Below are positions 1 through 62,494 of a stretch of 62,494 nt of DNA, one piece after another. The translations under genes and the position numbers were made by a program. Each line of letters begins with the position of its first letter. Position 1 is the stretch's first letter. This DNA comes from Anaerolineales bacterium (lineage in GTDB: Bacteria; Chloroflexota; Anaerolineae; Anaerolineales; UBA6663), in contig JADLEU010000245.1 in NCBI GenBank assembly GCA_020845955.1, forward strand, positions 1-62,494, in the 5' to 3' direction. The notes below the pieces were generated by a model. The model worked only from the letters and a program-made list of their open reading frames with translations, was not told where the DNA came from and made no database searches.

Positions 1-2
1 CC

Positions 3-86
3 GAGCGCGGCTTGCGTCTGATGGCAGCCGCACTTTGGTGCCGCAACAAAGAGTTTCCCGGCTTCGTGCTGCAGCCGGCTGCATAA
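3..86 (+). CDS. C-terminal end of an unrecognised gene cut by the window edge
   Basis: An open frame enters from the left edge and ends at TAA after 27 codons, with residues such as RGLRLMAAALWCRNKEFPGF. Codon use looks protein-like (many GC-ending codons), but nothing identifies a family. It could equally be a chance open frame. Confidence 0.25.
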   Translation, partial: ERGLRLMAAALWCRNKEFPGFVLQPAA

Positions 87-429
87 TCTTCGTGCTTGGC
101 GAAGTTGTTAAAGAGCAATTCTATAGAGAGTCAAGGGTAAACATATGCGTGATCCACACGTTGTCCCCCTACAGTACCAGTTGCAGACGGTCGAAGCCGA
201 CTCATTTAACCAACCTGCCCTATCGAGGAAAATACTGCCGCCGATCGTCTGTGCTGTGTTTGGCCAATGGCCTCGAAGCATTTGAACCCAAGCTTCACTT
301 CTGGTCCATAGAAGCTGTCCGTACTGTTGCTGATCCTTTTTTGCTCCATGGGACTCGACACCGCATGAAGGGGCGGCGGGATATAGCTAAACTACTCCGA
401 GGGCCTGGCAATGAAGCCGCAACTTGGAC

Positions 430-655
430 TTGGCCAAGTCTTCCTCCCATGGCAGGCCAAATGATCCGAGGCCACCGCGTCAGAAGCACCCATAGTTTGC
501 CGGCCATTGAGAAACGCACTGGTTCCGCGAACACATTGAAATCGCGGCGCAGCAGCTCGTCAAGTACCGCCTGGTAGTAGATCCCCTCTAACCCAGCTAC
601 AAACTGACCTGTCCAAGAGAGCAGGTTCAACAGCGGCCTAGCTCAGGCATATGGC
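430..655 (-). pseudogene. Broken C-terminal fragment of a squalene/phytoene synthase
   Basis: The minus-strand translation resembles the C-terminal third of the intact synthase at 2007-2915. LLSWTGQFVAGLEGIYYQAV matches LLSQTGRYVAGAGGIYYRAV, and RFSMAGKLWVLLTRWPRIIWP matches RFSMVRKLWVMLMGWPQIVWP. An in-frame stop lies just upstream (RPYA*ARPLL aligned with the LYASSWSGL region), and the catalytic Asp-rich half is missing. It is therefore a dead partial copy, from an old duplication or a related displaced gene. The two copies have clearly diverged at DNA level. Confidence 0.8.
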
Positions 656-686
656 CGGACAGGCTTGCCCACCTTGAGTACACAAC

Positions 687-860
687 TATTATGACGCCGT
701 CCTCGAGGCCACGGTGGCGATGGTCGGAGCGGCGATCACTACGCTGCAAAATCAAATTGCTGGCGTGACTGTGCAACTAGCATAGTTGCAGGCCCGGTTG
801 AACAAGACAACGCCCCCTTTGACTATCCCCAGCGAGAATCATCAAAAGTGCTTGCTTACG
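687..860 (+). pseudogene. Possible relic of an IS66-type transposase N-terminus
   Basis: This frame reads a heptad-like leucine-rich segment (LEATVAMVGAAITTLQNQIAG), then a TAG, then LQARLNKTTPPLTIPSENHQK. This resembles the coiled coil plus 'LEARLxxNSxNSSxPPSSD' segment near the start of IS66-family transposases. Only a short interrupted piece remains and no catalytic domain is visible, so the assignment is tentative. Confidence 0.3.
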
Positions 861-952
861 GAACAATTGTTCCTATAATGTAGGCGTAGACGCAATCGCT
901 ACCCAGCTTGTTTTGTCCGGCATACACGCGATTGGGTTAGTCAATCGGCTCC

Positions 953-1135
953 GTGGACAAATCACTCGAAGCAAAGCTCGGCCAGCAGGACATGATTGAT
1001 CTGCAGAACGCTCGCGAGCTGGTCAAGAGCAAGCAAGGTGAGGGTATCGCAAAAAGTGGATCGGCCATAGCTGCTGGCATCCCAGTGGTCAGCGTGAAGG
1101 CAAGGGGACTGGTGCACGATATATGTCGGGACTAG
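953..1135 (+). CDS. Small ORF, doubtful
   Basis: A 60-codon frame starting with GTG encodes a charged N-terminus (MDKSLEAKLGQQDM) and a small hydrophobic segment. No clear ribosome binding site precedes it and no family is recognised. It lies in a decayed region and may not be expressed. Confidence 0.2.
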   Translation: MDKSLEAKLGQQDMIDLQNARELVKSKQGEGIAKSGSAIAAGIPVVSVKARGLVHDICRD

Positions 1136-1180
1136 TAAACTGAGCTCAATTACCCATGGCAATCTACAAATGGAGATAAC

Positions 1181-1399
1181 ATGCCTACGATACGTGCCGT
1201 GTTCCCAATAACTATGCAATTCAGCGTCGAGGTGACGCGAGACTTCGACCTAAACGGTGAATACCAGATCGCAGAAGCTTTGTATCGGCAGATCATCGCA
1301 ATGGACGACAGCGATGCAATTGATTTCTTGATTGAAGCGATCACCACAGTTGGGGAAGGCAAACCAACCATTCCCAGGACCGATGTTGAGCAACAATAG
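1181..1399 (+). CDS. Small hypothetical protein
   Basis: This 72-residue frame is preceded by GGAG at a good distance (ggagataacATG). The protein is acidic and probably helical in its middle (LNGEYQIAEALYRQIIAMDDSDAI is a continuous amphipathic stretch). No domain was recognised. It is followed 65 bp later by another small same-strand ORF, so the two may be co-transcribed. Confidence 0.4.
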   Translation: MPTIRAVFPITMQFSVEVTRDFDLNGEYQIAEALYRQIIAMDDSDAIDFLIEAITTVGEGKPTIPRTDVEQQ

Positions 1400-1464
1400 C
1401 GCATGGTTGGCTACACTAGAACGAACAATGGATGTTGGCCAGTACCAGGGAGGCGGGTCAGAAA

Positions 1465-1680
1465 ATGGATGAGTTTCATGAACTCGTGACATTCGTAACA
1501 GAGAACTACCCCTCGTACTCCTATGTGATCAAGCCAGACCAAGAGATCGCGGTTGACGGCCTCATTTTTCGACCTAGGCCCGCAGGAGGTTTCTACTTCC
1601 TAAACGAAAATGGTGAGCAGGAAGTGACGTATAGTGAAGCGATTGACGCGCTACGCAATGATATCGAAGAGTCAGCGTGA
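1465..1680 (+). CDS. Small hypothetical protein
   Basis: This is a 71-residue protein starting MDEFHELVTFV. The ATG at 1465 was chosen over an in-frame ATG at 1432 because gaggcgggt lies just upstream of it. The sequence looks like a small alpha/beta fold (a helix, two beta strands around IAVDGLIFRPRPAGGFYFL, then a C-terminal helix). No family was recognised. It sits next to the 72-residue ORF upstream. Confidence 0.45.
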   Translation: MDEFHELVTFVTENYPSYSYVIKPDQEIAVDGLIFRPRPAGGFYFLNENGEQEVTYSEAIDALRNDIEESA

Positions 1681-2006
1681 AATCGAGGCAATCCTTGGCA
1701 ATCGCGGCAGATTTGCTAGCGCCTTTGGCATCTCTCGGACTCGCCACCTAGGACCAAGTGACTGTAGCCACCTTTCTACGGAAACCTTCCAGCCGCGCTG
1801 CGTTTTACTTGCATACACGCATATCACGTCCCGTGACAAAGGGAAAGCAGACAACTGTGGCTGCCTTGTCTATTACAATATTCTGGCAGATGGGAAAATC
1901 AACTTGGCGTGCAGGGCCTAACAGAAAACACCCCACCGTAGGGGGGACGGCAGGGTGTACCCGGATTGCTCCAGGTGAGTGAATTCTATGCAAGGCCAGA
2001 GCGCTG
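1681..2006. other. Intergenic stretch, nothing recognised
   Basis: No ORF with a credible start or family match lies here. The segment separates the small plus-strand ORFs from the convergent synthase gene. A G/C-rich run near 1930-1960 (ccccaccgtaggggggacgg) could fold weakly but has no T-tract. Confidence 0.3.
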
Positions 2007-2915
2007 TCAACTTTGTCGGCGAGCATTGGGCCACACGATCTGTGGCCATCCCATTAGCATCACCCACAGCTTTCGGACCATCGAGAAGCGCACCGTCTCC
2101 CCAAAAACGTTGTATTCACGTCGCTCCAGCTCATCGAGCACGGCCCGGTAATAGATTCCCCCTGCCCCGGCCACATACCGCCCTGTCTGCGATAACAAGC
2201 TCAGTCCTGACCAGGATGAGGCATAGAGCTGACGCGTGATGCCTGCCAAGTGACCCATAAGCGCGCGAAACCGCTCGTCGTAAACCCTGGCCTCGATGTC
2301 GCTGTACTTCAGGCCAACGGCCGCTAGCTCATCTCCGGGCAAGTAAATCCGACCGGCACTCAGATCATCACCTACATCGCGCAGAATGTTTGTCAATTGC
2401 AGGGCAGTGCAAAGCTCAACTGCCTGCGGCGCCGCATCATCAAACGTCACGCCCGGTGCCAGGTGGAGAAGCTTCAATGATAGAAGCCCCACCGTCCCAG
2501 CCACGTGATAGCAGTAGTCTTTCAGTTCATCCAACGTCGCGTATCGGCGCGGTGTCGCGTCCATTTCGATGCCATCGAGCAGGTCATTGACGTGGCGCGG
2601 CTCAATGGCGTACCGCTCGCGGACATCAGCCCATGCTGCCAGAACTGGGTCGGCCTGCTCATAGGATGGCCGCAGTGCCATTTGGCGCCACGCCTGAAAC
2701 TCATCCAAGGACAACTTGTCCTGGTCTACCATGTTGTCGGCCTGCCGAAAGAAGGCGAAGGCGACGCGCATGGCGACGCGGCGATCGGGTGGGAGAAACA
2801 TAGAAACGGAGTGGAACATCCCCTCCTGCTGGCGGATGTATCGTTCGGCCGCCGCGTACGCCTCGCGCAGCGGCATCGATCTTGCTGCCGCCGTCGCGTC
2901 TGACGTCGGCTTCAT
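2007..2915 (-). CDS. Squalene/phytoene synthase family protein
   Basis: The predicted protein has 302 residues, the normal length for this family, which condenses two prenyl diphosphates head-to-head (C15 to squalene-type or C20 to phytoene-type products) at the membrane surface. Both Mg2+-binding Asp-rich motifs are visible: DNMVD at residues 60-64 and DVGDD at 180-184, the latter inside LQLTNILRDVGDDLSAGR. The start overlaps the end of the upstream membrane-protein gene by four bases (ATGA), which implies translational coupling in an XRE-ImmA-membrane protein-synthase operon. The product cannot be decided from sequence. No desaturase or cyclase is adjacent. Confidence 0.9.
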   Translation of the reverse strand: MKPTSDATAAARSMPLREAYAAAERYIRQQEGMFHSVSMFLPPDRRVAMRVAFAFFRQADNMVDQDKLSLDEFQAWRQMALRPSYEQADPVLAAWADVRERYAIEPRHVNDLLDGIEMDATPRRYATLDELKDYCYHVAGTVGLLSLKLLHLAPGVTFDDAAPQAVELCTALQLTNILRDVGDDLSAGRIYLPGDELAAVGLKYSDIEARVYDERFRALMGHLAGITRQLYASSWSGLSLLSQTGRYVAGAGGIYYRAVLDELERREYNVFGETVRFSMVRKLWVMLMGWPQIVWPNARRQS

Positions 2916-3895
2916 TGGGTACTCAGCCTTTGCAGCTTGTGCAGTAACTCGAAGTAGCCCGGGGATTGAGCAACCAATTGATCCAGCCGCCTGGCGAGCT
3001 GCTGGGCTACCTGGCTAGAAGATGCCTTCAATGCCTTTCGCCGATCCAGGATCGCAATGGCAAGTCGGTAATTAGCATAGTCGGGCGTATTCCAGGCCTC
3101 AGCAGGCGGCACCTGGATCGGAGGGGCCTTCAACAAGGCTGCCGTCAGGCGCTCGATACGGCGCAAACGGCCCAGGGTAAGCAAATCCCGCACTCGCGCC
3201 ATCTGCCGTGCCAAGGACACCAGCAACGCCGGCGGAAGTAGCGACGCTATGTAAGCCAGAATCATCAGGCCTATTAGGACATTGACGTAAGAAAATGAGT
3301 ATGTGCGTGGCAGGACTTCAATCAGCACCAGCGGACCAATGGTAACCCTAGACCCCAACCATACAGCCAAGATAACCTGCGTCGCGAGGATGCACAGCAG
3401 GCGTAGCCGAATAGGTAGTGCGCGCTCATTCTTGACTCTGTGAGAGAGAGCCGGGACTGCGATGGTGGCTACGATTGCAAACGCATAGCCTTGCGCCAAC
3501 GTGGTTACCAGCATCTCACCATTTGCCGTTGGGGAGCGGGTGACGGTCATCTCCGGAAGGAACAACCACCATACGGCCAGTATGGCGATAGACACAACCG
3601 GGGCCAGCCACAGCAGCCAGCTTCGGGGACGAAGCGAGGCATCCAGGCTGAGACAGCTCAACGCCCATACCACGGCCGCGGCAATTGCAAATAGATACTC
3701 CGCGACCAAGCTGATAGCCACCAGGCCGGTACTGCCCTCCACCCAGTCTTCAACAACGGGTGTGCTGAAGGTTGCGGCCAAGGTAAAAAACACCAGCGTG
3801 GCAAAGGTGTATAGCGCGTGCGCTGAGTGAAGCTGCACTCGCGGGAGCCGCCACAGGATCATGGCCCAGCCGACCAGAGCAGCGACGTCATTCAT
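2912..3895 (-). CDS. Polytopic membrane protein, MAB_1171c/DUF6545-like
   Basis: This 327-residue protein has about seven hydrophobic segments in its first 230 residues (for example LVFFTLAATF, LFAIAAAVVWALSCL, WLLWLAPVVSIAILAVWWLF) and a soluble, basic, helical C-terminus rich in RR and LARR. Layout, size and neighbours resemble the 'MAB_1171c family putative transporter' proteins that accompany XRE and ImmA/IrrE genes in actinobacteria. That assignment is from memory of the family, not a search. It lies 15 bp downstream of the ImmA-like gene and overlaps the synthase start. Confidence 0.65.
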   Translation of the reverse strand: MNDVAALVGWAMILWRLPRVQLHSAHALYTFATLVFFTLAATFSTPVVEDWVEGSTGLVAISLVAEYLFAIAAAVVWALSCLSLDASLRPRSWLLWLAPVVSIAILAVWWLFLPEMTVTRSPTANGEMLVTTLAQGYAFAIVATIAVPALSHRVKNERALPIRLRLLCILATQVILAVWLGSRVTIGPLVLIEVLPRTYSFSYVNVLIGLMILAYIASLLPPALLVSLARQMARVRDLLTLGRLRRIERLTAALLKAPPIQVPPAEAWNTPDYANYRLAIAILDRRKALKASSSQVAQQLARRLDQLVAQSPGYFELLHKLQRLSTQ

Positions 3896-3910
3896 CGAAT
3901 TGAACCGTCG

Positions 3911-4438
3911 CTACTTGGCTTCATCCATTCCCAGCCCCTGCATAAACTGGCGCATCTCAAGTCCGTCGCCGGCGTGGCTGAGCGCGGCGATTCCCGCCTG
4001 CCGGTAAACGCGCTGCTGGATGAGGTTTGACAGGGTCTCGGCCTCAAGCTCCTGTTCGTCTACGGCGCTTTGCTGGAGAGCGGCGCGAAGGGTGACTTCT
4101 GCTTCCGGCAAGTGGGCGTGGGCACCCAAAAGGTGCTGGAGATCTTTGCCGGCATGAATGGTTCGATGGCCGAGCAGGAGGTGGCACAGCTCATGGAGGA
4201 GAATATGGACTGTGTGGACGTGCAGCGGCTCGTTCTCATAGAAGATGTAGTCAGCGGAGTCATCCTCTATCCAGGCTCCAAACAACTCTGTCGGCAAACG
4301 CCACGGCACGAGGTGGATGGCCCGGCCCCGGCGCTTTTCGACCCAGGCAACGAACGCTACGATCTCGAAACGCGAGAAGTCGAAGTCCCACTCGTCCAAT
4401 TCCTCGCTGAGGAATCTGTGAAGTGTTCCACCGCCCAC
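3911..4438 (-). CDS. ImmA/IrrE family zinc metallopeptidase
   Basis: This 175-residue protein has a perfect zinc-peptidase motif HELCH at residues 82-86, followed by LLLGH, and a downstream acidic segment (EQELEAE, about 128-134) that can supply the third zinc ligand. Proteins of this family usually cleave or inactivate a partner XRE repressor. Such a repressor is encoded immediately upstream on the same strand, so a regulatory protease-repressor pair is likely. The substrate is inferred, not shown. Confidence 0.85.
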   Translation of the reverse strand: MGGGTLHRFLSEELDEWDFDFSRFEIVAFVAWVEKRRGRAIHLVPWRLPTELFGAWIEDDSADYIFYENEPLHVHTVHILLHELCHLLLGHRTIHAGKDLQHLLGAHAHLPEAEVTLRAALQQSAVDEQELEAETLSNLIQQRVYRQAGIAALSHAGDGLEMRQFMQGLGMDEAK

Positions 4439-4547
4439 CGTCGCCTCCTTACCACACCTCGACCATTAGACTGTAGCCCGGTGGCAGGCAAGCTGCCGCG
4501 TACGTGATTAGCGCGAACAACCTCTGATTGCAGTGCGACCCAGATAG

Positions 4548-4943
4548 CTACTCCTTGGGCAGTTTGGGTGGTGGCAACCCTTCGGCCTTGCGTACAAAGT
4601 CAAGCATGTTGCGCACCGCCGCCAGACCTTCTTCTGACATACCGTTAGCCCGCAGCTTGATCTCGTCCACTGCCTGCGCTGGCGCGAATTGGGCCAGGTA
4701 AGCTTCACAGCCAGCCCGTGTGTCGAAATCGAAGTAGCTCAGGCCCACGCCAAAGTATTTGACCAGGGCGCGAAGGATTTTGAGCCCCGGATTGATATTC
4801 TCGCCCCTATGGATCTTGCGAATGTTGGTGGCATTCTCGCCAGTGGCTTCCGCGATCGCACGGTAGGCGGCAGAAATGCCACGAGATTCACCGTACTCAA
4901 AGAGGATTTGAAGTTTCTCAGAAAGGGTCAAAGCGCGTGCCAT
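4548..4943 (-). CDS. XRE-type helix-turn-helix regulator
   Basis: This 131-residue protein starts MARALTLSEKL; an upstream in-frame ATG at 4964 is possible. Residues about 8-65 form a Cro/CI-like helix-turn-helix (IAEATGENATNIRKIHRGEN) followed by a short regulator-type tail. It is the first gene of the XRE-ImmA-membrane-synthase cluster. The Tn7-like transposon end begins only 80 bp upstream of the start, so its native promoter region has probably been split or replaced. Confidence 0.85.
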   Translation of the reverse strand: MARALTLSEKLQILFEYGESRGISAAYRAIAEATGENATNIRKIHRGENINPGLKILRALVKYFGVGLSYFDFDTRAGCEAYLAQFAPAQAVDEIKLRANGMSEEGLAAVRNMLDFVRKAEGLPPPKLPKE

Positions 4944-5017
4944 AGTTGCCTCTATACGCCACAACGAGAAAGTTGGAAGTGCGCTTACTATAGCACTTTA
5001 CGCACAGACTATCCAGG

Positions 5018-5022
5018 TCGTA
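5018..5022. repeat. Target site duplication, left copy (TCGTA)
   Basis: The five bases TCGTA directly precede the transposon terminus TGTAGGTTCTTC and are repeated at 11052-11056 after the right terminus. A 5-bp duplication is the hallmark of Tn7-like insertion. Confidence 0.93.
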
Positions 5023-5160
5023 TGTAGGTTCTTCTAAAGTTTGGCACTGTGCCTCTAAAGTTTGGCACTGACGGCCGGTGCTCTTGACGTAAGGGTGTCC
5101 GAATAGTTTGGCACTGGCCTAATCCGGCGGTGGTGTGGCTAAATTTTGGCACTGGCCTAA
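5023..5160. repeat. Left transposon end with four TnsB-type binding sites
   Basis: The terminal TGTAGGTTCTTCTAAAG is followed by four copies of a TTTGGCACTG core, at about 5040, 5060, 5114 and 5149. They are the presumed transposase binding sites. The first two are only 19 bp apart. Confidence 0.85.
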
Positions 5161-5189
5161 CCGGAAACAACCCCCGGCGGAGCGGGGAG

Positions 5190-5423
5190 CTAAGCGAGCA
5201 GGGACTGGAGGGAAACGCCCCAGGTTTTCGCGAGGTACTCCAGCTCGGAGACGGTCAGTTCCGCCTGGCCCAACTCGACGCGGGTGTAGGTGACCCGCGT
5301 GCAGCCCAACACCTGGGCCGCCTGCGCCTGCGAAAGGCCCTTCGTCTCCCGCACGGCGCGGATGCGCCGGCCGATCTCGACCCGGCGCCGGGCCACATAG
5401 CGCTTCACATCCGGGGCCACCAT
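5190..5423 (-). CDS. Small XRE-type repressor inside the Tn7-like element
   Basis: This 77-residue protein is almost entirely a Cro/CI helix-turn-helix (GLSQAQAAQVLGCTRVTYTR at residues 29-48, then VELGQAELTVSELEYLAKTW). It is transcribed away from tnsA. The 100-bp divergent region contains a perfect 8-bp inverted repeat, a likely operator. The simple reading is an autoregulated repressor that limits transposition-gene expression. It is unrelated to the larger host XRE gene beyond sharing the fold. Confidence 0.85.
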   Translation of the reverse strand: MVAPDVKRYVARRRVEIGRRIRAVRETKGLSQAQAAQVLGCTRVTYTRVELGQAELTVSELEYLAKTWGVSLQSLLA

Positions 5424-5444
5424 CGTCAGTTCGCCTCTTGACTC

Positions 5445-5464
5445 TTGTATAATATTTTATACAA
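5445..5464. promoter_or_regulatory. Palindromic operator between xre and tnsA
   Basis: TTGTATAA and TTATACAA form a perfect 8-bp inverted repeat around a 4-base centre, in the middle of the divergent xre/tnsA promoter region. The half-sites contain TATAAT-like -10 sequences on both strands, so repressor binding would block both promoters. The regulator identity is inferred from position. Confidence 0.65.
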
Positions 5465-5523
5465 TCGCCTAAGATCACTTCATAGCTGCAGGCTGATTCT
5501 AACACGGGCGCTCTGGAGCAAGC

Positions 5524-6174
5524 ATGGCGGTCCGGCGGCTCACCCGGCGCAAGCACGGCCTCAACGGCCTGTTCCCGTCACTCAAGGCCGGGCGCATGGT
5601 CTGGTACGAGTCGTTCCTCGAGCGCGACTTCATCCACCTGCTCGAGTTCGATCCAACCGTCGTCACCTTCGCCGAACAGCCCTTCACCCTGGAATACGTC
5701 CACCAGGGCCAAACCCGCCGCTATACGCCGGACTTCCACGTGCAACTCGCGTCCCAGCGCCAGGTCCTGGTGGAGTGCAAACCCAGCGCCTTCCTCGAGC
5801 ACCAGGACAACCCGCTCAAGTTTGCCGCGGCGCGGGCCTGGTGCGCCGAGCACGGTTGGTCCTTCCGCGTCGCGACCGAGGTGGATATTCGCCAAGAACC
5901 CCGGCTGGCCAACGTCAAACTGCTGGCCCGCTATGCCCGCCTGAACGTCGCCCCCCAGATCCAAAGCCGGGTCTTCGCGGCACTGGCCGCCAGCCCCGAC
6001 CTGAGCCTAGGTGAACTCAGCCGCTGGCTGGAGCCGGCGAACCCAGTCGCGGCGCTGCCGGACCTGCTGCACCTGGCCGCGCGGCACGCCATTGCCCTGG
6101 CGCTGGATGAGGCGCCCCTCTCGCCGGCGACGCAGGTGACGCTGCCCGCGCCGCTGCTAGTCGAAGGCCCCTGA
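5524..6174 (+). CDS. tnsA: TnsA-like transposon endonuclease
   Basis: This 216-residue protein is shorter than Tn7 TnsA (273). In Tn7, TnsA nicks the 5' ends of the transposon so that it is excised cleanly. The restriction-enzyme-like catalytic signature is visible: Glu in ESFLERDF (about residue 33), Asp in YTPDFHV (D70) and the E-x-K motif VECKP (E84, K86). The C-terminal third is helical and probably contacts TnsB or TnsC. The start follows ggagcaagc, a good ribosome site, and the stop lies 3 bp before tnsB. Confidence 0.92.
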   Translation: MAVRRLTRRKHGLNGLFPSLKAGRMVWYESFLERDFIHLLEFDPTVVTFAEQPFTLEYVHQGQTRRYTPDFHVQLASQRQVLVECKPSAFLEHQDNPLKFAAARAWCAEHGWSFRVATEVDIRQEPRLANVKLLARYARLNVAPQIQSRVFAALAASPDLSLGELSRWLEPANPVAALPDLLHLAARHAIALALDEAPLSPATQVTLPAPLLVEGP

Positions 6175-6177
6175 CCG

Positions 6178-8208
6178 ATGGGCGCCCACTACTTTAGCCC
6201 GGGCACGCGCCTGGCCTGGGCGGACGTGGTCTACGAGGTCCTGCGGGCCTTCCCCGGCGAAGGTCAGGTTAATCTCGAGAACAGCCAAACGGGCGCGGCG
6301 GTGCAGGTCGAACTGAGCCAGCTGCACGACGCCTTCTTCACCGGTCAGTTGCAATTTCTGCCGCCGGCCCGCGGCGCCGCCGAACGCCAGGCAATATTCG
6401 ACCTGGCCGATTTTCCGGAGGGCCAGGCCGCCGTGGCGCGCTACCGCCATGACGTCATCCGGCCGCTGCTGGCGCTCCCGCCCCAGGCGCGAACGCGCGC
6501 GGCCATCGAGAATCGCATGCATGAAGTTCAGGTGGCCCAGACCGCGCGGGCCGTGGGTGTGCCGATGGCGCCCCTGAGCCGCCGCTCGATCTTTCGTTGG
6601 ATGGCGCTGTTCGCCCAGCATCACGGTGACCTGCGCGCCCTGGTGCCCGGCTACGCCCGCTGCGGCGGGGCCGGGCGTTCGCGGCTACCGGTCACCCTGG
6701 ACGCCATCGTCCGCCAGGTCATTGACCAACTATACAAGACGCGCGAGACGGTCACGGTCAAGGACCTGCACTACGAGATCGCGGCCCGGGTGGACGAGGA
6801 GAACCGCCGGCGCCCCGCCACCGACCAACTAGCGCCCCCTTCTCGCCAGGCGATCAACGATCGACTGGATGCGCTCGATCTGCGGGAGTGGCTGGAAGCC
6901 AAGACCGGCAAGCGCGCGGCCAGCCGTGCCCTGCGCCAGTCCGGTCAGAAGGCCCGCCCCAGCCGGCCGTATGAGATCGTGGAACTGGACACCACCCGGG
7001 CGGACTATATCGTGGTGGACGACGCGGACGACCTGCCGCTGGGCCGGCCCACGCTCACCTACGGCCTGGACCTGGCCACCGGCTACCCGGCTGGTTTTCA
7101 CCTGGGCTTCGAGCCGCCCAGCTATCTGAGCACGATGGAGTGCCTCTACCACCTCATTCGCAAGAAGGATGAGGTACGCCCGCAGTATGGCACGACGCAC
7201 GACTGGCCGGCCTACGGTGTGCCGGCCCAGATCGTGGTGGACAACGGCCCGGAGTTCGCCAACCAGCACCTGGAAGACGCTTGCCTGTGCCTGGGCTGCC
7301 AGGTGGTCTATGCCCCGGTGCGCACGCCCGAATTCAAGGCGGGGATTGAGCGCTACTTCGGCTCGCTCAACACCGGCCTGCTGCACACCCTGCCGGGGAC
7401 GACCTTCTCGAACCCTGGCGCACGCGGCGACTATGCCAGCGCCGGCCTGGCCTGTTTGTCTCTGAAAGAATTGATGCGGGCGATCCATCTCTTCACCGTG
7501 GACGTCTATGCCCACGAGGCGCACAAGGACGGCCGGGGCCTGACCTTCATCCCTGCCCGCCGCTGGGCCGCGGCGATGGCGACCGGCTTTCTGCCGCCGC
7601 TGCCGGGCAGCGCCGAGGACCTGCGCTTACTGCTGGGGCGGGTGGCCACGCGCACACTGCAGCCCTATGGGATCGAGTTCGAGAACTTGCGCTACAACTG
7701 CGCCGCGCTCGGGCCGCTGCGCCAACAGTTGAAAGGGGCACCGGTCAAGCTCAAGTATCACCCCGGCGACCTGAGCCGGGTCTACGTGCGTGATCCGTTC
7801 GCGCCGCTGGGCGCCGCGCAGTATCTCGAAGTGCCGGCCTGCGACCCGGACGGCTATACCCAACAGCTCTCGCTGTGGAAGCACCGGGTGATCTTGCGCT
7901 ACGCCCGCGCCCAGCAGGCCAAGCCCGACCTGGCCGCCCTGGGGCGCGCCAAGCGCGAGATCCGGGCGCTGATCCAGGCGGCCAAGGGCCGCAAGAACCA
8001 GCGCGGGCGCAAGGCCATGGCGCGCTTTGAAGGCGTGCCGCCCAGCCTGGCCGGGTGCCCCGTTCCTGAACCGGACGCCGGTCCACCGGCGCCCGCGCTG
8101 GCGGCACCCACCGATGAATTGCTTTCACTGGCCGAACTGCTGGCTGGGGGCCAAGCAGCCGATGCTAACGCCGCTGATGATGGGGCCTGGGGCATGGGCT
8201 GGGGATGA
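6178..8208 (+). CDS. tnsB: TnsB-like DDE transposase
   Basis: This 676-residue protein has an rve-type catalytic core. The acidic triad appears as D271 (VELDTT), D355 (VVDNGPEF) and E391 (GIERYFGSLN), with the usual 35-residue D-E spacing. N-terminal helix-turn-helix segments (residues 80-250) should bind the repeated end motifs. A Mu B-type beta-barrel region follows the core, and the tail is proline/alanine-rich, ending in a short segment that in this family contacts TnsC. It performs 3' end cleavage and joining. The stop overlaps tnsC by 4 bp (ATGA), so translation is coupled. Confidence 0.95.
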   Translation: MGAHYFSPGTRLAWADVVYEVLRAFPGEGQVNLENSQTGAAVQVELSQLHDAFFTGQLQFLPPARGAAERQAIFDLADFPEGQAAVARYRHDVIRPLLALPPQARTRAAIENRMHEVQVAQTARAVGVPMAPLSRRSIFRWMALFAQHHGDLRALVPGYARCGGAGRSRLPVTLDAIVRQVIDQLYKTRETVTVKDLHYEIAARVDEENRRRPATDQLAPPSRQAINDRLDALDLREWLEAKTGKRAASRALRQSGQKARPSRPYEIVELDTTRADYIVVDDADDLPLGRPTLTYGLDLATGYPAGFHLGFEPPSYLSTMECLYHLIRKKDEVRPQYGTTHDWPAYGVPAQIVVDNGPEFANQHLEDACLCLGCQVVYAPVRTPEFKAGIERYFGSLNTGLLHTLPGTTFSNPGARGDYASAGLACLSLKELMRAIHLFTVDVYAHEAHKDGRGLTFIPARRWAAAMATGFLPPLPGSAEDLRLLLGRVATRTLQPYGIEFENLRYNCAALGPLRQQLKGAPVKLKYHPGDLSRVYVRDPFAPLGAAQYLEVPACDPDGYTQQLSLWKHRVILRYARAQQAKPDLAALGRAKREIRALIQAAKGRKNQRGRKAMARFEGVPPSLAGCPVPEPDAGPPAPALAAPTDELLSLAELLAGGQAADANAADDGAWGMGWG

Positions 8209-9170
8209 GCACGTCCGGCACGGCCCTGATCCGCTACCCGCGCCTGAAGGAATTGCACCAGGCGATCCAGTTGTGCGCGGTGCTGTCTGAGGCCGCCGGC
8301 GAGCCGCAGTGCATGGCGCTGATGGGCGTGACCGGCGCCGGCAAGTCCACTGTGGCCCGCACCTATGCCCAGGCCTTTCCCCGCACCGAGACCAATCACG
8401 GGGCGCGTATCCCGGTGGTCTACCTGGAAACCCCTTCGCCGGCCACCATCAAGAGCGTGGCGGCGACCGCGCTGCGCCAGTTGGGGGACCCGCGCGCCGC
8501 CAGCGGCACCCTGTGGTCGATGGACGCCCGCCTGGTCCACTACCTGCGCGAATGCCAGGTGCGCCTGGTGATCATGGACGACTTCCACCACCTGTTCGAT
8601 GAGGAGTCACAGCGCGCCCTGGGCACGGTCTCCAACTGGCTCAAGGTGCTGATCAAGGAATCGAACGTGCCGTTCCTGGTCGTGGGGCTGGAAGACAAGA
8701 TCCGCCTGATCCTGGGCGCCAACCCGCAGCTGGCCCGGTTGTTCGCCCTGCGCGAGACGCTGGAGCCGCTGGCCTGGGACCCAGGCCGGGTCGAGACCCT
8801 GGCCGCCTTCGCCAAGTTTGTGCAGTATGCCGAGCAGGCGGTGGGGCTGCCGCTGTCTGAGGAACTGCCGCGCGCCGAGTGGCTGCACCGGCTGCACACC
8901 GCCACCGGCGGCGTGGTGGGGCACATTCTTAATCTGCTGCGCCAGGCCCGGGCCGTGGCCCAGGCCGCGGAGCCAAACGCCACGCACCTGACCCTGGCCG
9001 TGCTCTCCCTGGTGTTCCGGCAGCGCCTGCAGGAGCCGCTGCGCCCGCAGGCCGATCCCTTCCAGCCCGGCCCTGTGCCATCGGCGCCGCCCGCCGCGCC
9101 GGCACGGGCTGCTGAGCGGAAGCGGGACACCGGGCGCCAACCCCTGACCGAAGTCTTGAGCACGCGGTGA
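8205..9170 (+). CDS. tnsC: TnsC-like AAA+ transposition regulator
   Basis: This 321-residue AAA+ ATPase has Walker A GVTGAGKS at residues 41-48 and Walker B LVIMDDFHH at 121-129. It is shorter than Tn7 TnsC (555) and nearer in size to TniB or CAST TnsC proteins. In this family it forms ATP-dependent filaments on DNA that link the target selector (TniQ/TnsD) to the TnsA-TnsB transposase and mediate target immunity. It overlaps tnsB by 4 bp and tniQ by 4 bp (GTGA). Confidence 0.94.
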   Translation: MSTSGTALIRYPRLKELHQAIQLCAVLSEAAGEPQCMALMGVTGAGKSTVARTYAQAFPRTETNHGARIPVVYLETPSPATIKSVAATALRQLGDPRAASGTLWSMDARLVHYLRECQVRLVIMDDFHHLFDEESQRALGTVSNWLKVLIKESNVPFLVVGLEDKIRLILGANPQLARLFALRETLEPLAWDPGRVETLAAFAKFVQYAEQAVGLPLSEELPRAEWLHRLHTATGGVVGHILNLLRQARAVAQAAEPNATHLTLAVLSLVFRQRLQEPLRPQADPFQPGPVPSAPPAAPARAAERKRDTGRQPLTEVLSTR

Positions 9171-10846
9171 CGCTCGGCGCGACGGACGGCCTGCCGCTGG
9201 TGGTGCGCCGCCCGCTCGGGCTGGGCGAGTCGCTGTATTCCTACTTTGTTCGCCTGGCGAGCCTCAACCAGTATCCGCTGGGCGGGTTGTTGGGCCTGGC
9301 CCTGCCTTACGAAACCGCGTTGGGCCGCCGGCTGGACAACGCCTTCTATCCTAAACAGCCGCAAACGTACCAGCGCCTGTCCACCCTGACCCGGCTCAGC
9401 CCGGCCGCGCTGTATCGCGCCACGCCCCATCGTTACGCCAGCTTGTTGGCCCTGTCTCGCCCGCAGGTGACGACGATCGCCATCCCCGGTTTGGGCGACG
9501 TGCCGGCCCTGACCGAGGACCGGCCCTACATGCTGCGCAGTGACCGGCAGGCCCAGTTCTGTGCCCAATGCCTGCGCGAGGCCGCCGGCCACCGGGTGTG
9601 CTGGACGCCGGTGCTGGCGCTGGTCTGTTTGCGCCACCGCTGCTTGCTGGTTAGCCGTTGCCCGGGCTGCGGGGAAGCGGTGAACATCGCGTCCGTGGCC
9701 GAGGCCCGCTGCCGGGGATGCCACATCGCACTGGCACAGGCGCCCGTACATTCGGTGCGCGACGGCTTCGGCCTGTTTGCCCAGCGCACGCTCCTGGCCT
9801 GGCTGGAGGGCCGGCCGGCGCCGGCGAATGGCTGGGCGGCCTCCCTGCCCGCGCAGCCGCCGGCGGCGCTCTACTACCTGGCGACGCGGCTGCTGACGGC
9901 GATCCTGGACCAGATCAATCCCCACGTGACCTGGAAAACGAAGCGCCTGTGCCACGCCGTGGCGCCGGCCCAGTTGTTGGCGTTGTGGACGCGAGCCTTT
10001 CGCGCGTTGGTGGGCTGGCCGGAGGGCTTCTACCAGTTCTGCGAGGCGCGCACGCTGGAAGCGCTGCTGCGGGATTGTGGGCCGGCCGTGGCCGAGGTGA
10101 GCGGCTCCTTCCAGTTGCCCGGGCCCTTGTTTCTGGCCCCGAACCTGGCCTTCGCGCGGACGGCCGCAGCCGAGGGCCAGCCGGATGTGCGCTGGCGCCA
10201 ACCCGACCGAGTCCAGGCGGCCGAGCGCACGCGGGTCCAGTTGCGGCCCCTGCGGCAATTTCGATATCTGACCATTCCCGCAGCGGCGCGGGCGTTGGGG
10301 GTGCCCCAGGTGGTGGTGGAGCGCTTGGTGGTGCTGGGGCGGTTGGCCGGCGACGTAACCCAGGGCGAGGTGCGACGCGCCGATGTCCTGCGATTGTGCC
10401 AGCGTTGGGGACGCACCATGACGGTGGCGGAAGCGAGTACCCTGACCGGCCTGGCACGCGATCTGCTGCAGGGGTTGGTGACGCGCGGGGTGCTGCAGAC
10501 CATCTCGACCGGGCGCAAGACGAGCGCCACGCGGCTGGCGCGCGGCTCAGTGTGTGACTTCCTGCTGGGGATGGCGACGCGGTTACGCCCCAGGCGCCAG
10601 TGGGTGGCGCTGGACGAGCGCGTGGATGAGCCCACGCTCGACCTGGACGCGAGCGTGGCGCTGGCGGCCCAGCACGGGTTGAGCGCCGCAGATCTATTGA
10701 CGTTACTTTGGAAGGGCCGCCTGCGGGCCTGCCCGCAGGTGGGCTCACTCGATCTGGCAGCCATCCGCTTCCCGGCGGCGCACTTGAAAACCGTGCTCCA
10801 GCGGCGGCGGCGAACACGCCGGGGCGCCGCATCGTCCCCGCGTTAG
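9167..10846 (+). CDS. tniQ: TniQ/TnsD-like target selector
   Basis: This 559-residue protein begins with the TniQ hallmark (PLVVRRPLGLGESLYSYFVR) and carries clustered zinc ligands: C132/C135, C154/H157, C165/C168 and C182/C185. The long C-terminal half has helix-turn-helix-like segments (for example LTIPAAARALGVPQVVVERL and MTVAEASTLTGLARDLLQGL) consistent with sequence-specific DNA recognition. TniQ/TnsD proteins choose the insertion site and recruit TnsC. The GTG start overlaps the tnsC stop. Its length suggests a TnsD-like, att-recognising form rather than the short CAST form. Its target is unknown. Confidence 0.9.
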   Translation: MTLGATDGLPLVVRRPLGLGESLYSYFVRLASLNQYPLGGLLGLALPYETALGRRLDNAFYPKQPQTYQRLSTLTRLSPAALYRATPHRYASLLALSRPQVTTIAIPGLGDVPALTEDRPYMLRSDRQAQFCAQCLREAAGHRVCWTPVLALVCLRHRCLLVSRCPGCGEAVNIASVAEARCRGCHIALAQAPVHSVRDGFGLFAQRTLLAWLEGRPAPANGWAASLPAQPPAALYYLATRLLTAILDQINPHVTWKTKRLCHAVAPAQLLALWTRAFRALVGWPEGFYQFCEARTLEALLRDCGPAVAEVSGSFQLPGPLFLAPNLAFARTAAAEGQPDVRWRQPDRVQAAERTRVQLRPLRQFRYLTIPAAARALGVPQVVVERLVVLGRLAGDVTQGEVRRADVLRLCQRWGRTMTVAEASTLTGLARDLLQGLVTRGVLQTISTGRKTSATRLARGSVCDFLLGMATRLRPRRQWVALDERVDEPTLDLDASVALAAQHGLSAADLLTLLWKGRLRACPQVGSLDLAAIRFPAAHLKTVLQRRRRTRRGAASSPR

Positions 10847-11051
10847 GCCAGTGCCCGACTTTCCCCACACGGGCCATGCTGCGGCCAGTGCCAGACTTTA
10901 GCGGCGCGCGAATCTGGCCGCGTTAGGCCAGTGCCAATCTTTCGCCACACCCCATAGGCCAGTGCCAAACATTGGCAACACCAGTGCCAAACTTTAGCGA
11001 CAAAAGGCCGTCTATGGCGGATTCCAGTGCCAAACTATAGAAGAACCTACA
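10847..11051. repeat. Right transposon end with six TnsB-type binding sites
   Basis: Six copies of a CAGTGCC(A)(A/G)(A/T)CTTT-like motif lie at about 10850, 10891, 10932, 10963, 10983 and 11024, in the opposite orientation to those of the left end. The terminus is GAAGAACCTACA. The extra sites relative to the left end match the left/right asymmetry of Tn7-like elements. Confidence 0.85.
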
Positions 11052-11056
11052 TCGTA
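11052..11056. repeat. Target site duplication, right copy (TCGTA)
   Basis: Identical to 5018-5022. It directly follows the right terminus ACCTACA and is separated by only TG from the left terminus of the deleted related element. Confidence 0.93.
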
Positions 11057-11058
11057 TG

Positions 11059-11313
11059 TGTAGGTTCTTCTAAAGTTTGGCACTGGGCAACTGGGAGTTG
11101 AAATCGGCGGCAGGCTCGATGGTGAGCTTTCGCCAAGTGCCAGACTTTGGCGACAACTGAATCGTGCGCCGCTAGCCCAATGCCAAATTTTCGCCACACG
11201 CCATAGGCCAGTGCCAAGGGTTGGCAACACCACGCTAGTGCCAAACTATAGAGACAAAGGCCGGTTACAACGCAACGCGCCCGTCCCAGCGCCAAACCTT
11301 AGAAAAACGTACA
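11059..11313. mobile_element. 255-bp deleted relative of the Tn7-like element
   Basis: It starts with the same left terminus (TGTAGGTTCTTCTAAAG, then TTTGGCACTG) and ends with a degenerate right terminus (TTAGAAAAACGTACA). About 200 bp of the inside can be aligned with the intact right end, including CGCCACACgCCATAGGCCAG and TTGGCAACACC. At least five degenerate binding motifs remain. No genes are left and no clear flanking duplication is seen (GTATG against CGGCT). It is an old MITE-like derivative or internal-deletion relic. Confidence 0.85.
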
Positions 11314-11702
11314 CGGCTAACTTAGGCTTGACGAGGGACGGGACTGCCACGATTGGCGGGCGACAATGGGCCCTGGAGTCGATCAGGCATCCACAAGCCA
11401 AGCTGAAGGCTAACCTACCCTCATAGTTCAAGTGACAAAGGTACAACTCTGAAACTGAGGGCACAAGATTTCTAGACCTGACCAGAGGCTCGAGTAGTGC
11501 TTGGGACAACCTTGTGGGGCTGACTGCTACAGACGTGCCAGAGGCACTCAGAAATAGGCACTATTTCGGCCCAGGGCGTTGTACGGCCGTTACCGACGCG
11601 CGAGTGCCTGATGTTCACGTCTGATCCGTCACGCAGCATCACTCAATCCCTGTCAGAGACGGTTGTGTGACGCAATGCGCCGCCCGCAATCGCGTGACAC
11701 TC
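11314..11702. other. Intergenic stretch, nothing recognised
   Basis: No credible coding frame, RNA or repeat was found between the transposon relic and the insertion sequence. Base composition is lower in GC than the transposon. Confidence 0.3.
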
Positions 11703-11844
11703 TATTTTTGCGCCAAATACGGGCCATCTATGGCTGAAAACCGGATCACAGATGGGCCGAATTTTGCGCGAAATATGGGCTATTGACGAACGGCCATTTG
11801 GCGCCTGAATCAAGGTATCGTCGCTTGCCTTCAGGAGGTGCCCG

Positions 11845-13133
11845 ATGGCCCGCATACCGATCACGCTGAGTCGAACCGGCAGCTTGCAGCATGTGCCGCT
11901 GGCGGTGTTGGGATACGCGCTGCGCCGCGCCGAGGTGTTGGATCCACTCTTGGGACTGGAGTTGCCCATCAAGGCGCGGGACCACACGCCCGGCGACAAG
12001 TTGGTGGAAGCCTTGGTGTTGATCCTGGCGGGTGGACGTGCGACGTACCAGGCAGACCGGTTGTTGCGCCCCAACCGCGTTTTGGCCCGCGCCTGGGGCC
12101 AGGCGCAGTTCGCCGAGCAGTCCACGCTGGCCCGCACACTCGATGGGCTGACCGCCAGCGGCACGGACCAAGTGCGTGGCGCGTTTGAGGCCATCACGGC
12201 GGCCCGCTCGCATGCCTGCCACCATGACTTTCGCAGCGGGCCATTGTGGCTGGATGGCGATCTGACCGGCCTGCCCGCCTCCAAGCGCGCCGTTGGCAGT
12301 GAGAAGGGATACTTCTGGGGTAAAAAAACCGCACCGGGCGGCAAGTGGCGCGGGTCACCTGTAGCCAATACGGGGAGACGCTCGGCTCGTGGTTGCACGT
12401 CGGTTCGGCCCAAAGTGTGCATGCGTTTGAGCCGATGGTGCGCGCGACCGAGCAGTTGTTGCCCTTGAAGCCGCATCAACGCGCGCGCACCGGTTGGCGG
12501 CTGGACGGCGGTTTTGGGACGGATGCCAATCTCAATTGGCTGTTGCCGCGCTTCGGCCAATTGGTGATCAAAGGCTACAACGCCACGCGCGCGGCCGCCA
12601 GCGCCCGTCGGCGTGAGGCGGGTGACTGGCAGGAGATTGGTCCTGAGCGTTGGGTGGCCTTGGAGCCGGACGGGGTGCGCTACGGGCGGCGGACGCAAAG
12701 TTTGGTGCTGCACTGGTTGGGCGAAAAACGCACCGACCATTATGCGCTGCTGGTGCATACCTTGTTGGACTGGCCGATGGCGAAGGTGGTGCAGTTCTAT
12801 GATGCGCGGGCTCAGCAGGAAGTCCAAATCCGCCAGGACAAGACCGGCTTGCAGCTCACCCGGCGTCGCAAGCGCGCCTGGCACGCGCAGGAAGCCTGGG
12901 TCATTCTCAATGACCTGGCCCACAACCTGCTGGCCTGGACGCACGATTGGATGTGGCACGGCTCACGCTTCGAAGGCTATGGCTGCTTGCGCCTGGTGCA
13001 GGACGTGCTGAATCTGTCGGGTCATTTTGTCTTCAAGGGTGACAAACTGCAAAAGGCAGCTTTATGCCGCTCCGACCCCTTAGCGCCCGAAGTAGCCGAA
13101 TGCCTGGAGCGCTTGTTGACAGAACTTCACTAA
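11845..13133 (+). CDS. IS transposase split by a -1 frameshift
   Basis: Frame 1 (from the ATG at 11845, after caggaggtg) encodes the N-terminus including LWLDGDLTGLPASKR and ends its family-like part at GYFWGKK. The protein continues in the -1 frame as NRTGRQVARVTCSQYGETLG through to 13133. The second catalytic Asp is in GWRLDGGFGTDAN, and the IS4-type Y-(2)-R-(3)-E-(6)-K signature is exact in YDARAQQEVQIRQDK. The shift falls exactly at an A7 run, so this is either a programmed frameshift or a damaged gene. Confidence 0.85.
12321..12330 (+). other. Candidate -1 frameshift site (A7 run)
   Basis: TAAAAAAACC is read as GGT-AAA-AAA-ACC in the upstream frame. A one-base backward slip on AAA gives AAC-CGC and restores the conserved GKKN.TGRQ-like sequence. 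The exact agreement between run and shift favours slippage over random damage. Confidence 0.6.
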
Positions 13134-13205
13134 TAGCCCGTTCTTCGCGCAAAATTCCGGCCATCTATGATTCGCAGATAGGCCGAATTTTGCGCAAAAT
13201 CATAG

Positions 13206-13569
13206 TGACACACCCGAAACAACCGGTTTTCGCGCATATTGCTTTTTGGGCACGAACAGCCAATCTATCATTCCAGAGTTGCACGCAATTGACAATGAAA
13301 CTTCGCGCTAGGCCAGGTCGATCCGAGCGCCGATAATGGGTACCGACTCTGAATCCAGCGTCCCAGGTCAAATTCGCTGCGGCCCAGGTCTCATGGGCAA
13401 TTCTGAGTGCGTTGGCGACGGACTTGCACCAAGGATACATGGCACTATAATCCACTCATACACCATTAGAGGAAAAATCCTTTGCGCTGTTCAACTTAGG
13501 GTGCTTCCAGTCAAAAAGCTCATTCCTTGACGTAGTCTGGCTTGGAAACTCCAGTTACTTCAGTGACAA
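13206..13569. other. Intergenic stretch, nothing firm
   Basis: The gap between the insertion sequence and the next gene has no supported ORF. It must contain the promoter for the following three-gene set, but no confident -35/-10 pair was singled out. Confidence 0.3.
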
Positions 13570-13977
13570 ATGGCTAATAACCGCGAGAAATCCCTACTCG
13601 ATGAAATCACGTGGCACCGCAGTGTACTGGCCTTAGGTGTGTTAGTCACCCTTCTTGCCGCATACGCTGCGGTGTGGTACTGGCTGCCTGATGACAACAC
13701 ATTCCTAGGGTTAGCTCGCCAGTTCACGCTAGACGTTATAGGCAACCTCTTTCCGACTTTCTTGCTTTTTTTGGGCGCGTACCTGCTCTTTAGGCGCTCT
13801 GACACTGTGAGATCTCAGCATCAACTAGATGAAATTGCCGAGTTAGTTAGTATCAGAGTCATTGAAAAGACAAAGGCTATGGAATCTGAACTCCACGAGA
13901 AAGAAACAGGCCCCGACTCAGTAATGGGCAGTGATGAGCCTAGAGCGATCGTCACGAGCGATCGTAAGGTAACGTAA
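13570..13977 (+). CDS. Small membrane protein, two transmembrane segments
   Basis: This 135-residue protein has a basic/acidic N-terminus, two hydrophobic helices at about residues 18-38 (LALGVLVTLLAAYAAVWYWL) and 54-75 (VIGNLFPTFLLFLGAYLLF), and a long charged, probably coiled cytoplasmic tail (HQLDEIAELVSIRVIEKTKA). No family was recognised. It lies 21 bp upstream of the Lys-rich protein gene, on the same strand. Confidence 0.6.
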   Translation: MANNREKSLLDEITWHRSVLALGVLVTLLAAYAAVWYWLPDDNTFLGLARQFTLDVIGNLFPTFLLFLGAYLLFRRSDTVRSQHQLDEIAELVSIRVIEKTKAMESELHEKETGPDSVMGSDEPRAIVTSDRKVT

Positions 13978-13998
13978 GCCCGCTATCAAGGAGTCCCC

Positions 13999-14454
13999 AT
14001 GTCTCGTGCGCAAAATTCCAAGAAGACTCCCAGAGCAACCGCCCCGAAGACAAGTACGAAACCGTCGGCGAAAGGCAAGCCACGGAAGCAGTCGAGCAAG
14101 AACGCGGGCTCTAGGGAGAAAGCCAAGCCGGCCAAGGGCCTTAGCCCGAAGTCATCTACGCCCAATACAGCGAAGGCCAAACGAGGAGACACTGAATTGC
14201 CTAATATAGTGGCACGCATAGTCACAAAGAAAGTCAAAGTCTCGAAGAAGGCACGAATCCCAAAGAATCCGGCTAGAGAGGTTGCAGTCATTCTCCCTCC
14301 GGCGAATTCTCCAACAAGAAACCTTGTTTCTGAAGGAAAGGTGGATGTAAGTCCAGATGCCGTATGGATCATACGCGCTGGTCGGGCACAAGAATTATTC
14401 GAAAGTCTGGCGCAGATCGTTGATATCGATGATCGTTCTAGGCGCCAACACTAA
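13999..14454 (+). CDS. Lys/Ser/Ala-rich basic protein of unknown function
   Basis: This 151-residue protein has a strongly basic, low-complexity first 65 residues (TKPSAKGKPRKQSSKN and similar) recalling histone-H1-like or nucleic-acid-binding tails. A short ordered C-terminal part follows (DAVWIIRAGRAQELFESLAQ). The start follows aaggagtccccATG. No family was recognised. Nucleic-acid binding is only a guess from composition. Confidence 0.55.
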   Translation: MSRAQNSKKTPRATAPKTSTKPSAKGKPRKQSSKNAGSREKAKPAKGLSPKSSTPNTAKAKRGDTELPNIVARIVTKKVKVSKKARIPKNPAREVAVILPPANSPTRNLVSEGKVDVSPDAVWIIRAGRAQELFESLAQIVDIDDRSRRQH

Positions 14455-14468
14455 GATTCAATATCGTC

Positions 14469-14505
14469 CCAACTCAATAACTAGCAAGGTCGCCTCTTGA
14501 GTTGG
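14469..14505. promoter_or_regulatory. 9-bp inverted repeat ahead of the YbjN-like gene
   Basis: CCAACTCAA and TTGAGTTGG are perfectly complementary and separated by 19 bases. They sit in the 68-bp gap just upstream of the gene at 14523. It could be an operator or a leader hairpin that ends the upstream transcript; no T-tract follows. Confidence 0.4.
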
Positions 14506-14522
14506 CGCCTGGGGGATAACTT

Positions 14523-14954
14523 ATGGCCTCGACCAAACTTTTACCTCTGAGAATAAAGGCCTGGTTGCAGGGAAAGAATATCGCAGTTCGCGAAGAGAGC
14601 CCAAATCACTGGCAGGCTTTTGCACAGCACGAACATCTCGCAGCATATCAGATTGACATCCATAGCCGAGACGGCTTTGTGACGCATGGAGCGCAACTGC
14701 TCTCAAATATCACGGGGCCAAATAAGCAAAAACTGTACGAGTTTGCCCTGGATCTCAATGCCCAGATAAATGGGGCCCAAATCGCTAGAAGCGATGAGAA
14801 GATAGTTCTAATCAGAAATTCATTCCGCGAAGATGTAAACGAACAGACTATCCAGCGCGACCTGGCAATTTTCAATGAAACGCACGAGTACGTGTTCATG
14901 GAATTGCTGAAGAAAGCTAAGGATCTGGGCCTAAAGATAAAGGCTCCAAATTAG
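14523..14954 (+). CDS. YbjN/CesT-chaperone-like protein
   Basis: The protein has 143 residues. The order of features (a helix, a curved sheet with HWQAFAQHEHLAAYQIDIHS, then a long C-terminal helix EYVFMELLKKAKDLGLKI) and the segment IVLIRNSFREDVNEQTIQRD resemble YbjN or type III chaperone-fold proteins. This is a fold-level impression, not a firm family match. It is the last gene of the plus-strand trio and converges on the big minus-strand operon. Confidence 0.45.
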   Translation: MASTKLLPLRIKAWLQGKNIAVREESPNHWQAFAQHEHLAAYQIDIHSRDGFVTHGAQLLSNITGPNKQKLYEFALDLNAQINGAQIARSDEKIVLIRNSFREDVNEQTIQRDLAIFNETHEYVFMELLKKAKDLGLKIKAPN

Positions 14955-15159
14955 CGAAATACTGATACCTGACTCAGCCAAACAATACCGCGCACAGTAA
15001 TGCTCCGGCAACAGTCTTTTGTCTTCCAGGGTTCTACGTGTCAACAATATGTGGAGAATCGCCCAAGGAATTCTGCGCACATAATCGCCCCAGAGTCAGT
15101 AGATCCCTGCGCCTGCAAAATTCCTTCCAACCGTCTTTCCAGAGCAGACCACGTGCGCT

Positions 15160-16203
15160 CTAGGAAGCATTGTGTGTCCAAGAATCGGCAACCTCTCTTC
15201 GCGAGAATCGATACTGTGATCCGCTAAGGCTGAAGTCATATTCAAGGCCAGTTGGTCCATGTCTGTTCTTTTCAATCGAAATCCGTACACTCCTCCGGCC
15301 ATTTTCATGGATATGCACCTTCCAATTTAGTATGATCGCCACGTCGGGCTCGTACTGGACTGTCGTCGGCCCCCACAGATCTTCGAAACGCACGTGCTGC
15401 CGGCGTAGTGCGACCTCGTCGGCTGCAGCTACGGCCATCACCGGCACTCCGAGCTTCATCGCAATACTCTTTAGCCCGCGCATGACCAAGTCAATCCTTT
15501 GAAGGTCCGTTAATTCAGCACCCCCTACCCTGGGCGCAAGTGGTACTCGCTGGGCGTAGTCCACAATCAGCATCACGCGCGCAAAGCCCAGTTGCTGAGC
15601 CATGCGCACATATTCGTGCAGCACTGGCAGCGTCGTCTCCAGGCCATCGCCAGGCACGAGCCACAGCCGCCAGAGGTATTCGCGGAGGCGATACCAGGCC
15701 CGATCCACACCCGGCACGTTGGCCAGTAGCCAGTCCAGGTCCAGCCGCTGGCGCGCCGCAGGCTCCGGATTGGCGTCGTAGTATGCCAGCACGGCCTTTT
15801 CGATGGCGGCTCGCGTTACCCCCTGGGGAACTGGGCTGTCGGGATCGTCCACCGACTCGAGGCATAGCAGACGGTGCAACAGGGTCTCCGGTCCGTGCTC
15901 GTAACACACGACGATAGGCAGCACGTCGCCGGCGGCGGCCAGGTTGCGCGCCACTTGCAGCATGAAGATGGTCTTGCCCACATTCTGCATACCACCCACC
16001 AGGCACAAGTCCTCGGCGCGCAGGCCGCCGCCCAGGCACTCGTCGAGTTGTGGAAAGCCTAACGGCGCCGGGCGGTAGTTCTCCAGGTTGCCTGAGCGAA
16101 GGCGCTGGTTGAAGGCCCGCACCGTCTCCCACAGGTTTTGGGGCCGGAAGGCTTCGGTGTTCGGCAAACGGATGTTGGATGGGATTTCCGGCATCAGATC
16201 CAC
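15160..16203 (-). CDS. DnaB-type RecA-fold helicase/ATPase
   Basis: This 347-residue protein matches the C-terminal ATPase domain of replicative DnaB helicases. It has an entry segment (PLGFPQLDECLGGGLRAED), Walker A GGMQNVGKT at about 68-76 and Walker B VMLIVDYAQ at about 210-218. The final part (PDVAIILNW, IEKNRHGPTG) matches the DnaB motif carrying the arginine finger region. The N-terminal DnaB domain is absent. As the last gene of the 32-kb run it probably works with the operon's own primase at 21-22 kb, for element replication or conjugative second-strand synthesis. It overlaps the prepilin peptidase gene by 10 bp. Confidence 0.85.
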   Translation of the reverse strand: MDLMPEIPSNIRLPNTEAFRPQNLWETVRAFNQRLRSGNLENYRPAPLGFPQLDECLGGGLRAEDLCLVGGMQNVGKTIFMLQVARNLAAAGDVLPIVVCYEHGPETLLHRLLCLESVDDPDSPVPQGVTRAAIEKAVLAYYDANPEPAARQRLDLDWLLANVPGVDRAWYRLREYLWRLWLVPGDGLETTLPVLHEYVRMAQQLGFARVMLIVDYAQRVPLAPRVGGAELTDLQRIDLVMRGLKSIAMKLGVPVMAVAAADEVALRRQHVRFEDLWGPTTVQYEPDVAIILNWKVHIHENGRRSVRISIEKNRHGPTGLEYDFSLSGSQYRFSRREVADSWTHNAS

Positions 16204-16736
16204 CCCGGCCAGACGAGCCAGATGTACAGGACAGCGCCCAGGCTAAATGCAAACGTGATAGGCCGGCCGCGTTTTTGGTATGCAGCAGCGACCTCCGCCC
16301 GGTCGGGCCAGGCGCCTCGACTCGCCGTGACGAACAGAGCGGCGAGGCGACGCAGTCCCGCTCGCCCATCCCACACGATCAAGGCCAAGAGGGAGCCGAG
16401 CAGCACGGCGATCATCATCGCGTAGACGAACCGAGCATCAGGAAACAGCGCAACCAGTGCAATCAGCAACTTGGTGTCGCCACCGCCAAACGCCCGTATC
16501 CACCACAGCGCCAGGCAAATCGCCGAAGTAAGCGTCGCGAGACCCACCTGCTCCCAACTCACCTGGCTCAGAGCAAGCCGCGCCACGAGCACCAGCCACC
16601 CAGCGATCACGGCCGGTCGCATCACAGCATTCGGTATGCGTTTGTTGCGCAGGTCGTAGGCGGCCAGCGACACCAGCAGGACCGATAGGGCCAGCCGCGT
16701 GCCACAACTGAACATGTCTGGAGTCATCGGGGTCAA
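16194..16736 (-). CDS. tadV: Prepilin peptidase (TadV/CpaA type, A24)
   Basis: This 180-residue integral membrane aspartic protease matures Flp-type pilins and TadE-like pseudopilins. Both catalytic aspartates are visible: AAYDLRNKRIPN (about D28) and GGGDTKLL (about D87). It has five or six hydrophobic segments and lacks the cytoplasmic methylase domain of PilD, as expected for Tad peptidases. It is encoded far from the rest of the Tad genes but in the same polycistronic run. Confidence 0.9.
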   Translation of the reverse strand: MTPMTPDMFSCGTRLALSVLLVSLAAYDLRNKRIPNAVMRPAVIAGWLVLVARLALSQVSWEQVGLATLTSAICLALWWIRAFGGGDTKLLIALVALFPDARFVYAMMIAVLLGSLLALIVWDGRAGLRRLAALFVTASRGAWPDRAEVAAAYQKRGRPITFAFSLGAVLYIWLVWPGWI

Positions 16737-16739
16737 TCC

Positions 16740-17480
16740 TCACTTGGCGTCCCGGTCTGGAGGTCGGATGATCAGACCGCTATTTGCCACCGTCTCTATC
16801 ACGTCTTGTCCTTCGGTCTGCCTCAGCTTGCGCCTCAGGCGGTATGCCACATTCAGCAATCCCCTGGTGTCTTCGCCCACAATCGTGGGCTGAACCATCC
16901 CCCATCCAACTTCCATCAATTCCACGTAAGTGACGAGCTGCCCAGGCGTGCGCAGCAAGCGCTCCAGGATGCGGCGCTCAACATCGCCGAAGGTGTAGCG
17001 CCGGCCACGCTGTAGCGCCTGCGCTCGCGCCAGGTCGATCACCAGGTCACCGTAATAGAATAGCTTCCGCATTCGTTCCGGCGCCAGATTGCCGGCTACC
17101 GTCCGCCGCAGGTGGGCGCGCACCCGCGCGATAAGCTGCTCGCGGGATATCGGCTTAGCAAGGTAGTTGTCTGCGCCAAGATTCAGCCCGCGCACCACAC
17201 GGGCATCACCGGTCTGGCCGGTTAGGATGACGATGCGCACTGGGCTGCGGGCGCGCAGCGCCGCCAGCACCTCGAAGCCATCCATATCGCCCATGAGCAA
17301 CAGGTCCAGGATCACCAGCTCGGGTGCAAACTCGGTAAAGGCCGCCAGCGCTTCGGGGCCACTGCGCGCGGCTCGAGTACGATAGCCGGCCTCATCCAAC
17401 ACCTGCCGGTAGAATACGAGAAGGGCCGACTCATCCTCAACGATCAGAATGCGCTGACCGGACAGCGGCCTCTCAGCCAT
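16740..17480 (-). CDS. Response regulator, receiver plus winged-helix (OmpR-like)
   Basis: This 246-residue protein has a receiver domain (RILIVEDESALL with acidic pocket; phosphorylation site in LVILDLLLMG at about D57; ILTGQ; AKP) followed by an OmpR/PhoB-like winged helix (FGDVERRILERLLRTPGQLV, then VGEDTRGLLNVAYRLRRKLR). Transcription factors of this type bind direct repeats about 11 bp apart. Boxes of that form occur ahead of parA and the Flp pilin gene, so it is the best candidate for their activator. It overlaps the receiver-only gene by 8 bp. Confidence 0.92.
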   Translation of the reverse strand: MAERPLSGQRILIVEDESALLVFYRQVLDEAGYRTRAARSGPEALAAFTEFAPELVILDLLLMGDMDGFEVLAALRARSPVRIVILTGQTGDARVVRGLNLGADNYLAKPISREQLIARVRAHLRRTVAGNLAPERMRKLFYYGDLVIDLARAQALQRGRRYTFGDVERRILERLLRTPGQLVTYVELMEVGWGMVQPTIVGEDTRGLLNVAYRLRRKLRQTEGQDVIETVANSGLIIRPPDRDAK

Positions 17481-17853
17481 GGGCCTCGTCCGCCAGGGCG
17501 CTGCGTACTGCCTCTATCAGGCGAGCCCGAGCCACCGGTTTGCGTAGAATGGCCCAGGCCGCCCGTCGCCGCGCTTCCATCTCGTCCGCGCTGTTCAAGC
17601 TGGCCGCGAACAGGATCACGCGCAGGAGTCTGCCACCGCACCGTGCGCGTAGTTCATCCCAGACCTGCCAGCCGTCGAGTGGGCCTGGCAGCGTCAGATC
17701 CAGGAGCACCACGCCCGGCCAACCGTCCTCTGCAAGATCGAGTGCCAGGGCACCACTTTCAGCCAGGCGAAACGGCAAGCCTTCGCGTTCCAGCAGCCGG
17801 CGCACGAATTCGCCTAGCGCGAATTCGTCTTCTACGATGAGTGCGTATGTCAT
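17473..17853 (-). CDS. Receiver-only response regulator
   Basis: The 126-residue protein is a single CheY-like domain: ALIVEDEFAL with the acidic pair, VVLLDLTLPG as phosphoacceptor site, LFAAS and ILRKP as switch residues. It has no output domain. It lies between a soluble histidine kinase and the DNA-binding regulator, overlapping both, so it probably acts as a phosphorelay intermediate or adaptor in the same pathway. Confidence 0.9.
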   Translation of the reverse strand: MTYALIVEDEFALGEFVRRLLEREGLPFRLAESGALALDLAEDGWPGVVLLDLTLPGPLDGWQVWDELRARCGGRLLRVILFAASLNSADEMEARRRAAWAILRKPVARARLIEAVRSALADEAHG

Positions 17854-18605
17854 GGCTCAACCTGCCTTTCGACCACTGGCATGGTGAGCACAAAGGCGTT
17901 TCCAAACTGGCCAGAACAGTTACCGCCCGACGCCAGATACAGGTCGCCCCCCATCTGTCGGGCGACCGCGCGGGCGACGAATAATCCCAACCCAATGCCG
18001 AGCCTGGGCCGGCCCAATGCCGGAGGCAACCTAGCAAAAGGCTCAAACATGGCCTCGCTGTATTCGGTGGGGATTCGCAGACCATCATCCTCCACGACAA
18101 ATACCACCTGCCGCGCCCCGGGCTCATGGTGGGCACACACCGTAAGCCCACCCAGATCGCCGCGATCAGGCCGGCAGCGCTCAGCGTTGCGCAGCAGCGT
18201 GAACACAATGTGTAACAAGTGCTCCCGGTCAGCATGCACCGTGGGAAGGTCTTCGGCATACTCAATGGCCACCAAACAATCCGGTAGACGCGCTTCGAAC
18301 GTACAGGCGGCCTCGTGCAGAAATGCCCCGACCTCCACCACTGTCGGAAAGAGCATAAGCGGCCCCTGCGCCAATTCGTGGCGCAAGGCAAGATCATCCA
18401 CGACGCCGGCCAGGTAGGCGGCCTCGCGCTTGATGAAGCTGATGTAGTGCTCGGCCAGCGCCGGCGGCAGGCCCGGCTCCAGCAGTTCGGCGAAGCCCTG
18501 GAGAGATTGCAGCGGAGTCCGCAACGCATGTGCGGCGGTCCGCACAAACAGGGCATGCTGTTCTCGCAGCTGGGCAAGATCTAGCGGCGGCGTAATGTCG
18601 GTCAT
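17850..18605 (-). CDS. Soluble sensor histidine kinase
   Basis: This 251-residue protein has an H-box AAHALRTPLQSLQGF at about residues 24-38 and a HATPase_c domain with VFVVEDDGLRI (N/G box region) and GRPRLGIGLGLFVARAV (G2 box). It has no membrane segment and almost no sensor domain, so the signal must come from a partner. It overlaps the receiver gene by 4 bp and touches the nuclease-like gene by one base (TAATG). Confidence 0.9.
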   Translation of the reverse strand: MTDITPPLDLAQLREQHALFVRTAAHALRTPLQSLQGFAELLEPGLPPALAEHYISFIKREAAYLAGVVDDLALRHELAQGPLMLFPTVVEVGAFLHEAACTFEARLPDCLVAIEYAEDLPTVHADREHLLHIVFTLLRNAERCRPDRGDLGGLTVCAHHEPGARQVVFVVEDDGLRIPTEYSEAMFEPFARLPPALGRPRLGIGLGLFVARAVARQMGGDLYLASGGNCSGQFGNAFVLTMPVVERQVEP

Positions 18606-19804
18606 TAGTCCACCATCTCGAGCACCTGGAGCACCGACGCAAGAATGGAGGACCCAGGCAGACCCTCCAACGCCTGCTCCAGAACAGCGACCGAAGCCCG
18701 CATCTGAGTTGCCAAGGCTGCGTCATTTGCCACGTCCTGGCGCAATCGCTGGAAGGCGTCGCGATGCGCTTCGGCCCAGCCCAGGAGCCCAGCATCCAGC
18801 AGGGGCAGAACCTCCCAGCCGGGTTGGCCCCAGCAGTGTTCCCGGTAGGCGCAGGCCCGGCAGCTCTCATATCCCGTTACCGCGCGAGGGATCACCACGT
18901 GATGTTGCATCCCGCGCGCGATCGCCGCCGCCAACGCCAGAAGATGGCCTGTGTTTGTTTCTCGAAACGCGAAGGCCTGGCCGGTGGGCCAATGCCGGAA
19001 TTTGACGTGGTCGACGCGCTGCCACGATAGGCCAGCGGACTCGGACTGGCTGGACGAGGGCTGCGCCAGCGCAGCCGCGATCACGCGCAAGTCACGGCCA
19101 GCAAGCCCCGCCCGCACCCAGGGCGCGGGCTCGAAGTCATGAACTTCCACGATCACAGCGCCGTCTTCAGACTCCGCCCGGACCATCAGATCCGCCTGGC
19201 CAATAAGTCGCATGCCGTTGTCCAGATCTGCCTCGAACGGGGTCACCCAGCCCAGCACGACAGCTGGCGCGGGCAAGTCGGGTGCATTTCGCTCAGCCAT
19301 GGCCATACAATCCGCAAAGGCATCACCCAAAGCGCTGCCTGGCCGATTGCTCTCGTCGGGCGCGATCAGGCCATGCGTTCGGGCAAACTCGTCCAGCGAG
19401 CGGACCAGGTTTGTCAAGCCGGCCGAATGCATCCGCATTCGGTATTCGTTGGTCATCTCGGGCACAGCGTAGCGGCCACCATCGGGCCGCTGCACGCGGC
19501 CGGTCGAAAACAGGTCGAGAATCTTCGCCCGGCCCGCAGCATACTGCGCCAGTTCACGCGCCAGAGCTGGTTCCCCCCACCCCTCACACCAATCATGCCA
19601 GACCAGGTTCACAGCTGTCGCGAGGCTGTCGGCGTGGCCCTGGTAGTAAAACTCCAACCCGGTGCGGATCGCCGTCGGAAGGAGCGAGGCAATCGTCCGT
19701 GGCCGGGGCACACCGGCTCGGCGTTCCCAGAACCACTCCAATGGGCAGCGGGCATACGTCCTCAGGTCGTCCAAGCGAATGTCCATTCTTTGCCGTTCCG
19801 TCAT
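18605..19804 (-). CDS. Fe-S PD-(D/E)XK nuclease-like protein (AddB/Cas4 C-terminal type)
   Basis: This 399-residue protein has the cysteine pattern of iron-sulfur nucleases: one Cys near the N-terminus (YARCPLEWFWE) and three near the C-terminus (CRACAYREHC). Between them is an active-site-like region: IGQADLMVRAE followed by VIVEVHDFEPA. The usual catalytic Lys after E-x is His here, so activity may be altered or lost. Its position among primase, helicase and kinases suggests DNA-end processing for the element. It overlaps the kinase gene upstream by 4 bp (ATGA). Confidence 0.7.
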   Translation of the reverse strand: MTERQRMDIRLDDLRTYARCPLEWFWERRAGVPRPRTIASLLPTAIRTGLEFYYQGHADSLATAVNLVWHDWCEGWGEPALARELAQYAAGRAKILDLFSTGRVQRPDGGRYAVPEMTNEYRMRMHSAGLTNLVRSLDEFARTHGLIAPDESNRPGSALGDAFADCMAMAERNAPDLPAPAVVLGWVTPFEADLDNGMRLIGQADLMVRAESEDGAVIVEVHDFEPAPWVRAGLAGRDLRVIAAALAQPSSSQSESAGLSWQRVDHVKFRHWPTGQAFAFRETNTGHLLALAAAIARGMQHHVVIPRAVTGYESCRACAYREHCWGQPGWEVLPLLDAGLLGWAEAHRDAFQRLRQDVANDAALATQMRASVAVLEQALEGLPGSSILASVLQVLEMVD

Positions 19805-21135
19805 GTCGCCGGTTGAGAAACAGCCAAGCGGCCTTCTGCCAACGCCGCGCCAGACAGCTCAGGTCTACCTGCCACAGCGGGTAGGGCAAAGTAGAAGCAC
19901 GTCTCCAGGCCGGGATCGCTCGTGGCCCAGATCTCCCCACCCATTGCCTCGACCAATCGCCGGCTCGACCATAGGCCCAGGCCGTGCCCCTTGACCTTGC
20001 CCGTGCTGTCGGTGGAAAACCCAAACTCGAACAATTGGGGCATCGCTTCATCCGAAATTCCGATGCCATTGTCGCCAACCTCGAACAGAACACGGTCGCC
20101 TTCGGCCCAAACTCGGAGCCAGATGTGCAAATCAGACCGCTGGGCGTTGTGGTTGACTGAGTTCGCGATCAAGTTGTCGAGAATGCGTAACACGGCCAGG
20201 CGCTCCCCCCACACGGCTGGTATATTCGGCGCGACTTCCAACTTGAAGATCACTGCGCGTTCGCGACGCCGGCGGGCGAGCATAGCAGCTGCGAGTTGCG
20301 TAAGTTCCTCGACCGGAAGCCGTTCCAACTCCAGCTTGCGATTGGGATCACCAACCTCCTCGACGAGTGGCTGGCTCAAACTCAATTGCTCCATGGCCTG
20401 CTTGACAAGATCCGCCGCTTCGCCATCCCACTCATCGCTGGCCGTCGCCAAATCCAGGAGTGAGTGAGCAGCGGTCAGTTTGTTGGACAGATCGTGCGCC
20501 GCCGTCCGAGTCATCCGATCGTAGTGGTTCAGGCTGGCGCTCAACGCTTGAATATCGGCTGCTCGGGCTTCCAATTCGGCATATTCGCCCATCACCAGCT
20601 CGGCATACCGCTGAATTGCTTGAACTACCGGCAATTGGCGCTCGGCCGCTCGAGCTGACGTCCACCCCAACACCAGAAGGGCGTGCTTTCCAAGGTGAGT
20701 CGCCACTACCCCACCATCGCTGCCTGCCGCCAGCGCCTGCCAACGGGCTGCCAGTTGCATGCCGGTCAAAAGTACAGGTTTGGACGAGCTGCCGAGCAGG
20801 CGAGTTAGGGCATCCTCAGCGGGAAGAGCGGCAAGCCAATCCAGCCGCTCCACATTCACGGCATGCGCCAGTTCATAAACTGACCGTTCCGCACGGGCCA
20901 GGTGCAGTGTGCCGCTGTAAGCACCAAGCGCTTGGACACTGCACTCAAGGATGATGCCAAGCGATTGATCACGGTCGCGGCGCTGCACCGTTGCCGCCAT
21001 AACTTCACCAATGGCATCGTTCCAGGATTTGTCGCGCCTTAGCATCCACTGGCCTGCCCGCCAAACCCCCCACAGGACGCAGGTCGCGAAGAGTCCCGCC
21101 ACCAACACTATTCCGCCGCTTTCCGTCCCGGTCAC
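19801..21135 (-). CDS. Membrane-anchored sensor histidine kinase
   Basis: This 444-residue protein starts at GTG 21135, chosen because ggaggag lies 3 bp upstream and the primase stop is just before. One N-terminal membrane helix (GIVLVAGLFATCVLWGVW) is followed by a GAF-like sensor segment, then an H-box (TAAHDLSNKLTAAHSLLDLA) and a HATPase_c domain with VGDNGIGISDEAM and GHGLGLWSSRRLVEAMGG. It is the likely membrane input for the signalling genes downstream in the same run. The ligand is unknown. Confidence 0.88.
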   Translation of the reverse strand: MTGTESGGIVLVAGLFATCVLWGVWRAGQWMLRRDKSWNDAIGEVMAATVQRRDRDQSLGIILECSVQALGAYSGTLHLARAERSVYELAHAVNVERLDWLAALPAEDALTRLLGSSSKPVLLTGMQLAARWQALAAGSDGGVVATHLGKHALLVLGWTSARAAERQLPVVQAIQRYAELVMGEYAELEARAADIQALSASLNHYDRMTRTAAHDLSNKLTAAHSLLDLATASDEWDGEAADLVKQAMEQLSLSQPLVEEVGDPNRKLELERLPVEELTQLAAAMLARRRRERAVIFKLEVAPNIPAVWGERLAVLRILDNLIANSVNHNAQRSDLHIWLRVWAEGDRVLFEVGDNGIGISDEAMPQLFEFGFSTDSTGKVKGHGLGLWSSRRLVEAMGGEIWATSDPGLETCFYFALPAVAGRPELSGAALAEGRLAVSQPAT

Positions 21136-21151
21136 TGCTCCTCCATGCCCG

Positions 21152-22369
21152 CTACAGTTGGCTCGCCAGCGACTGACGGGGCTGGACCGAGTGCCGCCCA
21201 TAGACTGGCGCAAGACTTTCTCCGGGGTAGCCCTTCGGCGGCTGCGGCTCGTATCCCAGCGCCTTCATCAACACCAGGAAGGTTTTCTCGCCGCCATCGC
21301 GGATACTCAGTTCGTTGAGGTCCTTCACGCCGTCAGGAAGTTCGGCCAGTGATCCCCGCCCAATCAACTCATGCCACCTTACCGCCGCCTCCAGGCCCGC
21401 ACCGCCATCGTTGTGAGGCACGATCACCAGTGGCCGCTTTAGCCGGGCCAGGAGCGCCGCATGTTCGGACTTCATCCGCGTGCCGATGTTGGCCAGGGCA
21501 TCGAAACCCCACTGCCGCGCCGTAATTGCATCTGGCGGGCTTTCCACCAGCAGCACCGGCCGGTCGCTCTCTCGCCGGTCGAGGCGGGCATAGCCATAGA
21601 GCGGTTTGGACATCTCCTTCAAGCTCAGGTACTTGGGCGCCTTCGCGCTCAGATCAGGAGCGAAGGCTCGCCCAATCAAGTGGAGCACCCGCCCGTTGCG
21701 GTCGCGTTCGACGAACACCACTCGGCCGGCCATGAACTCGCGGTGGCGTCGCTCGGCATCCAGTAAGTTGATCTCAGCTGCCGCGCTGATCCTCAGTCCA
21801 CAGGCCAGCAGCGCCGGCACGAGCAGGTCACCAGTGGCATAGCCCACGGCTTCATGTCCAATGGTCGCATCACTGAAACCGCGGCGCTGCAAGTATTCGT
21901 AAGGTGTACCCGGTCCCTGGCCCATAGCCAGGAGTGTGGTGTGATAGAGCCGGGCCGCAGTGTGAAGCAGCATCTGGACGCGAGGCCCCAACTCTACTGG
22001 CCGCCAGGATTGCGGAGCGTGCCAGGCCGGCGGCAACGGCTGGCGCAGCGGCGGCAGGTGGTTGCCGTCCAGGTCGGCTAGAACATCCTTGAACATCGCC
22101 TTATCGCGGCTGTTCCAGGCGCGGCCAAATCGGGCGTGGCCAACCAGGTCAATCACGTCACCGCCCAAGCCGCACGAGGCGGCGTAGCAGGTCCAGGTCT
22201 GCGTCGGCAGATGAACGGCGAAGCTGGGATGCCGGTCGTCATGGAAAGGGCAGCGGCCGACCAAGTTACTGCCACTGTGGCGCAGATCTGGGATGTACCG
22301 CGCAGCCGCCTCTTGCAGCGAATGGCGGGCTTTGATCTCCTCAACGCTAGCGCACGAGCCTGAATCCAT
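21152..22369 (-). CDS. DNA primase, CHC2 zinc finger plus TOPRIM
   Basis: This 405-residue DnaG-like primase has a zinc finger recognisable in NLVGRCPFHDDRHPSF and WTCYAASCGLGGDVIDLV (residues about 33-75). A TOPRIM domain follows, with LLVESPPDAITARQWG (catalytic Glu) and LVIVPHNDGGAG. It is shorter than chromosomal DnaG (about 600) and lacks a clear helicase-binding C-terminus, typical of plasmid or ICE primases. The start at 22369 was preferred over an in-frame ATG at 22399 that would overlap the upstream gene more. Confidence 0.9.
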   Translation of the reverse strand: MDSGSCASVEEIKARHSLQEAAARYIPDLRHSGSNLVGRCPFHDDRHPSFAVHLPTQTWTCYAASCGLGGDVIDLVGHARFGRAWNSRDKAMFKDVLADLDGNHLPPLRQPLPPAWHAPQSWRPVELGPRVQMLLHTAARLYHTTLLAMGQGPGTPYEYLQRRGFSDATIGHEAVGYATGDLLVPALLACGLRISAAAEINLLDAERRHREFMAGRVVFVERDRNGRVLHLIGRAFAPDLSAKAPKYLSLKEMSKPLYGYARLDRRESDRPVLLVESPPDAITARQWGFDALANIGTRMKSEHAALLARLKRPLVIVPHNDGGAGLEAAVRWHELIGRGSLAELPDGVKDLNELSIRDGGEKTFLVLMKALGYEPQPPKGYPGESLAPVYGRHSVQPRQSLASQL

Positions 22370-22376
22370 GGCTTCT

Positions 22377-24209
22377 TTACCCTTCAAACGCGCCCACAAA
22401 CTCGCTCATATACACGGTGCGCCAGGCCGGTTTCACCGGGTCTAGCCGGCCATGCTCATCCCCCAGCAGGTCGGCACGGGCCAGGCGCACATCCAGCTGC
22501 GTCTGGTATTGCTCGTTCAACCCGCGTAATCGCCGTCGGAGGGCTTGCAAGCGCCCCTCCCCACCTCGTTCCACCAGTATGAGGAGACGCGGCAGGTTTC
22601 CAGCCAATCCATCCCAGGTGCCGCCCAGCCGGTAATAGCGGGCCAACTTGTCGGCCAGCGCCTGGCCATGCGCGGTATCGCGGTCCACCTCGAGCCAAAA
22701 CGCTAACTCGCAGCGACTCCCACTATTCGCCGCGACCGACACAACCCCAGTCGCGTCCGGCACGACCGCCCGAAGTTGCTTTCGGCGTAAGGCTTGCCCA
22801 GGCATATCCCGCTCTGGCAACTCGAACAGGCATTGCACGTGATCCCACCGCCGCAGCGACAGTCGAGGCGGGCCATGACGACAAAGGCCAACCAGAAAAT
22901 CTAGAACCAGACTTGTGTGAGCACGCACGGTGTCGAACCAGCCAACCGCGTACTCCGGGCCGGTCGCCGTTCGCCGCAGCGGCCAACCCCGCAGCCGAGC
23001 GTATTCGACCGGCGGCAGTCGTACCTGAGCGGCCAACAGGCATAGGCCGAGCCAGGTGAGTACATAGCCGCTGCCCGATGGGGCCACCTCTATCAGGTGA
23101 TGCACCATCAACTCCTCAATGCCATCCCGCACGTGCCGCTCCGAAAAGGCCATCACTACTGCAAGATCTTCCATTGTGATCAGGGGGTATTGGCCGATAC
23201 GATCCAGCAGTTCGCGAGACTTCAGGCTGATAGCCTGATGGATATCAACCAATCGCCGAAGCTCGCGCCGGGTGAGGCGGGCGCTGTGAGAGGCCGTCGA
23301 TGGCTTTGAGATAGGAACCGGTTTCTTAGCCGCGACCTCATCCGGCGCGGCGTGCGCCCACCAACCTGCGTCCGGTGCTCCCGGTCGGCGGCTGGGTCGG
23401 GCACAGGGCACAACCTCGCCCCACAGCACCGTCGTCTGGCAGCGTTCGTTCCACCAACAGTCACGGCCAAGGTCGTCGAATGTGGTTATCCGCAAGGGTC
23501 CTGGCCAGTCGCCGCTATGCACAGTCTCGCGCCACTGCTGCACAATCTGGGTCAGTCGCTGTTGATCGCTGGTGAGCATGACGACCACAGGGAAGTAGGT
23601 GGAATCGTCCCGCCCGAACTCCGGCCGCCGCCGCCAGGCATGAGCGCTGCGGAACTGCTGGAAGAACCAATCCAGATCGAGGTTCCCTGGGTCAACCAGA
23701 ACAGCGACGTTGCGATAGTTGCCGGGTGTCAGCCTTAGACAGACGAGGGCATCGAGGTGGAGCGACCGGTAGGCCTGGCCGACAAAATCTCGCCGGCCGG
23801 GGCTGAGTTGACGCTCGGACCGCAAAGCCTGGGCTGGCAGGTCGTAAGGCGACAACGCCCAGACGATCCCAGGCGCTCCATGCCATTGGTTCAACAGGGC
23901 GCGAGCGTAGTCCAGCTTTAGGGCGGCTAAGAGCGTGCGTTGTTGGCCAGGCTCAGAATACGCCATGCCTTCGCGGTCGGCGCCCCCCGGCGTGAGCCCG
24001 TACCGTGCCGGCGCGCGCCCCAGCCCGCGGACCATGGCAGGCGCGACGAGGCGATAGCGTATTGCCAGCCTGACGGCTGCTTCGAATTCACCCTGGCGCA
24101 GGCCACTTTCAGATCGGAGCAAATCGGCTCTGGCCCATGGGTGTGCGCCGACCGCCTTCAACAACATGACCAGCCTCTCCCGATCCTCAATTCTCTGCCG
24201 TCGGATCAT
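22377..24209 (-). CDS. Replication-relaxation (Replic_Relax) family protein
   Basis: This 610-residue protein starts MIRRQRIEDRERLV after gaggcgcaa. It has winged-helix segments near the N-terminus (ADLLRSESGLRQGEFEAAVR) and again in the C-terminal half (LITMEDLAVVMAFSERHVRD), and Replic_Relax-like core text around HLDALVCLRLTPG. In actinobacterial and firmicute plasmids this family is needed for replication and plasmid DNA relaxation, and it is often next to a coupling ATPase, as here. No classical MOB relaxase is visible, so this is the candidate DNA-processing protein. Confidence 0.75.
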   Translation of the reverse strand: MIRRQRIEDRERLVMLLKAVGAHPWARADLLRSESGLRQGEFEAAVRLAIRYRLVAPAMVRGLGRAPARYGLTPGGADREGMAYSEPGQQRTLLAALKLDYARALLNQWHGAPGIVWALSPYDLPAQALRSERQLSPGRRDFVGQAYRSLHLDALVCLRLTPGNYRNVAVLVDPGNLDLDWFFQQFRSAHAWRRRPEFGRDDSTYFPVVVMLTSDQQRLTQIVQQWRETVHSGDWPGPLRITTFDDLGRDCWWNERCQTTVLWGEVVPCARPSRRPGAPDAGWWAHAAPDEVAAKKPVPISKPSTASHSARLTRRELRRLVDIHQAISLKSRELLDRIGQYPLITMEDLAVVMAFSERHVRDGIEELMVHHLIEVAPSGSGYVLTWLGLCLLAAQVRLPPVEYARLRGWPLRRTATGPEYAVGWFDTVRAHTSLVLDFLVGLCRHGPPRLSLRRWDHVQCLFELPERDMPGQALRRKQLRAVVPDATGVVSVAANSGSRCELAFWLEVDRDTAHGQALADKLARYYRLGGTWDGLAGNLPRLLILVERGGEGRLQALRRRLRGLNEQYQTQLDVRLARADLLGDEHGRLDPVKPAWRTVYMSEFVGAFEG

Positions 24210-26943
24210 TTGCGCCTCGCCCCGGTTGCTTCTTTCGCCCGATGCCATCGGCTATGTTTCCAAACCCAGCCTCATCTGGGGCCGCAGTCGGCCCCCAAGC
24301 GCCCAAGTTCGGCAGACGCGCTTTCGGCCGAGGTGCTGCCGGCTGAGTCGCACGCGTTGTCTCGGAATCAGCGGCCGCGCCGGCCCCAACTTCGGCCGAA
24401 TGGCGAATAAAGTCCGGCGAGTTGGGTGGTTTCGCCTTTTGTTGATTTGCCTCAGTGGGTGGTGCAGGCTCACGCTGAGTGCCAGCCGGCGCCGGCTGTG
24501 CCGTCCCGTGTTCATCGAACAACATGGAGCTGGAGCGTCGCGCCAGCCGGTCAGCCTCGTCGCCGGCTACCGTATAGAGACTACGCTGCGCCAGAACCTG
24601 ACTGGCTACCGTGGGATTAGGAGTAAGCGGGCTAGCCACGTTGAGCAAGAAAACCGGCATAGGGTGTCCACCGTGGGAGACAGTTTTGACGTAAGCATGA
24701 TAGGGCGGCAGGTTGACCAAGCTCTCAGCCCGCAGACGCTCGATATCCAACTCGCGCTCGACCAGGTAGCGGGCATCATCGCCGTTGACCTGGAAAACGA
24801 CCTTGGTCGCCACGCCGGCAAAGATGCTGCCAGCCAGGGTGGCTGTTTCTTCTACGCGGCGGAGGTTATCCAGCGCCTGCGTGCCGAGCACAAAATTGCC
24901 GCCGTTCTTCTGTAGCTCCCCTAGCAGCGCGCCAAAGTCGGTTCCCGTCATCGTCTGAAACTCATCAGCCACCACCGACACGGGCACACGGTGCTCTCGA
25001 GGCATCGTCGTTTGGCGCATGATGACCCCCCGCATCACGTTCAGGAACAAAGAACCGATGAAGCCGGCCATATCAGCGCCCAGGATGCCGGCGTTCGTGT
25101 TGACCACAATGATCTTGCGACTGCGAATAGCTTGGAAGAGTTGCAGGGTAGAGCGTGGCTGACCAATCAGGCGGCGTATGGCAGCCTTCCGTTCAAACGC
25201 ATGGCTCTTTGATAAAACCGGCGAGATGACTTGTTCACGCTGCGAGCCGCTCATTTGGGCATATTCGCCCAGGAAATACTGAATGATGTCCGGTCGATCG
25301 GCGCCTTTGACTTCTTGCGTCAAAAATCGGTCGCGCAATTCCGGCTCGCAGGTTAGTAGCGGCGCCAGTGACAGCAGCGTGTACTGCCGCTCGGGTGGCC
25401 GGCGCAGGTTGGCGTGGGCCAACGCTCGCAAGCCGAAGCCCAGCGGGATCAGCATGCGTGGCCCCCAGTTCTTCAGCCACAGCGCCTGGCCCACGTCTAC
25501 AAAGTTCTCGGCCAGGCTGTCCGGATCAAAGCCCTCGCCGACATCCAGCAGATTCAGGCCGACAGAACGCGTTTCGTCGGACAGGTCGATGTAGACCACA
25601 TCGCTCGCGCGCTCAGGCGGTACAAGCCCAATCGAACGTCGCGCCAAATCGCCATGTGGATCCACAATCAGCACCGACCGGGCCGGATCGCGCATCCACT
25701 GAGCGGCGATATGCTCCATCAACGTGCTCTTGCCATGTTGCGTTTTGCCGATGATGAAGATGTTGCGCCGCAAGGCCTCGGGCGAAAGCGACACTGAGAT
25801 CGCCTGACCACCCTTATCCGAAAGACCCACCGGCGCGCCGGCTGCGTGTGTGACATCTGAAGGCAGGGGTTGCAACTGTTCGTAGGGCTGCCGTCTCACC
25901 AACTCCAATGACTCGCCGACGGGCATGTGCCACAAACCAGCGAGTTCTTTGACGCTCAGCACAGCGGGCCGAATGCCAGCAACTGGCCCTAAGTCGCTGG
26001 GCTGGACGCCAGTCGGCAGGGCGACGGACTGCCAGCGATTGCCGGAGGTTGTGTTGAAAAGCTGGTAAACGGCCAGAAGTTGATCGAGCAAGGCCTGGGC
26101 GCGGTTCATGGTGGCTGCACTGGCAAACAACCGCACTTCCACCTCAAGGGCCTGATCTCGCAGCTTGGCAGCCGCCTCTTCTTCCAACACTCTGGCCCAT
26201 TGGTTGTCATTGAGACTGAACAACCAGCCGGCCAGCAGTCCCAACATTGCCCCAACTGGTAGGGCTACCAACCACCGGGTCCACCCACCCACCAGCGCCC
26301 AAAGCACTACCACCCCCATGCAAAACAAGAGGATTGAGGCCCCAGTCACAGCGGTGATGTTCCGCGTTGGCGCCGGGATGTCCGCTCCGTAACCGCGCCG
26401 CTTGAGAGCCGTCAGTTGGCGCAAATGCGGGTCGGCCCACCCCGGCCGGGCGGCGCCGCGGACAATAATCTGTGACAGCAGGCACTCGCCTGGCTGTAGA
26501 CCATCGAATGCGCCCAGAACCGCATCCAGCGGCTCACCACCTTCAAACTCCCGCCAGGTCTTTATGGGCAGAAACTCGGGGCCAACCGTATGAAGCTGAG
26601 TGGCCACGTGTACCGTTCCAGGCAACTGCATCTGGCCCTCGGGGTCCAGCTCTGCTGGGAGCGGGCGCACCTCTACCTGCCGGTACACTGAATAGAGTTG
26701 CGATGCTACCCGCTGTACGGCCGCTGCCGTGCCTCGCAGCAACAGCACCCTTTGCCGATGCAATCCCGCGATCTCCAATGCAACCGCGCCCGGCAACTGC
26801 CCGAACGTACCTGCCAATTGCTCCATTGCTGTGGCATCCCGAAGGTTTTCAGGAGGCGGCAGAACTAATGAGGCCGCTGTTGCCTGCCCGTCGGAAGGCG
26901 CCGTCGCACGATCAGCAACGATATTCAGTCGCCGCATGGCCAT
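24187..26943 (-). CDS. Type IV coupling ATPase (TraD/VirD4/TraG-like)
   Basis: This 918-residue protein has an N-terminal domain, then two membrane helices at about residues 195-245 (LLFCMGVVVLWALVGG and LLAGWLFSL). An HerA/VirD4-type ATPase follows: Walker A IIGKTQHGKSTL near 400, VLIVDPHGDL, then a TraG_D-like end with SVVADEFQTMTG (Walker B) and FVLGTQALDNL. The last 130 residues are Pro/Ala-rich and disordered. It should bring DNA to the VirB4 pump. It overlaps the M23 and Replic_Relax genes by a few bases. Confidence 0.9.
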   Translation of the reverse strand: MAMRRLNIVADRATAPSDGQATAASLVLPPPENLRDATAMEQLAGTFGQLPGAVALEIAGLHRQRVLLLRGTAAAVQRVASQLYSVYRQVEVRPLPAELDPEGQMQLPGTVHVATQLHTVGPEFLPIKTWREFEGGEPLDAVLGAFDGLQPGECLLSQIIVRGAARPGWADPHLRQLTALKRRGYGADIPAPTRNITAVTGASILLFCMGVVVLWALVGGWTRWLVALPVGAMLGLLAGWLFSLNDNQWARVLEEEAAAKLRDQALEVEVRLFASAATMNRAQALLDQLLAVYQLFNTTSGNRWQSVALPTGVQPSDLGPVAGIRPAVLSVKELAGLWHMPVGESLELVRRQPYEQLQPLPSDVTHAAGAPVGLSDKGGQAISVSLSPEALRRNIFIIGKTQHGKSTLMEHIAAQWMRDPARSVLIVDPHGDLARRSIGLVPPERASDVVYIDLSDETRSVGLNLLDVGEGFDPDSLAENFVDVGQALWLKNWGPRMLIPLGFGLRALAHANLRRPPERQYTLLSLAPLLTCEPELRDRFLTQEVKGADRPDIIQYFLGEYAQMSGSQREQVISPVLSKSHAFERKAAIRRLIGQPRSTLQLFQAIRSRKIIVVNTNAGILGADMAGFIGSLFLNVMRGVIMRQTTMPREHRVPVSVVADEFQTMTGTDFGALLGELQKNGGNFVLGTQALDNLRRVEETATLAGSIFAGVATKVVFQVNGDDARYLVERELDIERLRAESLVNLPPYHAYVKTVSHGGHPMPVFLLNVASPLTPNPTVASQVLAQRSLYTVAGDEADRLARRSSSMLFDEHGTAQPAPAGTQREPAPPTEANQQKAKPPNSPDFIRHSAEVGAGAAADSETTRATQPAAPRPKARLPNLGAWGPTAAPDEAGFGNIADGIGRKKQPGRGANDPTAEN

Positions 26944-27623
26944 TCAATCACCTCATCCGAGCTGAAGTGCGACATCGGGTTAAGCCATGTCCCAAACGCG
27001 TCATCGTCCCCGTTGAAGTGCTTGATGCCATAGTGCACATGCGGGCCGGTCGAGTTCCCTGTATTACCACTGGCGGCCACGACCTGCCCGGCCTGAACAG
27101 TGTCACCGACTTGAACCGTGATTGATTCGTTGTGGGCGAACCAAGTCTGATAATCCCCGTTCTCAACCACCACTAACCCACCCCAGGCTCCGTTGTCACC
27201 AGCCCACACGACCTTGCCGGACATCGTGGCGTAGACAGGAGTACCAGCATTGACAGGGAAGTCCACGCCGACATGGGTGGTGTAGTTCGGGTCCTGAAAC
27301 CCGCAGCCCAGTAGCGGCTTGTCATGCGTGTTGCTCCAATGTCGAATTGGGCCACGGAGCGGCACTCCCCAGGGCGCCTGTGCATCCGTGCTTCGATATC
27401 CGTCGCGCCCCACTCGGCTGGCTCCCGCCCCTACCCCGCTAGTCCCGGTAGCCCCATCCGTGTCCTGCGGAATATCCAACTGCCACTGCGCCAACTCACT
27501 GTTCCCAAATGGCAGTTGTGGAATGGCGTTGGCAACCATCAGGTTTGGCACAGCGATGAAGAAACAGAAGCTGCACATCCATCCCGCCAATCCCAGGGCC
27601 AGCAGCGGCTTGAGCGCACGCAC
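26925..27623 (-). CDS. Membrane-anchored M23 (LytM) peptidoglycan hydrolase
   Basis: This 232-residue protein has one N-terminal membrane helix (LLALGLAGWMCSFCFFIAV) and a C-terminal Peptidase_M23 domain with zinc ligands in HVGVDFPVNAGT (H and D) and GPHVHYGIK. It lies 6 bp from virB4 and overlaps the coupling ATPase gene. In gram-positive-type conjugation systems a wall hydrolase opens the peptidoglycan for the channel, and this gene fits that role. Confidence 0.9.
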   Translation of the reverse strand: MRALKPLLALGLAGWMCSFCFFIAVPNLMVANAIPQLPFGNSELAQWQLDIPQDTDGATGTSGVGAGASRVGRDGYRSTDAQAPWGVPLRGPIRHWSNTHDKPLLGCGFQDPNYTTHVGVDFPVNAGTPVYATMSGKVVWAGDNGAWGGLVVVENGDYQTWFAHNESITVQVGDTVQAGQVVAASGNTGNSTGPHVHYGIKHFNGDDDAFGTWLNPMSHFSSDEVIEWPCGD

Positions 27624-27629
27624 ATCGGC

Positions 27630-30545
27630 CTACCAGACGGCCACTGCCCGCCGGCCGGAGGCGATGGCCACGGCCTGTTGCTGCTCGCGATTTGTGGCCA
27701 GCCGTGCCAACCGCAGCGGGTTCACCGCCACGTACAGCGGCAGGTGAACATCGGTGCCGAAGAGCAGCAACCCTTCCCCCTTACGGGCGCGCAGGAGGTC
27801 GGCCTGTTCGGCCGGCGAAAGGCCAAACAACTCGCCCAGGCGGCGGACGGCGCTGTCAGACTCCTGCCCAAACAGCATCTTGATTCGGGCGATCTCGGCG
27901 ATGACACGAGCCTCGGGGCTCGAGACCAGGCGTTGAGTGTCTTGGGTAGCCAGGTGCAGGGCGGCGTTGTACTTGCGGAAGCTGCGTGCCATTCGTTCGA
28001 GCCGCTCGGCCGCGCCGGGCTGCTCTAACAAGTACCAGGCCTCGTCAATGAACAGATGAATGGGCTGGGAAGCGCCGGCAGCCACGACCTCGTTCCAGAC
28101 CAGCCGCAGCACCTGCCAGGCGAAGACCGGCGCGAGGGTACGTTCCACGTTCTCACGCAGTGAGCGCATGCCGAAAACCATCAATTGGGCCGAACCGGAG
28201 TTGACCGAGGTCGGCTGATTGAACAGATCGGCATAGAGGCCGCAGGCATACTGAAGAAGCACCTGCGCCAGCCCCTGGCTGTGGGGATTTGCATGGGCCG
28301 AGAGCGTATCCACCAGAGCCGCCAGGGTGGGTGCCGGGCGCGAAGCGCCCCAACTGGACTGATCACTCGCGTGAAAGCCCCACTTTTCCATCGTGGCCTG
28401 ATAGCATTCGACGAGGGCGTTGAAGCCGGGGGCGCCGAGGCGTTCACCCAGGATGGCTTCGACAAACGCGGCCAGCGACTCCGCGGCGCTGCTCCACGGA
28501 TTCTCCGAGGCCAGGTTGATGTCCATGATGTTGATGGCATGGCCGCCGCTGAGGGCGGCGGCGTAGCCGAGAACCCGGGCCAACTCGCCGGACTCAGCTG
28601 ATCCGCCTTCAAGCAGGTTAGCGACCAGGCTGTTGAGCAGCGGTGCCGGCTTCGACCAAATCGCCGGCTGGTCAGGCGTGATCCCAGCCTGGGCGCAGAT
28701 AGTCTGGTAGGCGCGGGTCAGCGCCAATACCTGGCCTTCATTCAGTGGCCCGGCCGAAAGCGCCTCGAATTGCTCGCCCAGCGCGACCAGTCCTTCTCGG
28801 TATCCGTCTGCTGTTGCCGGAAGGTCGAGACGCGCCGGCCCACCCTGCTTGCCCAATTCCACATACGGTGCATGGAAGTCAATGGCCAGGCGCAGATACT
28901 CTCGTTCCGGGTCAATCACAAAGACCCGATGTCCAAGCGCCAGCACCGTCTCGATGGTCTGCTTGAGATAGACCGATTTGCCGCCGCCGGGCGCGCCGAT
29001 GACGAGTTCAGAGGCATTGCTCTGACCGCCCTCAAAAGGATTGAGCGCGACAAACAGGCCATTCCCGCGATGCAGCCCGAAGTGCCAACCTTCAGGGTCG
29101 AGATATTCGCGGCGGACAAATGGAAAGAACGAACCGAGCGACTCCGCCGACATGTTGCGCGGCTTGAGCTTGTAAGCCGGTCGCGCCAGCGGGCGAGTGG
29201 ATTGAAGCACGCTCAGGTGCCGCCGTGTCGCCGGGTAGAAGCGGATGTCCTTCACTTTGAGTGTGGTCTCAAACTCTCGGCACTTCTTGTCCAGTGCGTC
29301 CAGGTCATTCGCCCAGACCAGCACATACCAGTGCAGGAAGTAAGGCGCCTGCAGCGCAATCTCGAGCTCCGCGCGTGCCGACTCCACGGACTGGATGGCG
29401 GCCTGCCGGCCCCAGTTGGTAACGGCGCCGCGCCGTGCATCCACAAGTGTCGAAGCCTTGAGCTCGGTTTCGGTCTCCTTGAACAGTTGTCGAATTTGAA
29501 CTGGGTCGGCGGCAGTGAGATAGAGCGCGTGCGTGGTGTCAATCGGCAAAGCCACCACGGAGGCCAGATCCACCGGCGCGCGCAGGTCGAAGTCATAGAG
29601 CAGGTAGCCGCGCGCGACCACATCACCCACGCGCAGGTAGTGCTCGTGTTCCTCAATGAGCGCCGGGGCCAAGATGTCGGCCAGCTTCTCAGGCTCGCGA
29701 ACAGCCGCCTCCAGGTCGGCTGTCGTTGGGCACTGGTTTATATGCGGTCGTGGCTGCCAGACAGGTGCGTTTCTATCGCCCGACAGGGCTGTCGCTGGGC
29801 TTCGCGGCGTACCCAGAATGCTTGGTAGGTGATGGTAGTGCCCCCACAACGCCTGGCACAGGCTGGCTGGAGACAACGGCTGCAGCTGCAATCCGATGTC
29901 GGACAGGGCCGTGGACACGATCTGGACGTACTCCTGAAGTTGCTCCAGCGCCGCCGTCACGACCTGCTCACTCAGTACCTTATCCCGGCTCTTGCCCGAA
30001 ATCGCTTCTGGAAACGGGTTGTGTGCGATGACGACGAAGTAACGCTGCTGCATGGGCGACAACTGTTCGTGGGCAGCAGTTAGGAACGCGGCCATCTCCT
30101 CTGCGGAGGCTAGCATGCGCCGGCGGCGCGCCTTCGTTACGGTCTCATTGGTCGACTCCGCGCGGCGTTGCCAGTCAACGGCGGCCGTGTGCCACCGTTT
30201 CAAGTAGCCTTCCAGGTCCTGCGGTTGCGTAACGATAACAAGCTGGATTGCCAGGGGCGCCCGCAGACGTCGCAGCGCGGCGGCAAACAGGCCCCAGAAT
30301 TGCTGGCGTGCCGCCGGATCACCCCGCTCCAGGTCAACCGGTTCCACCTCCACGCCGCGCACGAAAGTGCCATTGTCCAGAACCACGGCCTCAGCCGCGA
30401 AGGCCATCACGTCAACCAGCGCCTCGGTTGGCCCAACGTGACCAGGGCCCGGGAAAGCTTGAGGCGTTGCCGCTGAGGCCGCCTTTGCCGTACGGCCATT
30501 TGGGTGCTTCCAGCCAGTCAGACGAGTGCGCAATCCCATTGTCAT
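27630..30545 (-). CDS. virB4: VirB4-like conjugation ATPase
   Basis: This 971-residue protein has the CagE/TrbE/VirB4 layout: an N-terminal membrane-associated domain, then an ATPase with Walker A GAPGGGKSVYL near residue 517, FVIDPEREYLRLA, Walker B IHLFIDEAWYLL near 833 and the following segment ALHLATQDTQRLV. It energises assembly of the type IV secretion channel and DNA transfer. Its size is slightly above the usual 800 residues. It lies directly downstream of PrgI, the order found in gram-positive-type conjugative elements. Confidence 0.95.
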   Translation of the reverse strand: MTMGLRTRLTGWKHPNGRTAKAASAATPQAFPGPGHVGPTEALVDVMAFAAEAVVLDNGTFVRGVEVEPVDLERGDPAARQQFWGLFAAALRRLRAPLAIQLVIVTQPQDLEGYLKRWHTAAVDWQRRAESTNETVTKARRRRMLASAEEMAAFLTAAHEQLSPMQQRYFVVIAHNPFPEAISGKSRDKVLSEQVVTAALEQLQEYVQIVSTALSDIGLQLQPLSPASLCQALWGHYHHLPSILGTPRSPATALSGDRNAPVWQPRPHINQCPTTADLEAAVREPEKLADILAPALIEEHEHYLRVGDVVARGYLLYDFDLRAPVDLASVVALPIDTTHALYLTAADPVQIRQLFKETETELKASTLVDARRGAVTNWGRQAAIQSVESARAELEIALQAPYFLHWYVLVWANDLDALDKKCREFETTLKVKDIRFYPATRRHLSVLQSTRPLARPAYKLKPRNMSAESLGSFFPFVRREYLDPEGWHFGLHRGNGLFVALNPFEGGQSNASELVIGAPGGGKSVYLKQTIETVLALGHRVFVIDPEREYLRLAIDFHAPYVELGKQGGPARLDLPATADGYREGLVALGEQFEALSAGPLNEGQVLALTRAYQTICAQAGITPDQPAIWSKPAPLLNSLVANLLEGGSAESGELARVLGYAAALSGGHAINIMDINLASENPWSSAAESLAAFVEAILGERLGAPGFNALVECYQATMEKWGFHASDQSSWGASRPAPTLAALVDTLSAHANPHSQGLAQVLLQYACGLYADLFNQPTSVNSGSAQLMVFGMRSLRENVERTLAPVFAWQVLRLVWNEVVAAGASQPIHLFIDEAWYLLEQPGAAERLERMARSFRKYNAALHLATQDTQRLVSSPEARVIAEIARIKMLFGQESDSAVRRLGELFGLSPAEQADLLRARKGEGLLLFGTDVHLPLYVAVNPLRLARLATNREQQQAVAIASGRRAVAVW

Positions 30546-30549
30546 AGAC

Positions 30550-31044
30550 CTATAGAGCGTGCCAGATAAGCATCAGCTGATGCGCCCCGCCCTGTACCAG
30601 CCAGAGGGTTAGTCCGGTCAAGATTGATACGCCGAGCGCATTGGCTGTGATCCACAATAGGGCTGGATGCCAAGTGAGTTCCGCGGCCGGCGAGGCGTTG
30701 CGCGGCCGGGCGGCGGGTTTGGCCTCAGCCGCCGGCCAGGTCGCCCGCCCCTGATCGCGATCGCGAATGGCGCGGTGCATGAGGTACCGGGTGCGCCGGT
30801 GGAAGACCAACACATCCAGCAAGCGCCCCTCCAGAGTCTGCCCCTGGCTTTGCCAGAACGCCCAGATCAAGCCGACCGTGGCACAGGCCAGCACCAGGAC
30901 AACCCGCAGCCAGATAGGCCACGTCGTCAGGCCTACCAGGCAGCCAAGCGCAAGCCCAGCCGCCGAGGCGAGGATGGCGAGCTGGCGAAAAGCGAGGCCG
31001 AGAAATCGGCGCTCAGTAACGTCAATGCGTGTCGGAGGTCGCAT
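30550..31044 (-). CDS. PrgI-family membrane protein
   Basis: This 164-residue protein has a conserved N-terminus (RIDVTERRFLGLAFRQLAIL), two adjacent membrane helices at about 22-42 and 47-65, and a cytoplasmic part with LLDVLVFHRRTRYLMHR. A third hydrophobic segment lies near the C-terminus. PrgI/VirB3-like proteins accompany VirB4 in gram-positive conjugation operons. The gene lies 4 bp from virB4 and 3 bp from the VirB6-like gene. Confidence 0.85.
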   Translation of the reverse strand: MRPPTRIDVTERRFLGLAFRQLAILASAAGLALGCLVGLTTWPIWLRVVLVLACATVGLIWAFWQSQGQTLEGRLLDVLVFHRRTRYLMHRAIRDRDQGRATWPAAEAKPAARPRNASPAAELTWHPALLWITANALGVSILTGLTLWLVQGGAHQLMLIWHAL

Positions 31045-31047
31045 CGG

Positions 31048-33357
31048 TTAGTTTCTCCTTGGGGTTGAGGGGCCAGGTGCCTCACCGGCGCCAATGTCCT
31101 GACTGTGCGTGAAAGCTTCGCGCGCCGTACTGGCGATATGGGTGGCGAGGTGAAAACTGTGCCGTGAAGCCAGAGATTCAAGGTTGCTGACCAGGGTCTC
31201 GGGGTCTGTCTTGGAGTTTGGATCGAGCATTGCTTCAAACAGGTCTCGCTGAGCGGCCATGCCACCCGGCTGACCTTGCTGCCGCCAGGCCCCGTAGCTC
31301 TCGTTCGCGAGACGGAACATGTCCCCTAACCGCGCAGCTCGTCCAGTGTTGACAAACGACTGATGCAGACCGCCAGCCATAAGCTCGGTGTTGTCTCGGC
31401 CAGGGTCAAACAGCTCATTGGGCAAGTGACTCAGGTCACGGTTCGACCAACGCAATGCCCCATTCAAGGATGCAGCGCTGGTTCCATCCGACGACGACGG
31501 CCCCCCTGCCCCCACCGCCGCTTGACCACTTTCCGAGCTGAGTTCGCCAGCCAACTCGCCGGCCTGTAAACCGAGTCCCAGACTCTGGAGAATTGGATTG
31601 CGAGTGCCGTGGGCCAGGGCCCGGCCAAAGACACTGGCGAGGCGTGACCGCCGACTCTGGGCATCGCCCGACTGCACGCCAGGCGCAGAACCATTCGTCG
31701 CACCACTCTCTGTAGCAGCATCTGTGGGGGTGTCCGGCGGCTCGTGCCGTGACGTCGCGCTGGTCCCCTCGAACCCAGGCACACCCGATGCTGGCGCTTG
31801 CTCGGCGGACTGTTCGGTCTGATTGGCAGACGTGCCTCCCGGCAAGCGGCCCAGCATCTGCATCATGCGTCCGCCAATCCCCCCCAGGCCGGAACTGATA
31901 CTGGAACCAGACGTTTGCTCAGATAGTCCAGCTGAAGACATTGGCGTCCCCCCCACGCCTGTACTCGGGGATGACGCCATAGCGGCAGCACTCGCGCCGC
32001 CTGCCGATCCGCCCGCGAGCGGCGTTCCGCCGCCAGCACCGGCCGCACCCGCTTGGCCCAACCCGCCAGCTCCAGCTGCGGCGCCAGCCGCCAGCCCGCC
32101 GGCGGCGAATCCAACTGCCACGGCCGCGAGGTTCGCTACACCCGTGGCGGCATCCAGAGCTTGCCGATGCACCTCAGCCAGCGCGCCAAACACCGATTCA
32201 CCTACCTTGAAGTTGATGGCAATCAGAACACTAATGACGCCGGCCGTGACGAATACACCGGTCACGAATGTGCCAATGTCACCGCTGCCCTCGGCTGATA
32301 GAAGGTTGTAGAACAAGGAGACCGCGGCCTTCAGCAGCAGCGCGTCTACGATTGGGATCAGAAAGGTGACCACCACCGACTTGAGCCACAATGCCTGGAG
32401 CCATCGCAGCGGGGGCAGGCCTCCCAAGATCAGGACCACAGGCGCGAGGGTCGTAAGCAGATAGGCCAGCGCCGTGTAGGCGGCCAGCGCCAACCCCAGA
32501 CCCAGCAGAATGCTGGAGGCCAAGAACAATGCGAAGAAGGCCAGGTACATCACGATGGGCGAGGTCAGCAGGTTGCCAGTCAGCGCCAAGAGTGCCGTGA
32601 CGTTGAAGAACGCGCCAGCCAGCGTCGCCCCAGTTACGCGCGTGCCGAAGTCCGCCGCGAGCAGGCTGCCGGCTGTGGCGACACTCAGGCGATGGGCCAG
32701 CCCGAGGAGATAGTAGGAACTACCCGCCGCCCCAGCCGAGATCAGCCAGCCGAGCAGTGCCTCCTTGAGATCGGCCAGGCCAAGGGTCGAGGTCGCACCG
32801 AACCGCAACGCGCTGACAGCTGTGAGCATCAGGGTCACTGGAAGGAGCAGCAGTCCAGCGGCCAGAGTAACACGCCAATGTGGCAGGATGAGGTTCTGAA
32901 ACAGCGGCGTCGGAGCGCCAGCCGCCACATCTGGCGCGAGCCCATACGGCCCGACCACAAGGGCATCGAGCGCGCCAGTAAATCGCTGCCCCGCCTCGCG
33001 GTAGGACTGCAACAGGATCTTGTTGCTCATTTGCACCACCGCATCCATCATCGTTTGGAACGGGAACCGGATGATGTGAAAGATGTTCTCTACGATCGGC
33101 GGTGGCGGCTCGGTGGTTGCCGTAGCCGCCGGCGTCAAACTCGGGCTAGGCGTGCTCACCTGAGGTGGCACGAAGAGCGTGCTAGCCGGCGTGGGCTGCT
33201 GGGCTGCCGTTGTCGCCGCCCTGGCCGGGGTCGGGCTGGACAGCAAGGCTAGCGCACACCCGGCCAGGGCGGCAATGGCGATCAACACGCCCATGGCCCG
33301 CGTCCGTCGCAAGCCTGACACGCTAGAACTGCGGGATCGGAATGGAAGTGTCCACAT
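31048..33357 (-). CDS. VirB6/TrbL-like channel membrane protein
   Basis: This 769-residue protein has a signal-like N-terminus (AIAALAGCALALLSS), a Thr/Pro-rich stretch, then seven or more membrane helices between about 155 and 430 (ILLGLGLALAAYTALAYLLTT and others). The C-terminal 330 residues are Gly/Ala/Ser-rich and mostly soluble. This is the VirB6/TrbL architecture. The start may be the ATG at 33357 (overlapping the pilin-like gene; gaaggg upstream) or the ATG at 33294. Its position before PrgI and VirB4 supports a type IV secretion role. Confidence 0.8.
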   Translation of the reverse strand: MWTLPFRSRSSSVSGLRRTRAMGVLIAIAALAGCALALLSSPTPARAATTAAQQPTPASTLFVPPQVSTPSPSLTPAATATTEPPPPIVENIFHIIRFPFQTMMDAVVQMSNKILLQSYREAGQRFTGALDALVVGPYGLAPDVAAGAPTPLFQNLILPHWRVTLAAGLLLLPVTLMLTAVSALRFGATSTLGLADLKEALLGWLISAGAAGSSYYLLGLAHRLSVATAGSLLAADFGTRVTGATLAGAFFNVTALLALTGNLLTSPIVMYLAFFALFLASSILLGLGLALAAYTALAYLLTTLAPVVLILGGLPPLRWLQALWLKSVVVTFLIPIVDALLLKAAVSLFYNLLSAEGSGDIGTFVTGVFVTAGVISVLIAINFKVGESVFGALAEVHRQALDAATGVANLAAVAVGFAAGGLAAGAAAGAGGLGQAGAAGAGGGTPLAGGSAGGASAAAMASSPSTGVGGTPMSSAGLSEQTSGSSISSGLGGIGGRMMQMLGRLPGGTSANQTEQSAEQAPASGVPGFEGTSATSRHEPPDTPTDAATESGATNGSAPGVQSGDAQSRRSRLASVFGRALAHGTRNPILQSLGLGLQAGELAGELSSESGQAAVGAGGPSSSDGTSAASLNGALRWSNRDLSHLPNELFDPGRDNTELMAGGLHQSFVNTGRAARLGDMFRLANESYGAWRQQGQPGGMAAQRDLFEAMLDPNSKTDPETLVSNLESLASRHSFHLATHIASTAREAFTHSQDIGAGEAPGPSTPRRN

Positions 33358-33751
33358 AGCCCTTCACCGCGTCGAATACGATACCGACGAACGTGGTAGA
33401 CATGACCGCGAGCATGAAGATAAAGACGGCGGCGATGATATTGAGCCAGGCTTGGCTCACGCCCATGGGGCTGCCCACGAGGTTGGCGATCTGGGCCGTC
33501 CAGAAGCCGCGCGCGACGCTAACGGAAAAGACGGCCACGCTCGAAAATACAAAGAACTGAATGAAGAGTTTGGCGACATTGGTCACCAAGTCCACGAGCG
33601 GCTGAACCGCTGAACCGCTCGTCGGCGGATCGTCTTGTTGAGGCGAGCTGGCGTGCGCTGGTCCTGCTAAGACCGCCGCCAAGAGAACTGCCAGGAGCGC
33701 AATTGGGAGCCATCTAAACCTTTTTCGCGAAGTCGTCTGCCTCTTATTCAT
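33323..33751 (-). CDS. VirB2/pilin-like small exported membrane protein
   Basis: This 142-residue protein has a basic N-terminus, a clear signal peptide ending near AHA-SS (about residue 34), and two hydrophobic helices (LFIQFFVFSSVAVFSVSVA and WLNIIAAVFIFMLAVMSTTF). Size and topology fit VirB2/TrbC-like conjugative pilins. The sequence match is weak, and context is the main argument. Confidence 0.65.
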   Translation of the reverse strand: MNKRQTTSRKRFRWLPIALLAVLLAAVLAGPAHASSPQQDDPPTSGSAVQPLVDLVTNVAKLFIQFFVFSSVAVFSVSVARGFWTAQIANLVGSPMGVSQAWLNIIAAVFIFMLAVMSTTFVGIVFDAVKGYVDTSIPIPQF

Positions 33752-33767
33752 GCAGTCACTCCAATCT

Positions 33768-34277
33768 TCAGACTAGGGCAATCACCATTCCAGCCAGGCG
33801 CACGGCGAGCAAGGTGAGCACGCCGGTCAAAAGAACCAACAAAACACGTGTCGTCATTGCCTGCAGAACCCGAGGCTGGCCCGTCACCAAACCAAACTGC
33901 GCGCCAAGCACTCCCGTGGCGAACCCCACAGCCATGCTCGCCCCAATGGACAGGATCACCGCCCGAACCACGATCTCCGCGAGGCCGCGCCAAAGGGTCA
34001 CCGCGCCCGCTGCGTCCTGCATTTCTGCAGTCATCCACTGGCTCACTGCCTGCCCTAGCGCTGACGCACTCGTCACGACGGCCAAGCAGACGACAATCGG
34101 GATCGAGCGTTCGTAAAGGTCCACCATGACGCCGGCCCGCCCAGCAATGGCGCCAAGGTGCGCCTGGGCCATGTTCATTAGCAGCGCGCCGGTGAAGTAA
34201 ATGGCGCCCAGCCCACCGGCCCACTGCATCACTTCGGCCAAGACCACCACGAGCGCACCGTTTCTTGCCAGATCCAT
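33768..34277 (-). CDS. Four-helix membrane protein of the conjugation operon
   Basis: This 169-residue protein has four hydrophobic helices (ALVVVLAEVMQWAGGLGAIYF, IPIVVCLAVVTSASALG, AVILSIGASMAVGFATGVLG, VLLVLLTGVLTLLAVRLAGM). No family was recognised. It sits between the TadE-like pseudopilins and the VirB2-like gene, at the junction of the pilus and secretion parts. Confidence 0.7.
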   Translation of the reverse strand: MDLARNGALVVVLAEVMQWAGGLGAIYFTGALLMNMAQAHLGAIAGRAGVMVDLYERSIPIVVCLAVVTSASALGQAVSQWMTAEMQDAAGAVTLWRGLAEIVVRAVILSIGASMAVGFATGVLGAQFGLVTGQPRVLQAMTTRVLLVLLTGVLTLLAVRLAGMVIALV

Positions 34278-34286
34278 CGCTTGGTC

Positions 34287-34727
34287 CTACTCCACCCCGC
34301 GCCAATCCGACTTGTAGGGTTGGAGCGGCTGACTGAATTGGTAGTAGATGGTGAAGACGCGGGGGTGCCAGGTTCCTCCACCCCAGAAGAACCATTGCTC
34401 GCTGCCGCTGTAGCCCGTTTGACAGGTGGCGTCGTTGGAAAAGCCCAGGCCGCCCGGGTTATCCTGCGGCACGGCGAAGGTGGCCAGGCTCTGGCTGCGC
34501 GCCGCATTCCCCTGCCGATAGGCCTGGTCGGATCGCACAGCTTGAGCCGCCGCCGTGGCGCAGTCGTTCGTAGCAGTGATCAGGGCGAGGTGAATGTATA
34601 GGAGCCGTCCGATTACCAGCATGCCCACAATCATCATGACCAGCAGCGGCAGGATCAGGACGAGCTCTACTGAGGCTTGCCCTTTTTCACCGATGCGCCG
34701 TCGATCCTGAAGTGTGTTTATTGACAT
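34287..34727 (-). CDS. tadE: TadE-like pseudopilin 2
   Basis: This 146-residue protein starts at ATG 34727 after ggaggcgcg. The TadE signature is EKGQASVELVLILPLLVMMI: a Gly-Gln cleavage site followed by the conserved Glu and a single membrane helix. The rest is an exported domain with Trp-rich motifs (SEQWFFWGGGTWH). It is probably processed by the operon's prepilin peptidase. A longer frame continues upstream, but only this start has a ribosome site. Confidence 0.85.
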   Translation of the reverse strand: MSINTLQDRRRIGEKGQASVELVLILPLLVMMIVGMLVIGRLLYIHLALITATNDCATAAAQAVRSDQAYRQGNAARSQSLATFAVPQDNPGGLGFSNDATCQTGYSGSEQWFFWGGGTWHPRVFTIYYQFSQPLQPYKSDWRGVE

Positions 34728-34740
34728 CGCGCCTCCTGGC

Positions 34741-35169
34741 CTAGTCACAACCGTCAGCCGGCTTTCCGGCCCAAAAGCGCCAATCTCGGCCCTGCGCGCC
34801 CGCCCACATCCGGGCCGACAAGTCCCCCAACAGCGGCAATCGAAACCCACCAGCAGTATTGAGCCGAGCGTAAACGGCTCTCTCGCAGCCCGGCGCACCC
34901 CGGCTGAGCTGCACCGCGCCCGCGGCACCGGCAGCCGGCCGAACGATCCCCATGATCGACTGGACACGCGCATAGCCGCTGCCCACGCCAGCTTCGGTCC
35001 CGGCGATTCGTGCGCCGGTAGGCACGGCGGTGCCGGCCAACAGCAGGCTGAACAGCCAGAGGGCCAGCGCGAAGAGCACCATGATGGCCAGGAAGAAGGT
35101 CGGGAGCACGATGGCGAACTCCGCAGACGACAATCCTTTCTCAAACGTGCGCAGATTGTGTTTACCCAC
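34741..35169 (-). CDS. tadE: TadE-like pseudopilin 1
   Basis: This 142-residue protein starts at GTG 35169, with aggag eight bases upstream. The TadE-type N-terminus is EKGLSSAEFAIVLPTFFLAI, followed by a long hydrophobic helix and an exported domain containing two Cys (GAPGCERAVYARLN and the C-terminal CD). It is followed 13 bp later by the second tadE-like gene. Two such pseudopilins per Tad locus are common (TadE, TadF). Confidence 0.85.
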   Translation of the reverse strand: MGKHNLRTFEKGLSSAEFAIVLPTFFLAIMVLFALALWLFSLLLAGTAVPTGARIAGTEAGVGSGYARVQSIMGIVRPAAGAAGAVQLSRGAPGCERAVYARLNTAGGFRLPLLGDLSARMWAGAQGRDWRFWAGKPADGCD

Positions 35170-35230
35170 GGCGATATTCTCCTGGCGGCAGCCAGGCTCT
35201 GGAGCCTGGCTGCCGCCCACCACATACGTC

Positions 35231-35416
35231 CTAGCCGGCCGCATCCAGCGCCGCCCCGGCCCGATTGAACAGCTCCACGATCTTGGGGCCCAGGACCCGG
35301 ATGCCGGCGACGATGAAGACGAGCAAGACCACGAATAGGATGGCGTACTCGGTGGCCGAGAGTCCATCGTCGTCCTCCCACAGGGCTTTCAGTTGCGCTT
35401 TGGCTTCAGTTAGCAT
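35231..35416 (-). CDS. flp: Flp-type pilin
   Basis: This 61-residue protein is the typical Flp major pilin: a short basic/acidic leader ending in DDDG, the cleavage and Glu motif GLSATEYA, then one hydrophobic helix (ILFVVLLVFIVAGIRVL) and a short tail. The start follows caaggag. A 154-bp gap upstream, the largest inside the whole run, contains the repeated 19-bp box, so the pilin probably has its own promoter. Confidence 0.95.
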   Translation of the reverse strand: MLTEAKAQLKALWEDDDGLSATEYAILFVVLLVFIVAGIRVLGPKIVELFNRAGAALDAAG

Positions 35417-35543
35417 TGTTTTTCTCCTTGAACGGCACAGGCAGGCATTTGATGGCGTGTTTCCGGTCTATTTCACTGCATGACACCTCCTGCTATCCAC
35501 TGTTCCAGCCGACTGCCCCAGTCTAGGTTTGCCCATCGTCAAC

Positions 35544-35562
35544 GACTCCTCAAAGAGTCCTC
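35544..35562 (-). promoter_or_regulatory. 19-bp direct-repeat box ahead of the pilin gene
   Basis: Read on the minus strand it is GAGGACTC-TTT-GAGGAGTC, two half-sites 11 bp apart. It is 17/19 identical to the box ahead of parA. The 11-bp direct-repeat layout fits an OmpR-type response regulator, encoded at 16740-17480. TTGACG follows three bases after the box and could be a -35 element. Confidence 0.65.
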
Positions 35563-35570
35563 GACCTTTG

Positions 35571-36521
35571 CTAGAACGTCCCAACGAAACCGAGGACGGC
35601 CGCGCCCAGCACGACGACTAACAGTGCGGGCACGATCACGCCAGAAGTTAGGGCAACTACCTTCAACTCTGCCTTTTGGGAGACTTCCTCGATCCGGTTG
35701 TTGAGCCGGTCGCGCATGGTGCGGGCCAGCGCGCGCAATTGATCCACGATAGGCTGCCGTTTCTCCAGGTTGATCTGCACAGCCTGTAGGAATTCATCCA
35801 ATTCGGGCACATTCTCTGGCAGGGTGCGGCGCAGTTCCGCCAGTAGCGTGGCAACATCGTGGCGTTGCGCGGACAGGCCAGCCGCGATGTCGCGCAGTAG
35901 CGCAGTGAACAGCCCACCGCCGCCGCCAGAAAGCCAGGCAAAATTCTCCCCGGCCACTCGATGCAGGGCGGACTCCAGCGCTTCACCCGTCCGCATCACC
36001 AGCGCCACACGGTCGAGCGACCAAGCCATTTCTCGGTACAGGGCCTCCCGACGCTCGCGGATCGTGGATTGAAGCTCAAGGTCTGGCAGAAACAGCCCCC
36101 AGGTACCCAGCGCGGCCGCGATGATGGTGAGGCCCGGCGCAGAAAAACCCAGCAATAACCCGCTTACGGCGCCCGCTACGAAGAAGGTCACGGCCGTGGC
36201 GATCTTGGACCCGTAGTAATCACCCACCGAGCCATACCGCCAGCCGGAGCGCCTCAGTCGGTCTTCGAGGCGGGCGGCATCCCGCTGCCCGAGTAAGCGC
36301 CGGCCCAATTGGCTGACAGGTCGCGCCCACCGCCGCTGCGCAACACGCGGCAGGGCTGTCACTTCCTCCAACGGATCATCAATAGGCCCATCGCCGGCCG
36401 AAAGGGGCGTCGACGGATACTTGTTTGCCAACCCGCGGACGCCATACATGAAGAGCCAGATACCGAACGCCGTCAGGAGTCCAAAGAAGCCGAAGTAAGG
36501 CCAAAGGTCAGGCATGGGCAT
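35571..36521 (-). CDS. tadC: TadC-like type II secretion F-family protein
   Basis: This 316-residue protein starts at ATG 36521, after ggaaggaagag. It has the T2SSF domain of Tad platform proteins: an N-terminal helix (FGFFGLLTAFGIWLFMYGV), two central helices (TFFVAGAVSGLLLGF), an ALHRVAGENF-type cytoplasmic helix bundle and a last helix (LLVVVLGAAVLGFVGTF). With TadB it forms the inner-membrane platform for pilus assembly. It overlaps tadB. Confidence 0.92.
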   Translation of the reverse strand: MPMPDLWPYFGFFGLLTAFGIWLFMYGVRGLANKYPSTPLSAGDGPIDDPLEEVTALPRVAQRRWARPVSQLGRRLLGQRDAARLEDRLRRSGWRYGSVGDYYGSKIATAVTFFVAGAVSGLLLGFSAPGLTIIAAALGTWGLFLPDLELQSTIRERREALYREMAWSLDRVALVMRTGEALESALHRVAGENFAWLSGGGGGLFTALLRDIAAGLSAQRHDVATLLAELRRTLPENVPELDEFLQAVQINLEKRQPIVDQLRALARTMRDRLNNRIEEVSQKAELKVVALTSGVIVPALLVVVLGAAVLGFVGTF

Positions 36522-37572
36522 CTCTTCCTTCCGGCGCAAACGGGGATTGAGGTGGAACGGTCAGCCCAGCTAGCGATGTAGGGGCATGCCGGGACGGTGT
36601 GGTGGGAGCATTGCTGGCCGGCCCCGTGGGCGTCATCGGGGGTCGGGCCGTCGGCTTGAGCCCGCCAGAGAAGTCGGTCTCTCGGCGCAGCGCTTGGCTG
36701 AAAGACCGATGTGCCAGGATGAACGCGACTGTAGCCATGCCCCACCCCACCAGCAGGAGCACCTGGCCGAGACCCGTGCTGTAGATCGCCGTGAATTCTG
36801 GGGACATGAGCCGCAGGACCAAAACTGCGACGAATGGGGCCGCGCATACAATCCACAGCTCCCGGATCGGGCCTTTCATCTTGGTGCGCGCTCGGCGGAT
36901 GGTCCGCACCCGTTCTTCCAGCGACTCCTGGATCAATGGGAGCGCTTCAATGAGCGGCGTGCGGCGCGTCTGTTGAAGTAGCAGCAGTTCCAGAATATTA
37001 TTGAGGAGCTGGCTGCCGCGCCGCAGGCTGACCACCTTGAATACCTGCTCGGCCGGCGCGTGGGCACCCAGTTGCGCGGCGATATAGGCCCAGTCATCTC
37101 GGCACAGCAGCGGTCCGAACCGCGCCACGTGCTCCGCGGCGACCGGTAGGCTGTTGCCCAGCCGTGCCCCGGCAACCAGGCGCGCCAAGACTTGGGGCAA
37201 CTCCTCTTCATACGTTTCCAATACCTGATCGGCCTTCTGTGCCAGGTAGATCCAATAGCCCAGGCCTCCCAGCACCAGGCCCAGCACGCCAGCCAGCCAC
37301 GCACCCGAGACAAGATAGGCAGCCAAACCTGCCAGCATGGCCAGCATCACGAGCATGGGTAGAAATGCGGCTACCGAGAGGTTGATCCGGGCCAGGTCGA
37401 GCCGCCGCTGAAGGCTCACATGCCAGGAGATCTCCTCCGTGCCAGCGCCAAACAGCTTCTCGGTTTCAGACAGGTTGATGGGCCGTTGGGTCAGAAGAGC
37501 AACTGTCAGCGCGAACACTCCGGCCGCCACCAGTGCCGCTAACAGCACGTTCAGGGGGTTGATCAAGCTCAT
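36508..37572 (-). CDS. tadB: TadB-like type II secretion F-family protein
   Basis: This 354-residue protein has a TadB architecture: a first helix (VLLAALVAAGVFALTVALLT), a hydrophobic pair (LPMLVMLAMLAGLAAYLVSG and GVLGLVLGGLGYWIYL), then the F-domain with PLIQESLEERVRTIRRARTK, and two last helices. The extra C-terminal 50 residues are Pro/Thr-rich and unusual for TadB. It overlaps tadA by 4 bp. Confidence 0.92.
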   Translation of the reverse strand: MSLINPLNVLLAALVAAGVFALTVALLTQRPINLSETEKLFGAGTEEISWHVSLQRRLDLARINLSVAAFLPMLVMLAMLAGLAAYLVSGAWLAGVLGLVLGGLGYWIYLAQKADQVLETYEEELPQVLARLVAGARLGNSLPVAAEHVARFGPLLCRDDWAYIAAQLGAHAPAEQVFKVVSLRRGSQLLNNILELLLLQQTRRTPLIEALPLIQESLEERVRTIRRARTKMKGPIRELWIVCAAPFVAVLVLRLMSPEFTAIYSTGLGQVLLLVGWGMATVAFILAHRSFSQALRRETDFSGGLKPTARPPMTPTGPASNAPTTPSRHAPTSLAGLTVPPQSPFAPEGRDAHA

Positions 37573-39044
37573 CCCAACTCTCCTCTCTCCGCCGCCGCGT
37601 CAAGAATGGCGCCGTAGCTATAGCCTGCGCCGCGCAACATGGCCTCGTGCGTGGCATGCAGGTGATGGCCGGTGCAGCGCAGCCGCCGCGCCTCTACCGC
37701 ATAGGTGAAGAGCGAAGTTCGGACGGGAATGGCACCCTCCACACCGCCCGTGAATTCGGCAATCTCCTCGACGTAGCGACGGCCCGACTCGGTATTGCGC
37801 AGCATGATCCCCAGATCAAAGGCTTTGGCGATCCACAGCGCCACAGCCGCATCCGACACTTCGGTTTGAAAACGCGCCTCCTGCAACATCATGCGGATCC
37901 GGTTCGGCACGTCTTCCAAGGAATCGGCATGGATTGAGGTCAAGCCGTTGCGGTGGCCGGTCCACATTGACTTGAGCAGATCGAAGACCTCCGCGCCGCG
38001 GGCCTCGCCCACCGTAAGCGCGTCGGGGCGCTGGCGCAGGGCTGCCCGCACCAGGGCATCCTGTTGAATTGGAGCGAGGCCTTCCACGCTCTCGGCTCGA
38101 GTCGTGAAGTAGACGCAGTTCTGCACCGCGCCGCCTTCGGACAACGTGGTCCGCAGGCGCAGTTCACGCGTATCCTCGATGACGATCACGCGCCGCTCAG
38201 TCGGAATCAGCCGCCCCAGCGCGCCCAGGACCGTGGTCTTTCCAACGCCCGTGGCCCCAACCACCAGAATGTTCAGGCCGGCCACGACGGCCATATGGAG
38301 GAATGAGGCGACCAGCGCCGAGAAGAGCCCCTGACCTTGGTCTTGTGCGTAGTAGTTGGGCAGCCGCCGCGCCGGCGGCAAGATGCGGTCTTGACCGCCA
38401 TTCGCGATCAGGTCTTCGATGCTCAGGCCATGGTTGCGATGCAGCCGAATAGTGGCCACCGGCCAGGGTTCAGCCACCGGTTCGGTGACGATGCTAATGC
38501 GATGCCCGCTGCGCAGGGTGGCATCCACGATTGGCGTAAGCGGCCCGGCCTGGCGATTGGTGTGGACAATGGCTCGATTCAGCGTGAGGAGCAGGGTTTG
38601 CGAGTCCGGATAGGTCGAGTCGCTGCGCTCCCAGTAGCCGTGCCGGCGATACCATATATCGCTGGGGCCATTGATGGCGATGTCTTCCACATCCGGCAGC
38701 CGCAGCAGGTTCTCAATCGGCCCCATGCCCAATACGTCGTTGAGCAGCGCCTCGACCACGGCTTCAACCGGCTGAGCAAATGCGGGCTTGCCGCCGGCCG
38801 ACAGCGCCCGATCGGCCTCAGCCGAGACGAGTTCGTGCGCGCATTGCGATAGCCAGGCCACCGCGTCTGGCTGGGTTTTAGCCAGTTCGACGGCCGTGAA
38901 CTGGGCGAGTGCCCGGTTCCGTAGCTCGCTGGCAACACGGTCATAGGCCGGCGTGGCGGCCAGGCTATCGCCCGCAATAGCCGTCCCCTTGCTCGCCAGC
39001 GGGTTATACAGTTCGGTCGTGAGCGTCCACGGGGCCTGGCTCAT
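37569..39044 (-). CDS. tadA: TadA/CpaF secretion ATPase
   Basis: This 491-residue GSPII_E-type ATPase has ATRLH-like VATIRLHRNHGLSIED, Walker A VVGATGVGKTTVL near residue 268, the Asp box VIVIEDTRELRL, and the later TSIHADSLEDVPNRI (His box region). It powers Flp pilus assembly. It overlaps both tadZ and tadB by four bases, as in a tightly coupled Tad operon. Confidence 0.95.
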   Translation of the reverse strand: MSQAPWTLTTELYNPLASKGTAIAGDSLAATPAYDRVASELRNRALAQFTAVELAKTQPDAVAWLSQCAHELVSAEADRALSAGGKPAFAQPVEAVVEALLNDVLGMGPIENLLRLPDVEDIAINGPSDIWYRRHGYWERSDSTYPDSQTLLLTLNRAIVHTNRQAGPLTPIVDATLRSGHRISIVTEPVAEPWPVATIRLHRNHGLSIEDLIANGGQDRILPPARRLPNYYAQDQGQGLFSALVASFLHMAVVAGLNILVVGATGVGKTTVLGALGRLIPTERRVIVIEDTRELRLRTTLSEGGAVQNCVYFTTRAESVEGLAPIQQDALVRAALRQRPDALTVGEARGAEVFDLLKSMWTGHRNGLTSIHADSLEDVPNRIRMMLQEARFQTEVSDAAVALWIAKAFDLGIMLRNTESGRRYVEEIAEFTGGVEGAIPVRTSLFTYAVEARRLRCTGHHLHATHEAMLRGAGYSYGAILDAAAERGELG

Positions 39045-40447
39045 CGCGCATTTCCTCGGCGCCCAAACGAAAACCGCCCTTTGTGGCCGTTCTGGCCGGA
39101 ACGCGCCTTGATGATGGCCCCCATTGGCGGGAAGATCTCTTCCGTGATGGCCAGCAGGCCGTTAAGCGTGGCTTCTGTCTCCGGCTTGTTCTTGCCCATA
39201 TGCTGGAGCACGAACGGTCGTCCTTCGTTGATGGCAGCAATCACCGCGCGGCTGTGATCCTCAGGTACAGTGGCGAAGATCGGCATGCCCATGAAGTCAG
39301 CCGCATCCTTGAGGTCAATTCTGTCCGCCGGATCGAAACGGTTGATGACCAGCTTGAACTTATCGGGCCGCAGGTCGGCTTCCGATACCAGGGCCTGAAG
39401 CGTTGAGCGGTTGTGAAACAGGCTGGTGCGATCCGAGGTACAGATGAAAATGACCACGTCAGCCGCGTTCAATACGCCGAAGTGCGGGCCCATCTGAGTG
39501 CTGGAGCCAAGGTCTACGATGACGAAGTCGTAGAGCTCGCGTGCCAGGCGCAGAAGGTCGCCCATGAAGTGCTGACCTTGCTGCCCGTGCAGCTCTGGTG
39601 TGCTGGCTTGCTGGATCTTGGTAATGCCAAAGAGCACATCCAGCCGGCTCTCCACGACGCGCGTGCGGGAATCCAGATGCCGATCCGCCCCCACTACCCG
39701 ACGGCGCAGCATCTTGCCAGTCAACTGGGCCTCGCTGGCATAGTCACTCGCGAGGTGCAGCAGGGTATTCTGATCTGGTTGCATGTTCAAATGCAGCGCG
39801 GCGCGGCCACAGTTCATGTCCGCATCAACCAGCAGCACTTTCTTGCCAGCCACCTGTGAGAGCAGGCAAGCAACGTTGACAGCCAACGTAGTCTTGCCAT
39901 CACCGCCTTTGGTGGACCAAAAGGCAATCACGCCGGTGCGATAGGCATAGCCGGTGGTTCCAACCGCCTCCACGACCTGGCGCGGCACGCCGGCAGCCGC
40001 GACCGGGGCATTCCATTGCTCACGCGCCTGATCGAACAACGTTCGTGCCTGCCGGTCGAATTGCCCAACGATGGCAGGGGTGACAGGCGTGGTGTAGAAA
40101 GCGGTAGCGCCACCAGCTGTCATTTCCGCGCCCCAATTGCCTGTCGGCGGCACAAGGCCCACGACCGCAATCGGAAACTCCGGCCAGTTCGCCAGCTGCG
40201 AGACGACTTCCGGTGAGTAGCCACGGACTTCGGGTGACAGCAGCACCAACTGTGGCCGGTAAGCCCGTATGTCTTCGATCAGATCCGCGGCATCGCGCGT
40301 GGTTGCCAGAATGGATAGCTGGTGATCAGGAGCCGCGCCCAGGGACAAGAACGGTTGAAAGATGTTGGGCGGCGCGGCGATGACGACACCCAAGGCCGTG
40401 GCCTCGGCAACCTCTTCGGTTCCGCGTTTCAGCAGGTTTTTGAGCAT
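39041..40447 (-). CDS. tadZ: TadZ/CpaE-like localisation ATPase
   Basis: This 468-residue protein starts at ATG 40447 after cgaggctgac. It has an N-terminal atypical receiver-like domain (about 15-135; PQLVLLSPEVRG) and a ParA/MinD-type ATPase with deviant Walker A TKGGDGKTT and FVIVDLGSSTQMGP. In Tad systems it localises the machinery to a pole. It is clearly separate from the ParA at 46.2-47.1 kb. Confidence 0.92.
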   Translation of the reverse strand: MLKNLLKRGTEEVAEATALGVVIAAPPNIFQPFLSLGAAPDHQLSILATTRDAADLIEDIRAYRPQLVLLSPEVRGYSPEVVSQLANWPEFPIAVVGLVPPTGNWGAEMTAGGATAFYTTPVTPAIVGQFDRQARTLFDQAREQWNAPVAAAGVPRQVVEAVGTTGYAYRTGVIAFWSTKGGDGKTTLAVNVACLLSQVAGKKVLLVDADMNCGRAALHLNMQPDQNTLLHLASDYASEAQLTGKMLRRRVVGADRHLDSRTRVVESRLDVLFGITKIQQASTPELHGQQGQHFMGDLLRLARELYDFVIVDLGSSTQMGPHFGVLNAADVVIFICTSDRTSLFHNRSTLQALVSEADLRPDKFKLVINRFDPADRIDLKDAADFMGMPIFATVPEDHSRAVIAAINEGRPFVLQHMGKNKPETEATLNGLLAITEEIFPPMGAIIKARSGQNGHKGRFSFGRRGNAR

Positions 40448-40460
40448 GTCAGCCTCGTGA

Positions 40461-41513
40461 TTAGGGTGTTGGCGTCGGGGTCGGGAACGGGAAAGCGGTT
40501 GCCAGCAAACTGGTGGGCTGGGCGGCCTGGGTGGCCGCGTTACGCGTCGCTTCGACGGCGAATGCGCCCGGCCCATAGACATCTGCCGGCAGACCAGCCG
40601 ACAGCGCGGCTTCGCGTTCCATGCGAACGAGGGCGACGAGGTCGTTCCACGTCATGCCAAGTGACGGGGTGTTCGCTTCCACAGAATGGTCCGCGATTTG
40701 GGCAGAGAGTAGCGCGACGCGGACCGTGCCGTTGTCAATTGCGAACTCCAGCAACTCCTGCGCCTCACGCGGGATGGCGACCACAAGCGCGATGACCTTA
40801 CCCTTGACCAAGACGATCTGGGCCTCGGCACCCGGCGCGCTCTGCACGGCGGAGGTGCGCTCCTCCCGAATGACCGCCATCACTTGAGCGCTGCGCACAA
40901 CCGTCTTCGCTACCGGCAGCACCAGGAGTGGCTCGGGCGTAGGAGTCGGGCTTACGGTGGCCGCGACTTGCAGTTCGGGAATCGTCTGGTTTGGTGCGCC
41001 AAATCCGGAGGAAAATGGCTCTTCGGTTGGCGCTGTGGACAGCATACCGCCAAAGGCCGTGGTCGACCCCACGCCAAAGTTGAGATCCACGTAATCGCCC
41101 TCCACGATGGCATCCGGAGCGGTACCAACACTGACCGGCACGACCATCGCGATTAGGTTGGGATCTGACAGGGCCAGCGCCAGCCGATTGGCCGAGGCCG
41201 GGTTGCCGGAGACGCTGATGGCGGCCTTGTGCACCGGTTGAAAGGCATGGATCGGTTCGACCACGACACCACCCACATACTGAGTCACCTCGCCTTCCTG
41301 CACCAAGCCGGCAATGACCTTGGCGTCCATGTGAACGCTGTCAATGGCGATCATATCGCCCGTCAAGGTCGTCCCAGCCGGGATGTCAACTACGGCGACC
41401 GCGACAGGAACGGGCGCTGGATTCACCAGTTGACCAACGAACAGCACACTCAGGAATCCCCCAACCATCAGGATGATAGCCAACACAATGACCGCTGAAT
41501 TTCGTCTCGTCAT
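40461..41513 (-). CDS. cpaB: CpaB/RcpC-like pilus assembly protein (SAF domain)
   Basis: This 350-residue protein has one N-terminal membrane helix (AVIVLAIILMVGGFLSVLFVG), then a SAF domain (VAVVDIPAGTTLTGDMI) and an RcpC-like domain. The C-terminus ends in a Pro/Thr repeat (PFPTPTPTP) typical of Chloroflexota exported proteins. No secretin gene is nearby, although CpaB usually accompanies one in diderms. Confidence 0.9.
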   Translation of the reverse strand: MTRRNSAVIVLAIILMVGGFLSVLFVGQLVNPAPVPVAVAVVDIPAGTTLTGDMIAIDSVHMDAKVIAGLVQEGEVTQYVGGVVVEPIHAFQPVHKAAISVSGNPASANRLALALSDPNLIAMVVPVSVGTAPDAIVEGDYVDLNFGVGSTTAFGGMLSTAPTEEPFSSGFGAPNQTIPELQVAATVSPTPTPEPLLVLPVAKTVVRSAQVMAVIREERTSAVQSAPGAEAQIVLVKGKVIALVVAIPREAQELLEFAIDNGTVRVALLSAQIADHSVEANTPSLGMTWNDLVALVRMEREAALSAGLPADVYGPGAFAVEATRNAATQAAQPTSLLATAFPFPTPTPTP

Positions 41514-41549
41514 GCCACACTCCTCCTGAAAGAAACGTGCCGGTACTGA

Positions 41550-41948
41550 TTACCCCAACTGAGCTAGAAGCTCGGAAGCTTCTCCAATCAAATGCCACAG
41601 AATGCGCCGAAGGGCCGGTGTATGCGGCGCGGTGGCCGCCATCTCCGGAACGTCCGACAACTCACGGATGGCCATGACGCCGGCCTGGATTTGCACAAGA
41701 GCCGGTCCGATCTGGCCCGAGCGCGACAGTGCCTCGGCCTGCGCGACCGCCGTTGGACCAGAGAGTCGGTCTGGGTCGGCCGCGAGGAGCGCAGCGGCGC
41801 TTCTGGCCACTGCCGGCGACACCGGTGGCAAAGCCGGCAGAGCCACATTGCGACTTGCGACATGTGCCAAGAGGCGGGCCTGCTGCTCCGAGCTGAGACC
41901 TGCGACGGCAACGGCCTTCACGTAATCATCCGGGAGCGTCGTCATCAT
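41550..41948 (-). CDS. Small hypothetical protein in the Tad operon
   Basis: This 132-residue mostly helical soluble protein (SSEQQARLLAHVASRNVALP, then MAIRELSDVPEMAATAP, RILWHLIGEASELLAQLG) overlaps the stop of the upstream secreted-protein gene by four bases (ATGA). It is followed by cpaB. No family was recognised. Confidence 0.7.
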   Translation of the reverse strand: MMTTLPDDYVKAVAVAGLSSEQQARLLAHVASRNVALPALPPVSPAVARSAAALLAADPDRLSGPTAVAQAEALSRSGQIGPALVQIQAGVMAIRELSDVPEMAATAPHTPALRRILWHLIGEASELLAQLG

Positions 41949-43084
41949 CGCAGCACCGTCTGAGCTTCGATGACAGGCACAGGGATGTAGCCTTGAGCTG
42001 CATTGCAGTAGATTCCCGTAGCGTTCGCAGGGCTCTGGCGGTTGTCCCACGCCCGATAGCTGATATAGGTAGGCGCAACGCGAACTTCGACCTGGCGGTG
42101 ACCGGCATACACGTAGTCGTGGTCAGCGCTCACCGTGAACTCGTCCCATTCCGCCAGGAGGTATAGATCCCAGCGCGTCTGCAGGGCCAGCTTGAAGGCC
42201 GGAAGCGTGTTGGTTCCATTCAGAGCTGGCCCCAAGAATGAGATGTTTGGCAGACTTCCGGGAAGCGGGTAACTGGATCGCACGTAGGTTGTCCTGGCCC
42301 AGTCAGCAAGACCGCCGTTCAGAACGTCGTAAAAACCGGCCGTTGTCCACGTCAACTCAGTGGCCGCAGTCCCCATTCTGAACACGAGGCGGGCACGGAC
42401 ATTGTTGACACTTGGATAGGGATAGGTGTCGCCAGTCAGCAGGGCGCGCGTGTCGAATGCCGGCTGGCCGAGGCTATCTGTCACTGCAGCGCCGTAGCGT
42501 TCGTGCAGGAACAGCCCTTCCGTAGCCCAAGCGCTGGACGCAGGCAGGCGGTAACTGCCGGGCTCACCAAAGGCGATGCCAGAAAGCTGCGCGGGCGGGA
42601 TGATATGCGTCACCCGATACTCCACGGGCATATTGACCAAAGCGCGAGGGAACGGGCGACGGCTGACGTTCAGGCACCCAACCGAGCCGCCCAGTTGCAA
42701 AGGTTCGCCGCCCGCCCGCAATGGCAAGGCACACTCGACCGACCCCCTCAAGGGGAGATTCGGTCCCGCCGGCCAGGCCATACAATTACTCGGCGACGGG
42801 ATTGAGTCCAGCGTCTCGCAGACCGAGCCATCGCCCGTCACATCAATCTTGCCCGCGGGACACTCCCGCCTGATCAGCACGCATCGCGTCATGAATGGGT
42901 CCCAAAATTCGCCGGGCAGACAATCCGGGGTGGGAGTGGCAGTCGGACCTGCCTGTGCGTTGACCGGCTGCACCCCAGAGGACCAGGCAAGCAGTCCCAG
43001 CCACAACAGCGCGACGATCCCAAGTCCAACACGGGCCTGACCCAACCTTCCGCTCTGACCAGCCAAAAGCAGTCGTTTGCTCAC
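41945..43084 (-). CDS. Secreted protein of the Tad operon, unknown function
   Basis: This 379-residue protein has an N-terminal signal segment (VGLGIVALLWLGLLAWSSG) and a mature start QAGPTATPTPDC. The rest looks like an extracellular beta-rich protein with several Cys (CLPGEFWDP, CVLIRRECPAG, CETLDS, CMAWPAG). It may be a pilus-associated or surface protein. It overlaps the TadG-like gene by 4 bp. Confidence 0.7.
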   Translation of the reverse strand: MSKRLLLAGQSGRLGQARVGLGIVALLWLGLLAWSSGVQPVNAQAGPTATPTPDCLPGEFWDPFMTRCVLIRRECPAGKIDVTGDGSVCETLDSIPSPSNCMAWPAGPNLPLRGSVECALPLRAGGEPLQLGGSVGCLNVSRRPFPRALVNMPVEYRVTHIIPPAQLSGIAFGEPGSYRLPASSAWATEGLFLHERYGAAVTDSLGQPAFDTRALLTGDTYPYPSVNNVRARLVFRMGTAATELTWTTAGFYDVLNGGLADWARTTYVRSSYPLPGSLPNISFLGPALNGTNTLPAFKLALQTRWDLYLLAEWDEFTVSADHDYVYAGHRQVEVRVAPTYISYRAWDNRQSPANATGIYCNAAQGYIPVPVIEAQTVLR

Positions 43085-43536
43085 TGCCCCTCCTCCGTAA
43101 TCCCATACTTAAGCTCGGCCCTGGCTGACAGGTCTAGCTGCACCTGGTTGACACCGAAGATGCGCATGAAGATCGTAGGTGAGGTGACGGTGCCATAGAC
43201 GAACACCTGTGTGCCGGCAACGCTAATACCCGTTACGGCGACATGACCCCGGCCATTCTCCTGGGCGTACCGCGTCGCCGCGGCCACAGCATCAGCGGGG
43301 TTGAGCTGGATCGTGTTGTCATCCACGAAGGCAAACCGATCGAGTTGGGCTGCGGCAGCGAGGGCCGCACTGTCCATGGCAACTTGGCCGCGGCGGTACT
43401 GCACCATTGCCAACCCTCCGTCAATCACCAGACCGACCACGCCCAGCAGTACTGGCACGAGCAAGGCGAATAGAACAGCGATTTGCCCTCGATTGTTTGT
43501 TGGTAAGGCAGGCCGCGATCTCATCAGCGTAACCAT
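43081..43536 (-). CDS. tadG: TadG-like (Tad-domain) pseudopilin
   Basis: This 151-residue protein has the TadG/Tad-like N-terminus (NRGQIAVLFALLVPVLLGVV), a membrane helix followed by DGGLAMVQYRRGQVAMDSAA, which is the hallmark of the Tad family, and a short beta-rich exported part. It is much shorter than typical TadG, which carries a von Willebrand A domain. Start at ATG 43536 or 43524. Confidence 0.85.
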   Translation of the reverse strand: MVTLMRSRPALPTNNRGQIAVLFALLVPVLLGVVGLVIDGGLAMVQYRRGQVAMDSAALAAAAQLDRFAFVDDNTIQLNPADAVAAATRYAQENGRGHVAVTGISVAGTQVFVYGTVTSPTIFMRIFGVNQVQLDLSARAELKYGITEEGQ

Positions 43537-43554
43537 CCTTCTCGACCCACTCCG

Positions 43555-44517
43555 TTAGTCCACAAACTTGGGCAAATAGTTGCAGTAGTAACCACCGTCG
43601 TCATCGGCCACATACCACTGTCCACTGTTGCTGTCCCAAGTCATGAGTGCCGTGCCGGCGAACCGCGACATGGTGTCCGTCTTCACTACTTCGCCCGACT
43701 CAACAGCGATCAACTCCTGACGAACTGCGGCGGTAGACCAAGGCAGGGCCAGCTCGATGTCGCCCACAGAGACAAACAGGTGGTATGGCTCTGCCCATTG
43801 CAGCGGTTCGGTGAAGGTGAGCCGCACGTACTGCCCCCCCTCACCGAGGGCACTCACCCGGCTTGTGATCTCGTCGGCCAGGCAACTCTCAGGCGCGGGC
43901 AATCGGCCAGCGGAGTTCATGTGCTGGGCCAGAATCTCGGGGAAGTCATTCCCGGGCGGCCCAGACTGAAGTGAGATCGCGTCCAGGTAGGCCAGGTAGC
44001 GCTGGCGCGCGACCTCAAGATCGGCCGAAAGCGCAAATAAGTAGTCTTCGGCCTCGAGCCAGTTGCCGCCTTGCCACACACGGGCTGCCTGCCCTGGCAG
44101 ATCGTTGCCCAGGCAATTCGCGCTCACGAGGTACGGCTGCTGCGGCGCGAGCGGCCACGGTAAGGGCGTCGAAGTCGCCGGTGGGACGAGGACGCATTGC
44201 GTCGCCGCAACCTGAGCGTCAAATTGCTTGGAGCCTTCAGGCACGCCGCTGGCAGTCACTGCCACGCGGATAGCCTCGACCGTCATCGCGGCCAAACGAG
44301 TCGGGTCAAGCGTTGGGGTCGGGCTCGGCGTTGCGGTCGATTCAGCGCTGGCGGTTGCTGTTGGGACCGTGGCCGTTGTGCTGGCTGAAGCTTCAATAGA
44401 GGCCACAGCTGTGGTTGTCGGCGCCGGTAATTGGGTGGGCGTGGCCGAGGGGACCGTGCATGCCGCCGGCAGAATGAGCAGCACGCTTACCAGAACACCT
44501 TGAAGAGTTGGTCGCAT
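43555..44517 (-). CDS. Lipoprotein with Thr/Pro/Ala-rich stalk
   Basis: This 320-residue protein has a lipobox LPAAC with Cys20, then about 60 residues of Thr/Ala/Pro/Ser low complexity ending in SPTPTLDPTRLAAMTVEAI, and a C-terminal globular domain ending DSNSGQWYVADDDGGYYC. It should be a membrane-tethered surface protein. No family was recognised. It lies 18 bp from the TadG-like gene. Confidence 0.75.
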   Translation of the reverse strand: MRPTLQGVLVSVLLILPAACTVPSATPTQLPAPTTTAVASIEASASTTATVPTATASAESTATPSPTPTLDPTRLAAMTVEAIRVAVTASGVPEGSKQFDAQVAATQCVLVPPATSTPLPWPLAPQQPYLVSANCLGNDLPGQAARVWQGGNWLEAEDYLFALSADLEVARQRYLAYLDAISLQSGPPGNDFPEILAQHMNSAGRLPAPESCLADEITSRVSALGEGGQYVRLTFTEPLQWAEPYHLFVSVGDIELALPWSTAAVRQELIAVESGEVVKTDTMSRFAGTALMTWDSNSGQWYVADDDGGYYCNYLPKFVD

Positions 44518-44526
44518 TGCGTTTGC

Positions 44527-45771
44527 CTATTCCTTCTCAAGTTGCAGCGCCATACGCTTGGTCGCCACGAGCCGCTTCATGAGGCCGACGAGCATCGGCG
44601 CGCACTCGCGTGACTGGTTGCCTTCCCGGACCATGCCCTCAAGTTCGAGACACAGGTCTAGCATTGCGACGACCCGGCGCACCAGCGGATCGTGCGCGGA
44701 GAGTTCGGCGCCTTCCACCGCCTTGACCGGCTCCCAGTTCGACAGCACCAGGAGGCAAGCCGCTTTCACGATTTTACGTGGCTGGGCATGATCGAGGGCC
44801 AGATCCGCCACGTCACCGGCTTGTTCGACGGCCACCTCAGGACAGATCTCCTTGACGAACGACATGATGTCGTCACGGGTCATCTCTGGCTGAGTAGTCG
44901 GGCCAGCGTCGGGCCCCTTGTTGAGTTGCTTGGCGTCGCTCGCAACTGAGACACCGTCGGGCACGGGTGGTCGGGCCGCTTCCACAGGCCATCGCACAAG
45001 ATTGAGCCTTGCAGCTGCGTCATCGAGGGAAATATCGTGCTTCTTGCTCTCAGCCAGCAACTTGGCGACCTGAGGTTCAGACAACTCGCAAGTGTCAGCC
45101 AGTTCGAGCGCCCGTTGCTGTTGTTCCTGTGGCGCCTTCAGGACGGCAAACGCGACGTAGGCGGGAATGCGATTCTCTTCAACCGCTGCCAGGACGGCGG
45201 GCGCCTTGGTCAGACGACGCAGGCTCCAGATATAGGAGCGGGCCATACCGACCCGCCGCGCGATGTCGTCGGGCTCGAGTTTGTGATTATTCTCCAGGCG
45301 CTGCACGGCATGCGCCAACTCGATCGGCGTCAGGTTCTTGCGGACGTTGGCCGTGAGCGAGATCAGATCGCAATCCAGTGTGCCTGCGCGTACGATTACC
45401 GCCTTGACGGTTGGATGGCCAATGTGTCGCAGGGCGGCGATCCGCCGATGGCCATCAAGGGGCACGTAATGGCCCACACTGTCCGAAGGCCCCTCCACAA
45501 GGAGCACCGGCAAGCGTTGCCCATCAGACTTGAGGCTCTCCACCAGGGCCTGGTCTTCGGCATCGCCTTCAGGATCGAAGCCCGCCCGAACCTGCATCGG
45601 GCTTTGGCCGGCGATCTCTCCAAGCGGCACTTCCCGGAATTCTTCGCCATCGCCGATCACCGGCGCAGGCGCACCGACCGGGGCTGATCGCCGAGCCCGC
45701 GCGGGTAGCTGGTTGTAACGGCGCGGCATGCGGAGCTTCGATTCGTCGCCCAGGTAGAGCTCAGTGGTCAT
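44527..45771 (-). CDS. parB: ParB-type partition/nucleoid occlusion protein
   Basis: This 414-residue protein starts MTTELYLGDESKLRM at ATG 45771; longer in-frame starts run through the upstream gene. It has a ParB/Srx N-terminal nuclease-like domain (GHYVPLDGHRRIAALRHIGH), then a KorB-type helix-turn-helix (DDIARRVGMARSYIWSLRRL). The C-terminal third is acidic and helical and probably oligomerises. With the ParA-like protein it should give faithful element inheritance. Confidence 0.92.
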   Translation of the reverse strand: MTTELYLGDESKLRMPRRYNQLPARARRSAPVGAPAPVIGDGEEFREVPLGEIAGQSPMQVRAGFDPEGDAEDQALVESLKSDGQRLPVLLVEGPSDSVGHYVPLDGHRRIAALRHIGHPTVKAVIVRAGTLDCDLISLTANVRKNLTPIELAHAVQRLENNHKLEPDDIARRVGMARSYIWSLRRLTKAPAVLAAVEENRIPAYVAFAVLKAPQEQQQRALELADTCELSEPQVAKLLAESKKHDISLDDAAARLNLVRWPVEAARPPVPDGVSVASDAKQLNKGPDAGPTTQPEMTRDDIMSFVKEICPEVAVEQAGDVADLALDHAQPRKIVKAACLLVLSNWEPVKAVEGAELSAHDPLVRRVVAMLDLCLELEGMVREGNQSRECAPMLVGLMKRLVATKRMALQLEKE

Positions 45772-46102
45772 CGCGGCATCCCCGAGGTCGATTGGCGATT
45801 TGCTGAGAGCTGAACCAAGCCAGGCTGACCGACAGCCAGCCCGCGCACAGCGCTGCCAAGCTGATGTAGGCGAACCATGCATCCATGGCATTCAGGACAG
45901 CCAGCGTCACCAGACTCACACCACCCACCGCCCGCACGGGCCAAGCCACTCGCAATGTAAGCAGAATGGGGAGCAACACCAACCAGGGGAAGGCTGCATC
46001 GATGGCTGCCCAGGCTGTCTGCTGACCGCGGACGCCCATCATCGAAGAAATCGGGGGCAAGAAGCCCAACAGCAGGAGGGTCAACAGTGCCAACGGGCGC
46101 AT
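45761..46102 (-). CDS. Small membrane protein between parA and parB
   Basis: This 113-residue protein has three or four membrane helices (LALLTLLLLGFLPPISSMM, FPWLVLLPILLTLRVAW, GVSLVTLAVLNAMDAWFAYI, ALCAGWLSVSLAWF). No family was recognised. It overlaps the parB start by 11 bp, so it is likely co-translated with it. A membrane protein inside a par locus is unusual and might tether partition to the envelope. Confidence 0.65.
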   Translation of the reverse strand: MRPLALLTLLLLGFLPPISSMMGVRGQQTAWAAIDAAFPWLVLLPILLTLRVAWPVRAVGGVSLVTLAVLNAMDAWFAYISLAALCAGWLSVSLAWFSSQQIANRPRGCRDDH

Positions 46103-46184
46103 GGTTATAGGTCGGGGGCACTACCAGGGTAATTGGTCTCGTCCACTTTGTTACATATTTCCTTGAGTGCGCGCATATTATCAC

Positions 46185-47087
46185 TTAAGGGACATCAGAG
46201 TCAAGGGGTTTTGCCTGCGGACCCTCTTCGGATATTGGAGTGGCCATAACATCGTCCACCTCGACCGACTCGGCGACCTCCACTGGCTTCTCATCTGCCA
46301 CGCCGCTATCAATTTCTCGCGCCACCTGCTCGAAGCTGGCCGCCACCGCGGATTTGCGCCGCGACAGCACCACGAAACGCTTCAGTACGTCGTGCTGGCC
46401 CGCCAGTGTCTTGAGCAGCTCGGAGTGCCGAATGGGGGATAGGCACGGGAGCGCATACTGATCCAGCTTGCTTTGGATGCGCTCCGAAACGCCCTGACGC
46501 CCTGCCCCATTGGGCAAGAAGCCAAGGAACTCCGGCTTGTCGTCGCCGCGCACCTCGCGCGCCATCAGGATCAGGTGCATGGCCGGCGTAGCGGCGTATA
46601 GGTCATAGACTGACAGCCCAGTCGGAATGATGACCTCGTCGCACGCTAGCAATGCGAGGTGGGCGATGAACGGGTGCCCGCCGGCGCAATCGAGCAGGAT
46701 GTAGTCGAATTGGGCTGGATCGAGGCGTTCAAGCTCCAGCTTGAGCGCGATGGGGCTGAGGCGCCCAGAATTGTCCAGGCGGTTCGCGTCAGCGATGCCG
46801 GCCGCGCCTTCGAGGCCATGCAGGTCGGCGGCGCCAGGGGAGAGCCAAACGTTGGGGATCGCCGTGGGGATGATGACGTCCGCCAAGGGGCGCAGGCCCA
46901 GGAGCGCAGCGGCGACGGAGTTCTCCAGGTCTTCAAGCACGCCAAACGTGCGCGAGGCGCAGGCGTTGCTGTCGAGGTCTATGGCTAGGACGCGCCGCCC
47001 CATGTCACCCAAGGCTGCGGCGATGTTGACGCAGGAAGTGGTCTTTCCACAACCGCCCTTTTGCGAGAAGAATGCGATCTGTCGCAT
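46185..47087 (-). CDS. parA: ParA-type partition ATPase
   Basis: This 300-residue protein starts MRQIAFFSQKGG at ATG 47087 after gaaggagccact. Deviant Walker A KGGCGKTT is at residues 10-17, Walker A' is VLAIDLDSNACAS, and Walker B is FDYILLDCAGG. It is the first gene of the 32-kb run, with the 19-bp box 44 bp upstream, and it pairs with the ParB gene downstream. Confidence 0.93.
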   Translation of the reverse strand: MRQIAFFSQKGGCGKTTSCVNIAAALGDMGRRVLAIDLDSNACASRTFGVLEDLENSVAAALLGLRPLADVIIPTAIPNVWLSPGAADLHGLEGAAGIADANRLDNSGRLSPIALKLELERLDPAQFDYILLDCAGGHPFIAHLALLACDEVIIPTGLSVYDLYAATPAMHLILMAREVRGDDKPEFLGFLPNGAGRQGVSERIQSKLDQYALPCLSPIRHSELLKTLAGQHDVLKRFVVLSRRKSAVAASFEQVAREIDSGVADEKPVEVAESVEVDDVMATPISEEGPQAKPLDSDVP

Positions 47088-47130
47088 AGTGGCTCCTTCG
47101 CTGACCATGCTATAGGAGTCGCTATGCATT

Positions 47131-47149
47131 GACTCCTCAGGGAGTCCTC
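47131..47149 (-). promoter_or_regulatory. 19-bp direct-repeat box ahead of parA
   Basis: On the minus strand it reads GAGGACTC-CCT-GAGGAGTC, two half-sites with an 11-bp period. It differs from the pilin box only in the two central bases. A further GACTCC half-site lies at 47115-47120, next to TATAGC, a plausible -10 about 15 bp after the box. This fits a class II activator site overlapping the -35 region. Confidence 0.65.
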
Positions 47150-47889
47150 AAGTGTTTTGAAGTTTTGAGATCGGCAGGAGAAGCTAAGGGCGATTGTTAG
47201 CAGCGAGAAGCCAAGCTGGCGCTTGTGGAACTACAGTCTGAGACCACCCTTGTGGCGGTGCCGGGACGCTGGAGAGCCTACCAGGAAAGGCCATTGGAGA
47301 AGTAACCAAATACTACCGAGGGTCAGTTTCGTGGATATTCGCGGTATTTTTGGCTAGTAGTGACGGGTTTTTTGGAACACATTCCCAATGTTGTTATGTC
47401 GTGTCCTAGCTAGGACACGACATAACATTTCTGTCGTTGGAGCTTTCCAAAGTCATTGGGCCTGGCCCATAGTTGCCGCGACTGCTGTCACAGGTGTTAT
47501 CTCCAGCGATTTGCCCTGCAATCTCTAGCGGGCCTTATTGCATCTGTCCGAAACCTTGGCCAGACTCAACAATTGGCCTTGAAATACGACAAGCCAGATC
47601 GCCTTCAAGAAGGGCTGCAACCTACGCAGGCGTTTGTACTACACAATTCGGTCGTTGTTTCTGGGCTATTATTGGCCTAGAATAGCAGAGGCATCCACCT
47701 GTGACATTCAATGCAGATCGTACCATACTCAGCAGTGGCCAGCTTCTGCCGTCCACGCGGCCCAGACCTTTTGTTGCGCTGATTGCGCGTTTGTAACGCG
47801 CTTGTTCGTCCGCCTTGCCCTTTCACGTATGCGGTGTTCTGATACTCCGGTTGCCGCAATGCTTGCAACTGACTGAACGGGGGTACTCC
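47150..47889. other. Long divergent intergenic region
   Basis: About 740 bp between parA (leftward) and the giant secreted-protein gene (rightward). It includes the 36-bp palindrome described separately. The rest shows no supported gene; short ORFs here lack ribosome sites. By position it is the best place for a partition centromere, a replication origin or a transfer origin, but none was identified by motif. Confidence 0.4.
47392..47427. repeat. Perfect 36-bp palindrome
   Basis: The half-site TGTTATGTCGTGTCCTAG is followed immediately by its exact reverse complement with no spacer. It can form a zero-loop cruciform or bind a dimeric protein. It lies 305 bp upstream of parA. It does not match the chromosomal parS consensus (TGTTTCACGTGAAACA). 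It could be the centromere for this ParB, a recombinase site or a bidirectional terminator. Confidence 0.8.
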
Positions 47890-50800
47890 ATGCAAGCTCA
47901 ACGTTCCAGCCTGTTGAACTTGGCGATCATCGTGTCTTTGTTAGCGCCAGTTGTTGGCGTGACCGCCGTCGAGACTGTCAATGGCGCTCGATCCAGTGAC
48001 ACGATTGCTCCAGTCGAAATGGTCAGTTCCGACCCGATGCAGCCAGTTACATCCAAGTCTATCGCAGGCCAATCTCGGCAGCCTTCTTCTGTCTCGAGTG
48101 TCGACAGTCCAACAATTGCAGCGCAAGCGGTCGTAGCAATCAGCGCAGGCGGTGAACACACTTGCGCCCTGACGTCAGGGGGAGCGGTATTGTGTTGGGG
48201 AGCTAATGAATCTGGGCAACTGGGTAACGGTACCAAAACGGACAGCAACGTACCTGTAAGTGTGAATGGACTGCAAAGTGGCGTGATAATTATCAGCACC
48301 GGTTGGTTTCACACATGCGCGCTCACCCTGGGGGGAGGCGCAAAGTGTTGGGGCTACAACCTGTTTGGCCAACTGGGGAACGGCAATACTGGGGACAGCA
48401 GTATACCGGTAAACGTAGCAGGACTAGGCAGTGGTGTGACGAACATTTCCGCTGGCGGGTTTCATACATGTGCGTTGACGGCTGGCGGCGCGGTAATATG
48501 CTGGGGAATGAATAGTTATGGCCAATTGGGCAACGGGACCTTAACCAGTGGCATCCAAGCAGTCACGGCTGGATACTATCACACGTGCGCTCTAACTACC
48601 GGCGGAGGAGTCAAATGCTGGGGCGACAATGAATACGGACAATTAGGCGATGGCACAGGCACTACGACAAGTACTCCGGTGAATGTCGTCGGGTTAACGA
48701 GTGGTGTGGTCAAGATCGCGGCAGGCGCTCATCACACTTGTGCGCTGTTGACGAGTGGTGGCGTTAGGTGCTGGGGCATCAACTGGCGTGGCAATTTGGG
48801 AAATGGGGGAAATGCCCCAAGTGGAACTCCGGTTGAAGTAACCGGATTGAGTTCCGGAGTATCAGATGTCACGGCAGGGGGGTTTGCCTATTCCACAGCC
48901 CACTCATGCGCCGTGGTTGCAGGCAACAATGTCAAGTGTTGGGGGGCCAACGGGTCGGGGCAATTAGGTGATGGGACGACAATCGATAGCAACGTCCCTG
49001 TGGCTGTAAGCGGCCTAGAAAGCGGTACGACCACGATCACAGCAGGCGCCTATCACACTTGTGGCTTGACAAGCAGCCTTGGCGTCAAATGTTGGGGGGG
49101 CAATTACTCTGGCGAACTTGGCAATGGCACGAACATCACTAGCACCACTCCCGTCGATGTTTTTGGATTCGAAGGGCCAGAGCCTCGAGCTTGGACGCTT
49201 ATATATTACCTCGATGGCGATAACAACTTGGACAGTACTTATCCTGCGATATTCAACCAACTAGAGTTGGCTGCCAACAACCCCAATGTCCACTTACTTG
49301 CTCTGTGGGATCGCCCTGGCAATAACAATTCAGTGTACTACGCGATTCAACACGACAGTGACTTATCCAAGCTAGGGAGCTACACCGATAATGTGAATAG
49401 GTGGCCTAGAGGCGAACTCAACATGAGTGACCCCACTACCCTATCCAGCTTTATCACCTGGGCTCGAGCAAATTACCCTGCTCAACACTACGCTGTCATC
49501 TTATCTAACCACGGTAGCGGGTTGGCCGGCGGAATGATCGACCAATCGAGCGGCAACGCCATAATGACTGTGCCCGAAATCGGTGCAGCACTGGCATCAG
49601 CTACTGGCGGAGGAACGCAGAAAATCGATGTGCTGTATATGGATGCATGCCTCATGGGCATGCTTGAAGACGCCTATCAAGTACGCGGTTACGTTGACTA
49701 CTACGTTGCGAGTGAAAACCCACAGTGGACATACGACACGGCCTACGCGCATACCGTCACCGATATCACATCTACCACCTCCCCCATGCAGTTGGCTAGC
49801 TCATACGCCAGCGACTACGCCAACTGGGCTGACGGGTTATCGCTGCCTTATACAATGTCTGTTGTAGACCTCGCCCAAGTAAGTAGTGTGGTAGGTTCCG
49901 TAGATTCGCTTGCCCAACTTCTAAAACTCAACATGCCGACGATCGCCAACACACTAATGACTTTGGCCGCAGGGGTGCAACGTTTTGAAATGGATACGAA
50001 TGATGTGATCGGCCCAGCCGATTCCTATGTCGACCTGTATGACTTTGCCTACCTTGTTAGCGCGAATATAAGCGATAGCACCATACAAGCAGCGGCACAA
50101 GACGTCATGTATAGCCTGAATGCATATATCGTGACTGAAAGAAGCGAGTCGGGCACGACGCCCTCCGGGAGGTACTGGAACTTGAATGGTAGCCACGGTG
50201 TGTCGATCTTCTTTCCATCCACCCGGAGCAGCTTTTACGACGAAAGCAATAACGATTTTGCATTGGGAGCAGTTTGGGGAACTGCCACAGCATCGACACT
50301 AGGCAGCACCCCAGACGCAGTGGATTGGGGCCCAATGCTGGTGGACTATTTCCAGATTTCCCAGCCAGGCGGTCCTGACAATCCTGTAGTACCTGTACCA
50401 TTACCTAGACTACAGCAACATCGCCTCTATTTGCCACTTATTTCGGGGCCCAATCAAGGCTCGGCCGCCACTCAAACGCCTACTCACACGTCTATCGCCC
50501 CCACGACGACCAGGACGGCTACGCCGACAAGGACCGCGACGCCAACCAGCACACCTACGTCAACCAGGACGGCTACAGCAACAGGAACTGCAACGCCCAC
50601 GAACACGCCGACAGCGACAACAACTAGCACACCCACGAGCACGCCTACTAACGTGCCCAATCTCGTAACCAATAACAATGACAGTGGGCCGGGCTCCTTA
50701 CGCCAGGTCATCGCCCAGGCAGCCCCTCAAAGTACCGTTTCTTTTGCACCGCAGGTCACGGGAATCATTACCTTGACCAGTGGGCAACTGACCATTACGA

Positions 50801-52077
50801 AGAGTCTGGGGATCAACGGTCCCGGCGCAGGCTTGTTGGTAATTAGCGGGAACAATGCCAGTCGCGTCATTAGTGTTACAGCAGGCGTCAGTGCAACTAT
50901 CTCTGGCCTGACAATCTCGGGAGGCCATCCGGCCGGGGGTGAAAACGGTGGAGGTCTCTACAATCGCGGCACGATTACACTCGTAAGCAGCAGCGTCGCT
51001 GGCAATACAGCCGGGCAGGGTGGCGGCATCTACAATCTGGGCGGCACCGTTACCATTGTTTCCAGCGCAATTTTCGGCAATCTGAGCAATGGCACCTTTG
51101 CAGCCGGCAGTGGCATATATAGCACCGGCACTTTGGACATCCTTGATTCTGCCATCAGCCAGAACACTAGCTCAGGTAGTTTCTCAAGTGTGAGTGGCGG
51201 TCTTCACAATGAAGGTGGAATCTTGCTGCTCACCCAGAGTGTTGTCATAAGTAATACTTCGCTCACGGCGGGCGGCATCTATAATTCCGGATCAGCGATC
51301 ATCACAGACGCCGTCGTGACGGGTAACGCGGGTGGTGGCATTCGCAACCAGGGGACACTGACCATCGCCAATACGGGAATTCAAGGCAACAACGGGTCAG
51401 ACGGCGGCATCTCGAATGGCGGTACGCTGACAATTACTACCAGCAGCATTCAGAGCAACGTGACAAGCAGCTTTGCCGGCGGACTGACAAACAGTGGTGA
51501 GGCACATATCGACCAGACGGCTATCATCAGCAATACGGGTTCTTCAGGGGGAGGCATATTCAATTACTACACCGGCCATCTCTCACTGATCAACAGCACC
51601 GTCAGTGGCAATGCAGGCTCAAGCGGTGGAGGCCTGTATATGTGGGGTCCGGCGTTTGGCATGACCGGCACAGCAACCTTAAACAATGTGACGATGTCCA
51701 ACAATCAAGGAGGCGGCATTTCGAATGTTGACAGCGCCACTGTGTACGCGAGCAACACGATCGTTGCCGGAAACAGCGGCTCCGATTGTGCGGGGCCCAT
51801 AGTTTCCGGAGGTTACAACCTTGTCCAGAATGACTCTGGCTGTACCATCACTGGTACAACCACGGGCAATATAATCGGTATAGGCCCTAGTCTCGGGCCG
51901 TTGGCTAACAACGGCGGCCCGACACTCACACACGCATTACTGATTCTTAGCCCCGCTAGAAACAACGGCAACCCAACTTCGCCTGGCAGCGGCGGTGACG
52001 CGTGTGAAGCCACAGACCAACGTGGTGTAACTCGACCTCAAGAAACCTTTTGCGACATTGGTGCCTATGAGAGGTAG
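47890..52077 (+). CDS. Giant secreted protein: RCC1 repeats, clostripain-like peptidase, beta-helix
   Basis: This 1395-residue protein starts MQAQRSSLLNLAIIV, chosen because a hydrophobic signal follows at once. Residues about 75-430 hold seven RCC1 propeller-like repeats (HTCALTSGGAVLCWGANESG and variants). Residues about 440-830 are a C11 clostripain-like peptidase with catalytic His in SNHGSGL and Cys in MDACLMG. A Thr/Pro linker (about 860-925) leads to a right-handed beta-helix ending in DQRGVTRP and CDIGAYER, as in many Chloroflexota surface proteins. No LPXTG or membrane anchor is seen. Confidence 0.88.
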   Translation: MQAQRSSLLNLAIIVSLLAPVVGVTAVETVNGARSSDTIAPVEMVSSDPMQPVTSKSIAGQSRQPSSVSSVDSPTIAAQAVVAISAGGEHTCALTSGGAVLCWGANESGQLGNGTKTDSNVPVSVNGLQSGVIIISTGWFHTCALTLGGGAKCWGYNLFGQLGNGNTGDSSIPVNVAGLGSGVTNISAGGFHTCALTAGGAVICWGMNSYGQLGNGTLTSGIQAVTAGYYHTCALTTGGGVKCWGDNEYGQLGDGTGTTTSTPVNVVGLTSGVVKIAAGAHHTCALLTSGGVRCWGINWRGNLGNGGNAPSGTPVEVTGLSSGVSDVTAGGFAYSTAHSCAVVAGNNVKCWGANGSGQLGDGTTIDSNVPVAVSGLESGTTTITAGAYHTCGLTSSLGVKCWGGNYSGELGNGTNITSTTPVDVFGFEGPEPRAWTLIYYLDGDNNLDSTYPAIFNQLELAANNPNVHLLALWDRPGNNNSVYYAIQHDSDLSKLGSYTDNVNRWPRGELNMSDPTTLSSFITWARANYPAQHYAVILSNHGSGLAGGMIDQSSGNAIMTVPEIGAALASATGGGTQKIDVLYMDACLMGMLEDAYQVRGYVDYYVASENPQWTYDTAYAHTVTDITSTTSPMQLASSYASDYANWADGLSLPYTMSVVDLAQVSSVVGSVDSLAQLLKLNMPTIANTLMTLAAGVQRFEMDTNDVIGPADSYVDLYDFAYLVSANISDSTIQAAAQDVMYSLNAYIVTERSESGTTPSGRYWNLNGSHGVSIFFPSTRSSFYDESNNDFALGAVWGTATASTLGSTPDAVDWGPMLVDYFQISQPGGPDNPVVPVPLPRLQQHRLYLPLISGPNQGSAATQTPTHTSIAPTTTRTATPTRTATPTSTPTSTRTATATGTATPTNTPTATTTSTPTSTPTNVPNLVTNNNDSGPGSLRQVIAQAAPQSTVSFAPQVTGIITLTSGQLTITKSLGINGPGAGLLVISGNNASRVISVTAGVSATISGLTISGGHPAGGENGGGLYNRGTITLVSSSVAGNTAGQGGGIYNLGGTVTIVSSAIFGNLSNGTFAAGSGIYSTGTLDILDSAISQNTSSGSFSSVSGGLHNEGGILLLTQSVVISNTSLTAGGIYNSGSAIITDAVVTGNAGGGIRNQGTLTIANTGIQGNNGSDGGISNGGTLTITTSSIQSNVTSSFAGGLTNSGEAHIDQTAIISNTGSSGGGIFNYYTGHLSLINSTVSGNAGSSGGGLYMWGPAFGMTGTATLNNVTMSNNQGGGISNVDSATVYASNTIVAGNSGSDCAGPIVSGGYNLVQNDSGCTITGTTTGNIIGIGPSLGPLANNGGPTLTHALLILSPARNNGNPTSPGSGGDACEATDQRGVTRPQETFCDIGAYER

Positions 52078-52660
52078 TTTGCCAATCTCGGCCGGCCACA
52101 GTTTCTGAATGACGATCCAACGGCGGAAATGTACTTCGGGACCGTGTTGGGCATGGCTACGACTAACCAAGTCCACTCGCGCCGAGCGACCACCATGTTG
52201 CTACCATGGACACTTGCACTAAACTTTGCCTGACTTCTGTCAACATTGGCAGGCAAGCCAAGCAACTACGACTGTCTAGAGATTGCAGCTCAAGGCAGCC
52301 GTCAAAGTGTATTGCATTTCGCGAGTCGCTGTGTTAGTGTGTGCCATCTACATATCTTTTTGATTCAGTCTGTCTTGGTCGCGCAACTTTCCGATTGCCG
52401 CCTGACAGGAACCTCGTCAAACCAACTCTCTGATTGGTCGCCGCGAGTAGTGTTCGTGCCTTGCAGTCCGATTTCGTTTGCGTACTAATCTATCAAAGGT
52501 CGCCGTCAAAACCCGATTCTAGAGCGCGCCGACTGTTGTACATTCATGCCGCGCGATGACTTGCTTCCGTCGGTCTTTCATCCTCTCACTCCGGTTACTC
52601 CTGCTTGCGCTGACCCTCTATAGCGCAATTTGCGCCAAAGATGCTTCAAGATACCGAAAC
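52078..52660. other. Intergenic region
   Basis: No supported gene. Near its end a TTGCGCTGACCCTCTATAGC arrangement could be a weak promoter for the helicase module, overlapping the small palindrome GCGCAATTTGCGC (52623-52635). Confidence 0.3.
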
Positions 52661-52684
52661 ACAGGCCATCCCCCGATGGCCTGT
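52661..52684 (+). promoter_or_regulatory. Leader hairpin upstream of the UvrD-like gene
   Basis: ACAGGCCATC and GATGGCCTGT form a perfect 10-bp stem with a CCCC loop, followed by TTTGC. It ends 31 bases before the GTG start and just ahead of a very strong ribosome site (aaaggaggtgat). It could be an attenuator or an mRNA-stabilising hairpin. Confidence 0.6.
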
Positions 52685-52715
52685 TTGCATTTCCGCCGAA
52701 AGGAGGTGATGAAAT

Positions 52716-54632
52716 GTGTCAACAACCGATGGGCCGGCCCGCGAGCTGGTGGTCCAGCACGTGGACGGCCCCCTGGAGCTCCAAGCCGGGCACGGCACCG
52801 GTAAGACCACGCTTCTCGTGGAGCGCTTTGCCCGCCTGGTAAGTGAGCGCCTCGCCTGGCCCTACGAGGTGCTCCAACTCACCTTCACCCGCCGGGCCGC
52901 CGTGGAGATGCGCGAACGGCTCCAGCTTCTACTGGGTGAAGACACCGACGACCTGCCCATCCTCACCCTCCACGCCTTCGCCCGCCGCCTCCTCGCCAGC
53001 CAGCCCGACCGCAAGCAACATCCGATAACAATCTACGACCCAAACCAGGCGTTTCGCGTCCTGCGCCGCGCCATGGCCGACGTGGGCCTGCCGGAGACCG
53101 TCTGGCCGCCGGTCTTCGTCGCGGGCCTGGTCGCGGACGCCAAGGAGCAGAGCCATGACCCCGAGGCGTTCGCCACCGTGCCCAGTTCGCCCGCGCAGCA
53201 GGCTCTGGCGCAGGTCTACGCCCGCTACCAGGCACTGCTGGCCCAGGCCAAGGCCCTTGACTTTGCCGACCTGATCGTCGAGGCGGTGCGGCTGCTGCGG
53301 ACAAACACCGCCCTAGTGGCGCAGCTCCACCTTCACTACCGCTTCACCATGGTGGACGAGTTTCAAGACACCAGCCTGGGCCAATACGCCCTGGTGCGGC
53401 TGATCGCCGGGCCGAGCGAAAACCTGGTCGTGGCCGGCTCAGCGGCGCAGTCCATCTACGAGTGGCGCCATGCCCACTATCCCCGCCTGTCCGCCCAGTT
53501 CCGCGCTGACTTCCCCGCAGCACCGCTCGTCTACCTGAAGGACAACTTCCGCTCCTCGACTCAGATTGTAACCGCCGCCGGGGCGCTGTTTCGCCCGGGG
53601 CAGTACCCGGATGTGGACCTGATCGCCCAGCGCGGCGCGGGCGAGTTGATCCGGGACGTGCGCCTGCCCAACGAGTACGACGAGGCAGCGTTTGTGGCGC
53701 GCGAAGCGGGGCGGCTGGCGCAGGCCGGCACCCCGCTCACCGATCTCGCGGTGCTCTTCCGCACCAACCGCCAGAGCGCACTGCTGGAGCACGCCTTCAT
53801 GCGCCAGGGCGTGCCCTACGTGCTTCCGGGGCGGCAGCGGCTCTATCACCGCCGGGAGGTGCGCGACATGCTGGCCTACCTGGCGCTGGCAACCACCGGA
53901 GACGAGCGCGCGCTGGACCAAGTCATCAACGCCCCGCCACGTGGGCTGGGGCCGGTGGCGCTGCGGCTGCTGCGCGATGAGCAGGGTCACATCACCTGGG
54001 CGCGGCTGGTCGAAGCGATCTCGAACGCTGATGAGTTCGGTCTGAAACCCAAGGCCGTCCAGGCCCTTGAGCAATTCTGGGATCTGGCGCAGGGGCTACG
54101 AGCCGCTGCATCCGATCTGCCGCCGGCCGCGCTGATGGGCCGGGTCTTGGAGGACACTGGCTACCTCGCCTGGCTGGCGGATGAACTGGATGGGTCGTTG
54201 CGGCTCAACTCGATCCATGAGCTGCGGCGCGAAGCGGAAGGCTACCCCGATACAGCCAGGTTCCTGATGGCCGTGCAAGCGCAGATTGAGACCGATCTCG
54301 AACGGCCAGACGACGAGGGCGTCACCTTCCTGACCATCCACGCCGCCAAGGGCCTGCAATTCAAGGTGGTGTTCGTGGTCGGGCTGGAAGAAGGCTTGCT
54401 GCCGGCGGCCAAAGCGGTGGACGGCGCCGGCGAGGCGGGCGAACGGCGGCTGGCGCACGTGGCCCTCAGCCGCGCCTGCGACCTGCTGTATCTGGTCAGC
54501 GCCCAATCGCGCGAGCTGGGCGGCCGCCGCCTGTATCCCCGCCCGAGCCGTTATCTTGGCGCCATCCCGAAGTCCGCCATCACCCGCTGGCCGCCGAACG
54601 GCACAGGCGCGAAAGGAGGTCCCCCACCCTAG
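52716..54632 (+). CDS. UvrD/Rep-like superfamily 1 DNA helicase
   Basis: This 638-residue protein starts at GTG 52716, placed by an almost perfect Shine-Dalgarno sequence. Helicase motifs in order are: I GHGTGKTTLL (25-34), Ia LTFTRRAAVEM, II MVDEFQDTSLG (about 210), III VVAGSAAQSIYEWRHAH, IV NFRSSTQIV, V FLTIHAAKGLQFKVVFVV and VI LAHVALSRACDLLYLV. Motif III has SAAQSIY where UvrD has GDDDQSIY. It translocates 3' to 5' in this family. It is the first gene of a GC-rich module of small unknown proteins. Confidence 0.93.
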   Translation: MSTTDGPARELVVQHVDGPLELQAGHGTGKTTLLVERFARLVSERLAWPYEVLQLTFTRRAAVEMRERLQLLLGEDTDDLPILTLHAFARRLLASQPDRKQHPITIYDPNQAFRVLRRAMADVGLPETVWPPVFVAGLVADAKEQSHDPEAFATVPSSPAQQALAQVYARYQALLAQAKALDFADLIVEAVRLLRTNTALVAQLHLHYRFTMVDEFQDTSLGQYALVRLIAGPSENLVVAGSAAQSIYEWRHAHYPRLSAQFRADFPAAPLVYLKDNFRSSTQIVTAAGALFRPGQYPDVDLIAQRGAGELIRDVRLPNEYDEAAFVAREAGRLAQAGTPLTDLAVLFRTNRQSALLEHAFMRQGVPYVLPGRQRLYHRREVRDMLAYLALATTGDERALDQVINAPPRGLGPVALRLLRDEQGHITWARLVEAISNADEFGLKPKAVQALEQFWDLAQGLRAAASDLPPAALMGRVLEDTGYLAWLADELDGSLRLNSIHELRREAEGYPDTARFLMAVQAQIETDLERPDDEGVTFLTIHAAKGLQFKVVFVVGLEEGLLPAAKAVDGAGEAGERRLAHVALSRACDLLYLVSAQSRELGGRRLYPRPSRYLGAIPKSAITRWPPNGTGAKGGPPP

Positions 54633-54638
54633 CGATCC

Positions 54639-54656
54639 CAACAACCGAATACCGCA
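54639..54656 (+). repeat. Short leader box, copy 1
   Basis: CAACAACCGAATACCGCA lies just after the helicase stop. The same 18-mer with one change occurs at 56858-56875, also in the leader of a small gene. Confidence 0.55.
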
Positions 54657-54663
54657 CACAGAT

Positions 54664-54698
54664 GACAGCCCCATCGGAACCAACCCGATGGGGCTGTC
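54664..54698 (+). terminator. Leader hairpin or terminator between helicase and next gene
   Basis: A 14-bp perfect stem (GACAGCCCCATCGG with CCGATGGGGCTGTC) and a 7-base loop. No T-run follows (GCCGTTTAAG), so rho-independent termination is uncertain. It lies 40 bases ahead of the next start. Confidence 0.6.
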
Positions 54699-54738
54699 GC
54701 CGTTTAAGCCGCAGTTCATCAGCCAAAGGAGTCTTGCC

Positions 54739-55077
54739 ATGCCATACAGCCGTTCCCGGTCTATCGAGCAACAAATGGTGGATGCCGTCATCATCGCCGC
54801 CAGCCTGGCGCTGGATGATCTCGAGTACGAGGTCGCCCTGGACGCCGTCACGTACTACGCCGCGTCCCTGGACGAAGACCAGCCGCCCAACTTCGCGGCC
54901 CGCGTGGTCGAGGAGATCGAGTGCGCACTCGGCCTCGGTCTGGACGAGCAGCAGCACACCGCCGCCGTCGCAGCCGCGCAGCGCATCCTTGAACCCCCGC
55001 GCCCGCTCGATCCGGAGCCGGACGCCTTCCTGGAGATGGCGTACGAAGACCGGACGGCCGGTGATTACTACGAGTAG
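54739..55077 (+). CDS. Small acidic hypothetical protein
   Basis: This 112-residue protein starts MPYSRSRSIEQQMVDAV after caaaggagtcttgcc. It is helical and strongly acidic, with no Cys and no membrane helix. The C-terminus (EMAYEDRTAGDYYE) is very acidic. No family was recognised. It belongs to the helicase/methyltransferase module. Confidence 0.65.
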   Translation: MPYSRSRSIEQQMVDAVIIAASLALDDLEYEVALDAVTYYAASLDEDQPPNFAARVVEEIECALGLGLDEQQHTAAVAAAQRILEPPRPLDPEPDAFLEMAYEDRTAGDYYE

Positions 55078-55083
55078 GGCGGC

Positions 55084-55680
55084 ATGTCCAGGCGCCCCCC
55101 ACTCTCAACGACCGGCACCGTTGCCACAGCAGCGCAGCCCCTGCTCCCCGGGCTTGGCGATCTGGCGCCGGCCAGCGTCGCCATCGTCGCCAATGCCTAC
55201 CGCGTGGACTGGGGAACCGGCGTGCGCCCCCGTTTCCACACTGTCTCCAAGAGCAAGACCTGCCGGTGCGGACTCGGCCCGGCCTGCCCGTCCGTGCTGC
55301 GCGTGCGCGAGTACCTGGACACCGGCGGTGTGCGCGCGCCCGACGTCCCCGACGACGTTTGGCCCGCCGTCCCAGAGCAGTGCCCCATCTGCGGCACCTC
55401 GTGTCGGGCGCATCCGCGCCTGGACTTCACGGCTCATGGACTTGGCTGGACGTGCCTGGCGGGCGGCACCCTGCACTACTGGGAAGCGCGCCTCCGCCCA
55501 ATCCTGCGCGCTCAACTGGCCGCCAATGGCCAGCCGCGCTGGGTGATCCCGCCGGAGTTCGGCCCGGGCGATGACGTGCTTTACCCCGGCGTGACCATCG
55601 AAGACGTCCGCCTAGCCCGCGAACGCGCCTGGGAGACGCACCGCCGCTGGCAGACCGAAGGTTATTCCCCGTCTGATTGA
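55084..55680 (+). CDS. Hypothetical protein with zinc-knuckle-like Cys pairs
   Basis: This 198-residue protein has two Cys groups: KTCRCGLGPACPSV and EQCPICGTSCRAHPR, plus a later WTCLAGG. The first with its surroundings (FHTVSKSKTCRCG) recalls a SWIM-type zinc motif. DNA or protein binding is plausible but unproved. The start lies 6 bp after the previous stop. Confidence 0.65.
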   Translation: MSRRPPLSTTGTVATAAQPLLPGLGDLAPASVAIVANAYRVDWGTGVRPRFHTVSKSKTCRCGLGPACPSVLRVREYLDTGGVRAPDVPDDVWPAVPEQCPICGTSCRAHPRLDFTAHGLGWTCLAGGTLHYWEARLRPILRAQLAANGQPRWVIPPEFGPGDDVLYPGVTIEDVRLARERAWETHRRWQTEGYSPSD

Positions 55681-55710
55681 TCCCGACTATCCCTAGAAAG
55701 GAACTCGACC

Positions 55711-56082
55711 ATGAAAACGAACCGCATCCTGCGCGTGCCATCCCTGGCCGCCTTCGTCCAGGAGATCCCGCCCGTCAAAGGCACGCCTGCGGCAGCGGCC
55801 GTCGTGCGGCTGAACGCCAGCGAGAGCTTTGTGCCCAACGGGAAGACCGCCATCCCCCGTAAGATCGTCGGCCTGTCACTGCAAGGCGTCAACGCTCAGG
55901 GCGAGATCGTCTGGCTGCACGAAGGCCACGTCATCATCTGGATGCCCGACGGCCCCGGCTTCACCGATGACCGCTCGGTCTACGCCGGTCTGCCGATCCT
56001 GCGCGACATCGTCCGCGCCCACCTGGCGGCGCTCGGCTACGACGTGCGCGATGGCGACTACGCCCTGCCGCCCAGCGTGTAG
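55711..56082 (+). CDS. Hypothetical protein
   Basis: This 123-residue protein starts after gaaaggaactcgacc. It looks like a compact alpha/beta domain (IPRKIVGLSLQGVNAQGEIV, HEGHVIIWMPDG, PILRDIVRAHLAALGY). It ends at TAG, but the same frame stays open and coding-like for 27 more codons (SARFECARWVKADEQTWQPQ) to a TAA at 56164-56166. The TAG may be a recent nonsense change or a leaky stop. No family was recognised. Confidence 0.6.
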   Translation: MKTNRILRVPSLAAFVQEIPPVKGTPAAAAVVRLNASESFVPNGKTAIPRKIVGLSLQGVNAQGEIVWLHEGHVIIWMPDGPGFTDDRSVYAGLPILRDIVRAHLAALGYDVRDGDYALPPSV

Positions 56083-56168
56083 CCCCTGAGCGCCCGCTTC
56101 GAGTGCGCCCGCTGGGTCAAGGCGGATGAGCAGACCTGGCAGCCGCAGGCCGTGTGCGGGAGCTAACC

Positions 56169-56834
56169 ATGCCCCCCAGCTACCCCAAGAAGACCCGCGT
56201 CGTCATCCTGTCCAACCGGCAGGGCCGCACCAAGTTCCTGCTCGCGTCCGAGTACCGGCTCCGCCGGCAGGATGAAGCCGCTCACGGCTATCACCCGCTG
56301 GCGGCCTTCAACATCCCGCTGCGCCGCCTGCGCCCGCGCGACGGCTGCTGGCGCTACGTCCGCTACTTCTTGTTCCGCCACACCCACGCCCGAAAGGAGT
56401 CTTCGATGAACCTGATGCAAACCGCCGTGCTGGACATCCTGCGCCGGCACGGCCTGGACAAAGCCTTTAACACCGCCACCGAGTTCCACCTGAAGATCGA
56501 GAACCCGCCCTACTTGCCGCTGGTGATCGAGCGCCAGGGCAATCTGATCTCGGTCGCGCACTACGGCGAGCTCAATGGTGACGCGATCCGCGATCCAGAA
56601 CTGACCTTCTCCTGGCCGGCCTGGGAGCCCACGTCCATCACCCAGGACCCGGTCGGGCGCTACGCGGAGGTGGCCGCGTCAGACGGCGACCGCCCCGCCC
56701 TCCGCAGCGCCCTGCTGCGCGAGCTACGCATCTTCGCCAACCTGTGGGCTCGCAACTTGATGGCCCAGGGCTTCGGCAATCCGGGCGTCACGGCCAGCAG
56801 CCTGACCCACCCGCTCTCGCCCAACGGCCACTAG
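56169..56834 (+). CDS. Hypothetical protein with an internal start (DUF6908-like C-terminal part)
   Basis: One open frame encodes MPPSYPKKTRVVIL (221 residues). A second start, ATG 56406, has a much better ribosome site (cgaaaggagtcttcg) and would give a 142-residue protein MNLMQTAVLDILRRHGLDK. That part (LKIENPPYLPLVIERQGNLI, then EVAASDGDRPALRSALLREL) resembles DUF6908-like plasmid proteins, from memory. The first 79 residues are basic and may be a separate gene fused in frame by loss of a stop. Both products are possible. Confidence 0.6.
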   Translation: MPPSYPKKTRVVILSNRQGRTKFLLASEYRLRRQDEAAHGYHPLAAFNIPLRRLRPRDGCWRYVRYFLFRHTHARKESSMNLMQTAVLDILRRHGLDKAFNTATEFHLKIENPPYLPLVIERQGNLISVAHYGELNGDAIRDPELTFSWPAWEPTSITQDPVGRYAEVAASDGDRPALRSALLRELRIFANLWARNLMAQGFGNPGVTASSLTHPLSPNGH

Positions 56835-56857
56835 CCAGCTCCGAGCTCCCCTTCTTC

Positions 56858-56875
56858 CAACAACCGCATACCGCA
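56858..56875 (+). repeat. Short leader box, copy 2
   Basis: CAACAACCGCATACCGCA, 17 of 18 bases identical to 54639-54656. It lies 19 bases ahead of the next ATG and directly before ccaaggag. Confidence 0.55.
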
Positions 56876-56894
56876 ACTGCCCAAGGAGCGTTCC

Positions 56895-57197
56895 ATGAAC
56901 CTTCTCCTGCGCGAGCGCGCCCCCGGCCCGCCGCCCCAATTGGGGCCGCCCGCCCAGCCAGACGCCACTCACGCCGCGCGCTGCTTCCAGGCGTTGACCC
57001 GCCAGCAGGCCATCTGTGAGGGCCTGCGTCGAGCGATCCGGCGTGAAAGTGACCGTATTGTCAGGCGGCGGCTCAGGTGGGTGCTGCGCCGGGCTCAGAT
57101 GAAAGAGCGAGCGGCCATCCGAGCCTACCGCCTGGCGCTGAAAACCGCTGCCCGGGCCATCCTGACCAGGCATTACCCCGACTACCACCCCGAGTAA
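56895..57197 (+). CDS. Small Arg-rich hypothetical protein
   Basis: This 100-residue protein starts after ccaaggagcgttcc. It has a Pro-rich N-terminus followed by a long, very basic helix (LRRAIRRESDRIVRRRLRWV, LRRAQMKERAAIRAYRLALK). Nucleic-acid binding is a guess from composition. No family was recognised. Confidence 0.6.
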   Translation: MNLLLRERAPGPPPQLGPPAQPDATHAARCFQALTRQQAICEGLRRAIRRESDRIVRRRLRWVLRRAQMKERAAIRAYRLALKTAARAILTRHYPDYHPE

Positions 57198-57226
57198 TTC
57201 CGCGTCAATCAACAGTTGTTCCGCCA

Positions 57227-57257
57227 AGCGCCGGCAGGCTCCCGCCCTGCCGGCGCT
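57227..57257 (+). terminator. Strong hairpin with T-rich tail
   Basis: A 12-bp perfect stem (AGCGCCGGCAGG with CCTGCCGGCGCT), 7-base loop, then TTGTTGTTT. It looks like a rho-independent terminator or attenuator, although a gene on the same strand starts 25 bases later with its own ribosome site. Confidence 0.75.
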
Positions 57258-57281
57258 TTGTTGTTTCCAAGGAGTGTTCCG

Positions 57282-57656
57282 ATGTCTGACGACGACAAGA
57301 AAGACCCCATCCGCAGTGACGCCGCCCGCCGAGCCTGGCAGACCAAAAAGGAGCGCGGCATCAAGCCCTTTGCCGGTCACCAGTCCAAGGGCGGTCAGAC
57401 CACCGCCAGTCTGCCGCCGCCCGAGCGCTGCCCCTGCTGCGGCCTGGAGGCAGCCGTCTTCGGTTCCCGCATGGCCTGGCTGGCCCACCGCAGCGGCATC
57501 ACCCAGACCGAGACCAAGGGCCGGGCGCACATGGCCCACCACCTCCAACGCATCTCGCTGCGCAAGACATGGCGGCGGCTGTCCAACGCCTATCGCTTCC
57601 TGCGCGGGCTGCCGCTGATCTCGGGCGACGACCTGCACCCCGAAGGCATCCGGTAA
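57282..57656 (+). CDS. Small hypothetical protein with a C2H2-like pair
   Basis: This 124-residue protein starts MSDDDKKDPIRSDAARRAW after caaggagtgttccg. It has a basic N-terminus and a single CPCCG motif (PPERCPCCGLEAAVFGSRMA) followed by His residues (LAHRSG, AHMAHHLQR) that could complete a zinc finger. No family was recognised. Confidence 0.65.
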   Translation: MSDDDKKDPIRSDAARRAWQTKKERGIKPFAGHQSKGGQTTASLPPPERCPCCGLEAAVFGSRMAWLAHRSGITQTETKGRAHMAHHLQRISLRKTWRRLSNAYRFLRGLPLISGDDLHPEGIR

Positions 57657-57670
57657 GGAGCAAACCCACC

Positions 57671-58348
57671 ATGTCCATTCGGATCACCAACAATAGCGTC
57701 TCGGCCGTCGTCCGCAGCTTCGCCATCGCGCCGCTCGAGGAGGGCGACACCATCGTCTGGCTGGAGCTGGCCCCCCAGCACCCCAAGGTCATTGGCGCGA
57801 TCTGGGCCTCGCTCGTCAACGGCACCCGCGAGTTCCTGCGTCTGCGCGATGACGACAACGGCGCGAGCTACACCGCGCGCGGGTTGAACCACCGCTACGT
57901 CCGCAAGACCATGGACGCCCCCCGCATCGCCGGTCGAGCTCGCCCCAAGTTCATGCGCCTGGTCGCGCCGGCCATGATCAAGTTCGACGCCGCGTCGTTC
58001 GGCAAGAAGCCCTTCTTCGCCGGCGCCTGGCGCTGGCAGGACAGCCAGGGCGTCTCGCAGCAACTGCCGCCCGCCACGGCCCTGGCCGCCATGTTGGAAC
58101 AGGGCACTCACCTACCCATTCGCATCGGCTGGGGGCCGTATCTGCTGGCCGAGGCCCTGGCGCGGGAGTGCGCAGCGCCGCTGGAGACCGGGGGGCCGGC
58201 GCCGGAAGGCTACGTCATCCAGCCCGACGCCCCCTGGGCCGACATCATCGCCGACGGCGTGAAGCACGGTCACATCACGCTCGACGGCGACTGCCAGGCT
58301 GCCATCCCCGTGCCAACGTTCACGGTACCGGCCCAGATCCACGCCTAA
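57671..58348 (+). CDS. Hypothetical protein
   Basis: This 225-residue protein starts MSIRITNNSVSAVVRSFAI with taaggag 9 bases upstream. It is alpha/beta with no membrane helix or zinc motif (DTIVWLELAPQHPKVIGAIW, LPIRIGWGPYLLAEALAREC). No family was recognised. It sits between the CPCC protein and the methyltransferase in the same direction. Confidence 0.65.
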   Translation: MSIRITNNSVSAVVRSFAIAPLEEGDTIVWLELAPQHPKVIGAIWASLVNGTREFLRLRDDDNGASYTARGLNHRYVRKTMDAPRIAGRARPKFMRLVAPAMIKFDAASFGKKPFFAGAWRWQDSQGVSQQLPPATALAAMLEQGTHLPIRIGWGPYLLAEALARECAAPLETGGPAPEGYVIQPDAPWADIIADGVKHGHITLDGDCQAAIPVPTFTVPAQIHA

Positions 58349-58448
58349 GCCGATTTCGCCACAACTGATCCGACCACCAGCCGGGAGCGTGGCCCGCTCT
58401 CTGGAGCGCAGTCACGCCTCCCGGCCGGTCAAGCGAGAGGAGTACAGC

Positions 58449-59915
58449 ATGCGCATCGAAGGACAGAGTAAGTTAGGTTACTACCCTACGCCCGAAACGA
58501 GCCTGCACCGCATCATCAGTTGGCTGTCGCTCGCTGGTGAGAGCGGCGCGCTCAGGCGTTACCTGGATCCCTGCGCCGGCAAGGGCGAGGCCCTGGCCGC
58601 CATCGCCGCCGCCCACGGCCCCGCCGAGACCTATGGCATCGAGCTCTCCGATCTACGCGCCACCGACGCCAAGCAGGTTCTCACCCACGTCATCAACACC
58701 GGCTACGAGTACGCCGTGCTCACCGACGAGACTTTCAGCCTCTGTATCCTAAATCCCCCTTACGACGGCGAGACTGAAACTGGCGGCGGCACCCGACTGG
58801 AAGAGACCTTCCTGGTCAATACCACGTCGCGGATCGTGCCCAGCGGTGTCCTGATCTACATCATCCCCCAGCGCCGGCTGGCCAATGAAAAAATCGCTCG
58901 CCACCTGCTCGGCTGGTATGGCGGACTGCGCAGCTTCAAACTGGCAGAGGACGACTATCCGGTCTTCAAACAGGTCGTGGTCTTCGGCCTGCGCCGCGCC
59001 GAGTATCACGCGCCCACCGGCGACTCGATGCGCGAAGTGATGGACGCCTGGGCAACTGGGCAAGTCGTCACCGAATGGGTCGAGACGATTGAAGAGTTGG
59101 ATGGAACGCGAAAGAGGGTGCGCCAACCCGTCCTGGCCGGTATGCCGCACTTGCAAGCCGGCCACGGTGAGTACGCCATCCCGGTCTCCCCACCGCGCGG
59201 CCGGCACGGCGCGCCGTTCCGCTTCCAGTACCAGGTCGTCTCCGATGACGACATGCTGCGCGAGGCCGAAGAAGCCGCCGCCCGGCTGGACCTCAGCCGC
59301 GAGTGGGCAGAACTGGTGCCGCAGGTCATGCCCCCCGTGATCGAGCCAGCCATGACGCCCAAGAAGGGCCACATCGCCATGCAGGTCAGCGGCGGGCTGC
59401 TCGGCACCAACCTGGTGCGTGACCCCAACGGCCGGGCGCTCCTGCTCAAGGGCAACGTGCGCAAGTACGCCGTCCGCCGCAGCGGCGAGTTCGAGGAGTT
59501 TGACGTCAGCCGCGACCCGGACGACGAGACGAAGCGCCAATTGCGCAAGGTCGAGATCGAGGAGCGCTTCGAGAACCTGCTGACGACCCTGGACATGAAC
59601 GGCGACCTGGTCACGCACTCGACACCCGAATCCATCAGCGATCTGCTCAACCGCTACGTGGCCCAGCTGGCCGAGATCGTCCAGGCCCGCAACGAACCCC
59701 AGTACGACCTGAAACCAGAGGCGTGGGAGTGGGCGGTGTTCACCCCGCTCTCGCGTGGCCGCCGGCTGCCCGGCCGCAACGAGACCGGGCTGACCGATTT
59801 CCAGAAGCACCTGGCCATCGCCCTGGGCCGCATCTGCCTGCGCCACGGCGCCGGGCTCGCCATGAGCGAGATGGCGACCGGGGTGTGCCACGAAGCGTGG
59901 CGTATGAATGGTTAG
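58449..59915 (+). CDS. DNA methyltransferase-like protein (DUF6094 type)
   Basis: This 488-residue protein starts MRIEGQSKLGYYPTPETSL after gagaggagtacagc. It has an S-adenosylmethionine-binding fold with motif I-like LDPCAGKGEALAAIA (about residues 37-51) and catalytic NPPY (about 102) in SLCILNPPYDG, typical of N6-adenine or N4-cytosine methylases. PxxG-type motifs follow (IVPSGVLIYIIPQRRL). The second half is a long helical extension. No restriction endonuclease is adjacent, so it is an orphan enzyme or a plasmid-type DNA modifier. Confidence 0.85.
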   Translation: MRIEGQSKLGYYPTPETSLHRIISWLSLAGESGALRRYLDPCAGKGEALAAIAAAHGPAETYGIELSDLRATDAKQVLTHVINTGYEYAVLTDETFSLCILNPPYDGETETGGGTRLEETFLVNTTSRIVPSGVLIYIIPQRRLANEKIARHLLGWYGGLRSFKLAEDDYPVFKQVVVFGLRRAEYHAPTGDSMREVMDAWATGQVVTEWVETIEELDGTRKRVRQPVLAGMPHLQAGHGEYAIPVSPPRGRHGAPFRFQYQVVSDDDMLREAEEAAARLDLSREWAELVPQVMPPVIEPAMTPKKGHIAMQVSGGLLGTNLVRDPNGRALLLKGNVRKYAVRRSGEFEEFDVSRDPDDETKRQLRKVEIEERFENLLTTLDMNGDLVTHSTPESISDLLNRYVAQLAEIVQARNEPQYDLKPEAWEWAVFTPLSRGRRLPGRNETGLTDFQKHLAIALGRICLRHGAGLAMSEMATGVCHEAWRMNG

Positions 59916-60027
59916 CCGCAGACTGTAACTGCGGCGGGTGCGCCAGACGACCGGCGCACTCACTGGCCCCTGACCTCACAGGGGTACACGGCTACCTAGA
60001 CGTGCTGGAGACAATGAACAACAACCG
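59885..60027 (+). CDS. 5' exon of a gene interrupted by the group II intron
   Basis: Overlapping the methyltransferase end, a frame reads VPRSVAYEWLAADCNCGGCA and continues through DLTGVHGYLDVLETMNNN up to the intron's 5' splice site. The protein-like text, the Cys cluster and the exact stop of similarity at the intron boundary suggest the first exon of a small gene. The start (GTG 59885 or 59897) is uncertain. The 3' exon would lie beyond the window. Confidence 0.45.
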
Positions 60028-60535
60028 GTGCGATAGCTCTAGGGACAAAAGTAAGCAGAGTCGCCGCATCCTAACCGGCGATGAGGCTGCCAGCCGTGCC
60101 TGGATAGGGCTAGGAGGACGAACTGTCGTCGAGGCGTCGTTACCATTAACCCGACCGCTAAATGTTAGGAATGGTTGGGGAACGCGGTTATCTTCAAGCG
60201 CACCCGATGCTTGGAGGCTTGCACGATCCCGCACCGGTTGGGAGTGCATGACCGACTGATACAGAGGTGTAATCGGTCGGATAGAGCCGCCGGCGTATAG
60301 ACAGAGCCTACGTCCAGGGAGAGACATACGCTATGAACGTGGGAACTCAGGTTGACCCGCCCTCTGTGCCAGGGCTGGGATAGTTGCGTCTGACGTGGCA
60401 ACCTGAGGGCGGAGGACACCGTAGTAGTCAAACGCAGTGGGGTAATGCCCACTTCAGGGCGAAGGGTGTCCAGCATGGGAACAGCATCCAGGCAAGCCTT
60501 CGACACGATAGCCCCCAGTCACATGGAGGCAGTCT

Positions 60536-62362
60536 ATGACCGACGTAGACGGTGAAGTGTTGAGGATCCAACAGATGCTGTATGCGCAAGCAAAGGAGAA
60601 CCACGATAGACGATTCAAACGGCTGTACAAGTATCTCACCCATCCCGAATGGGTCGCCCTGGCGATTGACGCGGTACTGGTCAATCGCGGCAGCCGCACC
60701 GCGGGCATAGACGGCATGGCACGCAAGCACTATCTGACCGACGAAGCGCGCAGGCAGTTGGCAGAGAGCATCACGACCGAACTCGCCAACGAAACCTACG
60801 CGCCGCAACCGGTCAGGCGCGTGTACATCCCGAAGGCCAACGGTCAAAAACGGCCCCTGGGCATCCCCACCCTCAAGGACCGCGTGGTCCAAGAACTGGC
60901 GCGGATGCTCCTGGAGCCCATCTACGAGGGCACCTTCCTGCCGTGCTCGTACGGGTTTCGGCCCAAACGCTGCACCTGGGACGCCCTTGCGGAAGTGCAT
61001 AACTTCCTGCTGCCCCACCAGGGCTACCACATGGTCATTGAGGGCGACATCCAGGACTGCTTTGGAACAATCCGCCACGGCCTCTTGATCAAACAACTGC
61101 GCCGGCGAATCCTCGACAAACAGGTGCTGCGGCTGATCTGGAAGATGCTGCGGGCCGGGTACCTGGAGGATTTGCGGTATCACGAGACCGAGGCCGGAAC
61201 GCCTCAGGGCGGGATTGTGTCGCCGCTGCTCGCGAATGTCTACCTGCACATGTTGGATGAGTGGTTCCACGAACACTACCTGAAGTACTCCGCGATGCAA
61301 CGACTGGTCGCAGCGCGTTGCACCGGACGCAAGAAAGCCGCTCAGAACCTGTACGTGCGGTATGTCCGGTACGCCGATGACTTCGTCGTGCTGATGCGGG
61401 GCACGAGGGAAGAAGCGGAAGCGCTCAAACAGCAGGTGGCGACATTCATTCGCGAACAGATGCAGATGACCCTCAGCGCGGATAAGACGCTCATCACGCC
61501 AGCCACGACCGGGTTCGACTTCTTGGGTGTGCGCAACATCGTTGGGGCGCAAAGAAGCTCAGGCCGACCCATGCCGTATCAGTTGCCGCGGCGGAAATCG
61601 GTCAACGCCTACAAAGATGCCGTTCGATGCCTCACCCACCCCAGCCGGGACGAAATCCACCCGCTGGAACGAATGCGCGCCCTCAACTGGCTGATTGCGG
61701 GTTGGGCCAACTATCACCGCTGGGGCAACGCCAAGCGCACCTTCCACGGCCTCAAGCACTGGACGGTCAAGAAGGTGCACCGCATGCTGCGCCGCTATCT
61801 CTCCACCGGGAAACGGGGTAAGAACCGCCGGCCCCCTGGCTGGCGGACGACCCACCGGCGGTTCTTTCAGCCGGTGGCTGCCTGCCAGAACCTGGCGCGA
61901 AAATACCCGAAATACAAGACCTGGAAAACGCCAGCCGTCAGGACGCCCCACGGGGAATACTATGGGCTCATCCCCATGAGCATCATCTCCACCGGGCAAT
62001 ACTGGCGCTGGCGGGGAGCCAAGATACCGTCGCCGTATGCGGCCGAGAGCCTTGGGCAGGAGCGGGAAACCGAGTTCTACACCGAGGCCGAGGCCGTGCT
62101 TGGCGCGACCATCGGGCCGCGATCACAATGGATGCGCGGGAAGTACAGCTTCACCTACTTCCAGCAGCGCAAGCTGGCCTTCCAGCGTGACCGCTACACT
62201 TGTACAGACTGCGGCTACCAGTCGCAGCGCGGCAAAGGGGAAGTACACGACCTGGAAGCCCATCACATTGACCCGGAAGCGGGCGATATGATGGACAACT
62301 TACAGACCCTGTGCCTCCCCTGCCACCGCCAACGAACGGCTAACGTGTTGAAGCTTGCTTGA
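60536..62362 (+). CDS. Group II intron reverse transcriptase-maturase with HNH endonuclease
   Basis: This 608-residue protein starts at ATG 60536 after ggaggcagtct. RT blocks are clear (GQKRPLGIPTLKDRVVQ, GYRPKR-like GFRPKRCTWDAL, TPQGGIVSPLLANVYL, catalytic YADD near residue 280 in VRYADDFVVL). Then the maturase X domain (MRALNWLIAGWANYHRWG) and a C-terminal HNH zinc endonuclease with CTDCGYQ, HDLEAHHIDP and CLPCHRQR. It should splice the intron RNA and carry out retrohoming. Confidence 0.95.
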   Translation: MTDVDGEVLRIQQMLYAQAKENHDRRFKRLYKYLTHPEWVALAIDAVLVNRGSRTAGIDGMARKHYLTDEARRQLAESITTELANETYAPQPVRRVYIPKANGQKRPLGIPTLKDRVVQELARMLLEPIYEGTFLPCSYGFRPKRCTWDALAEVHNFLLPHQGYHMVIEGDIQDCFGTIRHGLLIKQLRRRILDKQVLRLIWKMLRAGYLEDLRYHETEAGTPQGGIVSPLLANVYLHMLDEWFHEHYLKYSAMQRLVAARCTGRKKAAQNLYVRYVRYADDFVVLMRGTREEAEALKQQVATFIREQMQMTLSADKTLITPATTGFDFLGVRNIVGAQRSSGRPMPYQLPRRKSVNAYKDAVRCLTHPSRDEIHPLERMRALNWLIAGWANYHRWGNAKRTFHGLKHWTVKKVHRMLRRYLSTGKRGKNRRPPGWRTTHRRFFQPVAACQNLARKYPKYKTWKTPAVRTPHGEYYGLIPMSIISTGQYWRWRGAKIPSPYAAESLGQERETEFYTEAEAVLGATIGPRSQWMRGKYSFTYFQQRKLAFQRDRYTCTDCGYQSQRGKGEVHDLEAHHIDPEAGDMMDNLQTLCLPCHRQRTANVLKLA

Positions 62363-62391
62363 TGCAGGGGTGAGGACCCCACCCATGCCTA

Positions 62392-62425
62392 GAGCCGTGT
62401 GACGCGAAAGTGTCACGCACGGTTC
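62392..62425 (+). ncRNA. Group II intron domain V
   Basis: A 34-nt hairpin from GAGCCGTGTGACG through a GAAA tetraloop to CACGGTTC, with the catalytic AGC triad in GAGCC. This is the most conserved group II element and fixes the orientation. Confidence 0.93.
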
Positions 62426-62494
62426 GGCAGTGGCGGAAAAGGGAATCCACCCTGGTCGCAAGGCCAGGAGATGCGCCCTGACCGACCATAACAA

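Follow-up and report, generated by a model that had tools for sequence, protein, structure and literature searches.

A Chloroflexota element family carrying linked Tad/Flp pilus and gram-positive-type conjugation genes

Gene content of the run

The window analyzed here is the whole 62,494-nt contig JADLEU010000245.1 of assembly GCA_020845955.1, from an uncultured member of the Chloroflexota (Anaerolineales bacterium). Around 30 minus-strand genes form a run of ~32 kb between 15160 and 47129, which holds ParA/ParB, a Tad system with its Flp pilin, a gram-positive-type T4SS, a MOBC-type relaxase candidate and a primase, as well as two-component genes, a prepilin peptidase and a DnaB-like ATPase (Table 1). 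Neighboring genes mostly overlap or lie 3–36 bp apart, with larger gaps between ParA and ParB (293 bp) and between TadC and Flp (154 bp). Most gene names are backed by Pfam or NCBIfam profile matches, and these, together with five syntenic copies, bear out the preliminary description of a 32-kb run joining partition, Tad, conjugation, primase and signaling genes; the end coordinate given there, 47087, is the better start for ParA (MRQIAFF...). The PD-(D/E)XK nuclease gene was missing from that gene list. The conserved element extends beyond the run, into the flank and the divergent block listed in Table 1.

Table 1. Features of the window; a slash within a motif marks the prepilin cleavage site.
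Feature	Position	Strand	Evidence
Conserved flank (squalene/phytoene synthase + two genes)	2007..4438	-	in 4/5 copies; SQS_PSY 2.9e-60
DnaB-like ATPase	15160..16203	-	DnaB_C 5e-17
A24 prepilin peptidase	16194..16736	-	PF01478 5.5e-12
OmpR-type response regulator	16740..17480	-	Response_reg + Trans_reg_C
Receiver-only response regulator	17473..17853	-	Response_reg
Histidine kinase 2, soluble	17850..18605	-	HisKA + HATPase_c
PD-(D/E)XK nuclease	18605..19804	-	PDDEXK_1 2.8e-7
Sensor histidine kinase 1	19801..21213	-	HATPase_c
DnaG-type primase	21152..22399	-	Zn_ribbon_DnaG, DNAG_N, Toprim
Replic_Relax (MOBC-type) relaxase candidate	22377..24248	-	PF13814 4e-6, above cut-off; model
VirD4-type coupling ATPase, two N-terminal TM	24187..26943	-	TrwB_AAD_bind 8e-8; TM count
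M23 peptidoglycan hydrolase, predicted VirB1-like role	26925..27623	-	PF01551 7.6e-28
VirB4 ATPase	27630..30545	-	AAA_10, P-loop_TraG; NF045971 9e-47, below its cut-off
PrgI/VirB3-like	30550..31044	-	PF12666 1.8e-6
VirB6-like polytopic protein, 769 aa	31048..33357	-	topology only; synteny
VirB2-like candidate, signal peptide + two TM	33323..33751	-	75-77% in copies; topology only
4-TM membrane protein	33768..34277	-	frame also in C398; TM count
TadE2	34287..34760	-	TadE 1.1e-8; motif EKG/QASVEL
TadE1, true start probably internal	34741..35367	-	TadE 7.4e-4; prepilin motif EKG/LSSAEF
Flp major pilin, 61 aa	35231..35416	-	prepilin motif DDDG/LSATEYAILF
TadC	35571..36539	-	T2SSF 2.8e-9
TadB	36508..37572	-	weak T2SSF; position; 79-82% in copies
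TadA/CpaF motor ATPase	37569..39044	-	PF00437 6e-27; TIGR03819 6e-56, below its cut-off
TadZ/CpaE-like ATPase	39041..40582	-	Pfam AAA_31, CpaE_hom_Actino
CpaB/RcpC	40461..41513	-	Pfam SAF domain
Small conserved protein	41550..41948	-	62-64% in copies
Exported 379-aa protein within Tad block	41945..43084	-	68-74% conserved
TadE/TadG-type (Tad domain) protein	43081..43536	-	Pfam PF13400 4.8e-9
Exported protein, 320 aa	43555..44517	-	52-59% in all copies; N-terminal TM
ParB	44527..45891	-	Pfam HTH_ParB, TIGR00180
ParA	46185..47129, probable start 47087	-	Pfam AAA_31 1e-26; 65-76% in sister copies
Conserved divergent block (UvrD helicase, DUF6908, DUF6094 methyltransferase, others)	52716..59915	+	in 4/5 copies; Pfam

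As predicted from its gene products, the Tad system is complete, of monoderm type and equipped with a canonical Flp pilin, comprising a CpaF/TadA-type ATPase (its nearest solved chain is CpaF), TadB and TadC, Flp with the G/x4-EY motif, TadE, a prepilin peptidase, TadZ and CpaB. The Flp cleavage region reads MLTEAKAQLKALWEDDDG/LSATEYAILFVV... and would leave a mature part of ~43 aa with the E-Y motif; the five copies all keep an intact Flp motif with a mature part of 41–48 aa, as do ten further linked loci among those scanned. No domain of the outer-membrane secretin RcpA/CpaC is among the Pfam matches of the run, but this secretin is a feature of diderm Tad systems only, so its absence is expected for a monoderm-type system and is not disqualifying. 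A TadG-like protein had also been proposed: the protein with a Tad/TadG N-terminus does match Pfam, whereas the gene at 33768–34277 encodes a 4-TM protein that is not TadG. The AlphaFold model of the 379-aa protein in the Tad block is uninformative (pLDDT 31).

The T4SS has parts like those of MPF_FA/FATA systems, namely VirB4, for which 4ag5 is a solved relative, a VirD4 coupling protein, a PrgI/VirB3-like protein and an M23 cell-wall hydrolase. A VirB8/TcpC-like protein had no Pfam match in the run, although divergent relatives could escape Pfam. The VirB2-like and VirB6-like proteins named previously have a fitting topology, but neither matches a family. The relaxase candidate has two winged helices and a PD-(D/E)XK-like C-terminus with invariant residues D498, E520, D522 and K534, and the secondary structure in its model is consistent with this architecture. 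The matches listed for this model by Foldseek/VIA-align 2 were mainly winged-helix (MarR-like) proteins with no nuclease among them, and covered the winged helices only. Replic_Relax has been placed in MobC (PMC5357655) and MOBC in PD-(D/E)XK (PMC12857230), an assignment that the invariant residues match, and the protein is predicted on this footing to act as a relaxase.

Sister copies and linkage across the phylum

Syntenic copies of the element (n = 5) lie on five contigs, three in the source genome and two in a relative, and most of the core Tad and T4SS genes are ~70–88% identical among them. This rules out a chimeric contig or assembly artefact; the contig is also not circular, as its ends have no terminal overlap. 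The signaling, DnaB-like and prepilin peptidase genes were seen as a block in this five-copy family only. Two of the copies have tyrosine integrases at tRNA genes, tRNA-Leu on contig C398 and tRNA-Val on contig C159 of genome G001, and the element family therefore looks integrative and conjugative. The window contig carries neither integrase nor tRNA and may be a fragment of the element. On C398, tRNA-Leu copies in tandem have 27 bp in common and were considered as an att pair, but each of the three copies in the genome is a full tRNA, and the 27 bp therefore do not fix the boundaries of the main element there.

At 13 distant loci in 10 other Chloroflexota genomes, Tad genes are found upstream of VirB4 and in the same orientation, against a chance expectation of about 0.3 loci, estimated by hand from 1–7 T2SSE genes per 2–8 Mb genome. 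VirB4 distance correlates with the distance of the linked TadA (rho 0.87, p 0.0003) more strongly than with that of the coupling protein (rho 0.61), and not with that of the top-scoring other TadA/CpaF of each genome (rho -0.03). Most of the linked TadAs belong to long-branched groups that are separate from ordinary CpaF-type TadAs. Five evaluable distant VirB4 loci (G072:C17, G098, G280, G408 and G384) had no Tad genes found within 30–60 kb, which shows that VirB4 proteins of this family do not require Tad. That the T4SS and Tad/Flp genes are inherited as one unit is well supported, whilst their co-divergence could stem from co-transfer, with no need for functional coupling.

A possible part for the Flp pilus in transfer

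We consider it probable, though some way from certain, that a conjugative and probably integrative element has its transfer region in this run, with a gram-positive-type T4SS and the Tad/Flp genes forming one inherited module and the Flp pilus making mating contact, a role that is plausible for it. The preliminary description had gone further, with a Flp/Tad pilus used rather than a classical conjugative one; an element with both modules is upheld by conserved linkage and co-divergence, but the exclusion of a classical pilus is not, as the VirB2-like candidate keeps a possible place for it.

In the mechanism envisaged, the Replic_Relax/MOBC PD-(D/E)XK relaxase would nick a putative oriT, with the primase, DnaB-like ATPase and UvrD handling the DNA. 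VirD4 would then deliver the DNA to a channel made up of VirB4, the PrgI/VirB3-like and the VirB6-like proteins, the wall being opened by the M23 enzyme. Flp and TadE would be processed by the dedicated prepilin peptidase, and the Flp pilus, built by TadA/B/C/Z and CpaB, would capture and grip recipients as a stand-in for an F-type pilus or Gram-positive adhesins. The two-component genes may turn on the run, and ParAB may serve the upkeep of the element.

Adhesion is a common job of Tad loci, and the pilus could instead be a passenger that rides the conjugative element and serves host attachment or biofilm growth with no part in transfer. Cargo differs among related elements, however, whereas Tad order, strand and place beside VirB4 are constant across distant loci, and the divergence of Tad follows that of VirB4 more tightly than the divergence of the coupling protein does. 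The authors of a Cutibacterium acnes plasmid study found the link of Flp pili to conjugation unclear (PMC5696575), in keeping with a passenger, which we regard as a serious but unlikely alternative.

Less probable still, the Tad motor may be built into the T4SS as one chimeric machine, with TadA as its VirB11 and TadB/TadC and CpaB forming or driving part of an envelope channel. The run has no other VirB11, VirB11 families and a solved VirB11 are among the matches of the TadA profile, and the Tad and T4SS genes are contiguous; to our knowledge, though, known gram-positive T4SSs do not need VirB11, and the retained Flp and TadE genes are a sign of a real pilus. It is very improbable that the pilus serves DNA uptake, with element-bearing recipients importing DNA exported by the T4SS in a transjugation-like manner: Micrococcus luteus transformation is cited as requiring the tad locus (as cited in PMC5696575) and Thermus transjugation is described as linking donation with uptake, but Pfam scans of the run found neither a DNA receptor of competence type nor a channel resembling ComEC. 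Accidental neighborhood is scarcely credible, since, frequent as Tad loci are in the phylum and absent as they are from some related VirB4 loci, the five syntenic copies, the 13-locus linkage and the TadA–VirB4 co-divergence contradict it, and relatives show a phylum-wide recurrence of the linkage in place of separate conserved contexts.

Relation to known systems

The close fusion of these gene sets, at first thought unusual, is less so given similar pairings on C. acnes (PMC5696575), Streptomyces, Embleya and Chlorohelix plasmids. The linear plasmid of C. acnes is prior art for Tad–conjugation adjacency, its tad locus adjoining VirB4-, FtsK- and TcpC-like genes, with Flp/Tad pili suspected (PMC5696575). 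It is, however, an Actinomycetota linear plasmid, set beside the present element by description and not by sequence, and its study reports neither linkage across Chloroflexota nor co-divergence nor an integrative form (PMC5696575). Plasmids of Streptomyces CLI2509, Streptomyces SN-593 (pRVR1), Embleya NBC_00896 and Nocardioides (pNOCA01) carry same-strand conjugation-type ATPases with CpaB-TadA-TadB/C-TadE-TadG, and the first three also have a replication-relaxation protein in the cluster. In these three the T4SS genes come before the Tad genes, unlike here. A large LysM or BTAD protein comes after TadG, and the annotated stretches show no A24 peptidase/two-component tail. Plasmid unnamed2 of Candidatus Chlorohelix allophototropha, a circular Chloroflexota plasmid bearing VirB4 and coupling ATPases, has a PrgI-family gene followed by CpaB-TadA-TadB-TadC-TadE, but its VirB4 lies ~41 kb off on the opposite strand in an IS-rearranged element. 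MOB-suite typed the Chlorohelix, Embleya and two Streptomyces plasmids as non-mobilizable. Our literature search, its coverage taking in few subscription journals, found no report on Tad with conjugation in Chloroflexi.

More distant parallels exist. PAPI-1 and IncI (R64) also pair a T4SS with a type IV filament, which is essential in PAPI-1 and aids IncI in liquid (PMC12857230), but theirs are Gram-negative type IV pili from type II-like machinery and not of the Tad/Flp branch. Mycobacterial pRAW joins a VirB4/VirD4 core to an unrelated surface system, ESX/T7SS (PMC12857230), with a T7SS as partner and no pilus. Enterococcal pAD1 TraX, a MOBC relaxase, has a winged helix and a PD-(D/E)XK nuclease, as the Replic_Relax protein is read here, although it belongs to another transfer system and the likeness comes through family assignment and motif and not direct alignment. 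It can be entertained, tentatively, that the Chloroflexota and Actinomycetota clusters represent a distinct class of conjugation machine in which TadA does the job of VirB11, the Flp pilus replaces the conjugative pilus, and Tad parts are structural and functional in the T4SS and essential for transfer.

Mating-pair formation in monoderm bacteria that have no F-type pilus is poorly known. With linkage and co-divergence conserved over a phylum and similar clusters in another, the part of the Flp pilus in plasmid transfer, left open for C. acnes (PMC5696575), becomes a testable hypothesis. These findings suggest that cells lacking classical mating pili may, in some cases, hold conjugation partners by Tad pili. 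If this is true, Tad would join the surface partners of T4SSs, beside type IV pili (PAPI-1/IncI) and ESX (pRAW), and the Tad–T4SS pairing would serve to flag mobile elements missed by MOB-suite typing.

Gene content and copies of the element

Family scans bore out most of the genes that the preliminary description had listed for the long gene run, which spans ParA/ParB, a Tad/Flp pilus, a T4SS, a relaxase candidate, a primase and signalling proteins. Most adjacent genes of this run overlap or are spaced by only a few bases, the larger gaps being 293 bp between ParA and ParB and 154 bp between TadC and Flp. The Flp pilin is genuine, with a length of 61 aa and the cleavage region DDDG|LSATEYAILFVV. 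The source genome comprises 431 contigs and 6.06 Mb, with the entire contig C245 forming the window, and the nearest named relative found was an Anaerolineales MAG (JADZEK).

Four syntenic copies were identified besides the window, on contigs C398 and C333 of the same genome and on C159 and C193 of the relative genome G001, the last being truncated by the contig end ahead of the prepilin peptidase and DnaB genes. Identity among the copies is mostly ∼70–88% for the core T4SS and Tad genes, with more divergence in ParB (56–67%), the relaxase candidate (63–75%) and the prepilin peptidase (51–63%), which would fit recognition functions that have to differ for elements to coexist. A divergent UvrD-DUF6908-DUF6094 block belongs to the element, as does a squalene/phytoene synthase block, each being found in four of the five copies.

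Features of the window and of sister contig C398
Feature	Position	Strand	Remarks
Squalene/phytoene synthase gene	2007–2915	-	conserved in four of five copies, together with two neighbours
Tn7-like TnsA, TnsB, TnsC/TniB and TniQ genes	5524–10846	+	
DDE transposase (DDE_Tnp_1_4)	11643–13133		adjoins the Tn7-like genes
Gene run	15160–47129	-	
4-TM protein	33768–34277		conserved frame
Flp pilin	35231–35416		
1420-aa protein	47815–52077	+	RCC1 repeats, clostripain (C11) protease domain, choice-of-anchor Q domain
Group II intron reverse transcriptase/maturase	60536–62362	+	HNH domain; at contig end
Integrase-tRNA-Leu(TAA) junctions in C398	L022:12276–13589; L036:2392–2850		

Linkage and co-divergence of Tad and VirB4 genes

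A VirB4 profile search of 400 Chloroflexota genomes, with a maximum of two candidates scored per genome, gave matches in 37, and the neighbourhoods of the best matches were read with profiles built up from the window. The association of tadA with virB4 that the preliminary description had read as one conjugative element recurs in the phylum, with Tad genes lying upstream of VirB4 on the same strand in 13 loci from 10 genomes (G079, G086, G137, G216, G145, G121, G434 with two, G271, G406 with three, and G072:C24), with TadA and VirB4 ∼4–38 kb apart. A fourteenth locus, in G075, is divided between two contigs. Tad genes were not found in the 30–60 kb read upstream of VirB4 in five loci (G072:C17, G098, G280, G408 and G384), the first of which has Tad genes 65 kb distant, and the remaining VirB4 neighbourhoods stop at contig edges. 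With one to seven T2SSE genes per genome, a hand estimate for a 40-kb span and the same strand gives a chance expectation of ∼0.3 such pairings over these loci.

Distances between VirB4 proteins correlate with those between the linked TadA proteins, i.e., those encoded in the same locus (Spearman 0.87, Mantel p 0.0003, 13 genomes), and a partial test is in agreement; the sample is one of 13 points, in which some sequences are fragmentary and the G075 pair was joined across contigs. The corresponding value for VirB4 and the coupling protein is lower (Spearman 0.61), whereas VirB4 shows no correlation with the highest-scoring of the other TadA/CpaF proteins in each genome (Spearman -0.03). The coefficient stays at 0.90–0.95 when G001, G434/G271 or the window lineage is dropped. 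In the TadA tree, the linked proteins fall mostly into long-branched groups separate from ordinary TadA/CpaF, and do not form a single clade. All five element copies encode Flp pilins with a mature part of 41–48 aa, as do ten further loci among the linked ones that were scanned; none with this motif was found in the loci of G086, Chlorohelix and Actinomycetota.

Probable integration and accessory genes

On C398, the synthase block is followed by a tyrosine integrase adjoining a tRNA-Leu(TAA), and 9.3 kb further there is a second tRNA-Leu(TAA), accompanied by a degenerate integrase; these two junctions constitute a tandem integration site. On C159, a tyrosine integrase is located immediately downstream of a tRNA-Val(CAC), ∼23 kb past the synthase block. 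Since tyrosine integrases sit at tRNA genes in both contigs, the evidence favors an integrative element, although neither an integrase nor a tRNA was found on the window contig itself.

The Tn7-like genes of the window lie inside a stretch of ∼10 kb that parts two backbone blocks, i.e., blocks of genes conserved among the copies, which are near each other in the other copies; a distant relative (28–35%) occurs elsewhere in C193. The neighbouring transposase is 46–50% identical to part of contig C122, which belongs to the same genome as the window. A match to the 1420-aa protein is absent from all four sister copies. The group II intron at the end of the window probably caused the assembly break.

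Relaxase candidate, proposed transfer and related plasmids

Besides two winged helices, the Replic_Relax protein has a C-terminal domain in which D498, E520-x-D522 and K534 are invariant. This Pfam family has been equated with MobC (PMC5357655), and MOBC has been tied to PD-(D/E)XK nucleases through TraX of pAD1 (PMC12857230). DNA would pass to VirD4 and then through a channel of VirB4, PrgI and VirB6-like proteins, and the recipient cell may be held by the Flp pilus during this passage.

Similar gene sets are found on known plasmids, also outside the Chloroflexota. A complete Chlorohelix plasmid carries, like the window, PrgI-family and CpaB-TadA-TadB-TadC genes, and the Streptomyces CLI2509 plasmid, Streptomyces SN-593 pRVR1 and an Embleya plasmid resemble the window in having a Tad cluster, conjugation ATPases and a replication-relaxation protein all on one strand. 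Nocardioides pNOCA01 has SCO6880-family genes close to a Tad cluster. Tad is absent from a 2025 review of T4SSs, which does offer precedents for a T4SS teamed with another surface system in PAPI-1, IncI and pRAW (PMC12857230). VirB4-like genes also adjoin tad on C. acnes plasmids, a functional link between the two being left open by the authors (PMC5696575). Given these tad plasmids and the pairings in PAPI-1, IncI and pRAW, the T4SS-Tad element is a variant on a known theme.
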